This document shows, piece after piece, positions 1 through 64,000 of a DNA stretch of 64,000 bases. A model generated the notes under the pieces. It did not search any database. It was not told the origin of the DNA and saw only the letters and a program-made list of their open reading frames with translations. The stretch is taken from the NCBI RefSeq assembly GCF_000203815.1, contig NW_004457735.1, forward strand, positions 372,001 to 436,000. The letters are read 5' to 3'. Source of the stretch: Cavenderia fasciculata. Taxonomy: Eukaryota; Evosea; Eumycetozoa; Acytosteliales; Cavenderiaceae. A program made the position numbers and the translations under genes. Each line of letters starts with the position of its first letter. Position 1 is the stretch's first letter.

Positions 1-2077
1 CATTACCAAAGTCGAGTGTACCATTCAATACAGTAGGAGTATATCCAATTTTGATAGTGATAGTCTTGGTACCTGTTGGACGTGGACTGACGGTACATTT
101 GAGATTGGTACTGTTAAAGCTGACAAGTGGACATGCAGTGGATTGATTGCCACCAACCCAAACTGAAACCAATGATGAATTAGCTCCAAAGAACCCATTG
201 GCGGAGATGGTTTGGTTACCATCAAATGACAGACTTGTCAAATTGTAAGGGTGATATGCTAAAAATTAAATTATAATAATAAATAATAATAATTAATAAA
301 TAATAATAAATAATAAATAATAAATAATTATTTTTGTACATACTAATATTGACAGTTGAATATAGAGTGTTATATTCATTTCTATAGACGATAGTATACG
401 TATCGGTTGGTAAAAGCTGAGTTGGAAGCTGACAATCGACATGTGAAGAGCTGACAAAAGTGATAGCGCACTGATAGGTGGATGTGTTGCGTGAGATGTA
501 GACGGATGTGTAATAGGTGTTTTCAGAGTCGACGAGAACACCAATGATTCTAATTGAGTTTAGATTGCTGTTGTAGGTGACACTATGGATTGAATAGACA
601 ATTTTGTTAAAGTAGAGTGTACCACTCAAAACAGCGTTACTGATTCTGATGCTGACAGTCTTGTTGCCCGATGTATTACCCTGCGTTCCGCCAAAAGTAC
701 ATCTGATAACGGAACTATTGAAACTGACGAGTTTACATGGAGTGTATTGTTCAACCCAAACTGAAACCAATGATGAATCATTTCCAAAGTATCCACGAGC
801 AATTATTTCATTGTTATTTTGTGACAGACTATGAATATCGTAATCTGGTATTGGTAAAGATGCTAATTTAAATTAAATAAATGGGAGTTGGGAATATTAG
901 TGAATGGAACTCCATGTTTAAACCACGATATTATTATTATTATTATTATTATTAATACATACTAATATTAACAGTAGAGTATAAAATGTAATAGGGTGAT
1001 TGAAGGGAGAGATCATAGACACCAATTGGTAAACGATCGTTTAATTGACAATTGATGAATCCAGTACCTAAAGAAGTGATGTTTAATCTTATCCATTGAG
1101 TACCGTTTTGGATCGTGACAGCGGTGTTGGTGTCTCGAAGATTACCGGTGATTCTGATTGTGTTTAGAGTGCTATTATAGGTAACACTCTGGATTGAATA
1201 ATTGGTTGGACCATTATCAAAGTCGAGTGTACCATTCAATACAGTAGGAGTATATCCAATTTTGATAGTGACAGTCCTGGTACCTGTTGGACGTGGACTG
1301 ATGGTACATCTGAGTTGGGTACTGTTGAAACTGACGAGTTTGCATGGAGTGTATTGTTCAACCAAAACTGAAACCAATGATGAATTATGTCCAAAGTATC
1401 CAGTAGCAGTGATGGTTTGGTTATAGTCAAATGAAAGACTTGTCAAATTGTAAGGTTGATATGCTACATTATTAAATAATTAAATAATAATTTAATTAAT
1501 AAATAATTAATAAATAATATAATAAATATTTATAATTTATACATACTAATATTCACAGTTGAATATATAGAGGTAAATTCATTTCTATAGACGACAGTAT
1601 ACGTATCAATTGGTACACGCTCATTCAATTGACAATAGACAAGTGAAGAGCTTACAAAGGTGACAGTGCACAAAAACCAAGCGTAGTTGTCGCGTGTGAT
1701 GTGGACGGATGTGTCATAGGTAACAGCGGTGTCGTTGAAAACACCAAGGATTACGATTGAGTTTAGAGTGCTGTTGTAGGTGACTCGGGAGATTGAATAA
1801 ACATTGTTAAAGTAGACTGTACCTGTCAAAACAGTGGCGTTACCGATTCTGATATTGACAGTCTTGTTGCCCGATGTATTACCCATGGTATTGTTGATAG
1901 TACATCTGAGAACAGAACTATTAAAACTGACGAGGTGACATGGAGTGTCCTCATTACTACTAATCCAAACTGAAACCAATGATGAATTATCTCCAAAATA
2001 TCCACTTGCAATTATTTCATTATTATCTTGTGACAGACTTGAAAGAGTGTAGTTTTGTTGGGGTTGTGGTGGAGATA
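1..2077. repeat. Tandem intragenic duplication, unit about 1.2 kb
   Basis: The segment beginning near position 11 recurs near 1222, an offset of about 1.21 kb. Exon 862-344 matches exon 2077-1547 in the same way. The duplicated unit is therefore an exon pair plus introns, coding for four TIG-like modules. Similarity continues into intron boundaries, so the copy is recent. Confidence 0.75.
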
Positions 2078-3232
2078 CTAAAATTTAATTAAATAAAAAA
2101 GGAAATTGATTAGTGAATGAATGAATAAATAATAATAATAAATAATTAGTGATGATGATGATGTATTTTTTAATATTTGAATATATATACATACGGATAT
2201 AGACAGTAGGGTATAAAATAGTATATCCATTTCTAAAGAGGAAGGTATACGTATCGGTTGGGAACCGCCTATTCAATTGACAATTGACAAGTGATGAGCT
2301 TACAAAGGTGATAGTGCAAACGCTAGAGTTAAAATAGACGTCAGAGTCATAGATACCGCCAGTGTTGCTGAGATTACCATAGATTGAGATGGTGTTGGCA
2401 GTACCGTTGTAGGTTACATGAGAGACAACGGGAACTTGGTAAAAGACGAGTGAGCCATTCAAAGCAGTAGTATAGCCGATAAAGATAGTGACTGTCTTGT
2501 TACTCGATACATTAATTGCAGGGATACCTTCAAAGGTACATGTGAGACTGGTACTGTTGAAACTGATGATTGGACATTCAGTGTATCGATCAATCCAAAC
2601 TGAAACAACCACCGATGATGATGAGTTGTCTCCAAAATATCCAAGAGCAATGATTTTGAAGTCATTTTGTGATAGACTTGAAAGAGTGTATGATGGTGCT
2701 AATTTAATGAATGAATTTAGTTAATGAACTATAGTTTTAATTTAATATTAATAATAATAATAATATAGTATGTACATACGAATAGTGTCAAAGAAGAGTG
2801 TACTATTCAAAAAGGTGTCACCTATTTTAATGCTAACAGTCTTGTTACCAAATACAAGTGATTTAACTGTACAGTTGAGACTGTAACTTGTGAATTGTGT
2901 CAGTTGACACGCATGCGTGTATTCATCAATCCATACAGATACAACTGATAAATCATCACCAAAGTATCCAGTTGCTGTAATACTACTACTACTCTTGTTG
3001 TTACTATTCAATGTTAGATTCGAAAGTGTGTACGAGGTAGCTACAAAAATAAAATAAAATAAAATAAAATATAAATAAATAAAAATGATCACGAGGATTA
3101 TTATCATCTCGAACGAGCAAACATACATTGAGCTTCAACCCGACCAATATAACTACTACTACTACTACTACAGAATAACAACAAATAGACAGCAGCAGCC
3201 AATACTAAAATATTAAACTGTTTGTTGTGCAT
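1..3232 (-). CDS. Secreted TIG/IPT-repeat protein, 3' end beyond window
   Basis: Not a recognised named gene. Exons, read on the minus strand: 3232-3127, 3040-2780, 2698-2195, 2077-1547, 1463-963, 862-344, 258-1 (continues). All donors are GTATGT and all acceptors end in AG. Exon 1 encodes a signal peptide (MHNKQFNILVLAAAVYLLLF, then a Ser run). Each roughly 500-bp internal exon encodes two modules of about 85 residues: one with GYFG(D/H)(N/D), VSVW, a Cys pair and NKTV.I.IG, the next with VTYN(S/G)T, I.I.G and a Cys pair. These look like TIG/IPT immunoglobulin-like folds, which in dictyostelids occur on cell-surface adhesion and recognition proteins. The many N-x-S/T sites fit a secreted glycoprotein. 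All introns are phase 1, so each internal exon is a whole number of codons. Any membrane anchor would lie beyond the window. The start is fixed by the signal peptide. Confidence 0.8.
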
Positions 3233-3856
3233 TCTAATCTCTATCTATTCTTTGTTCAATAATAGGCAAATAGTAGGTAGTCTTGTTAACACGACTTTTT
3301 GCTCTTTTCTTCTAGACGGGACGGACCCTCCCTTATTGATACTACGTCGGCACATGGCACAAAAACTTTCAAGTGAGGCCAGGGACACACCATAAATCTT
3401 AGCGAAGATGTTGATCTTTTGTTTCGCTTGGTACATATATATTATATTTAATTTATATATGCCTTAATCTTCACTTACATTGAGCATTTACAATACAATG
3501 ATTACAGTTGAATAACAGAGACAACAAAGAATAATATAAATTTCAAACTTTTGTTGTACATCCTTACTATCTTTATAAAAAGCTATATATAATTATCTAT
3601 ATCTATCTTTTCAGACTCTTGTATCAATTGAAAAAGCCGAACGAGTGTTATTAATTGTCTTTTTAATTTTTTTTGATTTCCGCTTTGGGACTTATGCCTC
3701 TAGTCCAAATCCGGTCGTAGTCATCCATCATTTTTTCATTGATACAAGATACAGTGTTATTGGGTTTGGGGTGACCCTATGAGAAAAATCAATTTTCTTG
3801 AAATATTAAAATAAATAAGAATTGATTTTTTTTTTATTTTAATATTTTTTATTTAT
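3233..3856. other. Intergenic region with inverted repeats
   Basis: No confident gene. It holds the upstream region of the TIG gene and the downstream region of the F-box-like gene. A near-perfect inverted repeat pairs 3618-3636 (CTTGTATCAATTGAAAAAG) with 3731-3748. AT-rich inverted arms also lie around 3787-3850. A minus-strand open frame of 63 codons at 3436-3245 resembles nothing I know. Confidence 0.5.
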
Positions 3857-5278
3857 TTAAATAGTATACATATAGGTACCTTTTTTATTCCAAACTTTAA
3901 CCAAACAAGTTCTGTTTGGTATGAGGGTGATTTGTTTGACTAGATCTTTGTCACGCTTTGAATTTAAATCCATGTCTAATAGTTTGAGTGTCCGATTTTG
4001 AGAAAGTGTCTTGTAGAGCAATTTGCAATGCTTTTCCTTTAGTTGTCTCCATTTTTCATAGGGCAAGGTGAGAGTCTCCAAAGTAGTGTTGGAGGCAAGC
4101 GACTCAAAGAAACGTTCGTCTAAAAAGTGTACATAGTCTAGCATGAGATGTTTCAATGTTTGGTTTTTTTGCAACAAAATTGCTAGACCGTCGGTCCAAA
4201 CCGTGTCAATCGTGTCTTGGAGGTCACCGTCGCTGTCGTTGACACTAAAGTCACTCCATAGAGACAGATTGGTGAGTGTCGTGTTGGTGTGTAATCGGTC
4301 TACAAACTCTTGGAGTTTTGAAACGACCGATTCGTCGTCTTGAGCATCCTGGTATTTAAACCGTATATCTGTCTCAAGACTAGTGAGTGTTTTTGATTGT
4401 AGCGCTATAATCAAGTCAGAGTATGTGGTGTAGGCATAGTCAAGGACAACTTCTTTAAGCCCGGTAATGTTAAAGAGGTCAGTGCAACGAAGCGAGATTT
4501 CTAGACTGACCTGATCATCACCATCAAGGTCATCATCTAAAACACACATAACCTCGACCTTTGATGCACGCATCCATGTCGCAACCTTGCAATTAGCCGA
4601 TATCTGTCGATTGCCACATATAAAGATAGCAGTCACTTCTTTAAAGGGGTAGCATGTTTCAGCCGCCATCACCTCGTCAAACGATTCATCCACATCGTTG
4701 ATAGTCAGCTTACCAACCAATTTAATATCATTACCATGATCATTGTATTGGTGGAAATAGGCGTTGATCGAGTCGGTCACCTGTTGAAACCCATTGTCCA
4801 ATCGGTCAATGTCCGCATACACCTCGACACACTCTAACGACTTCATCGACCTAACCACCTCGCCCAATAGGTCATGATCAATTGGCAAGTCACCAACCAG
4901 TGCAAGTGACCGAATGTGCTCCAAAGATATTACAGACCATTCAGGATAGCATACCGTCGTCGACACACCATCTGACTCGTTGTCATCTGACAAGTTGTCA
5001 TTATCAAAATCGTATAGATCAACCATTCTTTCTATGACTTGTAGAGGTATACTTTTTACATTTGATTGCGACAAGATGACTCTCAGACTTTGAAACCAAT
5101 GTTTGCATACCATCATCACACTTGATAGATTATAGAATGAGCATTCACCAGATTGATCATCAACATGTACAACCTTTAAAGGATCTTCAGATTCTTTGTC
5201 ATACTGTGCATTGTATTTCTGTAATATATAACTTTGTAAATATAATGGCAGTGGTGGTGGTTGTTGTTGTTGTAACAT
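3857..5278 (-). CDS. F-box-like / leucine-rich-repeat-like protein
   Basis: A single long exon encodes about 473 residues. The N terminus (LQSYILQKY, then VCKHWFQSLR around residue 60) has the shape of the dictyostelid F-box-like module. It is followed by irregular leucine-rich segments such as LTSLETDIRF, LTNLSLW, LKHLMLDYV, LETLTLPYE and LKLLDMDL. Proteins of this layout usually act as substrate adaptors of SCF ubiquitin ligases; that role is inferred. The 3' end is uncertain: a GTACCT donor follows WNKKG, and acceptors near 3777 would replace the last few residues with a short alternative tail. The start codon is followed by a Gln/Pro-rich stretch. No introns are needed inside the main frame. 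Confidence 0.7.
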   Translation of the reverse strand: MLQQQQPPPLPLYLQSYILQKYNAQYDKESEDPLKVVHVDDQSGECSFYNLSSVMMVCKHWFQSLRVILSQSNVKSIPLQVIERMVDLYDFDNDNLSDDNESDGVSTTVCYPEWSVISLEHIRSLALVGDLPIDHDLLGEVVRSMKSLECVEVYADIDRLDNGFQQVTDSINAYFHQYNDHGNDIKLVGKLTINDVDESFDEVMAAETCYPFKEVTAIFICGNRQISANCKVATWMRASKVEVMCVLDDDLDGDDQVSLEISLRCTDLFNITGLKEVVLDYAYTTYSDLIIALQSKTLTSLETDIRFKYQDAQDDESVVSKLQEFVDRLHTNTTLTNLSLWSDFSVNDSDGDLQDTIDTVWTDGLAILLQKNQTLKHLMLDYVHFLDERFFESLASNTTLETLTLPYEKWRQLKEKHCKLLYKTLSQNRTLKLLDMDLNSKRDKDLVKQITLIPNRTCLVKVWNKKGTYMYTI

Positions 5279-6646
5279 ATAATAATATTATCTCTTTAAT
5301 GATCCGCACAGCGAGAGGCAAAGAAAAGTAAATAAAATTAAAAAAAAAAAAAAACAAAGAAGATCAAAGTGTAGTGAGCTAACAAGAAAATAGAGATAGA
5401 TTCTTTTGGTTGCTTTTAACTAGATATTAATAATATATATATATATATATAAGAGAAAACGATCAGAATAGATAAGGACAAGTATTGTATATTATCTACA
5501 TTCTAATCAGGAAGAATGACAAGAATTTGTAGAGTAGAGAAATCGACATCGACGGATGTCCGAGATTCTACTCAAAGATAATACATGTTAGCGAACGTTC
5601 ATATTATCAATGACAATGCGCACAATTTGTTAATAGTTAAAATAGTAATTTACTATTAGAGAAATACTATGAACTTAACCATCCAGAGGCAAGCCATCAA
5701 AGGTTGACCACCAACACCCTAATCAGGTGTTGTATGTATTTTAAATTTATTGAATTGACTATCAAGATGTATATGACATGTTGTAAACCCTAATCTACAT
5801 AATCAATTCAATAAATTTAAAATGGTCTGTAGTACTGTACAGATACAGTACAGTATAGTAGACTCGAATTTCAAGGTACGCGACAATCACAATAATTATA
5901 AATATTAATATTAATTTATTATATTGTTTTTTTCTATTCTTGACATTATAAGTCTAACAACAAAGACCAAAGACTATAAAAAAACCATTGTTGGTGTCTC
6001 CACTTTTTTGTTTCTTGTTTATGATTTGTATCTCTCTCTTATCTCTGCAACTTGTATGTCATACAAAAAAAAAAAAAAAGGGCATTATTATATTTATATT
6101 ATTATTATTATTATTATATATATTACGATTACTTATTATTAATATTTATATTTATTTTTAGTATTTATAAATAAATAATCCGAATTAGTTATGAAGTTCA
6201 GTAATTAGATTTATTCCATCGAAATTTAACCGTCCGAGGAGCACCAAAAAATTACTCCTTTTTGGAGCCCAAAAGAGACAAGGGAAACCCCCCTCCCTTT
6301 TTGTTTTCGCTGAAATTTATTCTTTGGGTACCCTTTCAAACATGACAGGTTTTGCGAGAACTTTGAGGGTCTCCACCACAATAATGCAATGCAGCTCGGA
6401 GATTTATATATATTGAGTTTAGGCTCAAAAATTTAAAAATTTAGTGACAATCATCATAAAAAAATTAGATTTGATGAGATTGGTGTATTTATTTTTGTTT
6501 GTGTGAAACATAAAAAGCCATCAACTTGATGTTCATTGTGTACTATCGAAACATCACAAACATAAATAAATACATACATCAATCTCATCTTTAACATTAT
6601 CACTTTGATTATTAATATATTATTATTATCATCCTAAAATTAAAAA
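5279..6646. other. Divergent intergenic region, 1.37 kb
   Basis: It separates two divergently transcribed genes and should hold both promoters. It is mostly AT-rich with poly-A and poly-T tracts. Three inverted repeats cluster at 5712-5851. A GC-richer patch lies at 6225-6400. I see no tRNA and no credible open frame. Confidence 0.5.
5738..5823. repeat. Perfect 21-bp inverted repeat, 44-nt spacer
   Basis: The arm ATTTTAAATTTATTGAATTGA at 5738-5758 is matched exactly in reverse complement at 5803-5823. Two smaller perfect hairpins flank it: CAACACC/GGTGTTG at 5712-5732, and GTACTGTA/TACAGTAC around a CAGA loop at 5832-5851. It could be a small foldback element or a structured transcript. Confidence 0.7.
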
Positions 6647-8084
6647 ATGTTTAATAATTTTAATAATATCGATGCTAGTCATCTACCTCAACAACAACAA
6701 CAACAACATTTTCAGTTCCTACAACAACAAATACAGCTCCTAGAACAACAATTACAGCTCCCTCAACAACAACAACAACAACAACAACAACCAATAACAA
6801 ATGTTTTGACACATGACCAACAACAATCGATCTCCCATTGTCTACTCAACAATCAACCAAACTGCTTTCAGTCTAAGAAACAGCGGTCTAATTAATCAAT
6901 CAACATCTTCTCTTCCTCCACAACAACAACAACAACAACAACAACAAAAGTTTGATGTCGATCAACAATTTCCAAGTTCAGCAGATAATAATCTTGCTCA
7001 AATGGACTTTAGCTTTTCTGTGGATTTTGGGTCTTGGTCGCCATCGTCAGCCCAGTCTTCTCCTGGGGGCTCTTCCTCATCATCAGTCGCTTCCACGTCT
7101 CAAATGGTTGGTGCACCCCAAGCCGTTGTTGGCAGAAAGAGCAAGGATGTAACAAAAAAGGTTGTCTCTCCAAAGAAACTTCAACAACAACAAAAGAAAC
7201 AAAAGAAACAACTTGCTGGTGCTGGTGCTGGTGCTGGTGTTGGTGTTGGTACCGCCACGGCTTCTTCTGCTTCTGCCTTTTCTGCCTCTGATGCTCTAAC
7301 CCCTGGGATGAATATGGTACTGACATTAACCTCCGATTGTGTAGTAGAGAAAGGAATAACGGGTCCTTGGGGACTACAGTTGTCTGGTCATTTTGTTCGT
7401 GCCGATGATTCAATCACCAAGCGCCAACATATTGTTGTCATTGCATCGGTGCACTCTGAAGATAACGAGACTTACAACCTTGAAAACTATACCGGCAATT
7501 GTTTGGATGACGGTACTGTCTGCCTCAAAGGTATCAGAGTGACTAAGACCAAAGATAGTGACTCTACAGGAACTTTCAAGTTGCGCTTTATCGCCTATGA
7601 CAAGTTCATTCATCCAAATGGAGAACTAGTTCCCATTCCCAACTGTAACGTTGAGTCTAATTTCATTACCTACTTGTCCGGCACCAAATGTATGTCGCCT
7701 GCTACCATCCTCAATGTCGAGAGAGTCGCTGCCGACCAGTTGCCAAGCGGTTTTATCACTGATGACTCTATCACTTACAAGCTTACAGGTGATAGATTCA
7801 AGTCTGGCAAATCCTACAACAGTATGTTTGGATACCAACATCCAAAAACCTTCGAGATTGTCTATTACGTCACAGAGACCGTTAAAACTCGCCTCGCTTT
7901 TTCCTTGAACAAAAAGGTATCTTGCTTTCTCTCTGTTCCAAATGAATACAAAGACTTTAACTTGGTTACTGGTTTTTATCATAATGAAAAACGTGCTAAA
8001 AATGTTCAGGGTCTTTATACTAAAGAGGATAAAAAGAATATAGCCTTCGTTTGGTCCACCAGTTCCTTTCAAATTCAAAAATAA
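6647..8084 (+). CDS. Putative CudA-like transcription factor, frame break near N terminus
   Basis: The main frame 6813-8084 encodes 423 residues. It has a Gln-rich N terminus, a Ser-rich stretch, a basic KKLQQQQKKQKKQ segment, an Ala/Gly/Val repeat and a conserved C-terminal half (from GPWGLQLSGHFVRADDSI through VASVHSEDNETYNLENY to KGIRVTKTKDSD). From memory this core resembles dictyostelid CudA/SpaA-type nuclear proteins; I rate the family call as moderate. A second open frame, 6647-6895, begins MFNNFNNIDASHL and is equally Gln-rich, but it is in another phase and overlaps. In the main frame a TGA lies just upstream of the ATG at 6813, and no plausible intron joins the two frames. Either translation starts at 6813 with an upstream overlapping open frame, or one surplus base has split a longer N terminus. 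Confidence 0.55.
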
Positions 8085-8117
8085 TAATAATTAATAAATT
8101 TCAACAAACAAACAAAC

Positions 8118-8149
<32 letters not shown>

Positions 8150-8159
8150 AATTAATTAA

Positions 8160-8216
<57 letters not shown>

Positions 8217-8310
8217 CATTCTATTTATCTTAAACTTTTATTTTAAATTATTTCAATATTTTTAATTGAATAGTCTATCTATCGATCGATCGATCGATCG
8301 ATTTGGTTTG
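8085..8310. repeat. Simple-sequence repeats: (AAAT)n, (AT)n, (ATCG)n
   Basis: Downstream of the CudA-like gene lie an (AAAT)-type tract at about 8115-8160, a long (AT)n run at about 8163-8211, and (ATCG)n at about 8278-8302. These are common in dictyostelid intergenic DNA. Confidence 0.85.
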
Positions 8311-8636
8311 TTAAAATTGAACATCGTAGTACCCTGAATAGATATCTTTTTAATAAGATATCTATTCGAATCTGTGTCTTGAATGCTCTATTAATTACAT
8401 TATCATTATTATCATTATCATTATTACTATTAATACTATTATTATCTGTTTGTTTGGATGGAAAACTTTGTGAAGCTGTCTTATCTTTTATAATTATTTC
8501 CATAAAGGGGGTTGTATTCTAGGATTGGATCTATGTGTAAGAGGTTTTAAATTCGCCACATTCTAGCCTTTATGAACTATCCAATCAGTAGTAATTACTT
8601 AGCTGTTACTTGTTAATCCATTGTAGGATTATTTAA

Positions 8637-9233
8637 TTAACAGATAAAGTGTAAAGCTATTCCAAGCCAAAGTCCCAAGCCAATGGCAACCCCTATTATT
8701 ACAATTCCTGATGGTGTTTTCCATTTATCATTATTATCAGCACCGGTGTCATCGCTGTTGTTGTTATCGCTGCTGCTGTGGCTGCCTGGACAAAACAAGG
8801 AAGAGGCAATTTCAAATGTTGTCTTTGTTGCGCAATAACCATACTGTGGCCATTGGGCTGCTTGATATGCAGCTCTTATATATGATTTTGCCTATAATAA
8901 TAGACAATATGTATAAGACTTACATTTGGCTCACAATGTAAATAGATTTCAGAATAAGCCTCTTCACCTGCGCAGGTCCCACCTCCAAATCGGATGGTAA
9001 ATTGCGAACCACCGGATGGATCCATGGGCGTAGCCTCTGTGTATGTACCTACTGGCTCCATTGTATTATAGTCGTCCAGGCTACAAGCAGAAAGGTCTGA
9101 CCTTCTCGATTATGATAGATACAATCACTGTTGTACTGTCCATGACAAATGCATACTACATAAACCAAACAACATATCAAAATAGTAATAATCTGTTTAT
9201 TATTACTCTCTTGCAATCAATCGCTACCATCAT
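8637..9233 (-). pseudogene. Type I membrane protein, M6P-receptor-homology-like, two frame breaks
   Basis: Exon 2 (8891-8637) follows a clean GTAAGT/TAG intron and encodes a luminal end with Cys residues. It finishes with one membrane span (GIVIIGVAIGLGLWLGIALH) and a short tail. Exon 1 reads in three successive frames. A signal peptide from ATG 9233 runs into CCLVYVVCICHGQYNSDC only if one base is missing from the T run opposite 9179-9182. That frame reaches NREGQTF and continues as ACSLDDYN only if another T is missing opposite 9091-9093. The segment FTIRFGGGTCAGE followed by IYLHCEPN resembles mannose-6-phosphate receptor homology or Atg27-like ectodomains, which sort cargo between Golgi and endosomes. 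Two single-base losses in T runs suggest either a decaying gene or homopolymer read errors. Family assignment is tentative. Confidence 0.5.
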
Positions 9234-9377
9234 TGATTGATTCTATAGAGGTAGGTATGTTGTATATATCTTGTTTGTTTATCTTTATCTCTTTGCTATT
9301 GATGCTATGAAAAAATAATTAAGTATAATTTCAAACCCCAAGTGATGATGTTTATCCATCATTATTATTTATTATTA

Positions 9378-9413
9378 TTATTTAAAAAATGAAGTTATAT
9401 AATTTACAAATTG

Positions 9414-9456
<43 letters not shown>

Positions 9457-10840
9457 GAATTAGTACATATAATATCTCTTAGATAATTAAAATGATCAAC
9501 TCTTTTATAGATTGTTGCCAATTCAATTGCATTATTGATCATTTGATTGGTTAATATTAAACTACCGAAAGTGACGGTGACGGCGGCGGTGGTGGTGGTA
9601 TCACTTTCAATTGATCTCCTACTACTATTATTTACAATGTATTTAGTTAATTCTAAATGATTAAATATGACAGACATGTAGAACCCAGTTTCACTCCAAT
9701 TTAGTTGATACACCTTTTGTAAGTGTTGGATGATATCTATTGATCCTGCAACACAACAATCATCGACCATCTTGGAATCGATGAAATGATATTCTAACAT
9801 GTATCTATTGGGTTGTCGTTCTTTACCAAATACCTTTAGAAACATATCGAGGTTGGTATTGTTGCGATTGAATATTCCACTTTCAAATGTCTGTTGAAAG
9901 AATGTAATGTTTGGATACCCATGTATCCTTCTATACTCGACCATTGGATAGAGGGTAGGATGAGAACACCAAACCGAGGCAAAAGATGTTGACAATTTAA
10001 TTGATCTTAATCCCAGCATCTGATGTATCTCTCCTACCATTCTAAATATTTTCATTGCAATCATCTTGTATTTAAATACATTATTAATTACATTATTATT
10101 GTTACGGTTATTATTACAGTTATTATTAGAATTATTAATAATAGGATATTTGATAGCATTTAAATTAATCTTTTGTAATAGATGATGTGGAATATTTGAA
10201 ATATTGTAACCAAGAGTACGATTATAAGATGATGCTAATCGTCTTGCTATCAATTGTCTAGTATTTGTGTCACAGTGATCTTTATACATTTCAAAGTATG
10301 AGTGGTATCCTAATATACCAAAGGTATTACTCACACGATCCGATGCGTCCTTTGTAGTCACAACTCTCTTGTTGGAGAGACGAGGATCACAATGCGTACC
10401 AACCACAATAACCAGTCGATGTGGGTCAATACAAAGTCTATCAATCTGCTTTCTCCATGTTTTAATATTATCGTATGTACTTTGATCAGTAACATTGTAC
10501 ACCAAAAAGAATACATTTGATAAGAATGTTGAATATGATGACATTGTTCTAACTATTGTCTAAATTTAAATATATAATTAAATAAATTATTATGATTAGG
10601 TCAAGTAAGAAGAAGAAGATACAATCATCTTTAGTTATATAAAGTAACGAGAATACTTACAACAGTTGCATTTAATTCATCAAGATAACATTCTGGTATA
10701 TTTAATATCTTTGTTTGAATATTATCATTATCATTGTCCAACAGGTCAAATGGAGACGGACTAAAGAATGTCTCTACAAACGTTCTCTTGCCCACTTTTG
10801 AATCACCAAGTACGATTATTCTAAACTTATCCATCTTCAA
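9378..10840 (-). CDS. Small-GTPase-like domain fused to ankyrin-like region
   Basis: Exon 1 is 10840-10661 and exon 2 is 10559-9378; the donor is GTAAGT and the phase is 0, giving about 453 residues. The N terminus MDKFRIIVLGDSKVGKRTF is a Ras/Rab-type P-loop, and FFLVYNVTDQSTYDNIKTW matches the strand and helix after switch II. The GTPase motifs are degraded: GKR replaces GK(S/T), no DxxG is visible, and GTHCD stands where NKxD is expected. After about residue 200 the sequence resembles the ankyrin-like family of the neighbouring array (KMIAMKIFRMVGEIHQM, then VAGSIDIIQHLQ and FNHLELTKYIV). A long Asn run lies near the C terminus. I infer a pseudo-GTPase adaptor rather than an active switch. 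It could also be a Roc-like domain. Confidence 0.65.
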
Positions 10841-11054
10841 AGAGAGAAAGAGAGACGGAGAAGTTATTCATTCTTTAATAATGAATATTTCGAAGCACAC
10901 CAAAACAAAGTATCAAATTTAAAAAAAATCAAAAAATAAATAAATTAAAAAAAGAAAGAAAGAAAAGAAAAAGTAGCACAACATGTTTTAATTTACATAA
11001 TTTACATAAATATAAATATTTGTATTTATTTATTTATTATTTATTATTTATTTA

Positions 11055-14000
11055 TTATTTATTATTTGTAAAGATTGTTGATTTCATTTTAGATTCAAGA
11101 ATCTTTTCGCGACGAATACAATAATATCTATTACTTTTAATGATAAAGAAAAGGACGATGGCAAGACATAAACCACCGACCACTCCAACCACGATACCAA
11201 CAATCATCTTCCAATTATCATTTTTGGTATTGGAATCACAATAGCTTTTAGGATTAACCAACAGAGCACTGAAATCAGGATCCAATATAGATTGTTGTGA
11301 TTGTGGTAGACTAATACCAATAGTTGCAATAGACTCTTCGGCATCCTTTTTAGTGACGTTTAATACCTGTGTCTTTGAATAGGTCCTTCTTCCATCAGAG
11401 ACACTGTAATCCAAGAATCGTCCAAAGAATTGTGTTGTGTTTTTGACGACTCTGAGGTACTGCAACGAATCACCATTGGCAAAGTTTTCAAATGGATTGA
11501 TACTGTTGGCCGAATCATCACACCCAATAATATTTTGTTGGTCGGTGTTGATAATGGTTGAAAATACCACTCTCAGGTGTGTCAGTACCGATACGAATGG
11601 CCAGTTTGTGATATTAACCGATATCTTGATCGACCCACTTGCCAGCTGAATATCCTGTCCACCAAATGAAACTGACCTTGATTGATTTGAAAATTCAAAG
11701 TATGTGGTAACATTGGTATTGAGGAAATCAGTTGCATTAACAGTAACCGATTGATTTTGGTGTGATGTCAATACATACACAATCGAAGAGTATGTCGAAT
11801 ACACAGATTCACTAGAATTCCAAGAGTTTGTATTTAATTCTCTAATCACTACATCATCCAAATCCAATTCTTGAATCGATAATATATTAAATGAAAATGA
11901 ATAATCTTTAAATGAAAATGATGGACTTGATCTATTTGTTTCAACTATAATATTTGGATCTAAAAACAATATAATAATATAATATAAGTATAAATATTTA
12001 ATTATTATTAATATATTAATATAAATAAATAATAATTAATTATTAATATATTAATATATTATTATTATTATATTAGTTTTTGTTTACAACATACCAGTTT
12101 GAAATTTACAATCATCATAATAACCTTGGTCACATACACATTGACCATTTATACATTGACCATGTCCATTACAATTATTTGTTCTATTTACACAATTATC
12201 ATTTGGTGGTAGTGGATAGGGGATATAGACAAGACTATCTGATGTAAAGTTCCCATTATAAACGACTACACCCAGTGACATTTGTCCAGATGGTGGTTGT
12301 GATGTTAAGGTACATTCAATAATACTACTTTCAAATCTAGTAATATTACAAAGATAGTCTGTCTGATTTGATCTAATATACACATAATCTTGTGGTAGTT
12401 TTAAATTCCCAAAAAATCCATGTAGTTTTAAACTAGTTGGAGGGTATATAATTGGTTGTAATTCTACAGCTGTTACAAATGTATCTATAAATAATTAAAT
12501 TAATAAATATTTAAATAAATATTTGTTTTTCTTTTCTTTTTTCTTTTTTTTTTACATACATTTAGTAAAAGATGATTTTGTTGAAAAGAATGAATTTGAA
12601 GCATAAATCATATTGGATGAATTTGGTAGGATAGTGGCAACACAATTAATTGTATTGTCAGAGTAAATTTGTTTCACTATGCATGGAGAAGTATCAACTA
12701 GGAGTGATGGTGTAATTTCAGGGTCTGTAATCGTTCCATCACTAAAGGTAACATTCAATTCAACAGAATTTGCATTTTGACTGATAGTAGTTCTAGTTCC
12801 AAATGTAAAAGTAGTTTCCTTGACTGAGAATACATAATTTGGAAGTGATTGTATCAATGAAATGGAAAAAGTTTGTTGGTATCCTAATGTAAGGTTCATA
12901 AAAAATCTAAAAAGAAAGAATAAAAATAAATAAACTTTAGAAAAAAAGAGAGAAGAAGAAGATATATATATAGTTACGATAAAAGTTTGTTTGGTATAGT
13001 ATATGTGGTGCTGGGAGTAGGGGTTGTGATACCCTTTGCCCAACCTAGTAAACTACCAGTAATATTAAATACACCAAAATAAGAGTACAAATTAAAACTG
13101 TCGATACGTGGTACTAAAAATAGATAGATAGATAGATAGATAGATAAAAAATATATTTAGTTTTTAAATACATATATTTGTTTGTTTGTTTGTCTATCTA
13201 TTACTACTTACTACATTGAATATTTGAAGGTTTGGTTAAAGTCGTGTCAATCATACCTGGATAACACCAAAAACAATCGGGAATGGTTGTAATGGATGTA
13301 TTCAATATCGATAAGAAATTGACACTGCAATACGATTCTGTAATGGGACCTACTAGATTCTGATTACCAGAAAATGATATACCAGCCTTTGTCGGTACAT
13401 TGTCTAAAAGGTTTGGAGGTAGTGTTCCAATTAACCCATTCTTGATCATAAAGGTTGTTATTAGTTTTGGTATAGGTATATTTGGAATAGTAGAAATATG
13501 TGATGGATCAATATTACTAAATTTAATATATTAAAAGTATAAGTTTAAGTATAACATCTAACTCTCTCTCTCTCTCTCCCTCTCACTTTACAGTGTAAAA
13601 AGATTTTTTGGATAACTTGTCAAAGGAAATGATGTTATTTGAGACCCGAAAATATGTCTAGACATTCGAATCAAAAAGGAAGAATAAGTAAGTAAAAGTT
13701 GGTGAAATTTAATAAATATTAATCCACCACAAACTAAACATACAATGATTTAAGATTTGTAAAAAGAGACATGTTGGGAGTGTTATATTGGGCCAAGTAA
13801 CCTCCAAATGTATAGTATTCTACTTTTTCGGGATACAATAAATTTGTTTTAATGTAACCCATTGTCGAAGGTGAGGTTGGTTGATTCATAGTACCCACCG
13901 ATCTCATCGGCATCAATATATCAACAATTACATTTTTGTTGCATATTGTACTTGAAATATATCTATAGATATATATATATATATAATTAACAACCCAAGG

Positions 14001-15042
14001 TTATTTGTTAGTTTTAAAGGGAAATGTTATAATATTTATAGATACATACAAATCTAAAAGAGCAGGGAATGAAGTATTGGTAATCACCCAATTTAGAGGA
14101 TTGTCACATTGAATGGCAATCGTAAGAGTTTGTAATTTTGGATAATAAAACGATGTATCCAAAACAAGACTATTAATCTTACTCACAACAATATCTATAA
14201 CTTCAATATTAGATCCATTAAATAGATTTGATGCTGACTCTAAATTTACTGATGCAATATATCTAAATTTAATCATTTAATTAAATTAATTAATTAATTA
14301 AATAATCCTATGGGGGTACTTAATTTAGAGTTATTTATGTGACATACATTTTGTTTAGGATAGGTTTATCAATCATGAAATCATTTGGAATGGTTGTAAA
14401 AGTGGTGTCATGAATAAATTGGGCTGTTTGTAAGAGTGGCATATTCTTTAATTTGCTCATAATATCGAGTGATGGATCAGTGACAACACTAGTGAATGGT
14501 TGAAGTACGATTGATGTTACTTGTGACAGATCAAGTGATACCAACGTGTTTGATGGTGTACCTGATGGCAGTAATGATCTAGGTTGTACATTACTTTATA
14601 GATAGAAAGTTAGATAGAGAATTAGTACATAGTGTATTGTTTATCTTTGATAAGTGTATACATACACTGCTAACAAGTGAAATGCTCCGTCAGTACCAGT
14701 ACCACATTTAAAAAAGGAACTAATACAAATAGAGTTTGAGTCTTGTGCTACAGACAGTTGGTATTGTTGAACGATCCATTGTGCCGAGCTTACTAAATTA
14801 AGATACAGTGTACAAAATAAATGGTCAAGTAAGAGAAGATGATCATGTGATGATGATGATGATCAAGCTACTATAGCTAGCTAGTCATACATACACTCTG
14901 ATGAAGATAATACTTGAGAGTTTACATGTTGAATGTCATGGTTGTTGGTAATACAAATACAAATAAATAATAATAATACAATGTTGAAAACAAATCTACT
15001 TAGGTTTAACACTCCTGATCGAGGTGAGGGTAGAATGATCAT
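11055..15042 (-). CDS. ComC-like transmembrane surface protein (LRR/TIG, EGF, C-terminal span)
   Basis: Eleven exons: 15042-14895, 14792-14666, 14593-14348, 14262-14050, 13962-13744, 13657-13592, 13516-13212, 13113-12978, 12906-12560, 12484-12095, 11959-11055. They sum to exactly 1034 codons including the stop, which supports the model. Exon 1 encodes a hydrophobic leader (FNIVLLLFICICI). Exons 2-7 form leucine-rich-repeat-like segments (LVSLDLSQVTSI, MIKNGLIGTLPPNLL). Exons 8-10 look TIG-like. An EGF module with NNCNGHGQCINGQCVCDQGY lies near residue 710. The last exon has the Ser/Thr-rich beta domain typical of ComC proteins (FSFKDYSFSFNILSIQELD, LRVVKNTTQFFGRFLDYSVS), one membrane span (VGIVVGVVGGLCLAIVLFFI) and a basic tail. 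ComC-type proteins are implicated in cell-cell signalling in Dictyostelium development. The start is set by the leader. Confidence 0.85.
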
Positions 15043-15410
15043 TTTAAACCCCCTCTATTTATTTACACCCTTTATCTCTATCTCTATCTATTTACTACAA
15101 ACTGTTCTATTTCTATTAGGAGACTTTTCAAACCCTAAAGGAATGTCGGAATAAAGATCAAGATCTTCAAGATCAACCCAAAATATCTTAATCCAAAGGT
15201 TTCTCTGTCTTGGCAAAGAAAAACTTCGAACGTTTTTACCTCGTTTTTAGAGCTTCGTAGAAGGTTGGTGGTTGGGCACCCATGCATATGATCAATTGTT
15301 TTGCGTATGCATTTAAACTTCATAGACATTTCTCATATCTTAATATTATTATTATTATTACTTATATATATTTATTTATTTATTTATTTATTTTTACACA
15401 CAGAGATAAA
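15043..15410. promoter_or_regulatory. Shared upstream region of two divergent ComC-like genes
   Basis: 368 bp lie between the two start codons. It contains a GATCAAGATC-type direct and inverted motif near 15153-15177, and AT-rich tracts before each ATG. With only this spacing, both genes probably share control elements. No defined binding site can be named. Confidence 0.5.
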
Positions 15411-18400
15411 ATGATGATGATGGACAGATCACCCCATCATCGTTTCATTTTCATTGTGGGTATCATTTTGTTTATATTTTCAATTAATACAATTAGTATT
15501 ACAGAGGCACAACAACAACAATTACCAATAGATCAACGTAGGTTAAAACTTAACCAAGATGAGAGATGGAATAGAAGAGAGGAGAAGAAAGAAAGATTTA
15601 ACATTGGTTGTTTCCCATATTGTACATTTATATTATAATATAGTCAACAGTTGTATATATTTAATTAGATATTATGGGTCTACTATACCTCAAGATGTAG
15701 CATCGATATGTAGTAGTGGTCAATTCACTTGTGGATCTCCTTTTGGTTCTGGTGGTTCATATCATGTTTTAGCAATGTATGTGTATTTAATAATAGTAGT
15801 ATGTATTACTGTGGTGTAACATTGGTATTCTAATCAATTTGTTTTTTTTGTTTTTGTAGAAATATGTCACCTGTTGGATATACCAATGTAGGAGCACTTC
15901 CTTCTATTTCAACATTTTCCTTTCCAGAGTTGGTAACACTCTCCATTTCTTCATCTGGGTCTACTTGGGGTGACGGAGGAACCATCCCAATGTTTCAAGA
16001 CTTACCTAAACTCACTTCATTTACAATGCAAACCGATAGCATTATAACAAATATTCCTTTAAATTTTTCAGTTGGTAAACCTCTTTTATCATCAGTGTAG
16101 GAATATGATAATAATAATAATAATAATCAATCAATCAATCATTATTTATTTATTATTTATTTATTTCATTTAATTTAGAGTATTTTCAGGATTACCATCA
16201 TTGACAACACTGAATTTTGAATCATTTTCAAATAGTGCAATCCGAGACATTCTCATTTCCTCTAGTAAAATACAAACAATTTTAGGTACGGATACTGCTA
16301 TTCTGCCAAAATTATTCTCCATGCAAATCATGCTCGAATGCAATGTAGCACAAACTATTACATTGAACGCCTTGAATTTCCCAATCTTGCAAGATGTCAT
16401 TATGATTGGCACTAAAGGATCACAGGCTATTAAACTCATTTTAAATAGTCCTCAATTGCAGTATGTGACTTCCCTAATGGTCGATTCCGTTGCAACTGGA
16501 TCAATCAATCCAACATTTATCTATCCACAAAGAATTGTTAGTTTGTATGTAGAAAATATTAAAAGCTCCCCCATTTTACTTTTTAATATTAATCATTTTT
16601 ATTTATTTATTTTGTAGGGGATTAGGAGGTATTAATTATGCTTTTGAACCAACTGATTTATCAATATATACTTCAATGAAATCACTGTAAGTCTAAAAAA
16701 AAAAGAAATATGAAAGAAGGAAAGACAATTAATTTAATTTAATTTTTTTTTTAAAATATTTTAGTATCATTTCAAATACAATGGAACCACAATATCCTTA
16801 TAGTTTTTATCCACCATTATTAGAGAATATTAGATATTCTTACTCTAAATTACAATCTTTTCCAAGTATTCCATTACCAAATAGAATTGTAACAGCGTAT
16901 GTACATTCATTCAAATAATGTTTATTTCCTTTTTTTTTTCAAAGATTCATTACTAATTTGTATTTATTACTATTTAGTGACTTTAAAGGAAATTTGATTG
17001 CAGGTACTATTCCAGTTTCAATGTTATCAAACAAACCACCTCAATTAAATCTAGATGTCAGTTACAACCAAAATCTTGGAGGCGTGTTGCCAGAAGAATT
17101 TTGTGGTATAGCAAGTTTAACAATCATAAACACCAGTATCTCTGCCATCCCATCATGTTATTGGTGTTTTGCTTCCAATTCAGCAAGATTGATCACAAAC
17201 CTTCTCCCTCCAGCTAATTTTCAATGTAATGTGACACTTGACAGTACCAATGTCTATTCAACTCAAGGATTATTTACAATCACGGGAAATAATTTAGGGT
17301 GGGGGGAAAATGTTAAAAATTTTGTTAGAGCTATTGAACCAAACAAACAATTAATGTATGTGAAATTAAAATTAATTAACTTTAAAAATAATATTAATAA
17401 TTAATTTATATTTTTTTTATTTAGATTTAAAATGCAAGTAAATTTAGGACCACAACAAAATTTAACAATTAATCTTGTTGAGCCACCAAAACCAGGTTAT
17501 TCTATTAAAGTAACAGTGTCTGAAAAGTCATTCCTTTTGACTTCATTTGGTGGTGGTGAATCAGAACTTGGAGTATACAAATTCCAAGTAGCTTTTGAAT
17601 ATTGGGCCTTGGATTATTTCCCAACAGTTGATTTAAATTTTGGTCAAGTACCTTGCACATTGACTAATATCAATTACAACACCAAAACAATTACTTGTTT
17701 TATCAATGATCCTCCACTTGGTATTCAAAATTTAACCATTTATAATCAATATACAAATTATTCAATGCCAATATCAATTGTTAAAAGTATGTTAAAAAAT
17801 ATAATATAATAATAGTAAATGTAATGAAAATTAATTAATTTATTTATTTTAGATATATTTATTTCATCATATTTATTGGAACCACCAACTTATCCACCAA
17901 CACATGCACATTTATATGGATATTTTGGTAATTTTTCAATGACCGATCCAAAGAGTTATGTTATTGTCACTACCTCGGCTGGTATGATGTTTTGCAATTT
18001 TACTATTGCCAACCAAACCTATGTCAAGTGTAAATTTGAAAGACAACCTGCATCGGGACGTGGATCGATTGCTATTATGGTGCCGTTGGGGTCAGGTTCT
18101 TTTGATTTGTATTACCCCTTCCCACCTCCCACCAACGCCGAATGCCAATTGAAAACAAATAATTGCACTGGTCATGGAGAATGTGTAAATGGTCAATGCG
18201 TATGCGATACTGGGTACTTGGATTTTGATTGTAAATTAAAATCAGAAGGACCAGGCGTCGACTTTGTGGTTGACAAGGATCCGTCGGCTACCTTTAAGTT
18301 TTTAGACTACTCTTTCTCGTTTACCATGATGTCCATTCAAGAGGTTGATGTCAATGACAATGTAATCAAAGAATTACCGACAAATAATTGGACAACCATT

Positions 18401-19210
18401 CAACGTAAAAAGGATGACGTTGTGTCAGTCGATTATCACCTAACTAGCCACCAATATTCAAAAAATGCAACCGATTATTTCCAACTCAATGTTACATCGA
18501 CCATTGAATTTTCAAATAATTCTAGAACCATTCAATTTGGTGGCGATGACTATAAATTGGCAAATGGGTCGATCAAGATATCGGTCAATGTAACAAAGTG
18601 GCCGTTTGATTCGGTATTCTCTTCTCTCCGTTTGGTTTTCATCACAACCATCAATAATGAACAGATCCTGGTTGGATGTGACGATTCCAAGACAGAGATT
18701 GAATCAATCGAGAATTTTGTTGGTGGAGATTCCATCCAATACCTCAGAGTTGTCAAAAACACTACACAATTCTTTGGACGATTTTTGGATTACAGTGTGA
18801 CCGATGGCAGAAAGACCTATTCAAAGACACAAGTTATGAATGTCACTAAAAAGGATGCCGAGGAATCCTATGTCATGATTGGTGTCAATCTTCCCAATTG
18901 CAAAGAGTGTTTGATGGACCCAGACTTTTCTGCTCTTCTCATCAATCCAACTAGTAATTGTCCAGGTCAGAAAACCAACGACAGCTGGAAAATGATTGTT
19001 GGTATTGTCATTGGAGTAGTTGGTGCCATAACTCTTTCTATTATTTTAATTTATATTATTAAAAAGAATAGGTATGTTCAAAAAAACAAATAGAGAGATA
19101 TAATTATATTAATTTCTTTATATTTTAGATTCTATTTTATTATAAAAAGAGTTGGAACTATGAAAGAAACTTTTAAATTAAAGACGATGAGGGATAAATC
19201 AATGTCTTAA
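15411..19210 (+). CDS. ComC-like transmembrane surface protein, paralogue of the minus-strand gene
   Basis: Exons: 15411-15541, 15669-15776, 15860-16096, 16179-16544, 16618-16686, 16765-16896, 16978-17355, 17425-17786, 17853-19071, 19129-19210, giving about 1027 residues. The exon 1 donor (GTTAAA) is atypical; I chose it because it is the donor that keeps phase. The leader is FIFIVGIILFIFSINTISI. LRR-like exons follow, then TIG-like segments (YGYFGNFSMTDP). An EGF module (NNCTGHGECVNGQCVCDTGY) lies near residue 700. The ComC-type beta domain (YSFSFTMMSIQEVDVN, YLRVVKNTTQFFGRFLDYSV), a membrane span (MIVGIVIGVVGAITLSIILI) and a basic tail complete the protein. Most intron positions and phases match the divergent neighbour, so the pair arose by inverted duplication. 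This copy fuses two TIG/EGF exons into one and splits the tail into an extra exon. Confidence 0.85.
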
Positions 19211-19212
19211 AT

Positions 19213-19245
<33 letters not shown>

Positions 19246-19303
19246 TTTTATACAATTCACACAAGAGGCAACTCCTATTGATATATACTTTATATTTATT
19301 TAT

Positions 19304-21715
19304 TTATTCACAGATAGGTAACAACAACCCATGACTAAATAATTTATTTTGGTTGGCATGCTTTTTCAAATTAAAATGTTTGAAATTAATAAATTGGTTT
19401 ACTTGATTGTCTTTTTTATACTTTGTAAGCAAGTAGCAAAGTGATAGAGGTTTAATTCTTTCTCTTTTGGTGTCAAAGTCCAATTCAAGTGGCTTCATTT
19501 GATATTGTTCTTTTTCGGGACCATTATAAAACTTGCCATAATGGGTGATGATTCGATCGATAGTATCAGTGATATAGTTTCGTCTAGACTCTCCAAGATA
19601 ATGTGGTGATGGGTACCTAAGAACACTAGAGACAATCAAAGAGTTTGTAGTCCAAGGTTTGAATAGATTCCACATTGTTTCAAATTCTTGGCCGTTTGTA
19701 ATATAGTAAAATGATTGAATCCATCCAGCACTTGTCACATCGTCAACCAATGTCGAAGAGATAGATTGTGAAAAAGATTGTGCAATAGTGTAGGCTATTT
19801 GATGGTGATTATGTTCAAGAGCATAGTGAAGTGGAAAATATCCATAGACCCAACTGTTTTTGACGAATTCTCCAACCAAACATGTGGCCACCTGAACAAA
19901 GCCTTTGGTGCAAACATTGTCGAAAATTTGTCTTCTTGTATCGACTATTGCATCAAAGCAAAAGTGATCCTTTGTAATTGGATGTACAACATACGATAAA
20001 TTGTCACGTAACAATTCAATGTTGGAGTCTGATTGTGCAAGAGATGTTAGTAGGATTAAAGAAGGAATGCTCTGAATAGATTGGTATTTGGTAATCAGTT
20101 GAACAATATCTATTGAAAGAATAGCTGCACACCAATCTAGTCCCATTGTGTAGTTTCCAGGTAGCATCACTTTATGATCCTTTGATAGAAAACACTCGAG
20201 TGCAGTAACAGAGATGAGAGGTACGTTTTGGAATGGTATTCTAATGGTTATACTACTATTGATGAATGATTGTAGTATATATTCTAAAATCTTTTCATTG
20301 GATACACAGAGTGCAGAAACAATGATATCATTTACATTGAGATGACCAATGAGCTTTGATGGGCCACCATTTTGGGCTTCAATTGTAAAAAGATAAACTA
20401 GTGTCTCTAATTGGTTGGCTTTTATGATAGACTCTACCAATGGTTGGTATTCAATGCAAATGTATGGGTTTTCAACCAATTGTTTAACAAGGTCCAATGA
20501 TATGATTGAAATATCTATGTCTCCATCTAGTCTATGGCTGCATCGACCAACTCCTTGTTTTGTTTTTAAAACATTATTGAAAAAGTATGCACATTGCAAA
20601 TGGCCTTGCTTTAACGATGCATTTAAATGAGATGGTTCAAAATCATTGTAACCTAACGAATCACAAAGATATAGTAGGTAATCTAAATTACCTTTTCTTG
20701 CAGCTACTGTTGATACTTTACTGTCATTTGATGGCAACTGATAGTCTATCATTTTCAATGTATCGGTGGTAGCCCATTGTTGAATGGAACGATAGGAGTG
20801 ATGATGGAAATCAACAAACTCTTGTGGGTTTTTGAAACTGTCCTTGATCCATTTTAATACCTCTTGATTGTTTGAGCACTCCAAAGCAGCAATCAACAAT
20901 TCGTGTCTTAGATCCAGACCAGATTCCAATGATCTTGTGACCATATGGAAAATGATTTGATATCTTGATCCCTCTTTGAATTCCTTGACCAATTGTGTAT
21001 TGACTAGGAAATCTTGTTGATCAAACTTAGAGGGAGGTTGTGATTTACTTCGATTATAGTACACTGGTCGGAGGACATCATCACATACTCGATCAAACAT
21101 TTCTACATCACCATGAGTGACGCACAAATAAACCAGTGATTGAATGAATCTGTGATCTAAAATGGTGAGGTCTTCTTGTTTGTTAACCTTATTCACTAGA
21201 TGATAGTTATTGTCAAATAGTATTTGTAACATTTCTTTTGAAAGTTTTTCAAAACCGATTCCCACCAAGGCTACTTTGATCGTTGTATAATCAAACACTC
21301 CTATTCTTTGCAGAATAAATCTAAATGCAACACTATTACTCCTTTTGAATATACTTGTTAATATATCTTTAAATATAGTATTCTATGATTGAGTGTGTTT
21401 GTTAGTAAATTGATTGATAGTAAGCTTTATACAAATATAGCTTACCGAAAAAGTATCTGATAATGATTTCATGTTCTGATATGCTTGATCAAAGTGTTTG
21501 ATGAATAGATCTGTACGATGCAATAGAATGCATTCATTCAATGATATCATCTGATGTGACTTTAGTATCAACGAGTGACGACTAGCAATCATTCTATGTA
21601 TACCCTCTACATGTTTAAATATCTTTGTACGGATATAATAATTGTTTATAATACTTTTAAAGTATCTATCTTTATCACTACTACTATTATTACTATTATT
21701 ATTACTATTATTCAT
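19304..21715 (-). CDS. Ankyrin-like family protein, array copy 1
   Basis: Exon 1 is 21715-21446 and exon 2 is 21382-19304; the donor is GTAAGC and the phase is 0, giving 782 residues. The N-terminal module (YYIRTKIFKHVEGIHRM, LKSHQMISLNECILLHRTDL) is a short helical block found at the start of every copy. Exon 2 carries degenerate ankyrin-like repeats (LIAALECSNNQEVLKWI, KGNLDYLLYLCDSLG, HLNASLKQGHLQCAYF). The C terminus has IDRIITHYGKFYNGPEKEQY and ends in LLLPICE. Function is unknown; ankyrin-type repeats generally bind partner proteins. Its closest relative is the next copy. Confidence 0.8.
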
Positions 21716-21870
21716 TGTTAGACAGATCTAAATGAAAAAAAAACATAAATAAAACTATTTTGAAGAGAGAAAGTTTTGAAAATATCTTTAAAATTATTTT
21801 TTTGTCCAAAAGGGATAAAGATCAAGATCCACACAAGTAACAACTACTGTTTATCCAACTTTATATTTAT

Positions 21871-24342
21871 TTATTCACAGATAGGTAACAACAACCCATG
21901 ACTAAATAATTTATTTTGGTTTGCATGTTTTTTCAAATTAAAATGTTTGAAATTAATAAATTGGTTTACTTGATTGTCTTTTTTATACTTTGTAAGCAAG
22001 TAGCAAAGTGATAGAGGTTTAATTCTTTCTCTTTTGGTTTCACAGTCCAATTCAAGTGGTTTCATTTGATATTGATCTTTTTCGGGACCATTATAAAATT
22101 TGCCATAATGGGTAATGATTCGATCGATAGTATCAGTGATATAGTTTCGTCGAGACTCTCCAAGATAATGTGGTGATGGGTACTTAAGAACTTTAGAGAC
22201 AATCAAAAAGTTTGTTGTCCCAGGTTTGAATAGATTCCACATTGTTTCAAATTCTTGGTCGTCTTTAATAAAGTAAAATGATTGAATCCATTCTGCACTA
22301 TCGTCAATATCTACCTTGGAAGAGATGATTGAGGGTGAAAAAGATTGTGCAATAGTATAGGCTATTTGAAAGTGATTGTGTTCTAGAGCATAGTGAAGTG
22401 GAAAACATCCATAGATCCAATTGTTGTTTTTGATGAATTCTCCAACCAAACATGTGGCCACCTGAACAAAGCCTTTGTTGATAGACTGTTCGAGAATTTG
22501 TCTTCTTGTATCGACTATTGTATCATAGTACAAGTGATCCTTTGCAATTGGATGTACAACATACGATAAATTGTCACGTAACAATTCAATGTTGGAGTCT
22601 GATTGTGCAAGAGATGTTAGTAGGATTAAAGAAGGAATGCTCTGAATCGATTGGTATTTGGTAATCAGTTGAACAATATCCATTGAAAGAATAGCTGCAC
22701 ACCAATCTAGTCCCATTGTGTAGTTTCCAGGTAGCATCACTTTATGATCCTTTGATAGAAAACACTCGAGTGCAGTAACAGAGATGAGAGGTACGTTTTG
22801 GAATGGTATTCTAATGGTTATACTACTATTGATGAATGATTGTAGTATATATTCTAAAATCTTTTCATTGGATACACAGAGTGCAGAAACGATGATATCA
22901 TTTACATTGAGATGACCAATGAGCTTTGATGAACCACCATCTTGGGCTTCAATTGTAAAAAGATAAACTAGTGTCTCTAATTGGTTGGCTTTTATGATAG
23001 ACTCTACCAATGGTTGGTATTCAATACAAATGTATCGGTTTTCGACCAATTTTTTGACAAGGTCCAATGATATGATTGAAATATCTATGTCTCCATCTAG
23101 TCTATGGCTGTATAATTGAAGACCAAATCCTTGTGTTGTGCCTAAAGCACTCATTAAAAAGTATGCACATTGCAAATGGCTTTGCTTTAACGATGCATTT
23201 AAATGAGATGGTTCAAAATCATTGTAACCTAACGAATCATAAAGATATAGTAGGTAACCCAAATTACCATTTCTTGCAGCTACTGTTGATACTTCTTCGC
23301 TGTCATTTGATGGCAACTGATAGTCTATCATTTTCAATGTATCGGTGGTAGCCCATTGTTGAATGGAACGATAGGATTGATGATGGAATTCAACAAAATC
23401 TTGTGGGTCTGTGAAACTGTCCTTGATCCATTCTACTATCTCTTGATCGTTTGAACATTCCAAAGCAGCAATCAACAATTCGTGTCTTAGATCCAGACCA
23501 CATTCCAATGATCTTGTGACCATATGGAAAATGATTTGATACCTTGATGATCCCTCATCGACACAATCAACTCCGTACAATAGTTTCTTGACTAGGCTGG
23601 TAAATATACCTGGTCGATCGTACATCATAGATGGGGGTTGTGCTTTACCCGTTTGACCATTGTACAAAGGCCAGAGGACATCATCACATACTCGATCAAA
23701 CATTTCCACATCACCATGAGTGATACACCAATAAACGAGTGATTGAATGAATCTGTGGTCCAAATATGTGAGATGGTCTTGACTGTTTACCTTATTCACT
23801 ATATGATAGTTATTGTCAAACAGTATTTGTAGCATTTCTTTTGAAGGTGTTTCAAAAACGACTCCTAGCAATGCAGATCTTATCGTTGTATATTCAAACG
23901 AAGGTCCTATTCTATGTATCATAAATTTAAGTGCATCTATATTATTCCTTTTGAATATACTTGCTAATATATCTTTAAATATATCATTCTATAACGATAG
24001 TATTAAATTCTGTTAGTAAATTGATCCGTTAATTCATACCTCTAGAGGAATCCTCTTTTATATTTAGCTTACCGAAAAAGTATCTGATAATGATTTCATT
24101 GTCTGATAAACTTGATCAAAGTGTTTGATGAATAGATCTGTACGATGCAATAGAATGAATTCATTCAATGATATCATCTGATGTGACTTTAGTATCAACG
24201 AGTGACGACTAGCAATCATTCTATGTATACCCTCTACATGTTTAAATATCTTTGTACGGATATAATAATTGTTTATAATACTTTTAAAGTATCTATCTTT
24301 ATCACTACTACTATTATTACTATTATTATTACTATTATTCAT
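21871..24342 (-). CDS. Ankyrin-like family protein, array copy 2
   Basis: Exon 1 is 24342-24073 and exon 2 is 23988-21871, phase 0, 795 residues. It is a close duplicate of the preceding copy; exon 1 differs at only a few codons. About 125 residues of the middle (from GHLNVNDIIVSALCV to DNLSYVVHPI) are identical except one Ile/Met change, and much of the C-terminal stretch through LLLPICE is nearly identical. Other segments are visibly more diverged and contain small insertions (for example GVDCVDEGSSRY). That patchwork points to gene conversion between the two. The start is MNNSNNNSNN, as in copy 1. Confidence 0.8.
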
Positions 24343-24465
24343 TGTTTTAACCTCAAATGAAAAAAAAAGATAATAAAACTATTTTCAAGTTAGAGAAAGT
24401 TTTAGCTTTTTGGAGTTGAATTATTATTTTTATTTTAATTTAGTTGGTACTTGGGAATTATTTAT

Positions 24466-26840
24466 TTATTTCTTTGTGAATGGGATTATACCATCAGTTT
24501 GAATGTAATATTGATCTATATTGAAATCAGTGAAATCAATGACTGGACAATCTCTGTAATAATTAAATAGATGATGGATATTCAGTGGATCAATTTCCAA
24601 CTCGTTGTTGAGAGCAAGTGGTGTCATATTATATTGATCTTTCTCTGGACCATTATAATATCGAGTATAGTGTTTGATGATTCTATCGATTGTGTTGGTG
24701 ACTCGGTGTCTTTGTGAAAATGCGAAATTGGCACTTGATGAAATAGCCTTTGTTACAAATAAAGAGGGACTAGTCCAAGGTTGTATTACATCCCACATCA
24801 TTTCAAAGTCTTGATCATTATCTATAAAGTAGAATGAGGCCAAGATTTGTGGTTTGAGATCATCCATTTTTTTGAATTGGGTGGCGATCATTTGACCAAT
24901 GAATAGTGCCAGTTGAATATGTTTGTGTTGTAATGCTGTTCCAAAAAGTCTAACTCCACATTCCAAAAACAAGCCTTCAATACTTTCAAAACACTCTACC
25001 ACTTGAACCAAACCTTTCTTGCATAATTCTGGTAATATGTCATATCGCAGTATACGTTTGAATAAACCTAAATCTTGTCGGTGGTGTTGATTGATGACTG
25101 ATATTGTATCACGCAACAGCTTTGTGTTTTTAAAGTCTGGATGTTTTACCGATGAAAGGATTACCCAAGGTTGAATATTTCCACTTTCAATCGATAGACG
25201 ATCGATTAATAATTGAATGGTTTGTGGTGAGGTTGGAATTTGATATCTTTTGGTTCTAACATTGGTTAGAGAATTGAATGGAGATATTTCAATAGTGTGA
25301 CCTTTGTTGAAAAGTAAAAGTAGCGGACCATAACATATATTGTCGTCATTATAATCTACTATAAATGTTTGAGGTGGTCGACCCTCCGAGGAAGAGAAGA
25401 ACTTGTCCAACAACATTTCAGTGATGATTGGGTTATTCACTCCAAGAGACATGGTCACAAACTTTTTGTAAATTGCATGTGTGTCTGTAACGCGTTGCAA
25501 CAAGATAAACTCCAAAGTTTCAGGTTGATTTAATTTAATAGCCGATTCAATCAATCCATCAAAATCAGTAATTTTACATTGACTATCAACCAACCGTTTG
25601 ACAAGATCCAGTGACATGATTAATGGATCTATCATTCTATATAGTAGTGGTACACCACCTTGTTTGGTAACCGTGATTAAAAAGTTGGCACATTCCAAAT
25701 GTCCTCCTAGCAATGAGACCTGGAGTTGTGCACAGCTATCATGTTGAAATAGAGGTTTGAATTCTTTAATGTCATACATGTATGTTAGAAAATCCAAGTT
25801 TCCATGTAGAGATGCTCTATTTGACAATAATATTGGTGAATTAAGTAGTTGTAGTTTGAAATCTATTAATTCAAGTGTACTGGTTGTTGCATATCTTTCA
25901 ATTGATTGAAAAACATTAGATTCTTGACATAGTTTTTTAAAACCTTCTTTTGAATCATCAAAACTATCTCTGATCCATTTTATAATCTCTTGATTATTAT
26001 CACATTCCAATGCACCAATAAATAAGTTTGATCTTAAATCTAAACAACCAAATAGTATCAACTTTGATACCATTTCAAATATTATTTCATATTTTGATTC
26101 ATTACTATTATTTTCATTATTATTTGTTGAATGTTGTTGTTGAGTAGTTAATTTGTTGATTAAATTTCCAAATGATTCCCATTGACTATAAAAACCACAT
26201 TTGTTACTGATATCATCCAGATGATCTTTACAAATTCTATCAAACATCTCCAAATCACCATTCAAGACTACGTGTCTTGTAAGAATACCAACAAATGAAT
26301 TGTGATCATTATTAGTATCTTCATCATCAACATCTTCATTTTCATCTAGTAAATGATAGTTGTGCTGAATTAAAATTCTACACAAACCAATAGGTGGTTT
26401 GATAGAGCTAGCTCCAAGCATCATTGAACCAAGCATGGTCTTATCAAATATTCCAACCCTTTTCAACATATATTCAAATGCAATATATCCATCGTATTGA
26501 ATGATTGTTGTCAATATCTGCTTGATTGTGTGACTCTACATAGATTTGTTAATATACTTTACACTTTCATAAATAACAAATATTAACTTACTTGATCTTT
26601 AGAAACTGATTGATATACACTATCAAAGTGTTTAATGAATAGATCATTTCTATATACTTTGATGCATTCACATAGTGTAACTATCTGATTTGATTTGAGT
26701 GATCGTATGTGATGATTCTTGTAACTATCATTGATACTCTGATGTATGATCTCTACATGATTGAATATCTTTTTTCTGATATAACTACTTTGTAATAAAC
26801 TTTTAAATAGATTATTTATATTTACTTCTTTGTTGTTCAT
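24466..26840 (-). CDS. Ankyrin-like family protein, array copy 3
   Basis: Exon 1 is 26840-26592 and exon 2 is 26535-24466; the donor is GTAAGT, phase 0, 772 residues. I chose the internal start MNNKEVNINNLF because it aligns with the starts of sister copies, although the frame is open for 20 codons upstream. N module: YIRKKIFNHVEIIHQ, then KSNQIVTLCECIKVYRNDLFI. The repeat region contains ALECDNNQEIIKWIRDSF and LHGNLDFLTYMYD. The C terminus has HYTRYYNGPEKDQYNM, CPVIDFTDFNIDQYYIQ and GIIPFTKK. It belongs to a subfamily with copies 4, 5 and the one at 47709-50074. Confidence 0.8.
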
Positions 26841-26937
26841 TTGATACTTTGATTTAAATGAGTGAGGTGAGAGATACAAAGAAAACAAATATGAAGACAC
26901 CTCTTGGGAAGTTCAAAATTTCATTTTTTGGATTTAT

Positions 26938-29284
26938 TTATTTGTTGAATGGGATGACACCTAGTTCATTGTTTTGAATGTAATATTTGTCTACATTGAA
27001 ATCAGAGAAGTCAATGACTGGACAATCTCTGTAATTGGTGTATAGATGATGGATATTAAATGGATCAAATGATTGATCTCTGTTGGTAATTCTAATTGGT
27101 GTCATTTTGAATTGATCTTTCTCTGGACTATTATAATATCGAGTATAATGTTTGATGAATCTATCTATTGTTTTGGTCTTTGAGGATCTTTTTGAAAATT
27201 TAAAGCGTGAGTATGTGATAGCTCTTGAGACATATGAAGAGTTACTCGTGAGAGGTTGTAATACATCCCAAATCATTTCAAAGTCTTGATCATCATCGAT
27301 AAAGTAAAAATAATTCAAAATCAATTCTAGTCGGTTGGTATCCATTTCTTTGAAATGAGTGGTGATTGCTTGTCCCAAGAATAGTGCCATTTGAGTTTGT
27401 TTGTATTCCATTGCCGTTCTAAAAAGTGAGTCTCCAAATTTCCAAGCCCAGTCTCCAAAACATTCAACCACTTTAACCAACCCCATTCTACATGCTTCAT
27501 TCAATACATCGTGTTGTAATTCTTGCATATCTTCTTCGGGGTATTGGTTGATGAGTGATAGTGTATCTTTCAACAACTTGTAGTCACCTTGGTCATTAAA
27601 ATCTGGATGATTGACAGATACAAGTATCACCCATGGTGGTACTCTTTCAATCGATAGATGTTCAAGACATAATTGAACCACTTTTTGTGATACTATTGAT
27701 GGATTAGAAGTATAATATTCCAATGGATTAAATTCGATAGAATGACCTTTGTTGAAAAGTGATAATAGTGGAGCATAACATATTTTTTTGTCAATGTATT
27801 CAACTGTAAATGTTTTGGGTGGTCGATCCTCGGAAGAGAAGAACCTGTCCAACAACATTTCAGTGATGACTGGGTCATCCAATGCAAGCGACATGATAAC
27901 AAACTTTTCGTCGCTGTCAAAAAACTCCATATTTTCATCTTTCAACAGTGACAAGATAAACTCTAAAGTTTCAGGTTGATTTGATTTGATCGCTGATTCA
28001 ATCAATCCACTAAAACTCATCATCTGGCATTGAATTTCGACCAATCGTTTGACAAGATCCAATGACATGATTGATGGATCAATAGACCAACATTGTAATT
28101 TTGTATAACCTTCTTTGACTGCTATTGTCATTAAAAAGTTGGCGCATTCCAAATGTGGACCTGACAGTGAATCATGAAGTTGTGTTTTTTCAAATAGATA
28201 TTGGTATTGTTTCATGTCATACATGTATGATAGAAAATCCAAGTTTCCAAATTGAGCTGCTCTCGTTGACAATCGATTCGATGATGATACTAGTTGGTTG
28301 AATTCTATTAACTTAAGTGTATTGGTTGTTGCATATTTTTCAATTGGAAATAAAAGATAGTGTTGAAATAGTTGGTTAAAATCTTCTACTGTCCCATTAC
28401 CTTGTTCTTTTGAATCAAAACTATCTCTGATCCATTTAATAATCTCTTGATTATTATCACATTCCAATGCATCAATAAATAATAGTGATCTTAGATCTAC
28501 ACCAAAACTTAATAGTTTCTTGACCATATAAAATATTACATAATACTTTGATTGATTATTATTATCACCATTATTATTATTATTGTTGTTGTTATTTGTT
28601 GTATGTTGTTGATTATTTAATTTGTTGATTAAACCTTTGAATGATCGCTTGTCGACATAAAAACTAAATTTGTCACTGTTATGATCAAAATAATCATTAA
28701 AAATTCTATCAAACATCTCCAATTCACCGTTAAAGACTGCCAGTCTTGTCAGAACGTCAACAAATATCGCATGATCAGTTTCATTATCATTCTTTTCAGG
28801 TAAATGATAATTGTGCTGAATGAGTAGTCTAAATACATTGATAGGTGGTTTGATAAAACCATCTCTAAGGACTGTCATTTTGATTCTTCCAAACCTTTGC
28901 AACAAATAATCTAATTCAACATGTCCATCATATTGAAATATAGTATTTAATATCTGTTTGAATGTTTTATTCTACATAGATAATGTTATTAGGAATCACT
29001 TTATTTCTTTATAATATTAAACATACATTAAAACTAAACTCCTTTTCATTAGAGTATGACAACATTGATTGATATACACTATCAAAGTGTTTGATGAATA
29101 GATCGCTTCTATTTACTTTGATACATTCACATAATGAAACTATCTGATTTGATTTTAGTACTAATAAGTCACTACTAATGATACGCTGATGAATAATCTC
29201 TACATGATTGAATATCTTTGTTCTAATATAACTACTATGTAATAAACTTTTAAATAGATTATTTATATCTGCTTTGTTGTTCAT
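26938..29284 (-). CDS. Ankyrin-like family protein, array copy 4
   Basis: Exon 1 is 29284-29027 and exon 2 is 28971-26938; the donor is GTATGT, phase 0, 763 residues. N module: MNNKADINNLFKSLLHSSYI, then IFNHVEIIHQRI. The repeat region has ALECDNNQEIIKWIRDSFD and FGNLDFLSYMYDMKQY, with an Asn run near residue 190. The C terminus has YNSPEKDQFKM, where Ser replaces the usual Gly of the YNGPE motif, and VIDFSDFNVDKYYIQ. The frame is intact. Confidence 0.8.
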
Positions 29285-29420
29285 TTGTTTAAAGTGAGGT
29301 GAGAGATAAAGATAAAGATAAAGATAACTAACAAACTTTGAAGATAATACAAAAATGATAGTAGTTCAATCTTGGGGGTTTTTTCTTTTTCTGAATTATT
29401 TTCATCTTTTTTTTATTTAT

Positions 29421-31767
29421 TTAATTGTTGAATGGGATGATACCTAGTTCAATATTTTGAATGTAATATTGATCTATATTGAAATCAGAGAAGTCAATGA
29501 CTGGACAATCTCTGTAATTGGTGTATAGATGATTGATATTAAATGGATCTAATGGTAACCTCAAATTGCTGTAAATTTTAATTGGTATCATTTCAAATTC
29601 ATCTTTCTCTGGACCATTATAATATCGAGTATAGTGTTTGATGATTCTATCGATTGTGTTGGTGATTCGGTGTCTTTGTGAGTTTTTATACGCTTTATAA
29701 TTATATGTGGCGATAGAGACATGTGAAGCGTTACTTGTTATCGGTTTTAAGAGATTCCAAAACATTTCAAAGTCTTGTTCACCATGGATAAAGTGCAAAG
29801 AAGGCAATAGATCCATTAATGTCATATCATCGCAATGAGTAGCGATTGATTGCCCAATATAATATGCCAATTGAATATGTTTGTACTCCAATGCAGTTCT
29901 AAAGAGTGACACACCAAATTGCCAAACCCAGTCTCCAAGACACTCGACCACTTTAATCAACCCAATTCTGCATGTCAGGTTCATTATTTGTTGGTACATA
30001 ATCAAATCTTCTTGAGTGTGTGGGTGGATGATTGAAATTGTATGTTTCAACAACTTGTAGTCACTTTGGTCATTAAAATCTGGATGATTGACAGATGCAA
30101 GTATCACCCATGGTGGTACTCTTTCAAGCGATAGACGATCGATTAATAATTGAACAACTTTTGGTAAAAATAAAAAACAGAGTATCAATGCTGTTTGTTT
30201 GGGTTGTTTAATTTCAATAGAATGACCTTTGTTGAAAAGTGATAAAAGTGGTGCATAACATATTTTGTTGTCATTGAATTGAATTTTAAATGTTTGAGGT
30301 TGTTGATCCTCGGAAGAGAAGAACTTGTCCAACAGCATTTCAGTGATTGTTTGATTATCTACTTTCAGAGACACCAATACAAATCTTGTACCAAGTTCCT
30401 TCAACTCTTGACTAGAGACCTCTTTTAGCAATGACAAGATAAACTCCAAAGTTTCAGGTTGATTTGATTTAATAGCTGATTCAATCAATCCAGTAAAATC
30501 CATCATTTGACATTGACTATCAACCAATCTTTTAACAAGATCCAAAGACATGATTGATGGATGAATAGTCCAAAATATATGGGTATAAGAATGTTCACTT
30601 TCTTTAACTTCTTTAGCTTTAATTTTCATTAAAAAATTAGCACATTCTAAATGTCCGTCAGATAATGACGCCGCCAGTTGAGCTCTATCAAATAGATACT
30701 TGTACTCTTTCATGTCATACATGTGCGATAGAAAGTCCAAGTTTCCAAATTTAGCTGCTACAGTTGACATGACTGGTGGTGATTGTAGTTTGAATTCTAT
30801 TAATTCAAGTGTATGGGTTGTTGCATACATTTCAATTGAACTAATAACTCTTTTGTGTTGTTGACATAGTTTAATAAAATCATCTTTTGAATCATAACTA
30901 TATCTGATCCATTTTATAATCTCTTGATTATTCTTATCACATTCCATTGCAATAATAAATAATTCTGATCTTAAATCTACTAAACTATATCCTATTAATT
31001 TCTTGACCATATAGAATAGTATATCATACTTTGATTGATTATTATTGAATAAATCTTTGCATGATCCCCATGAGTGCCAGTCATCATCCATTGTTCGCTC
31101 AAAATTTATATTGTTTTTGTTGTTGGTATGATCTAAATAATCATGACAAATTCTATCAAACAACTCCAAATCACCATTCATTACTACTTGTTTTGTAAGA
31201 ATACCAACAAAGGCATAGTGATCATTATCATCATTTTCATCTAAATGATAGTTTTGTTGAATTAAAAGTCTACACACACCAATAGATATATAGTTCATAA
31301 ATGTAGCTCCGAGAAATCTATGATTGAGAAGGACGGTCTTTTCAATTCTTTCAAACCTTTTCATCATATATTCTAATTCAATATGTCCATCGTATTGAAA
31401 TATAGCTTTCAATATCTGTTGGAATTGTTGACTCTATACATAATTGTTGTTAGCTTTTAAACCCTCATGATTCATGTTGCTGTTAACATACATTTAAACT
31501 AAATTCCTTTTCATGAGATGACGACAACATTGATTGATATACACTATCAAAGTGTTTGATGAATAGATCACTTCTATGTACTTTGATACATTCACATAGT
31601 GTCATTATCTGATTTGATTTGAGTGCTAGTTTATCGTAACTGTAAATGATTCTCTGATGTATAATCTCTACATGATTGAATATCTTTTTTCTAATATAAC
31701 TATTATGTAATAAACTTTTAAATAGATTATTTATATCTAGATTTATATCTACTACTTTGGTGTTCAT
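29421..31767 (-). CDS. Ankyrin-like family protein, array copy 5
   Basis: Exon 1 is 31767-31492 and exon 2 is 31433-29421; the donor is GTATGT, phase 0, 762 residues. It begins MNTKVVDINLDINNLF and has the usual YIRKKIFNHVEIIHQRI module. Repeats include AMECDKNNQEIIKWIRYSYD and FGNLDFLSHMYDMKEY. It ends with HYTRYYNGPEKDEFEM, VIDFSDFNIDQYYIQ and GIIPFNN. The frame is intact and it is closest to copies 4 and 47709-50074. Confidence 0.8.
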
Positions 31768-31871
31768 TTGTATGATGATGCTTTGATTTAAATGAAATTA
31801 CTTTACATATTTTTTTTATCTTTATCGAAAAAGAAAAACAACCTTTTATTTAAATTAATTTTAAAAATATA

Positions 31872-31976
31872 TTATTTGCTGTTGAATGGGATGACACCAT
31901 CATTCTTATCATTTCCAATGAAATCTTTTTCTTGGTGAGTTTGAATGTAATATTGATCTACATTGAAATCAGTGAA
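31872..31976 (-). pseudogene. C-terminal remnant of an ankyrin-like family gene
   Basis: Only about 35 codons remain: FTDFNVDQYYIQTHQ, an insertion, then GVIPFN and a stop. Homology to sister copies stops abruptly at about 31976, where transposase-like sequence on the other strand begins. The rest of this copy is gone. Confidence 0.7.
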
Positions 31977-31994
31977 ACAGGCTATAATATTAAC

Positions 31995-32485
31995 CAAAAA
32001 TTAAATTAAATCTAGCATTTAAACTCAAATACTATGAATCAAAATGGGAACAAGAATATATCGATCTTGCAAGAACTTTTATTGAAGAATCATACGAAGA
32101 GTATAAATCTTTAATTTCAGATAAACCAGATGAACCAATCAAGAAAAAGCAATCATTAATTGATATGTCTGATTTATTAATGTTTTGTGCTGGTACACCA
32201 CCACAAGAAGAAGACGAACTTTCCAAGTATTTAAGAGAGGACATAATATTGAACCTGGATATCTCACCGCTCCAATGGTGGAGGGAGAGAGAACAAACCT
32301 ATCCTGCTCTCTCGAAGATGGCCAGAGATATTCTCTCCATTCCAACAAGCTCTGTACAGATGGAAAGAATTTTCACAAGTGGTCCCGATATAGTAGTTGC
32401 AAAACGATCATCTTTGAAAAGAGAAACAATCAGAAAGCTATTTTGCTTGAAGAGTTGGATGGACTTTGATTTCGAAACAAATTAA
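31995..32485 (+). mobile_element. hAT-type transposase fragment (C-terminal dimerisation domain)
   Basis: An open frame without an upstream ATG encodes about 160 residues ending at 32485. The stretch DELSKYLREDI, LQWWREREQTYPALSKMARD, ILSIPTSSVQMERIFTSG and LKRETIRKLFCLKSWM is the hAT-family C-terminal dimerisation domain, including the W-W pair and the P(S/T)SSxxxER(I/V)FS-like block. The catalytic N-terminal two thirds are missing, so it cannot be an autonomous transposase. Its left edge coincides with the truncation of an ankyrin-like gene. I could not define terminal inverted repeats or a target duplication. Confidence 0.75.
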
Positions 32486-32569
32486 TTCATAAATAAAGAT
32501 AAAAAGTTTTATTATTTAATATATATTTGTTGGAAATACTTGTGGCATGTCCCAAGGTATTGGAGCTAA

Positions 32570-32830
32570 AGAATGTGAGGGCTGACTAGGGCCGAGGCTG
32601 AGCAGCCTCAATTTGGAGGACACCCTAAAAGATGTCAGCCTCAGATTGGGTCTCAGACCCTGTCTGAGACCTCAGCTTGGAGCCTTAACTTCATCCATCC
32701 ACTCAATAATCAATCGGATATAGATTCATTCTTCACGTCAAAAGGGGTCGATGATCGCTACTGAGGCCTGTTGCTGCAGTCTGAGATCTCACTCAGATCT
32801 TAGTTCATCAAGATATTTTATTTTATTTTA
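32570..32830. repeat. GC-rich palindromic island after the hAT fragment
   Basis: An unusually GC-rich patch contains perfect palindromes: GAGGCT/AGCCTC at 32594-32609, GTCTCAGAC/GTCTGAGAC with a 3-nt loop at 32650-32670, and CTGAG/CTCAG near 32781-32796. The pentamer CTGAG or its complement recurs about eight times. It may be the end of the transposon or a non-autonomous element. Confidence 0.6.
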
Positions 32831-33015
32831 TTTATTTAATATTGTGCCTTGTGTTGCTCTCTTCTCTTTGGTTATAATCATTATTAATAAACTATTCAAT
32901 AATGATCATAGCACAAACGAGTGAGAGATCGGCAGATCGTCAGATCAACCCATTTGTAGTGTTTTATTTATTTTTTATTCTCAATACTCAATCTGAATAT
33001 TTATTCTTTTAAATC

Positions 33016-33979
33016 ATGAAAGTTTCAAACCTATTATTTATATTAATAAGTTGTTATTTATAAATAAAATGCCAAGATGGAACCTATTGCAATGGAACAA
33101 AATGTGTAAATGTAGTACCAGAGAATGGAGAATGTTGGGGAAACGAATTTGCAGCAGTTGAATGTGGATTCTTGGCTTGTTTGAAAATAGATGGTTTGTA
33201 TCTTTCCCTTTTGACAAAAAAAAAAAGATTTAAAAACCAATTCCCTAACTTTATTATTATTTTTTCTTTGTTTGTTTTATTTTAATTTATTTCATAAAGT
33301 GTCAAAGGTTCATATGCACAATTAGGTGAATCATTTATGGGTGTGCCACTGGATCAAGAGTTTCAATTCAAAATGTCAACCATTTTTCAGTCTTGGTGAA
33401 GGCGAACGTTGTGACCGTTATACTGGTGCTGGTGACTATTTACAAACCTTTGATTTGTGTGATCAAGGCGCTGGTTTGTTCTGTTACAACTTTACCTGTC
33501 AAAAACAACCAGAAGCTACCCCAAAAACAATCAATTGCACCATTGGGGGCATTGTAACCCTATAGAGGATTGTTTTTGCACAACTACATCTAATGGAACC
33601 TGTATCAACCTAGAATTCAATACTGAGCAACCAAGTGTCCTGATGCTGTCAAGAACTTAGCCAAGTGTATGCTCGATGGTCAGTGCCACTTTACTGATTT
33701 TGATACACATACACCAACCTTTAAACCACTTGGGGAACTTGTCAACATAGAAAGTGTGCCATGGAAACATGTATTGCCGATGCTGCTTGTGAATTTCCTA
33801 TCGACCATCCATTCAGTTATCCAGAAGTGTGTTCAATCAGATGGAAAAATGAATTTTGTCCAGGTTTCACATCAGGTATACCATCCATCTTCCCATCATC
33901 CATGTCAAAGTCATCTGTTCCATCTGGTTTATTTGCTTTCATTGTCATGGTATTAATATTGTTTATTATTAATCTTTAA
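33016..33979 (+). pseudogene. Cys-rich secreted or surface protein, broken copy
   Basis: The ATG at 33016 begins a signal peptide (MKVSNLLFILISCYL) that is cut by an in-frame TAA. The same frame then continues with Cys-rich sequence (CQDGTYCNGTKCVNV, GECWGNEFAAVECGFLAC). After an AT-rich intron-like gap come further Cys-rich blocks in changing frames: GERCDRYTGAGDYL, HCNPIEDCFC, KNLAKCMLDGQCHFTDF and CIADAACEFPIDHPFS. The end is a hydrophobic tail (SGLFAFIVMVLILFIINL) suitable for a GPI signal or a membrane span. At least three frame changes plus the nonsense codon make it a pseudogene. The family is not named here. Confidence 0.7.
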
Positions 33980-36469
33980 AAAGGAAATAAATAATTTTGA
34001 ATACGTCCTCTAAAATAATTGTTGGTGTTAAAATTCTTAAAATCCACAACCTTTTTTACATTTTCATCGTGTCTATATCGTTTGACAATATAGCAAACAT
34101 TAAATGGGTGTTGGTCTCGATTTGTTTCCAATAGTAATGTTTTCATTTGATATTGATCTCTTTCAGGACCATTATAAAATCTTGAATAGTTTTGAATAAT
34201 TCTATCAATCGTTAAGGTATTACGGTGTCGATGAGTTTGAGGTAATGGTGACGAACACATTATTTGAGAGACGATATCTGAGTTTGTTGTGAGTGGTTTA
34301 AAATCATTCCAAAATGATGCAAATCGTTGGTCATCGTCAATTTTAAAGAAAAATAACGATAATAGTTGAACCCTGGCTCGAGTAGCCCGATTATCAGTAA
34401 TAGTAATAAAGAGTGCAATATGTTCTTTGATTAAATACTCTACAACATTGATTTGATGGTATTTCAATGCCGCAGTGAATGAATCCACAAAACTGTCAAA
34501 ATCAGTGACCAAACATTTCAAGACATTGACCAATCCATTTTTACTTGCTGTTATTATTGTTTCTTTGACTGGACTTTCCCAACCATCCCAAGACAACCGT
34601 GGTAACACATCTGTTAACACTTGAATGTTGCTATCAAAATATCCAAATCGTGAAAGGATCACGCAAGGTTCGATAGTATTGATTGGTTGGCGACTGACAA
34701 TCAACTCGAGTATTTGACTAAATGATAGAGGTATATCAATTGGTTGTTTTTTTGTTGTAGTTGTGATTAAAGTATGTTGAGTTGGGGGTACTTTAATATC
34801 GAGTGAATGAGTCTTTGAATATAAATATTCAAGTGATTGAGGAACCATTTTGTAAAGATTGTCTGTTGTCACTTGGAATGTTATTGAACCACTGCTGTTT
34901 GGGTATAATCTATTTAATAGATACTCTATGATACTTGTATTATCAACATACAAAGCACCAACAACAAAACTACTCTTGTCTTGATCTTTTAATATTACAT
35001 CTTGTCCATTGCAAGATAGAATATGATTGAGAGTGTCTAATTGTTTGGCAGAGATTGCTGAAAGTGCCAATGCTTTAACTGTCAATCTTAAAAATGGATT
35101 AGCACCCAATAGTTTGACAAGATCCAATGACATGATTGATGGATGTATGCTATCAATGTAAAACAGATCGATACGACAGTATCCTTTATCGCCCAATTTA
35201 TCGAATTTAAGAATAGCATCATTTAACAAATACACGCATTCCAATTGACCTTCCTTTAATGCTGTTTCTATTTGAGGATAGTGATACACATACTTGTAAT
35301 TATGGGTGATTATGTATGAGATGAAACCTTTGTTACCATACATCGCAGCAGTTGTTGACATTGGGTAGAAAATTGGTGGAAATTCTAATAGTTTCAATGT
35401 CTCCAATGATGCATATCTTTCAATAATAGGAATAAGCACATAATTGCGTTTAAAGAAATCAAAGTTATCAATTGATTTACCACCAAAACTATCTTTTATC
35501 CATTTTATAATATCTTGATTATTATCACATTCCAATGCATCCACAAATAAATTAACTCTTAAATCCATTCCATATTCCAATAATTTCTTTACCATATAAT
35601 ATATTATTTGATATTTTGATTCATCATCATTATTATTATTGTCTTGTGGTTGTTGTTGTTGATTTAATTTGTTGATTAAATTCTTGAATTTGAGGTGATG
35701 ACAATTGGCATAATATCGTTCTTTGTTGTCTGTACTATTATTTAGAATATCTTTACATATTCTATCAAACAATTCCAAATCACCACAAGAGATGGTATCC
35801 AAAAGAAAGAATGCAACGTTGTAAGCCAACCCTTTGCCCTTTATATGGGGAAGAAGAATTGACACAAACTTTTTGGTTGGGTCTCATTTCATCGGCTCAC
35901 CACGTAGAATACTATATTCCATCGGCTTCCATTCATTACTAAGAAATTGAATAAAGTCGAGTGGCAGTCCACCTAATCTATCAACAACAAAATCAAATGC
36001 GACTCGATTTTCATTTCTTAAAATAATAAATAACAATGTATTAAAGTTTCTCTATAAATTAAAGTAATTGATAAAGTTAAAAGTATATATTAATATTAAT
36101 ACTTTGCAGAGAATAAGTATTTTTAAATGTGATAATGAATGAATGAATGAATGAATGTTGATGTCATCATACTCTGAAAAAAGGGTCTGCAGCAGGCGTT
36201 GGATGATCAATACACATCATTTGATAGACACTATCAAACTTTTGAATGAATAGATTGGTATGATTCAACAGAATACATTCATTCAATGATATGATATGAT
36301 GATTAAAATGAGGGCAATGATGATGTGTTTCTCTCATTATCATTGTTCGTAGGTACTTGTTGTTGAATATACTTTTAAAGATTTCACTCTTTCTTTCATC
36401 TTGTTTGTTGTTGTTGCTATCGCTAACATTATCATTATTATCATTATTATTACTAGTTATACTATTCAT
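33976..36469 (-). pseudogene. Ankyrin-like family gene with in-frame TGA, array copy
   Basis: Exon 1 is 36469-36173 and exon 2 is 36051-33976; the donor is GTATGA, phase 0. The frame is open for about 790 codons except one TGA at 35886-35884 (codon 155). The next copy reads EPIKWEPTKK at this site while this one reads EPMK, stop, DPTKK, so a Trp codon has become TGA. Everything else is preserved: the N module LRTMIMRETHHH, repeats such as ALECDNNQDIIKWIKDSFGG, and the motif FYNGPERDQYQM. That argues for a very recent mutation or a base error. The stop codon overlaps that of the convergent Cys-rich pseudogene by two bases. Confidence 0.7.
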
Positions 36470-36588
36470 TCTACTCTTGATATTTAATTAAATAATGACA
36501 ACAACAAATGAAGCATAGCAATATGATCATCGCACTTTATTTTTATTTTTTTAATTTCCTTTTTTTTTTTTTTGAATGTATGTTGTAA

Positions 36589-38233
36589 TTAATAATCACT
36601 AAAGTATTTGGCCAGTGATGATGTATCATTAAGTTGTTTTTTAATTGATGGTGCAAAGATTGAAGGGGATACTTTAACAAGTTGATGATTCTTTAAAGAT
36701 AAATATTCGAGTGACTGAGGTGAAATGTTGTCAAAATTGTCAGATGACACTTGGAATGTTACCGGACTTGTACTACTACTGTTTGGGTAGAATCTATTCA
36801 ATAGATACTCTATAATAGCTGTATTATCTGCAACATACAAAGCACCAACAACTAAATTATTCTTGTCTTGATCGCTTAATACACATTGACTTGTATTGCA
36901 CTGTGATAGAATTTGATCGAGAGTGTCTAATTGTTTGGCAGAGATTGCTGAAAGTGCCAATGCTTGAACTGTCAATTTTAAAAATGGATTAGCACCCAAT
37001 AGTTTGACAAGATCCAATGACATGATTGATGGATGTATACTGTCAATCAAGAATAGATCGATACGACAGTACCCTTTTTCACCCAATTCATCGAATTTAA
37101 GAATAGCATCATTTAACAAATACACGCAATCCAAATGTCCTTCTTTTAATGCTGTTTCTATTTGTGCATATTGATACAAGTACTTGTAGTTTTTGGTAGC
37201 CATGTATGATAGGAAATCTTTGTTACCATATTTAGCAGCATTGGTTGACATTGGAAAGAAGTTTGGTGGGAATTCTAACAGTTTCAATGTCTCCAATGAT
37301 GCATATCTTTCAACGATAGGTGCCAAAAACAAATAATCACGGTCATAGAAATCAAACTTGTCAATCGAATTACCACCAAAACTATCTTTAATCCATTTCA
37401 GAATCTCTTGATTATTTTGACGGCTGCATTCCAATGCGTCAACAAATAAATTTCTTCTTAAATCCATATCATAATCATTTTTTAATTTGTTGACTATATA
37501 ATATATTATTTCATATTTTGATTGATTATTATTATTATTATTATTATTTGGATTATTATTATTATTTTGATTATTATTATTATTTGTTGTATCGTTGTTG
37601 TAGATTAAATCTTTAAATGTAATATGATTTGAATTATAATAAAATCTTTCTTTTTGGTTTAGGTCTAGAATATCTTTACAAATTTGATTAAATAATTCTA
37701 AATCACCACAAGAGACAGGTACTAATAGGAATAGTACAGAGTATAGCATTGCAGATTTACATCCCTTAACATGAGGTAAAAGTATGGTTACACTCTTTTT
37801 GGTTGGTTCCCATTTAATCGGTTCAACACCAGGATGAATACCAAACCCAAATCCCATTGGTTTCCATTGATTACTAACAAACTGAACAAAATCGTGTGCT
37901 AGTCCACGTAATCTACCAACTACAAACTCAAATGCAACTTGATTCTCATATTTGAGAATATTAAATAACAATTGATTAAAGTTACTCTAAAACAAGGAGA
38001 TGAGAGAAATGAAAAGTAGAGATTAATATATTATTGATTGATTGATTGAATAATTCTACTCTATAGTTTCATACTTTGAAGAAAGGGTTTTCATTCGTTG
38101 TATCAATACGCATGAATTGTTGAATGAATAGATCGGTTTGATTCAATACAATATATTCATTCAATGATTTTAAACTTGTTTGATCTTGCAAGTTGTTGTC
38201 ATTAATACTAGTAATAGTTTCACTACTTATCAT
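36589..38233 (-). pseudogene. Ankyrin-like family gene, shortened at both ends
   Basis: Exon 1 is 38233-38075 and exon 2 is 37986-36589; the donor is GTATGA, phase 0, giving 518 residues against 760-820 for full copies. Exon 1 lacks the helical block with LRTKIFNHV and keeps only SLNEYIVLNQTDLFIQQF. Exon 2 matches the copy at 33976-36469 (DFVQFVSNQWKPMG, ALECSRQNNQEILKWIKDSF, GYCRIDLFLIDSIHPSIMS) but stops after ISKKQLNDTSSLAK-like sequence, losing about 250 C-terminal residues and the YNGPE motif. It may still be translated; I class it as a probable pseudogene. Confidence 0.6.
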
Positions 38234-38372
38234 TCTCTTTAATGATTATTATTATACAATTATATAATTGTATTTATGATGAGCAGTACTTGTTAAGACA
38301 AGTAGAAAAGATAAAAATTAAATAAATATCTTAAAAAGATTTTAATTTTGGCGCGGGTAATAATGCTGTTGT

Positions 38373-40091
38373 TTATTTATTCTTTTTAATTGTATTATCA
38401 AATGGGATTAATCCAATTGATTGATTGTTGATGTAAAATTGATTGTTGATGTAAAATTGATTGATATCAAAATCATTAAAATTGATTATTTGATTGAATT
38501 GTGGATCATGTCTATATTTAGAGATGATATAGTAGGTGACAAATGTATTGTAGCTGGACAATCGCAAAGGTTCCATTTGATATTGATCTCTTTCAGGACC
38601 ATTATAGAATCTTGAATAGTTTAGTATGATTCTATCAATTACACGAGATACATGACAACGATAATATCCTGTATCAAATGGTGGCTGTGTAAATAGTTGG
38701 GATACCAACTTTGAATTGGTCGTAGAGAATGATTTAAAATCATTCCAAAAAGATTCGAATGTTTGGTCGTCGGTAATATAGTAAAATGATGATAATATCT
38801 TGGCTTGATCTCTTTCCCATATCTCTTTATCAGATGGTTGACACATAAAGTCAAAGTCGTATGGGTCTGGTTCCACTTTTTCCTTTTCGTGAAACTGAAC
38901 AAGAGACATGCATTCATTGGTCAAATACTTTGCAACTTTGAATTGTTTGTATTTAATTGCTGTTGTGAATGAATCTATAAAACTGTCAATATTCGATACC
39001 AAACATGCCACAGTTTTAACCAATCCATTCTTACTTGCTTTAATTAATGTTTTTTTAATCTTTTCATAAAATTGAAGAGATTTTAATGTTGGTAATACAT
39101 CTTTTAAAAGATGAATATCATCATCACAATATCCAAATCGTTTGAGTATTACCCAAGGATGAATAGTGTTGATTGGTTGATACTTTATAATCAATTGAAG
39201 GATTTCAAGTGATGGTTCTTTTGGTACTTGTTTGATATGGTATGATATAGGGGATGGAGATATGCTAATCTCTAGTGAACAATGACCAAGTGAATATAAA
39301 TATTCAAGTGGTTGATATTCCATATCACAAATATTGTCAGTTGTCACTTGAATGGATGATATAGTTGGTTCTTCCTCATCTTCGTTGTAGTATGTATTCA
39401 ATAGATACTCTATCATAGTAGTATCCTCAATACATAATGCACCAACAATTAAACTGCCATAGTCTGTGAACCCTTGAGCCACAAGAGGAGAGAGTATGTG
39501 TTGTAAAATATCCAATTGATTAGTCTTGATGGTTGTAAGAGCCAGTTTGACTGAAAGGCGTATATATGGATTGAGGGCCAATTGCTCCACAAGATCCAAT
39601 GATATGATTGATGGGTTGACCTTTAGGATGATAAGAGGGCGAACAATTATTCCTCTTGTTTCCTCTAGATACAACCCAGCATTTTGTATTTCTTTTAATA
39701 ATATTTTAGAGTATTCCAAATGACCCTTGTCCAAAGCAATATGAAGTTGGTCTCCAAAATAATGGAAACCATTTTCAACAAAAGGGATTATATAATTGAG
39801 GAAATCTATGTTTCCATGTTCTGGTGAATCGATATTGCTAATTCTATCTTTTGAGTGTTGAAATTCAATCAACTCCAAAGTTTCAGTTGATGCATATCTT
39901 TGGATTTGCTCAAAATATCTACCACTGAAACCAAGAAACTCTTGTATTGTACCAAAACTATCTTTAATCCATTTTATAATCTCTTGATTATTATCACATT
40001 CCAATGCATCCATAAATAAATTACCTCTTAAATCTAATCCATGTCCTATTAATTTGTTGACCATATAATATATTATTTCATATTTTGATTG

Positions 40092-40148
<57 letters not shown>

Positions 40149-40937
40149 TTGATTATTATGATTATTATTATTGCCTTGTTGTTGATTATTTAATTTGTTG
40201 ATTAGATTTTTAAATGATAATTTGACCTGCAGATCATATCTATATCGAATACTTTTTTGAGCTGGTTCTAGAATATCTTTACAAATTTGATCAAACATTT
40301 CCAAATCACCTGTTGTTAATGGACAATAGAGAAGCTCCATAGCAAACCCAGTTGATTGTTTAAATAGTGTGATGTGGTTCATGAGAATAGAAAGACTATT
40401 TTTTGTTGGTTGCCATATTTGAGAATACTGCCAAATGAAATCAGAAAATCCTCCCAATCTATCTACCATCATATCAAATGCTGTTTTGTTTTCATATTTC
40501 AACGCTGTGAATAATAATTCATTGAATTTACTAAACTGTAAGATTGAATTAATAACTGCATATTCTATATTTATCTCTCTCTCTGTCTCTCTCTTCTTTT
40601 TTTTATTGCAACATACAAAATAATCAGATTTTACATCTACACCAATCTTTTCATGAAAAGATTCAATTGATTGATATATTTGATCAAAATGTTTGATGAA
40701 TAGATCAGTACGATGTACAATGATGCATTCTTTTAAACTAATGATCTCATGTGACTTTAATCTGTAGATCATCGGTTGACCAACATGTTGGTGTAACTTG
40801 TGATGAATGATCCCTACATGATTGAATATCTTTGTTCTTAGATACTTGTTGTTGAGTATACTTTTAAAGTACTCACTCTTTGTATTATCTGTGTTACTAT
40901 CTAATATATTATTATTATTATTACTATCTCTATTCAT
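38373..40937 (-). CDS. Ankyrin-like family protein with a stop-free intron
   Basis: The frame is open without interruption for 854 codons. Alignment with sister copies shows that 40634-40536 is the usual intron: donor GTAAAA, acceptor TTACAG, 99 bp, exactly 33 codons, no stop. Spliced, exon 1 (40937-40635) and exon 2 (40535-38373) give 821 residues; retained, 854. N module: YLRTKIFNHVGIIHHKL and SLKECIIVHRTDLFIKHFD. A long Asn run follows residue 240. The C terminus has NYSRFYNGPERDQYQM, with a short duplicated FYINNQ before SIGLIPF. It belongs to the subfamily with the copies at 41026, 44480 and 50224. Confidence 0.8.
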
Positions 40938-41025
40938 TCTCTAACACAAACAAAATGACCACAACCCTGTTTTTTGTTTTTTTTTATTGAGTACTTGCAA
41001 AAAAAACAAAATATATTATAATAAT

Positions 41026-42760
41026 TTATTTATTAAAGATAAATGGAATTAATCCAATTGATTGATTGTTGATGTAAAATTGATTGATATCAAAATCATT
41101 AAAATTGATGATTTGATTGAATTGTGGATCATGTCTGTATTTAGAGATGATGTGGTAGGTGACAAATGCATTTCGATTGTAACTAGACAATTGTAATGGT
41201 TGCATTTGATATTGGTCTCTTTCAGGACCATTATAGAATCTTGAATAGTTTAGTATGATCCGATCAATTAAATTTGATACATAGCGACGATAATATCCTG
41301 TATCAAATGGTGACTCTGCTAATAGTTCAGATACCATTGATGAGTTGGTTGTAGAGTATGATTTACAATCATTCCAAAATGATTTAAATAGTTGGTCGTC
41401 TTCAATATAGTAAAATGATGATAATATCTTGATATGTTCTCTTTCCCAAATCTTTTTATCAGATGGACCTCTGCGGACCGAATAGTCGTAAAATAGGCTG
41501 GGTCTAACCCGAGGAGAAATGTTTTCCTCTTCCTCTTCATTGTTTAAATGAACAAGTGATATGCATTCATTGATCAAATACTCGGCAACTTTGATTTGAT
41601 TGTGTATGATTGCCGTCTTGAATGAATCTGCAAAACGATTAATATCCATGACCAAACATTCAACAGTTTTAATCAATCCATTCTTACTTGCTTTGATTAA
41701 TGTATCTTGAATCTTGGATGATCGTTGGGTAGAGGGTACCAATCTTAGAGTTGATATTAAAAGATCGATACCTTCGTCACAATATCCAAATCGAGCAAGT
41801 ATTACCCAAGGATGAATAGGTTGTTGAGTGTTGATTGGTTGATACTTTATAATCAATTCAAGTATTTCAAGTGATGGTTCTTTTGTTTGTTTGATTTGGT
41901 GCCAATTTGGAGATGGTGGTAATTTAATGTCGAGTGAATGACCAAGTGAATATAAATATTCAAGTGGTTGATGCATCATATCACCAATTATGTTTGTTTT
42001 CACTTGGAATGATGTTGTAGTCGTTCTGTCATCATCATCATCGTTGTTGTAGTATGTATTCAATAAATACTCTATTATAGTTGTATCATCAATACATAAT
42101 GCACCAACGATGAGACTATTAGTGTTTAAATATTGTTGGTTTGTATATGGACTGAGTAAGTGTTGTAAACTATCCAATTGTTTGGCCTTGATGGCTGTAA
42201 GAGCAATATCCTCGACTAAAACTTTAATATATGGGTGTTGAGACAATCTTTGGACGAGATCCAATGACATGATCGATTCATGTACACTATTGACATAAAT
42301 TTGTAAACGACCATATAATTCTTCATTTCTTTTCATGCCTTGGTCGTGTATTACTTGTAATACAATAAGTGAATACTCCAAATGACCATTATCCAAAGCT
42401 GTTTGGAGAGTATTGAAATCATATAAACTATTTGCCATAATGGGGAGTGTATAATTGAGGAAATCTATGTTTCCATAATCTGATGAAGTACAATTTTCAT
42501 AGGATACACGTACATCTACTGGATTTAATTGAATCAACTTTAAAGTTTCAGTTGATGCATATTGTTTGATATGATAAATAAAATTGATTTGATTATAGAA
42601 ACCAATAAACTCTGGCATTGAACCAAAACTATCTTTTATCCATTTAATAATCTCTTGATTATTATCACATTTCAATGCATCCATAAATAAATTACCTCTT
42701 AAATCCATATCATATTCCTTTAATTTGTTGACCATATAATATATTATTTCATATTTTGAT

Positions 42761-42822
<62 letters not shown>

Positions 42823-43595
42823 GTCTTGTTGTTGTTGTTGTGTTGTGGTTGTTGATTTAATTTGTTGATTAGATATTTAAATGCAAATTTAAGGGGTTTA
42901 TAAGAACCGTATAAATCATTTGTACCGTATGTAATATTCTTGATTCTGTCAGATTGAGTTGGTTCAAGAATATCTTTACATATTTGATCAAACATTTCCA
43001 AATCACCTGTTGATATTGGATGACAGAGAAGTAACCCAACATATTGCACTGGTTGCTGCTGATAGTGAGTGATGTGATTCATGAGAATAGAAAGACTATT
43101 TTTTGTTGGTCTCCATATATTGGAGTATCGATTAAGGAAATTATTGGGTAATTTACCTCCCAATCTATCTACCATCATATCAAATGCTGTTTTGTTTTCA
43201 TATTTCAACGCTGTGTATAATAAATCATCAAATATACTAAACTATAAGGCGATTATTTATTGTTAAATATTTAAGTTAACTTTATAATAGTATCAATACT
43301 ATGTTTTGCTTTTCTTTTCTAGATTACATACATCTCTGATAACTGATTTAAAAACTTGATCAAAATGTTTGATGAATAGATCAGTACGATGTACAATGAT
43401 ACATTCTTTCAAACTAATGATCTCGTGTGACTTGAATCTGTAGATCATCGGTTGACCTTGACCACCATCACCATACAACTTGTAGTGAATGATCCCTACA
43501 TCTTTGAATATCTTTGTTCTTAGATACTTGCTATTGAGTATACTTTTAAAGTATTCTCTCTTTGTATCTGTATTACTACTATCTTCTCTATTCAT
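41026..43595 (-). pseudogene. Ankyrin-like family gene with frameshift in an (AAT)n run
   Basis: Exon 1 is 43595-43332 and exon 2 runs 43241-41026; the donor is GTATGT, phase 0. The exon 2 frame is open from SIFDDLLYTALKYENKT to NKLNQQPQHNNNN, then slips so that the (AAT) tract is read as poly-Ile. The correct frame resumes with ESKYEIIYYMVNKL and continues to the normal end (FYNGPERDQYQM, SIGLIPFIFNK). The net change equals one missing base within about 42770-42860. This could be real slippage or an error in a low-complexity tract. If corrected, the protein would be about 825 residues. Confidence 0.65.
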
Positions 43596-43734
43596 TCCCT
43601 AACACAAACAAAACGATCATCAACTCTTTGTTTTTTTTTAGAGAGTCAAAGGCAAAAAAAACAAAAATTAACAATAACAAATTTTATATTATTTAATTAC
43701 ATTTATCTTTGAATAAATTTGTTGATAAAATAAT

Positions 43735-44388
43735 TTAATTGAATGGAATTAATCCAATTGATTGATTTTTGTTGTAAAATTGATTGATATCAAAATCATT
43801 AAAATTGATTATTTGATTGAATTGTGGATCATGTCTATATTTAGATATGATATAATAAGTGACAAATGTATTGTAGCTGGACAATCGCAAAGGTTCCATT
43901 TGATATTGATCTCTTTCAGGACCATTATATGTTAGATCTAGATTGTTTAAAATCAATGATATCTCATTGAACTCAATATACTCAATCCTGGTTAGGACAA
44001 GTCAAAAATGTAAACTATTTTGGATAAAATACTAAAGACTAACCATCGTCAGTTAGTCGTGGATCAACAATTATAAAAAGGATTAGAATAATCCAATAAA
44101 GAGACATTCTATATTATATATTCTATATTCATTATTCATTATTACTATAATATTATTCATTCTATTTAATCATCTTTTATTATTATAATTAAATAATCAT
44201 TTACAATCTAATCTAAAGACATTATCACTATCTATATATTCATATATCTATATATTATTATATACCTCTCAAACTAATTATATATTTACCAAGTATCTAT
44301 ATAGTTATTACATTAGGTACTTGCTATTGAGTATAAACTTAAAGTATTCACTTCTTCTTTTATCTGTATCTTTATTACTATTATTCAT
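43735..44388 (-). pseudogene. Gutted ankyrin-like copy: 5' and 3' scraps around foreign DNA
   Basis: At 44388-44313 are the first codons of a family exon 1 (MNNSNKDTDKRRSEYFKFIL, then NSKYL). At 43929-43735 is a family C terminus (YNGPERDQYQMEPLRL to SIGLIPFN). Both match sister genes until sharp breaks. The roughly 380 bp between them is unrelated to the family. It holds a 64-bp signal-peptide-like exon (44107-44044). Confidence 0.65.
44044..44107 (-). other. Stray signal-peptide-like exon
   Basis: ATG at 44107 opens MSLYWIILILFIIVDPRLTD and ends at a GTTAGT donor. A CCAG acceptor lies about 85 bp further on. It resembles the first exon of a secreted dictyostelid protein, but no matching body follows, so it is probably an inserted fragment. 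Confidence 0.4.
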
Positions 44389-44479
44389 TGTCTGAAAGAA
44401 CAAAATGATCATTTGTTTTTTTTTGATGAAGATCATGACCGACAATTATAATATTTATTTTATTAAATTCTTTTTTATT

Positions 44480-46941
44480 TTATAATGGGATAATACCAAT
44501 TAAAAGATTATTATTTTTAATATAAAATTGATTGATATCAAAATCATTAAAATTGATTATTTGATTGAATTGTGGATCATGTCTATATTTAGAGATGATA
44601 TAGTAGGTGTTGAATGGATGTGATGGATTGGGCAATTGTAATGGTTGCATTTGATATTGATCTCTTTCAGGACCATTATAAAATCTTGAATAGTTTAGTA
44701 TGATCCGATCAATTGTATTGGATATTTGACGACGATAATATCTTGTATCAAATGGCGACTCTTCTAATAATTTAGAGACCACCGATGAGTTGGTTGTAGA
44801 GAATGATTTAAAATCATTCCAAAATGATTCAAATGTTTCGTCGTCTCCAATATAGTAAAATGATGGTAATATCCTGGCATGAATAGTTTCCCATATCTCT
44901 TTATTGGATTGACCTGAACCACCCAAAAATTCAGAAAATAGGTTGTTGTAAACCTCTTCTTCTGCTTCTGGTGTAATGATTTCATCCTCTTCTTCTTCTT
45001 CTTCAATAAAATGAACAAGAGAAATGCATTCATTGGTTAAATACTTTGCAACTTTAATTTGTTTGTATTTGATTGCTGATGAGAATGAATCCTCAAAACT
45101 ATGAACATTCGATACCAAACATTCGACAGTTTTAACCAATCCATTCTTACTTGCTTTAATTAATGTGTCTCGTTTTATGTCATAGAATGCAATATCTGAT
45201 ACCAATGACAAAGCATCTTTTAAAAGATGAATATCATCATCACAATATCCAAATCTTGAGAGTATATCACTCGGATGAATAGTGGCGATTGGTTGATACT
45301 TTATAATCAATTGAAGTATTTCAAGTGATGGTACTTTTTTTTCTTGTTTTAATATTGCCAACACACTTTGAGATTGTTCCATTCTAATGTCTAGTGAATG
45401 ACCAAGTGAATATAAATATTCAAGTGGTTGAGGCATCATATCACAAATATTGTCAGTTGTCACTTGGAATGATTTGGATCTTGTAGTTGGTTCTGCATCA
45501 TCATCGTTGTTGTAATATCTATTCAATAGATACTCTATATTAGTTGTATCATCAATACACAATGCTCCAAAAATCAATCTATTCGTGTCCAAATATCCTT
45601 CTTGAGCCCTGTAAAGATTGAGTATGTGTTGTAAAATATCAAATTGTTTGGCCTTGATAGCTATCAGAGCCAATTCGGTGACTGAAACTTGTAGATATTG
45701 ATTCGCAAACAATCTAGTGACAAGATTGAATGTCATAATAGATGGGTTGACGCTTTCGACTTTGATACGACCATAATAATGAATTCCGATTACTATACGT
45801 TCAATGGTTTGTATTAAAATATTAAAATATTCCAAATGGCCCTTGTCCAAAGCTGTTTGGACCATTATAGAGAAAGAATATGATTCTTGCTCTAAAATAG
45901 GGAGCACAAAGTTGAGGAAATCAATGTTTCCATCAGCTGAAACTATTTTCTCTGTTAGGTTTGAATTCAATCAACTTTAAAGTTTCAGTTGATGCATATT
46001 TTTGAATTTGTTTTAAATGTTGATATCTACCATACAAACCAATAAACCCTTCTTTTTTTTCATAACTATCTTTTATCCATTTAATAATCTCTTGATTATT
46101 ATCACATTTCAATGCATCTACAAATAAATTACCTCTTATATCCATACCATATTCCTTTAATTTGTTGACCATATAATATATTATTTCATATTTTGATTCA
46201 TTATTATTATTATTATTAGTTGTATGTTGTTGGTGTTGATTTAATTTGTTGATTACATGTTTAAATGAAAATGGGAGATGGTCACAATAACCATATGAAG
46301 GAAAGATCAGAGTTCCATTGGGAACAGGATCAAGAACGAGTTGGCATATATGATCAAACATTTCCAAATCACCTGTTGTTACAGGTAACCAAAGAACAAG
46401 ATGAGCATAACCAGTTGGTTGAAAGTATGTGATGTGATTCATGAGAATAGAAAGACTACTTTTGGTTGGTCTCCATTGATTTCTTAAAATAGAATGGGGC
46501 AATTCTCCGGCTCTCTCTATCAACATATCAAATGCTGTTTTGTTTTCATACTTTAACGCTGTGATTAGTAAACTATTGAAGTTATCTTGCTATATTGATT
46601 AATTGAATATTAGCTAATTCACTTCAGTGTACGATATTGATGGGTGACTCTCTTTCTTTTAAAGTACATACATCTCTGTTAACTGATTTAAAAACTTGAT
46701 CAAAATGTTTGATGAATAGATCAGTACGATTTACAATGATACATTCTTTCAAACTAATGATCTCATGTGACTTTAATCTATAGATAATCGGTTGACCTTG
46801 ACGACAATACAACTTGTGATGAATGATCCCTACATCTTTGAATATCTTTGTTCTCAGGTACTTGCTATTGAGTATACTCTTAAAGTATTCACTTCTTCTT
46901 TGATCTGTATTACTACTATTATTATTACTATCTCTATTCAT
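44480..46941 (-). pseudogene. Ankyrin-like family gene with one frameshift
   Basis: Exon 1 is 46941-46672 and exon 2 is 46589-44480; the donor is GTATGT, phase 0. Reading from DNFNSLLITALKYENKTAFD the frame is open to LKLIEFKPNRENSFS and then meets a stop. A second frame takes over in the same 38-bp zone (45970-45933) with TEKIVSADGNIDFLNF, matching sister genes (YGNIDFLNY). It then runs intact to FYNGPERDQYQM and a C terminus ending in IGIIPL. The shift equals one surplus base or two lost. Corrected length would be about 792 residues. Acidic Glu runs (EEEEEDE) lie before the C-terminal third. Confidence 0.65.
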
Positions 46942-47046
46942 TCTCTAACACAAAATGATCATCACTTATTTTAATTTCAAAAGACTTTAACAGGTTGGGC
47001 AAAAAAAACAAAACAAAATAAACTAATAACAATATGCACTATTTAT

Positions 47047-47612
47047 TTATTCAAAGATAAATGGAATTAATCCAATTGATTGATTTTTGTTGTAAAATTG
47101 ATTGATATCAAAATCATTAAAATTGATTATTTGATTGAATTGTGGATCATGTCTATATTTAGAGATGATATAATAGGTGTTGAATGGATCTCGACTGGTG
47201 TGGATGTTGTTTGGATTGTACAATCGCAATGGTTGCATTTGATATTGATCTCTTTCAGGACCATTATAAAATCTTGAATAGTTTTGGATGACTCTATCAA
47301 TAGTATTGGATATTTGACTACGATTAGATGTTGGATAGAATGGTGGCTGTGTTAATAATTAAAAAGATTTAATTTAAGATCAGTACGATGTACAATGATA
47401 AATTCTTCTAAACTAATGATCTCATGTGACTTTAATCTGTAGATCATCGGTTGACCTTGACCACCATCACATGAGTACAACATGTCATGAATAATCTCAA
47501 CATCTTTAAATATCTTTGTTCTTGGATACTTATTGTTTAGTATACTTTTAAAGAATTCAGTTCTTCTTTTATCACTATGATTATTGATCTTATCACTATT
47601 ATTACTATACAT
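47047..47612 (-). pseudogene. Ankyrin-like family gene with large internal deletion
   Basis: 47612-47375 is a nearly whole family exon 1 (SDKRRTEFFKSILNNKY, IFKDVEIIHDML, SLEEFIIVHRTDL). It breaks off and is followed almost at once by the C-terminal piece 47350-47047 (SQISNTIDRVIQNYSRF, NGPERDQYQMQPL, ending SIGLIPFIF). The intron and about 600 codons are missing. Confidence 0.75.
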
Positions 47613-47708
47613 TATTTAGAAATAAAAAGTGAATACGGTTTTTTTTTTTCATCTTGTGCCTCTTTGCTACACAAAAATTATTTAATTTATTATTATTATT
47701 ATTTTTAT

Positions 47709-50074
47709 TTAATTGTTTTTTGTGAATGGGAAGATACCTTCTTTATGATTATCTTCAAGATATGAGTCTACATTGAAATCAGTGAAATCAATGACTGGAC
47801 AATCTCTGTAATTGTTATAGAGATGGTTGAAATGAAGACATCCACCATGCTCATTGGTAATTTTGATTGGTGTCATTTTGAATTGACCTTTCTCTGCTGC
47901 TCCATTATAATATCGAGTATAATGTTTGATGACTCTATCGATTGTGTTGGTGACTCGGTGTCGTTGTGAATATACAAAATTGTTCACTGACATGATGGCA
48001 TGAATCACATGAGAAGAGCTGGTTGTAAAAGGTTTTAATGCATCCCAAATCATTTCAAAGTCTTGATCATTATCTATATCGAGTAAAGAGTATAAGATAC
48101 CTTCGTAATCATCAAGTTGTTGGAAGCGAGAACTGATTAATTGACTAATGTATAGTGCCATTTGAATTTGATTGTACTCCAATGCCGTTCTAAAAAGTGA
48201 GTCTCCAAATTCCCAAATCCAGTCTCCAAAACATTCAATAACTTTAATCAAACCATTTGAATATAAATATTGAAGTTTTTTATATTGGTACACCTCTTCT
48301 TCAGGGTATTGATTGATGAGTGATATTGTATCTTTCAACAACTTGTAGTCATTAAAATCTGGATGATGGATTGATGCAAGTATCACCCATGGTGGTACAC
48401 TTTCAATCGATAGACGATCGATTAATAATTGAACAGCTTGTGGTGTGACTTTTGATAGTCTTTTTTTCCTTGAAAGAGGAAGTATTTCTATAGAATGACC
48501 TTTGTTGAAAAGTGATAATAGTGGACCATAACATAGATCATTCCCTTTGGAATTTAAATGAAAGGTTTGAGGAGGTTGATCAGAGAATAACTTGTCCAAC
48601 AATATTTCAGTGATTTTTGGGTTATCTATTTTAAGAGACAACAAGACAAGTCTTGTATAAATAGAAAAATCTTCTCTCATCTGAGAGTCTACATTTTCCA
48701 ACTGTGAAAAGATAAACTCTAAAGTTTCAGGTTGATTTGATTCGATAGCTGATTCAATCAATCCATCAAAATCCAACATTTGACATTGACTATCAACCAA
48801 CCTTTTAACAAGATCCAATGACATGATTGATGGATGAATGTCTCCAAATTCTACTTCTGCACCTTCTTTGACTGCACATGTCACTAAAAAATTAGCACAT
48901 TCCAAGTGTCCTTCAGTCAATGATGCCTCAAGTTGTCCATTTCCAAATAGATAATTGTACTCTTTCATGTCATACATGTATGTTAGAAAGTCCAAGTTTC
49001 CAAATTGAGCTGCGTCTATTGACAATAGTCGTGGTGATTCAAGTTTGAATTCTATTAATTCAAGTGTATTGGTTGTTGCATATCTTTCAATTAGAGTAAG
49101 AACTTGAGATTGTTGAAATAGTTTCACAAAACTTTCTTTTTCATCAAAACTATCTTTTATCCATTTTATAATCTCTTGATTATTACCACCTTCCAAAGCA
49201 TCCACAAATAATGTTGATCTTAAATCTATACCGTATCCTATTAATTTGTTGACCATATAGAATATTTTAATATACTTTGATTGAATATTATTATTATCTT
49301 TGTTGTTGGTTGTGTGTAGTTGTTGTTGTTGATTATTTAATTTGTTGATTAAATCTTTGAATGATCCCCAATGGTGATAAAAAATAAGATTTTGGTTGAT
49401 GATGGTATGATCAAAATAATCGTTACAAATTCTATCAAACATCTCCAAATCACCATTCATCATAACATGTTTTGTAAGATTACCAACAAAGGTAAAGACA
49501 TCTTTATCATTCATATCGAGTTTTAAATGATAGTTTTGTTGAATTAAAAGCCGACACAAACCAATCGGTGGGATGACGAAACCAACTCGAAGCATCATCG
49601 ATCTGAGTTTGGTCATCTCTATTCCTCCAAACCTTTTCAACAAATATTCTAATTCAACATGTCCATCGTATTCAAATATAGTTTTCAATATCTTTTCAAA
49701 TACTTGACTCTACATATATAGACTTGTTGTTAGAATTGATTTATATTATGTATGATCATCATCATCATAAAATTACATACATTAAAACTAAACTCCTTTT
49801 CATTAGAGTATGACAACATTGATTGATATACACTATCAAAGTGTTTAATGAATAGATCACTTCTATTTACTTTGATACATTCACATAGTGTCATTATCTG
49901 ATTTGATTTGAGTGCTAGTTTGTAATGATTCTTATCATCGTTATTAATGATTCTGTGATGAATGATCTCTACATGATTGAATATCTTTGTTCTTAGATAC
50001 TTGTTGTTGAGTATACCTTTAAAGTACTCACTTCTTCTTTTATCACTATCACTATTATTACTATTACTATACAT
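47709..50074 (-). CDS. Ankyrin-like family protein, array copy near 3' border
   Basis: Exon 1 is 50074-49781 and exon 2 is 49709-47709; the donor is GTATGT, phase 0, 764 residues. It begins MYSNSNNSDSDKRRSEYFKG and has YLRTKIFNHVEIIHHRI. The repeat region has ALEGGNNQEIIKWIKDSFD and FGNLDFLTYMYDMKEY. The C terminus shows an inserted residue in the signature motif (YYNGAAEKGQFKM) and VIDFTDFNVDSY. The start of exon 1 resembles the frameshifted subfamily while exon 2 belongs with copies 3-5, so this copy may be a recombinant. Confidence 0.8.
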
Positions 50075-50223
50075 TATTTGTATAAATAAATAAAAGTGAA
50101 ATGAAGTGCACTTGTTTTTTTTTCATCATTATTTTGTCTCTTTGAAAAAAAAAAATATCTTCTTAAAACAAAAATTATTTAATTTATTAATTTATAAATC
50201 TATTTGTAAAACTAACTCATAGT

Positions 50224-51028
50224 TTAGTGGAGAGGAATCAAACCAAACCTAATATTATTAAAATAAAATTGATTGATATCAAAATCATTAAAATTGATTA
50301 TTTGATTGAATTGTGGATCATGTTTATATTTAGAGATGATATAGTAGGTGTTGAATGGATGTAGATAGTAGTCGGTGGTGTTGTCTGGATTGGACAATTG
50401 TAATGGTTGCATTTGATATTGATCTCTTTCAGGACCATCATAAAATCTTGAGTAGTTTTTAAGGGTCCAGTCAATCACATTGGATATTTGACAACGATTA
50501 AATGTTGAGTAGAATGGTGGCAGTGTTAATAATTGAGAGACCATCTTGGAGTTGGTTGTGAGTGCTTTAAAATCATTCCAATATGATTCAAATCGAGTTT
50601 CATCACTACTGACATAATACAATGCATTTAAAAGTTTAATTTTTTTGTCATCTTGAGCACCTTGAAGAATATTAGTATTCTTTGAAAAGCATTCTCTTGC
50701 CAAATAATCTGTCACTTTGAATTGATTGTTTTTGGCAGCTTCAGTGAATGAATCTACAAAACCGCCAAAATCAAATGATGGCAAACATTGCACAACCTTG
50801 ACCAATCCATTCTTACTTGCTGCCATTAATGTGTCTTTAATCTTGGTGATAGGGTATGATGGAAGATTTCTAATTGATCCCAACAAGTTATCGTTTAAAA
50901 GATGAATTTCATCTTCACAATATCCAAATCTTGAGAGTATGATCAAAGGATGAATAGGTTGTTGGGTGTTGAATAGTTGGTACTTGATAATCATTTGAAT
51001 GATTTCAAGTGATGGTACTTTTTTTTAC
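50224..51028 (-). pseudogene. 3' third of an ankyrin-like family gene
   Basis: The frame runs from about PSLEIIQMIIKYQLFNTQQP to the normal end (FYDGPERDQYQM, FGLIPLH), with Asp replacing Asn in the signature motif. Family homology ends at about 51028, where sequence coding on the plus strand begins. Exon 1 and most of exon 2 are absent. Confidence 0.7.
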
Positions 51029-51029
51029 A

Positions 51030-51594
51030 ACAGATTCAGAGTATTATGCTCTCAACATATCGAGTGGAGATCTTATCAGCTCGCACCCCATCGATTTTTT
51101 CAATGGAGATTTGGTAGAATTGAATGGTGTTATTCAACCAACATCAACTAGTGATGAATTTCTACTGATTGGCGGTAATATTACAGATGTTGGTGAATCT
51201 TATATTCCAATCATTTGGTCGTATAATGTAGTCGTACGTATTATCATTATTGCCAACAACAATAATGATCAGAATAATAATAATACTCTCTCTATTTCTA
51301 TATCTCTTCCTTTTGTCACATGTTTAGACCAATACTCTTGTCCAAAAGTCATTCATTGATATCAAGTTTCAACAAATGTATTACCAATGGGATGTTCAGA
51401 TGGCAACATATGATTCAATCAACAATATAGTTTACTTGAATGCCGATTATAAAGGATATCCAGTATTGCTAAAATTTGATTATAATCAACAAAAAGAGTA
51501 ACTATTTCCATATATTTCAACTTTTGTTAATTATTGTCTGCTATTATGTATATCTATCTTGTTGTCCAGCGGAAGATTAGAAATCTAATGAATG

Positions 51595-51639
<45 letters not shown>

Positions 51640-52183
51640 TAGAGATGTAATAAGTTTACCAGGTACAGGATGGTATATACAATCATCGTACAATGAAACA
51701 ACCAATATGTTTTATCTTGGTGGTACAAGCCAAGTAGCAAATCAATTAAGTCAGATGGTAGTTGCCACCTACAACACGGTGACTGGAGATACATCGTCAC
51801 ACATCATTCAATTTGATATACCCAATACCTGTTACTACTCGATTGTGATGTATCAATACAACTCCAAGTTCTACGCTGGACTATATGCTGAAACTGGTTC
51901 TTGCCCATCATTTATATTTGAAGTAGATATTGTTGGAAACAATTCGACACTACTAGCCACCATCCCAAATGGCAACGCCGCTCCATTCGATGCCTATATA
52001 TATTTTGTAATCGATAATATCAATGGATATCTAGCCATGTTTTCAACGAGTGTTGAAGATTATAAACTCCTTGAAATTTGTATGGTCAATCTGAATACCT
52101 ATCAAGTTGAACAATATGCTATACCCAACGTACTTTACGAGATCAGTTCGAGTCTCCACGAGTTTTTAATGACTCTATCCTAA
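51030..52183 (+). pseudogene. 5'-truncated propeller-like protein gene
   Basis: Three exons: about 51033-51233, 51328-51497 and 51643-52183. Phases join cleanly (SYNVV to TNTLVQKS, QQKE to DVISLPGTGW). The product has spaced repeats such as SEYYALNISSGDL, NIVYLNADYKGYPVLLKFD, NMFYLGGTSQVANQ and FYAGLYAETGSC, suggesting beta-propeller blades. I do not recognise the family. No signal peptide or original start exists: the 5' side is cut at the junction with the antisense ankyrin-like fragment. By chance an ATG at 51012 lies in frame across the junction. An (ATT)n tract fills the last intron. Confidence 0.55.
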
Positions 52184-52462
52184 TTTAAATAATAAACCAG
52201 TTAAATAAATACATTCCATTATTTTTTAAAGATTAATTCATTAATCGTATTCCCCATCCATGAGAAATATAAATATCATGAAATAAAAAAGAGCAAAGAG
52301 AAACATGTTGATTATGTAATTACATATATATATATATACATATTTATTCGTTTATAGTTTATATTTTATATTTGTTGTTGGGTACCAAAATGATAATGTT
52401 ACTTTGCGTGTGTGTGGTTGGTGTGTATGTATGTATGTATTATTTATCTTTACAAGGAGTTA

Positions 52463-55400
52463 TTAATTTGATCTTAAAATGAGACAAGTATAGGAACGAG
52501 CTATAGCAGATACCAATTCACTATTATTATTATTATTATTGGATGACTTTACAACATTATGTAATGTTTTCAAAAGTGATGCTAAAATCGATCTATTTTC
52601 ATCTGTTATTTTAATAATCATTAATTTAATTGCATTTAATCTTTTATCTAATTCTTCAATTTCTGAAAAAGTAATAGAAAATAGAAATTAATAAATGAAT
52701 AAATGAATTAAATTATCCCAACATTTTAATATTATTAATGTTTACATACTTTCAGCTAATAACCATTCTTGATAAGCTTGTTTTGTAATAAATGGATCAT
52801 TTGATTCTCTAAAGAAATGTTTTAGCAATTCAGATGTCATGTAAACATCAACTTGATCTGCTTTCATTGCAGTTCCATTAACCTTTAATGAATCACTATA
52901 AAACTTTCCTTCAAATCCAGAGGCAATGTTTGCACTTTGAATCAAACCTTCTGCTGTCAACTCTGACAATGCATCCAAATAAGTGGCTGTCTTTGCCAAT
53001 ATAGGTGATGATGAACTACGTTGGCCAAATGGGAATAATACATCATACTTTTTAATCATTGTTTCCATTACCAATGATCCTTGTATTTGACCAGTATTTG
53101 AATTGTTGTCTGATGAAGAGGAAGAAGAAATATTCATATTTGATAATTGACTACGTTGTTTTGGTGATTGATCAATTGCTGATATTACAATAGGTGTTGG
53201 TGGTGCTTTTGATATAACTGGTGATGACTTGTTGTTATTACTATTACTATTAATATTATTGATTGATGGTGAATCTGGTTTAATTGATACTGGTTTAACC
53301 AATGGAGATGCTTGTTCGGGCTTCACAATCACATTGTTGTTATAATTGTTATAGTTGTCTTTTGGTGGAGATGGTTGATATTGGGTGTTGGTGTTGGTGT
53401 GTGGATTAGGTAGAGGTTTTGGAATTGATCCTGATCCTGATAATACTACCAGTCCAGTCTTGTACCCAGTTAGTGGTGGGGTATTGGTATTCATATTTGT
53501 CGGCTTGTTAACTGCTATACTTGTAAAACTATTGGGAGATGATTGATGCTGATGGTGCATGGATTGTTGTAGAGGAGATGATGCACGATCTCCACCACCA
53601 GTAGAGTTGGCCAAAATTGGAATTGGACTGGATGCTCTATGATGTTGAGTAACCGGACTCATTGGCTTGTTGTTGACCTGTTGTTGTTGTTGTTGTTCAC
53701 GTAGATTATGAGATGATCCAGATGAAGAACTACTTCCAATAGAATTTGTCTTTTTTTCAGAGGTTGCGTGGAGTTGGTTAAATAGCATGGGAGGTGAGTG
53801 TTGAGGAGATGAAGAGTAGGTAGGTTGGTGTTGATGTTGTAGTTGCTCTAGGTTCTGAATACTCGTGTTATTGATAGAGTTGAATGTTTTGACAGTCTGC
53901 TGGTCATGCAGGGCGTGGTAGAGCATATGTACTTGATGCTCAAGTCCACGCACACGTGCAACGTCGACCATACGCTCATCGGTGATGAGGTCGGTGCCAC
54001 ACTCGAGAATCTGTGAGATACCCGACACATAAATCTCCGATGCGATACGCGACGCCTCTCTTCTAGCCAACTCACGTACCAAATCTTGTTTGACCCCTGC
54101 GTGATCTTTAATACGCGCCGAACACGACTGGAACACTGGATGCAACTTAAAGTAATCGGAAAAGATTCCGTCTTTTACTTTAAGATAGATACGTTCCAAC
54201 TCTATATCCCATTTAGACAAGTCCCTTTCGATAGTGTTACAAGCTTCGTATAACCGTGTCACATCATTACACACCGATACGAAACGGTCTCTTAATTCAC
54301 GAACACTACGTTTTTCAATCTTGAGGAATGAGATGGCACTTTCAATTTGACGGTGTTGGCGATCTAGCTCCATTACACGACGCGACTTTTCAGCCTTGGT
54401 CTTGAACGATAGTTTCTTCTTGTGTGCTTCTTCCAACTGGCTCTCTACACCTTGTTTCTGACGCTCCAATTCATTCATAAAGTTGGTGACCGTTGTCTTG
54501 ATGGCATCGCAGTCTGCCACAATCGCTGCATTCTGACGCAGTTCGGCATTCACTTGACGCTTTGTCACACGACGTTCCAAGATCGAGTGTATTTCTGTCG
54601 ACAGACTATGCAACGAGCTCGTCAACAACACACGGTTCTTAAACTGTACCCTCTCTATTCGGTACTTGGCAGTATTCAGTACCTCGATAATCTTTGTATT
54701 AATGTCATCTGTAATCACACCAGTCTGAGCAGTTTGCAATAAATTATTAATTGATGAGTTGAGTTGACTATCTCTTTTAAGTGGTTGTGGTTGAGATTGT
54801 TGTTGTGATTGAGATAGTGATGGTTGTTGTTGCAAAGGTTGATGTAAATTATTGGTAGATGTTGATATTGAGTGTGACTTCATTCTTCCAATCACTGGAG
54901 ATATCTTTTTATCCAGTCCTTGTCCCTGACCAGCTGCTGTGGCAGCCGTATTAGCAGTCCTCTGGATCTGTTGTGGTTTAGTTGTTATAAACGTTTGTTG
55001 ATATTGATCAATATCAACTGGTGCACCAGTACCTCCACTTGCTCCACCTCCACCTGCACCGGCACCTTTAAGTAATTGAATCTTCTTTTTCTTTAATTCC
55101 AAGTCACCCTTGACTTCATTTAATTGGTTGTCCATCTCTTGAATATGCGATGAATGGTCTTTAAGATTATCCTTTGTCTTTTTATACTCTTTCATTAGAT
55201 TGATTAACTTTTCCTTTGTAATGGTTACTGTTGCCTCTGATGATGCAGATGCAGATGTAGTTGGTGTCGGCTTGGTTGGTGTAGAGATGATGGGTGCATT
55301 AGAAGCAGGCGAGGTAGATGAAATAGATTGATGGTCATGATGATCCAATGCAGCCAAATTATTTGCCAAATCTTCCAATAATGAATCATACACTATATCT

Positions 55401-56010
55401 TTGTTGTTGTTGTTGTTGTTGTAATGACTGCTACCATGTGCATCATCTACAATGTCAGCTGAAGATCCAGCATGAACACTATTCATCTTTTGTCTTTGTT
55501 GTTGTTGTTGTTGTTGTAATTGTAATTGTTGATGTCTTGATAATTTTGATAGTTTTTCTTGTTCTTCGGTAAAGTGAGTAAAGTCTTCAGAGGTCTCTAT
55601 CATCTCTCTTGACAACGGTCCAATGACAGATCTTCGCAAGACGTCCCTCAAATCGGATATCTCATCAATCAATTGTCCACTCTTCTTGTCGTTCTTGTGC
55701 AATGTATTTGTATTGATCGTTCCACCAAAATCCCATCCAGTATCATCGTTTCTCTCCTTTTCCTTGTCAAAATCTACTATATTATTTGTTTCTTTCAAGT
55801 ACTATAAAGTAAATTATAAATTATTTAAATAATATAATATAATAAATAAATAACAAGACAGGAATATAAGAAGAATTAATTGATCAGTTAATTAAATTTA
55901 ATTTCGATTTAAATGTGAATCTATCAATCTGTACATACCTTTTTCCCATTATTATTATTATCATCCTTTAGTGATGATGATGATGTATGTGATACCAACT
56001 TGGTTGCCAT
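52463..56010 (-). CDS. Coiled-coil protein with C-terminal RhoGAP-like domain
   Basis: Exons 56010-55939, 55801-52750 and 52662-52463 total 1107 residues and keep phase (0, then 1). Exon 1 is MATKLVSHTSSSSS-like. Low-complexity Gln, Asn, Ser and Pro tracts alternate with two folded parts. One is a helical region with coiled coil (KEKLINLMKEYKKTKDNLKD; then SLSTEIHSILERRVTKRQ to YFKLHPVFQSC), possibly a BAR-like or dimerising module. The other is the C-terminal 190 residues with RhoGAP features (ILAKTATYLDALSELTAEGL, SELLKHFFRESNDPFITKQA, ENRSILASLLKTLHNVV). RhoGAPs speed GTP hydrolysis by Rho/Rac GTPases and shape the actin cortex. The usual arginine-finger site (GxFRxxG) reads EGLIQSANIAS, so catalysis is doubtful. 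The last exon is required to complete the domain. Confidence 0.75.
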
Positions 56011-57037
56011 CCTTTGGTATCTTGGTGTCTTTTGACTGAATAATTACTGTTGACTGTTGTTTAATAATTAAAAGAAATTAATTTACAAACAAACAAACAA
56101 ACAATCGATTGTATGTTTGATGTGTTGTATATGTTTGTATACAACCTAGGAGGTGGTAGCTAGAATAATAGAGTAGGTAGGTACTAATAATAATAATAAT
56201 AATATTAAAATAAATTAATATTTAATATTACTACTTCTTGAAATGGGTCGGGGAGTAAAGATGAGGGAGGGATAAGATAGAAATACTACTACTCTCTCTC
56301 TCTCTTTTATTATTCCTGTTCTCTTAATGATTGATTGATTGATTGATTGATATTTGTTGATATTTTGAACAAACAAATTTGAAAAAAGAGATAATTGATT
56401 TGATTGATTATGAGTTGATTGGACAGATAGGTAGGTAGGTAACTGCGCTATTCTATTCTTGTCTCTCTCTCTCTTTTAATGAATGAATGAACGAATGAAC
56501 GGATGGATAGATACAGATATACATTATATATATATTCAATAATAATAATAATAATACCCATCATTCGTTCTTTGCTAGCCTACCCCCCCCCCACCCTCCA
56601 TTATGTTCATCATCATGATTAAAGGAGAGGAGGGGGTGTGTCCGATATTTTTATAAAGGTGAGATGGAGTAGAGGGGTGTGTGTTGTGAAATTAAACATG
56701 TTTGTTTGTTTGTTTGTCTATATCATATATATATATACATATTTTATCTGTGTGTATATGTGCGCGTTCTTATATCTCTTTTTCTGTCTCTTTTTTTTAT
56801 TTTAATTTGTTTTTTATTTTTTTATTTATTTTTTTATAAATACTTTTAATTAAATATTATAAGATATCTAGTTATCTCTTCTCTTTTATCTATTTATTTA
56901 TTTGTTTGAATTTATCTCTTTTTTTTTTTTTTTCTGCGGGTATTGATTCTTTGTTATAATTATAATATTTACAATGACTGCTCTTTTGAAGAAGGATTGA
57001 TTTTGTGTCACACAAGATCAATTAAGTGATTAACTGT
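56011..57037. other. Low-complexity intergenic DNA
   Basis: Upstream of the RhoGAP-like gene. It holds (AAAC)n, (AATA)n, (GATT)n, (GAAT)n, (CT)n and poly-T tracts and a C8 run at about 56584. No gene is seen. Confidence 0.6.
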
Positions 57038-57259
57038 CGGCAAGAAACGGAAGGAGGACTCCTTGCCGAACGGTGCACTCAACCCTCACTCCTTCTCATT
57101 CCTCTTGCCTGACTCCTTAAACAACCGTATCCTCTGCCTCATCGGAAATATATTAAAGATGGCATTGTCTTGGAGTGAGGGTTACATTGTTTGTTGTTGT
57201 TTTGGCTCCGATACTGGGTTCTATCAATTATTGATACGCGCGTATCAAAAAGACCCCAG
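57038..57259. ncRNA. Candidate structured RNA or foldback island
   Basis: A GC-rich island stands in AT-rich DNA. CGGCAAG at 57038-57044 pairs with CTTGCCG at 57062-57068. AACCCTCACTCC at 57081-57092 pairs perfectly with GGAGTGAGGGTT at 57172-57183. TTGATACGCGCGTATCAA at 57231-57248 is an 18-bp palindrome nested in CTGGG/CCCAG arms (57214-57218, 57255-57259). ACTCCTT occurs three times. The order (local hairpin, long-range stem, terminal hairpin) is RNA-like, but I match it to no known RNA class. Strand is undetermined. It could instead be a small foldback transposon; a 65-codon open frame in the same place looks incidental. Confidence 0.35.
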
Positions 57260-57663
57260 ATATTTATGTTTTTAGGGATTGATCCAAACAACACCTTTGA
57301 ACAAAAAAGGTCAAAACAATCTCTCCCATCCCATCTATCTTGACATTAAATGAATGTGTCTCAAATAACATAAATAAAATAATAAAGAATACTTACTCCA
57401 TCATCCAATTATAGATCAGTATAGATCTATACTAACTAAACCCAATCAAATCAAATCATATCAAAACAAAATTCAATCATTTTCCCCCTACAATGATTTC
57501 ACCCCTTGGTCAAGCAAGCAAATAGATAAAGATTTACGCCGCACGCAAACCACCTGCTGTAGCTTACTCTACTTCCTTTAATATATCTCTCTCTGGTATT
57601 ATTTTATTTTTTATTTCAATTAAACTTTTTAGAACCGTCTTCTCTTCTTGAATACAAAATTTA
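57260..57663. other. Intergenic region before the KH-like gene
   Basis: AT-rich upstream sequence, with a pyrimidine-rich stretch near 57480-57600. No gene or clear regulatory site is seen beyond the AT-rich character. Confidence 0.4.
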
Positions 57664-60044
57664 ATGGAGACAAGCATTCGTGAGCAAGAATAGTAGTAGT
57701 AGTAATAGTAGTAATAATGGAGGTGTAGTATTATTGCAAGCATTACAACAACAACAACAACCAAATGTAGCACAAGCGACATCGTCGACGATATCAACAA
57801 CAACATCAACTACAGCTCAAACACAAAATGTTGTACAACCATTGATTCCTTTTCCTCCTCAACAACAACAACAACAACCACAAAATATGATGCAAATCCA
57901 AAGACATTTAGGATCATCAAAGATAAAGTTTATTTTTGAAAAGAGATTGGATAATATTAAAGAGTTGGAGAAATCATATGATGGTCTCAAAATTGAAGCA
58001 AAAGGTGAAAGATTAGACATTGACATCGATGTTGATAAAGATGTACAAACAAACTAAAAGTTACTCAACAGGTAGTTGGAATGGTTGCTGAATGGAGCTT
58101 TGAAACAATCAATCTATACGATGTTTATAGAGAGGTGGCATCGACCATATCTACTCGTTTAAAGGCTCGTAGTTTAACCGATAAATGTTACATTTACAGT
58201 ACATGTTGCAGATTCTATTGAATTTGAACATCTAAGAGATGTTACCATTCAATTCCACGGTATCACTCCTCATGTTAATAGGATCAAAGATCAAATCACT
58301 CGATCAATGGTACCTGTTAGTCACCCTCCTACTACAGCTACATACCAATCACTCTATGCATTGATATCATCTTCCCAAGGTGTCAAACTACACCAATCTA
58401 TTAAAAACTCCAATGCCTTTCTTCAAGATAGAGTTGATTCTTTTATACTACACGCTCTCAACCAAACTGGTTGGACTGAAGCTGATAATATTATCAATGC
58501 ATGGTTAAATGGAACAATTTCAATGACCTCTCCTATCCCCACCATCTCCATGACCACTTCCTCCATTTCTTCTTCCAATACTATCCGTTCTGTCTCCTTT
58601 GCTCCCCTTCCTTCCTCCATTTCCTCATCTGCTTCATCATCCTCTTCCTCTGTACCATCTTCTTCCACTTCTTCTACACTCTCTTCATCTTCTCCACCAT
58701 TTACTCCATCATCATTGGTGGGAGGAGTAGGGAAATCTGTGCCAGGTATATTGGTTCTGCCAAATACCAAACCTAGCTCTGTTTTTGTCCCACAGCAACA
58801 ACAATTACAACAACAAATACTACAAGAACAACAACAAAAACTACAAGAACAACAAAAACAACAACAACAAAAACAACAAAAGCAACAACAACAAAAGCAA
58901 CAACAACAAAAGGAAACTACTGGAAGAAAACAACAAGTCAAGGCTACATTTAACAAACAATATTTGCCATACCTCAAGTTTGAATTTTTTAATCAACAAA
59001 GGTTATGGGTAGATGCAAGAGACAAACAACAACTAAAGGGTCGATTTGAAAACCCCACGAAAGATGGTACTATCACCATTTCAGGAGAACATTGTAAAGA
59101 GATTAAAAAGATTATTCAAGACCATATCAATGTCATTCACTCTAAATGTGTTGAAATCAAACTTCCCTTTTCCTATTCAATGTATAAGGATCATCTTATG
59201 GTTCGTGCTAGATCTAAAAAGGTAAGAGATTAAACATACATACAATACTAAAATAAGGTAACTAATAATTAATTTATTAATTTGTTTATTTTTATTTAAT
59301 TATTTATTTAGATTCATGTTTGTTGGAATAATTTTTATAATCCACAAGAATGGAGAGGTGGAGATTATAATTTTTACCTACAACCTGATAAACAGAGACA
59401 AGGAGGTTTAACGAAAACTATATCTCAAAATATTGGTAGTGGTAGTGGTAGTAGTACAATCAAAGGAATGGATCAATACCAAAAACTTGATTTTTATATC
59501 ACAGGTACCAATCTAGAAGATATTCAAGATACTGCTAGATACCTCATTTATCTTTCAAAATGTAAAACTACAATACCTCTAAGTGAGCAAGAGAAGGTAT
59601 TTGTATTTACAGAATTTAAAAGTGATGAACATGTACTTTTGACGAGAACCAAGTCTGCAATCGTCATTGAAACATTAACTGAAAGTACTCTTAATGAAAT
59701 GGAATCTAAAATTAAAAGTTATTTAGCTTCATTGAAAAAAGTATGTAGAATTATTATTATTATTATTATTAGTAAAGTTTTGACTGGTTTTATATAATAA
59801 GAATAATAATTAATACCTTATTTATTTATTTAAGGTAATGGAAAAAGAGAGAGAATTGATTGCCCCAGACGCCGCTGGTCAACATCAACTAAATTTAAAG
59901 CCAGTTGAAGTTGAGAAGTCCACCCTTTTGACCAGAGACGACAAGTTTTCTGAAAGATCAGAGGACTCCTACACATACGCCACAACCAACAACCTAAAAC
60001 AAGATTACATCTCACATCCTCCTCCTCCCAACTTGGGAAGATGA
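57664..60044 (+). pseudogene. Degenerate, short paralogue of the macro-domain gene
   Basis: Exons about 57664-59221, 59312-59740 and 59835-60044. Donors are GTAAGA and GTATGT, and later phases match the downstream paralogue. The ATG at 57664 is out of frame with the coding frame (SKNSSSSNSSNNGG) after a few codons. HLGSSKIKFIFEKRLDNIKE and YDGLKIEAKGERLD match the neighbour, but a base is lost near 58047 and two more near 58186 (DKYVTF becomes out of frame). About 45 residues between them are therefore read wrongly before the frame is restored. The rest is open: TEADNIINAWLNG, a Ser-rich linker, a poly-Gln stretch, GTITISGEHCKEIKKIIQDH and a KH-like domain. The last exon diverges into a short tail (ending HPPPPNLGR), so no macro domain follows. 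Confidence 0.65.
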
Positions 60045-60483
60045 AGATGAGGAAGAGGAAAAGCCAATCTAATCACCATCACTTTAAAAAAAAAATATAT
60101 ATTATGATTTTCCATACTTTTTAAATCAATGTAATGCATATATTTATAATATAATATTTGTTCTATTGCAAAATGTTGCAAACATCTCGTAAAATATCTA
60201 GAGGATCGCAATTACACCTATCGATCCCCCCTCCACTGATCAAAAATTATTGGGGAAATCACACCACCAAATCAGGATCAAAAAAAAAAGACAACAACAG
60301 TCTGTCAATCTCCCTGCTTAAAAGAGAATGAAGACTCATTTTGAAGATGAACATTATCCCCCCCAAATTTATTTGTATACTTTTATCTATTTCTATCTAT
60401 CTATCTATATATCTTGTAAATATTATTATTATTATTATTATAACTTGTTAACATTAATTAAAAAAAAAAAAAAAGACAAAACT
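60045..60483. other. Intergenic region between tandem paralogues
   Basis: About 440 bp, AT-rich, with (ATT)n near 60421-60440 and a poly-A tract just before the next start codon. No gene is seen. A frame open from 60328 into the next gene is judged to be 5' untranslated sequence because it is low complexity and absent from the paralogue. Confidence 0.5.
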
Positions 60484-63400
60484 ATGAGATCTGACGCTCC
60501 ACCTTTTCAACCAAACAATCAGAACAACAGAGATTTACCTCTTCCACAACAACAACAAAATGTTTCTCTTCAACAACATCTAGGATCATCAAAGATAAAG
60601 TTTATCTTTGAAAAAAGAATAGATAGTATTAAAGAGTTGGAGAGATCGTATGATGGTCTCAAAATTGAAGCAAAAGGGGAAAGATTAGACATTACAGTTG
60701 CAGTTGGTGAAGATGAGACTATCAAACAACAGGTCACTCAACAAGTAGTTGGACTAGTTAGTGATTGGGGTTCTGAAACAATCCATCTTTACGATGTATA
60801 CAAAGATGTGGCATTGGTCATAGCCAATCGTTTAGAGACTCGTAATGCTACCGATAAATATGTAACATTTATCGTAGAGGTTACCCATTCAATTGAATTT
60901 AATCAATTAAAGGATATCACCATCTCATTCCACGGTATCTCTTCTCACGTCACTAGAATCAAGGATCAAATCACTCGATCGATGGTACCTGTTAGTAACC
61001 CTCCTACAACATCGTACCAATCACTCTTGTCATTGATATCGTCTGGTGTAAAGGTTCAACAATCGATTGAAAACTCCAATGCCTTTCTTCAAGACAAAGT
61101 TAACTCTTTTACGCTCCATGCTCTAAACCAAACTGGTTGGACTGAAGCTGATAACATTATCACTGCATGGTTAAATGGTTCTCTATCTCCAGTACAGCCA
61201 TCGACCTCTACCACTTCCCCATCCTCCTCTACCACCTCCACTACCTCCACCAACCCTGTTCCATCCTCAACCAACTCTGTTCCATCTTCCTCTACCACCA
61301 CCCCTGCTCCATCTTCCTCTACCACCACCCCTGCTCCATCATCCTCTGTATCATCCCCCACCAACTCTGTTCAATCTTCCTCTAACACCTCCATCTCCAC
61401 ACCTCCATCATCCACAACCTCCACCAACCCTGTTCCATCCTCAACCAACTCTGTTCCATCATCCTCTACCGCCACCCCTGCCCCATCATCCTATGCTCCA
61501 ACAGTGGTAGGAGGAAAATCCCCAGACTCATTGGTTCAACAAAAGGCTGACCCCAGCAGTGTTGTTGAAGCCTCAAAACAAAAAAAGAAAAAAGAGAAAA
61601 AACAACAAGTAAAGATCAACTATAACAAGCAACTTTGGGGATACCTCAAGTTTGAATTTTTTGGGCAACAACAAAGATGGGCTGATGCAATGGCCCAACA
61701 ACAACTAAAGGGTCATATTGGAGAGCTTGTAAAAAAGGATGGTACTATCACCATTTCAGGAGAACATTGTAAAGAGATTAAAAAGATTGTTCAAGACCAT
61801 ATCAATACCATTCGCTCTGAATGTGTTGAAATCAAACTTCCATTCTCATCCGATCTTTATCGCGAACATATTATAACTCAAGCTAGATTCCACAAGGTAA
61901 GTAAGAGATGAGATTGATTATTATTATACTCATTACTTGTTTATTTATTTATTTATTTATTTTATTTATTTATTTTAGCTTCATGTTTGTTGGAATAGTT
62001 TTGATAATCCACATTGGAAAGGTGGAGATTATATTTATACTCAACAACAAAATGATAAAAAGAAATCAGATAATTTTGTTCAAAGTCCAATCAAAGAGGA
62101 ACAACCAAAAGATAAACTTGATTTTTATATCACAAGTACCAATCCAAAAGATATTCAAGCTATGGTTCAATACCTCCATTATCTTTCACAATGTAAAACT
62201 ACAGTACCTCTAAACGAAGATGAAAAGGGACCTGTCTTTACAGAATTTAAAAGTGACAAACAAGTTTACTTTCTGACTAGAACCAATGCTGCAATCATCA
62301 TTGAAGCAGTCAATCAAACGGCACTAGCCGAAATGGAATCCAAAATTAAAAATTTTATATTAAAGATTAAAACTGTATGTAATATATATATATATATTGA
62401 TATAAACTCTAATACAATCAAAGTTGTTGATTATTAATATTATTTATTATTTAATATTTAATAATTAGGTAATGAAAGAATATAAATTGGAACCATTTGA
62501 AGCAGACTATTTAAGTCAAAAGAAAATATTTGAAGATATTCAAATTAAATATCCAAGTATTAGAATGGAGCGTATTGCATCTGTGATAGACTCTGCGTCG
62601 ACTGTATCCATTCAAGGGACCTCTGAAAAGGTAAATGAGGTACACCAATATTTAGACCAAACACTGGAGAATTTCAAAGCTGTTCCAATTGTACTACAAG
62701 ATGATTTCAAGATAAAGGTGAAGTTGTTGGCTGCCAGAATCCAATCTATTATAAAGCGTATTGCTGATAATCAAGACTCGACTGTACAAGTATTACTCCA
62801 CTACAAAAAGTTTGAAGAGTTTAAAATCAATTTCAAGACACTGGTTGCCTATGGAAACAAAGATGATGCTACCAATCTTGCACAAGAAATCAAGTCTTAT
62901 AGTGACGCACTTGTTCAGATTGAATCAAGACCAGACAATATCAAGCAATTGACTAGAATGTTGATCATTGACAAGACAGGTTTAAAAGAACAAATTGAAC
63001 AAGATTTCAATGCCAACATTATCAGTGACGTCGACGTAATTAGAATCACTGCCGAGTCAATTGAAGATGCCAAGTCTGTTGAAAAACAACTTCAAGACTT
63101 ACTTTTAAATCAACCCAAGGATACAAAACGTATTGAATTTAAATGTATTATTTATAAAGTATGTAAAAACTAAATCAAAGTATAAAAAATGTAACAACTT
63201 TTAACATTTATAATCTATTTAGTTAATGGTAGCATCAAGAATTGTGTTTAGAGAAAGAGATGTTTCAGTCAAGTTTAATAATAATGATTATACAGCTACG
63301 GTGATGGGAGAGCCCAAAGGTGTGGCCAAGGTGTATCAAAGTATATTGGATGAAAAGAAAAAGATTGAAGCTTCAATGATATCAGAATCAATCACAATCG

Positions 63401-64000
63401 ATCAAAACGAACATGATATTCTCTTTGATACCACTCAAAGACACAACTCTAATTTACAAAAGAAATGTGAAGTATCTATTGAACTTGTTGACACCGACAC
63501 CATTACCAACCCCCAACAACAACAAGTCCGTGAAGCACCGATGAGTTTGACACTGTCAAACAAAAGAACACTTGTAATCAAATACGGACAAATTGAAAAA
63601 GAGCAAGTAGATGCTATTGTCAACCCTGCCAACTCTGATCTTCAACATGGTGGCGGTGCTGCAGCATCAATCGCAAAGGCTGCAGGTCCAGACCTAGAAT
63701 CTTATTGTAACAAATACGTCAGTCGCCATGGTCTGGTGCGGGTTGGATCATCAATCCTTACCTCGCCATACAATATCCCCACATGTAAACATATCATCCA
63801 TTGTGTAGGTCCAAACCTATCAATTCCAAGTGAAGCAGCCAAAAAAGAGTTGTTGCTAAAGAATACCATACATTCAGCCCTTCACCTAGCAGAGATGCAT
63901 AGGGTCGAATCTGTTGCATTACCAGCCATTAGCTCAGGTATCTTTGGATACAATATCAAAGATTCTGCACCAATAATGATTGCAATCGCAATCGAATTCC
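60484..64000 (+). CDS. KH/RRM-like repeat protein with macro domain (macro-PARP type), 3' end beyond window
   Basis: Exons 60484-61896, 61979-62374, 62469-63158 and 63223 onward, all phase 0. N terminus: MRSDAPPFQPNNQNNRDLPL, a Gln patch, then KH-like units (HLGSSKIKFIFEKRIDSIKE; FHGISSHVTRIKDQITRSMV). A Ser/Thr/Pro linker with repeated SSSTTTPAPSS follows at about residues 235-345, then GTITISGEHCKEIKKIVQDH and more such units in exons 2 and 3 (IQGTSEKVNEVHQYLDQTL). Exon 4 contains a macro domain from about residue 950: LVIKYGQIEKEQVDAIVNPA, NSDLQHGGGAAASIAKAAG, IIHCVGP and ALPAISSGIFGY. Macro domains bind ADP-ribose; this order of KH-like repeats then macro domains recalls PARP14-type mono-ADP-ribosyltransferases. 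The catalytic domain, if any, lies beyond the window. Confidence 0.8.

Follow-up and report, generated by a model that had tools for sequence, protein, structure and literature searches.

A tandem array of ankyrin-like two-exon genes in Cavenderia fasciculata, eroded and apparently split by an inversion

Results and Discussion

The DNA analysed here, a 64,000-nucleotide stretch of the Cavenderia fasciculata genome (contig positions C3:372001-436000; hereafter the window), carries a tandem array of two-exon genes which, in our view, quite probably belongs to a lineage-expanded family. Its members would combine an N module with a probably ankyrin-derived solenoid; the array appears to have been eroded and then split by an inversion, and it likely acts as a diversifying store of recognition or adaptor proteins. 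The locus can be read as a base-level record of a tandem family being built, eroded and then physically split. Loci of this type are already known, and this one serves as a good example of array break-up. Searches of open-access literature brought up no description of this ankyrin-like family.

Composition of the array

Family matches obtained with tblastn (E≤1e-4) extend over 19304-51024 on the minus strand of the window; outside 19000-51500 none was found at this threshold, and the plus strand of the window gave zero matches at E<1e-6. Searching the window with exon 1 recovered 12 exon-1 copies or fragments together with the short C2 exon 1. The array consists of 15 pieces, all on one strand and falling into four subfamilies (transcript order E, B4, F, D3, G, D2, D1, C2, C1, H, B3, B2, B1, A2, A1), in good agreement with a preliminary description that had proposed about 14 copies on a single strand. 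Seven of the 15 are intact two-exon genes and eight are broken. The A+T content of the window is 62-72% per 2 kb, and the genome searched comprised 30,995,898 bases in 21 contigs.

The intact genes, like all pieces, lie on the minus strand. Two belong to subfamily A: A1 at 19304-21715 (exon 1 21715-21446, exon 2 21382-19304; 692 aa) and A2 at 21871-24342 (exon 1 24342-24073, exon 2 23988-21871; 705 aa). They are followed by B1 at 24466-26840 (exon 1 26840-26592, exon 2 26535-24466; 689 aa), B2 at 26938-29284 (exon 1 29284-29027, exon 2 28971-26938; 677 aa) and B3 at 29421-31767 (exon 1 31767-31492, exon 2 31433-29421; 670 aa). D1 is found at 38373-40937 (exon 1 40937-40635, exon 2 40535-38373, separated by an intron of 99 nt), and B4 at 47709-50074 (exon 1 50074-49781, exon 2 49709-47709; 666 aa). 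The intact units have open exon-2 frames of 666-720 aa and plausible splice sites.

The lesions of the broken copies were read directly in the DNA, although single-base frameshifts could be sequencing errors. C1 (33976-36469; exon 1 36469-36173, exon 2 36048-33976) carries an in-frame TGA at 35884-35886. C2 (36589-38233) is without the beginning of the N module in exon 1 (38233-38075) and without the last third of exon 2 (37986-36589). Frameshifts are present in D2 (41026-43595; exon 1 43595-43332, exon 2 43241-41026), within an AAC/AAT tract at 42744-42876, and in D3 (44480-46941; exon 1 46941-46672, exon 2 46589-44480), at 45933-45970. Internal deletions account for G (43735-44388), in which the middle is deleted and only the exon-1 start (44388-44314) and the C-terminal end (43968-43735) are left, and for F (47047-47612), in which exon 1 (47612-47358) is fused to about 100 final codons. 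H (31872-31977) is a 3′ tail of about 35 final codons, B-type by eye, and is cut off beside the C-terminal fragment of a hAT transposase (31994-32485, plus strand; PF05699, E 2.2e-24) that lies between H and C1. The nonsense codon, frameshifts, truncations and internal deletions named in the preliminary description are thus borne out; its near-identical pairs do not hold throughout, the closest pair (A1/A2) having 90.4% identity over aligned exon-2 codons.

The first exon has a length divisible by three in 10 of 10 copies cut by script at the GT donor (A1, A2, B1-B4, C1, D1-D3), and the C2 exon 1, read by eye, is in phase 0 too. All 11 exon-1 ends read are in phase 0, as was proposed for the intron. 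A signature, YNGPE(K/R)DQ, had been described as common to all copies; it is exact in 8 of the 13 pieces reaching that site and deviates in A1, B2, B3, B4 and E. As a separate observation, the D1 frame continues through its intron (40536-40634), because these 99 nt contain no stop; the read-through frame is of 855 aa, and an unspliced transcript would still yield a protein.

Evidence for an inversion

A 993-bp block at 50019-51011 of the window (minus strand) recurs inverted at C3:341184-342176, 81 kb away, with 0/993 mismatches; the C3-side copy corresponds to L009:7185-8177, which matches window 51011-50019 on the opposite strand. The block comprises the C-terminal half of a further unit, c3, then a spacer and the initial 56 bases of exon 1 of B4. 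Its window copy continues into B4, and its copy at C3:342 kb continues back into c3. Being flanked by B4 at one end and c3 at the other, it indicates that c3 and B4 were formerly adjacent.

At the right junction, about 12 bases (51012-51023, no strand assigned) match neither side in the junction comparison. Beyond them begins the 3′ portion of a neighbour gene (51024-52183, plus strand), the 5′ portion of which is found at C3:342177-342460 on the minus strand. In L030, an uncut relative or paralogue of this gene, both parts lie side by side. The rejoined halves are collinear with L030 (80.9% over 1396 columns, 23 gap openings), and in a script join the reading frame is kept across them, which places the second break inside the neighbour gene. 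Taken together, the inverted 993-bp pair and the reciprocal gene halves point to a single inversion of about 81 kb, spanning C3:342177-423011 and with breaks staggered at one end, which in this assembly cuts the array in two; the breaks may have been rejoined by end joining. With 0/993 differences, the divergence of the two copies is below about 0.3% (rule of three), against a synonymous divergence of 0.147 for A1/A2. The inversion is judged from this to be very recent, unless conversion between the copies kept them alike.

An assembly artefact, with the true chromosome uninverted, is in our estimate very unlikely. An inverted pair as perfect as this one (993 bp) might mislead an assembler, but the error would need to produce the duplicate as well as sever the neighbour gene in frame, at two sites 81 kb apart, and both junctions are gap-free in the assembly. 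Moreover, staggered-break inversions are described as leaving such duplications: in the Drosophila work (PMC3355041) staggered breaks are held responsible for the inverted duplications seen where inversions end. Inversions 2h and 2q of D. mojavensis, as that report presents them, likewise have an inverted duplication at the segment ends, include a partial gene copy created at a break and have some breaks between duplicated genes, all as seen here (PMC3355041). The present case differs from that account in its size of about 81 kb, its amoeba host, a duplication at one break only and 0/993 differences between the copies.

An inversion with staggered breaks also explains piece E (50224-51011, minus strand), a 5′-truncated copy that corresponds, by sequence identity with a plus-strand cluster at C3:334.5-342.0 kb, to the C-terminal half of c3. 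E is an inversion-breakpoint duplicate, neither an independent copy nor a dying gene. Truncation as evidence of turnover, as first proposed, stands in part and fails for E, a scar of the inversion; loss of part of a copy can mark a breakpoint and need not signal gene death.

The plus-strand cluster contains three further units. Of these, c1 is present in pieces, c3 carries a frameshift and a TAG, and c2 has both putative exons open, with an exon-2 frame of 736 aa. The adjacency of c3 and B4, together with the inversion, makes the array of the window the larger part of a single array of 17 units, which runs c1, c2, c3, B4, F, D3, G, D2, D1, C2, C1, H, B3, B2, B1, A2, A1, with open frames in eight. 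The 15-piece array is real, yet it does not make a complete unit by itself, since three more units now lie at C3:334.5-342.0 kb. The inversion could serve as a simple marker for comparing strains.

Subfamilies, turnover and exchange between copies

A phylogeny of exon 2 was computed from 27 rows (without the N and C parts of c1, the N part of c3, the C14 N part, C18_1654 and the second C21 copy). The D1 row starts four codons past the true exon-2 start, in the tree as well as in the pairwise dN/dS and the later runs on those rows. The four subfamilies proposed from the sequence were recovered as distinct clades, with bootstrap values of 100 for A, 100 for B with the C20 copy, 100 for C and 99 for D with E and c2; the C18 array forms its own clade (100). 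Subfamily B includes a dispersed member on contig C20, with which B1 pairs, and B4 is in the same clade as B1-B3 while distant from them in the array. The position of B4 and the B1/C20 pairing show the array to be an assortment of old lineages and not the product of a single recent burst.

Tandem families in which copies are repeatedly gained and lost are known as birth-and-death families. In the window, tandem copies in distinct clades occur together with pseudogenes, and the likeness to such families extends to tandem copies, divergent subfamilies, broken copies and dispersed members. The difference is that part of the apparent decay at one end of this array is due to the inversion breakpoint.

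Exchange between copies would produce mosaics. A1 and A2, compared with their flanks, share an identical run of 209 bases; in 2000 shuffles the longest run averaged 48 bases and never exceeded 90. We also observed that, in 8 of 10 window pairs drawn from the same subfamily, dS is lower in exon 1 than in exon 2, which could reflect exchange between copies or constraint at the DNA level. The A1/A2 run and the low exon-1 dS fit exchange without proving it. The rapid turnover proposed for the array is supported by the eight broken pieces out of 15, the A1/A2 mosaic and one very recent rearrangement.

Protein architecture and relatives

The array proteins are predicted to be helical solenoids, and probably consist of eroded ankyrin repeats. 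Pfam ankyrin profiles (PF12796 and kin) gave scores below the cut-off of 27.3 bits (C1 26.0, A2 22.5, A1 21), and in 4 of 7 exon-2 proteins scanned no Ank match was present at E≤1. The predicted helical solenoid and these weak profile matches are shared with the ankyrin repeat superfamily (PF12796 Ank_2, Ank_3, Ank_4), as is the N module, which occurs in genes with true Ank repeats of the same genome. The scanned window copies differ from that superfamily in their sub-cut-off scores and in C-terminal conservation around YNGPE(K/R)DQ.

The N module was not recognised by Pfam. It is found in L045:2030-4597 (Ank_2 61.9 bits), in L032:8899-9999 (33.2 bits) and in frames on C4 upstream of frames with Ank_2 hits; its presence in true ankyrin genes does not by itself make the window solenoids ankyrins. 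An exon-1 query matched 96 genomic places at E≤0.1, a figure that includes those in the window, and an iterated N-module profile found 91 ORFs at E<1e-3, two of them with part of a Ras domain. The profile set consisted of ORFs from the window and from fetched loci, and 91 is no unbiased count because most loci were fetched for matching. Among the hits of exon-2 queries, the closer relatives lie at C3:278 kb, C3:335-342 kb, C18:792-809 kb, C20:371 kb, C21:930-935 kb and C14:1677 kb; copies on C5, C1 and C18, among other places, are more distant. Scans with B4 exon 2 returned no viral or prokaryote relatives; such single-protein queries reach close kin only. A fold of the N module predicted from 10 window rows had a pLDDT of 55 and supports no claim. 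The N module as a relative of G-alpha chains was rejected, the profile match behind this idea (E 0.18-2.7) being regarded as fortuitous.

Two further arrangements were observed among the relatives. A partial Ras-like domain is followed by the N module in frames 9378-10559 (minus strand) of the window and L032:4785-6152 (minus strand), in L032 with a sub-threshold Ank_2 match after it. Of seven related long frames, located on C5, C1, C16 and C7, six terminate in CxLM (CILM, CTLM, CNLM), which we take to be a possible prenylation box; these six are in L016 (three genes), L018, L023 and L024, not in L017, and the window copies are without this end. The N module, which Pfam does not recognise, runs through a very large family of this genome that includes canonical ankyrin proteins, Ras fusions and perhaps prenylated forms.

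Selection on the array and its sister arrays

Pairwise dN/dS (NG86) was 0.35-0.70 over 23 pairs, including copies of C18, C20 and C5; YN00 gave no value for 4 of the 23. Between A1 and A2, replacement and silent codons stand at 19:2 in codons 1-50 and 11:0 in codons 451-500, and at 1:2 in the conserved codons 351-450. Codon site models were run in our own implementation. M8 was preferred over M8a with 2dlnL of 24.4 for B with C20, 43.6 for C18 and 42.3 for C5, and M2a over M1a with 21.9 for B, 43.7 for C18 and 42.0 for C5; null simulations (60 per set) never exceeded 6.5. Over three trees and two masks, 2dlnL was 25.0-43.6 for C18 and 17.6-43.0 for C5, so at least 17.6 in 12 of 12 runs. For B1-B4 it was 16.3-17.5 under the usual mask and 3.2-4.9 under the strict mask. 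The site models for the D set (2dlnL 22.2, omega 145) were set aside as degenerate.

Sites with a posterior above 0.7 were neither enriched nor depleted in predicted helices (11/15, 27/36 and 16/30, against backgrounds of 0.72, 0.71 and 0.68), and omega gave no support for an N module more constrained than the solenoid. Diversification thus appears strong in the sister arrays on C18 and C5 and suggestive in the window, where the B-set signal is mostly lost under the strict mask. Diversifying pressure, as first proposed, is upheld in the two sister arrays with every tree and mask, and not firmly in the window itself; dN/dS by subfamily, the check suggested for it, gave the pairwise values above and a B signal with the usual mask that is weak with the strict one.

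These data also bear on relaxed constraint, in which the array would be what is left, decaying and near-neutral, of an older ankyrin family, and turnover would be a mark of weak selection only. The eight broken pieces, dN/dS values lying between constraint and neutrality and the fragile positive-selection signal of the window would all be expected of such a relic. Nevertheless, we find it unlikely: seven units retain long open exon-2 frames with plausible splice sites, M1a places about half of the codons under strong constraint (p0 0.47-0.56, omega 0.00-0.13), and the likelihood gains in C18 and C5 persist over all three trees and both masks.

A comparable pattern is reported for dictyostelid lineage-specific expansions, with 1,077 C. 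fasciculata genes in 78 expansion families and positive-selection signals in 55% of stage-biased expansion genes over the species of that study (PMC8535579). Expanded families and positive selection are common to both; the word "ankyrin" is absent from the main text of that article (PMC8535579).

Possible functions

Diversifying recognition or adaptor proteins remain our preferred reading of the array. Its products are most likely intracellular, rapidly changing and protein-binding; they look intracellular because the frames read showed, by eye, neither a signal peptide nor a membrane span. The exon-1 N module would act as a shared docking or assembly part, the exon-2 solenoids would offer fast-changing protein-binding surfaces, and the array as a whole would most likely serve as a reservoir of recognition or adaptor proteins undergoing diversification.

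A more specific role in defence or self-recognition, with solenoids whose targets would be variable self, pathogen or effector molecules, in the manner of allorecognition clusters, is possible but on balance rather unlikely. Positive selection at some solenoid codons, best seen in the sister arrays, the high turnover and the ComC, TIG and EGF genes adjoining the array are in line with it. However, the array proteins scanned are without domains known from such receptors, their apparent intracellular location counts against it, and genes next to a large family often have no connection with that family.

We consider it improbable that the genes encode adaptors in which the N module recruits a ubiquitin ligase or another core complex and clients are chosen by the ankyrin-like solenoid. 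The combination of a short N module, matched at many genomic places, with a long repeat would suit such a role, and FEM1-type ankyrin ligase subunits were among the structural matches; but with repeat folds, similarity of shape alone yields matches to many proteins, the N-module model is too poor for a structure search, and no F-box or other ligase domain was detected by Pfam in the 18 proteins scanned.

Returning to a diversifying recognition store, we regard as a long shot the combination of an intracellular recognition locus under diversifying selection with an inversion still polymorphic, which would separate two array haplotypes between strains and block exchange. If true, staggered inversion of a tandem recognition array would be a route to founding isolated sub-arrays.

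Neighbouring genes and other observations

Genes with domains of the dictyostelid ComC/TIG type adjoin the array, and their domains differ from those of the array proteins: no TIG or ComC domain was found by Pfam in the array proteins scanned. ComC supersandwich domains are present beside the array at 11055-12035 (minus strand) and 17828-19093 (plus strand); the latter gene also has an EGF domain and is convergent with A1. A sub-threshold TIG match lies on the same side at 222-872 (minus strand).

Next to the hAT fragment, a repeat at 32734-32950 shows up to 98% identity, over about 50-215 bp, to pieces on C3, C8, C10, C12, C14, C18 and C20. Between that fragment and C1, the interval 32990-33960 gives by eye the impression of a broken cysteine-rich gene on the plus strand. 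Finally, fragments of the gene family of the severed neighbour occur inside the C18 sister array, at C18:804884-805015 and L012:3210-3641.
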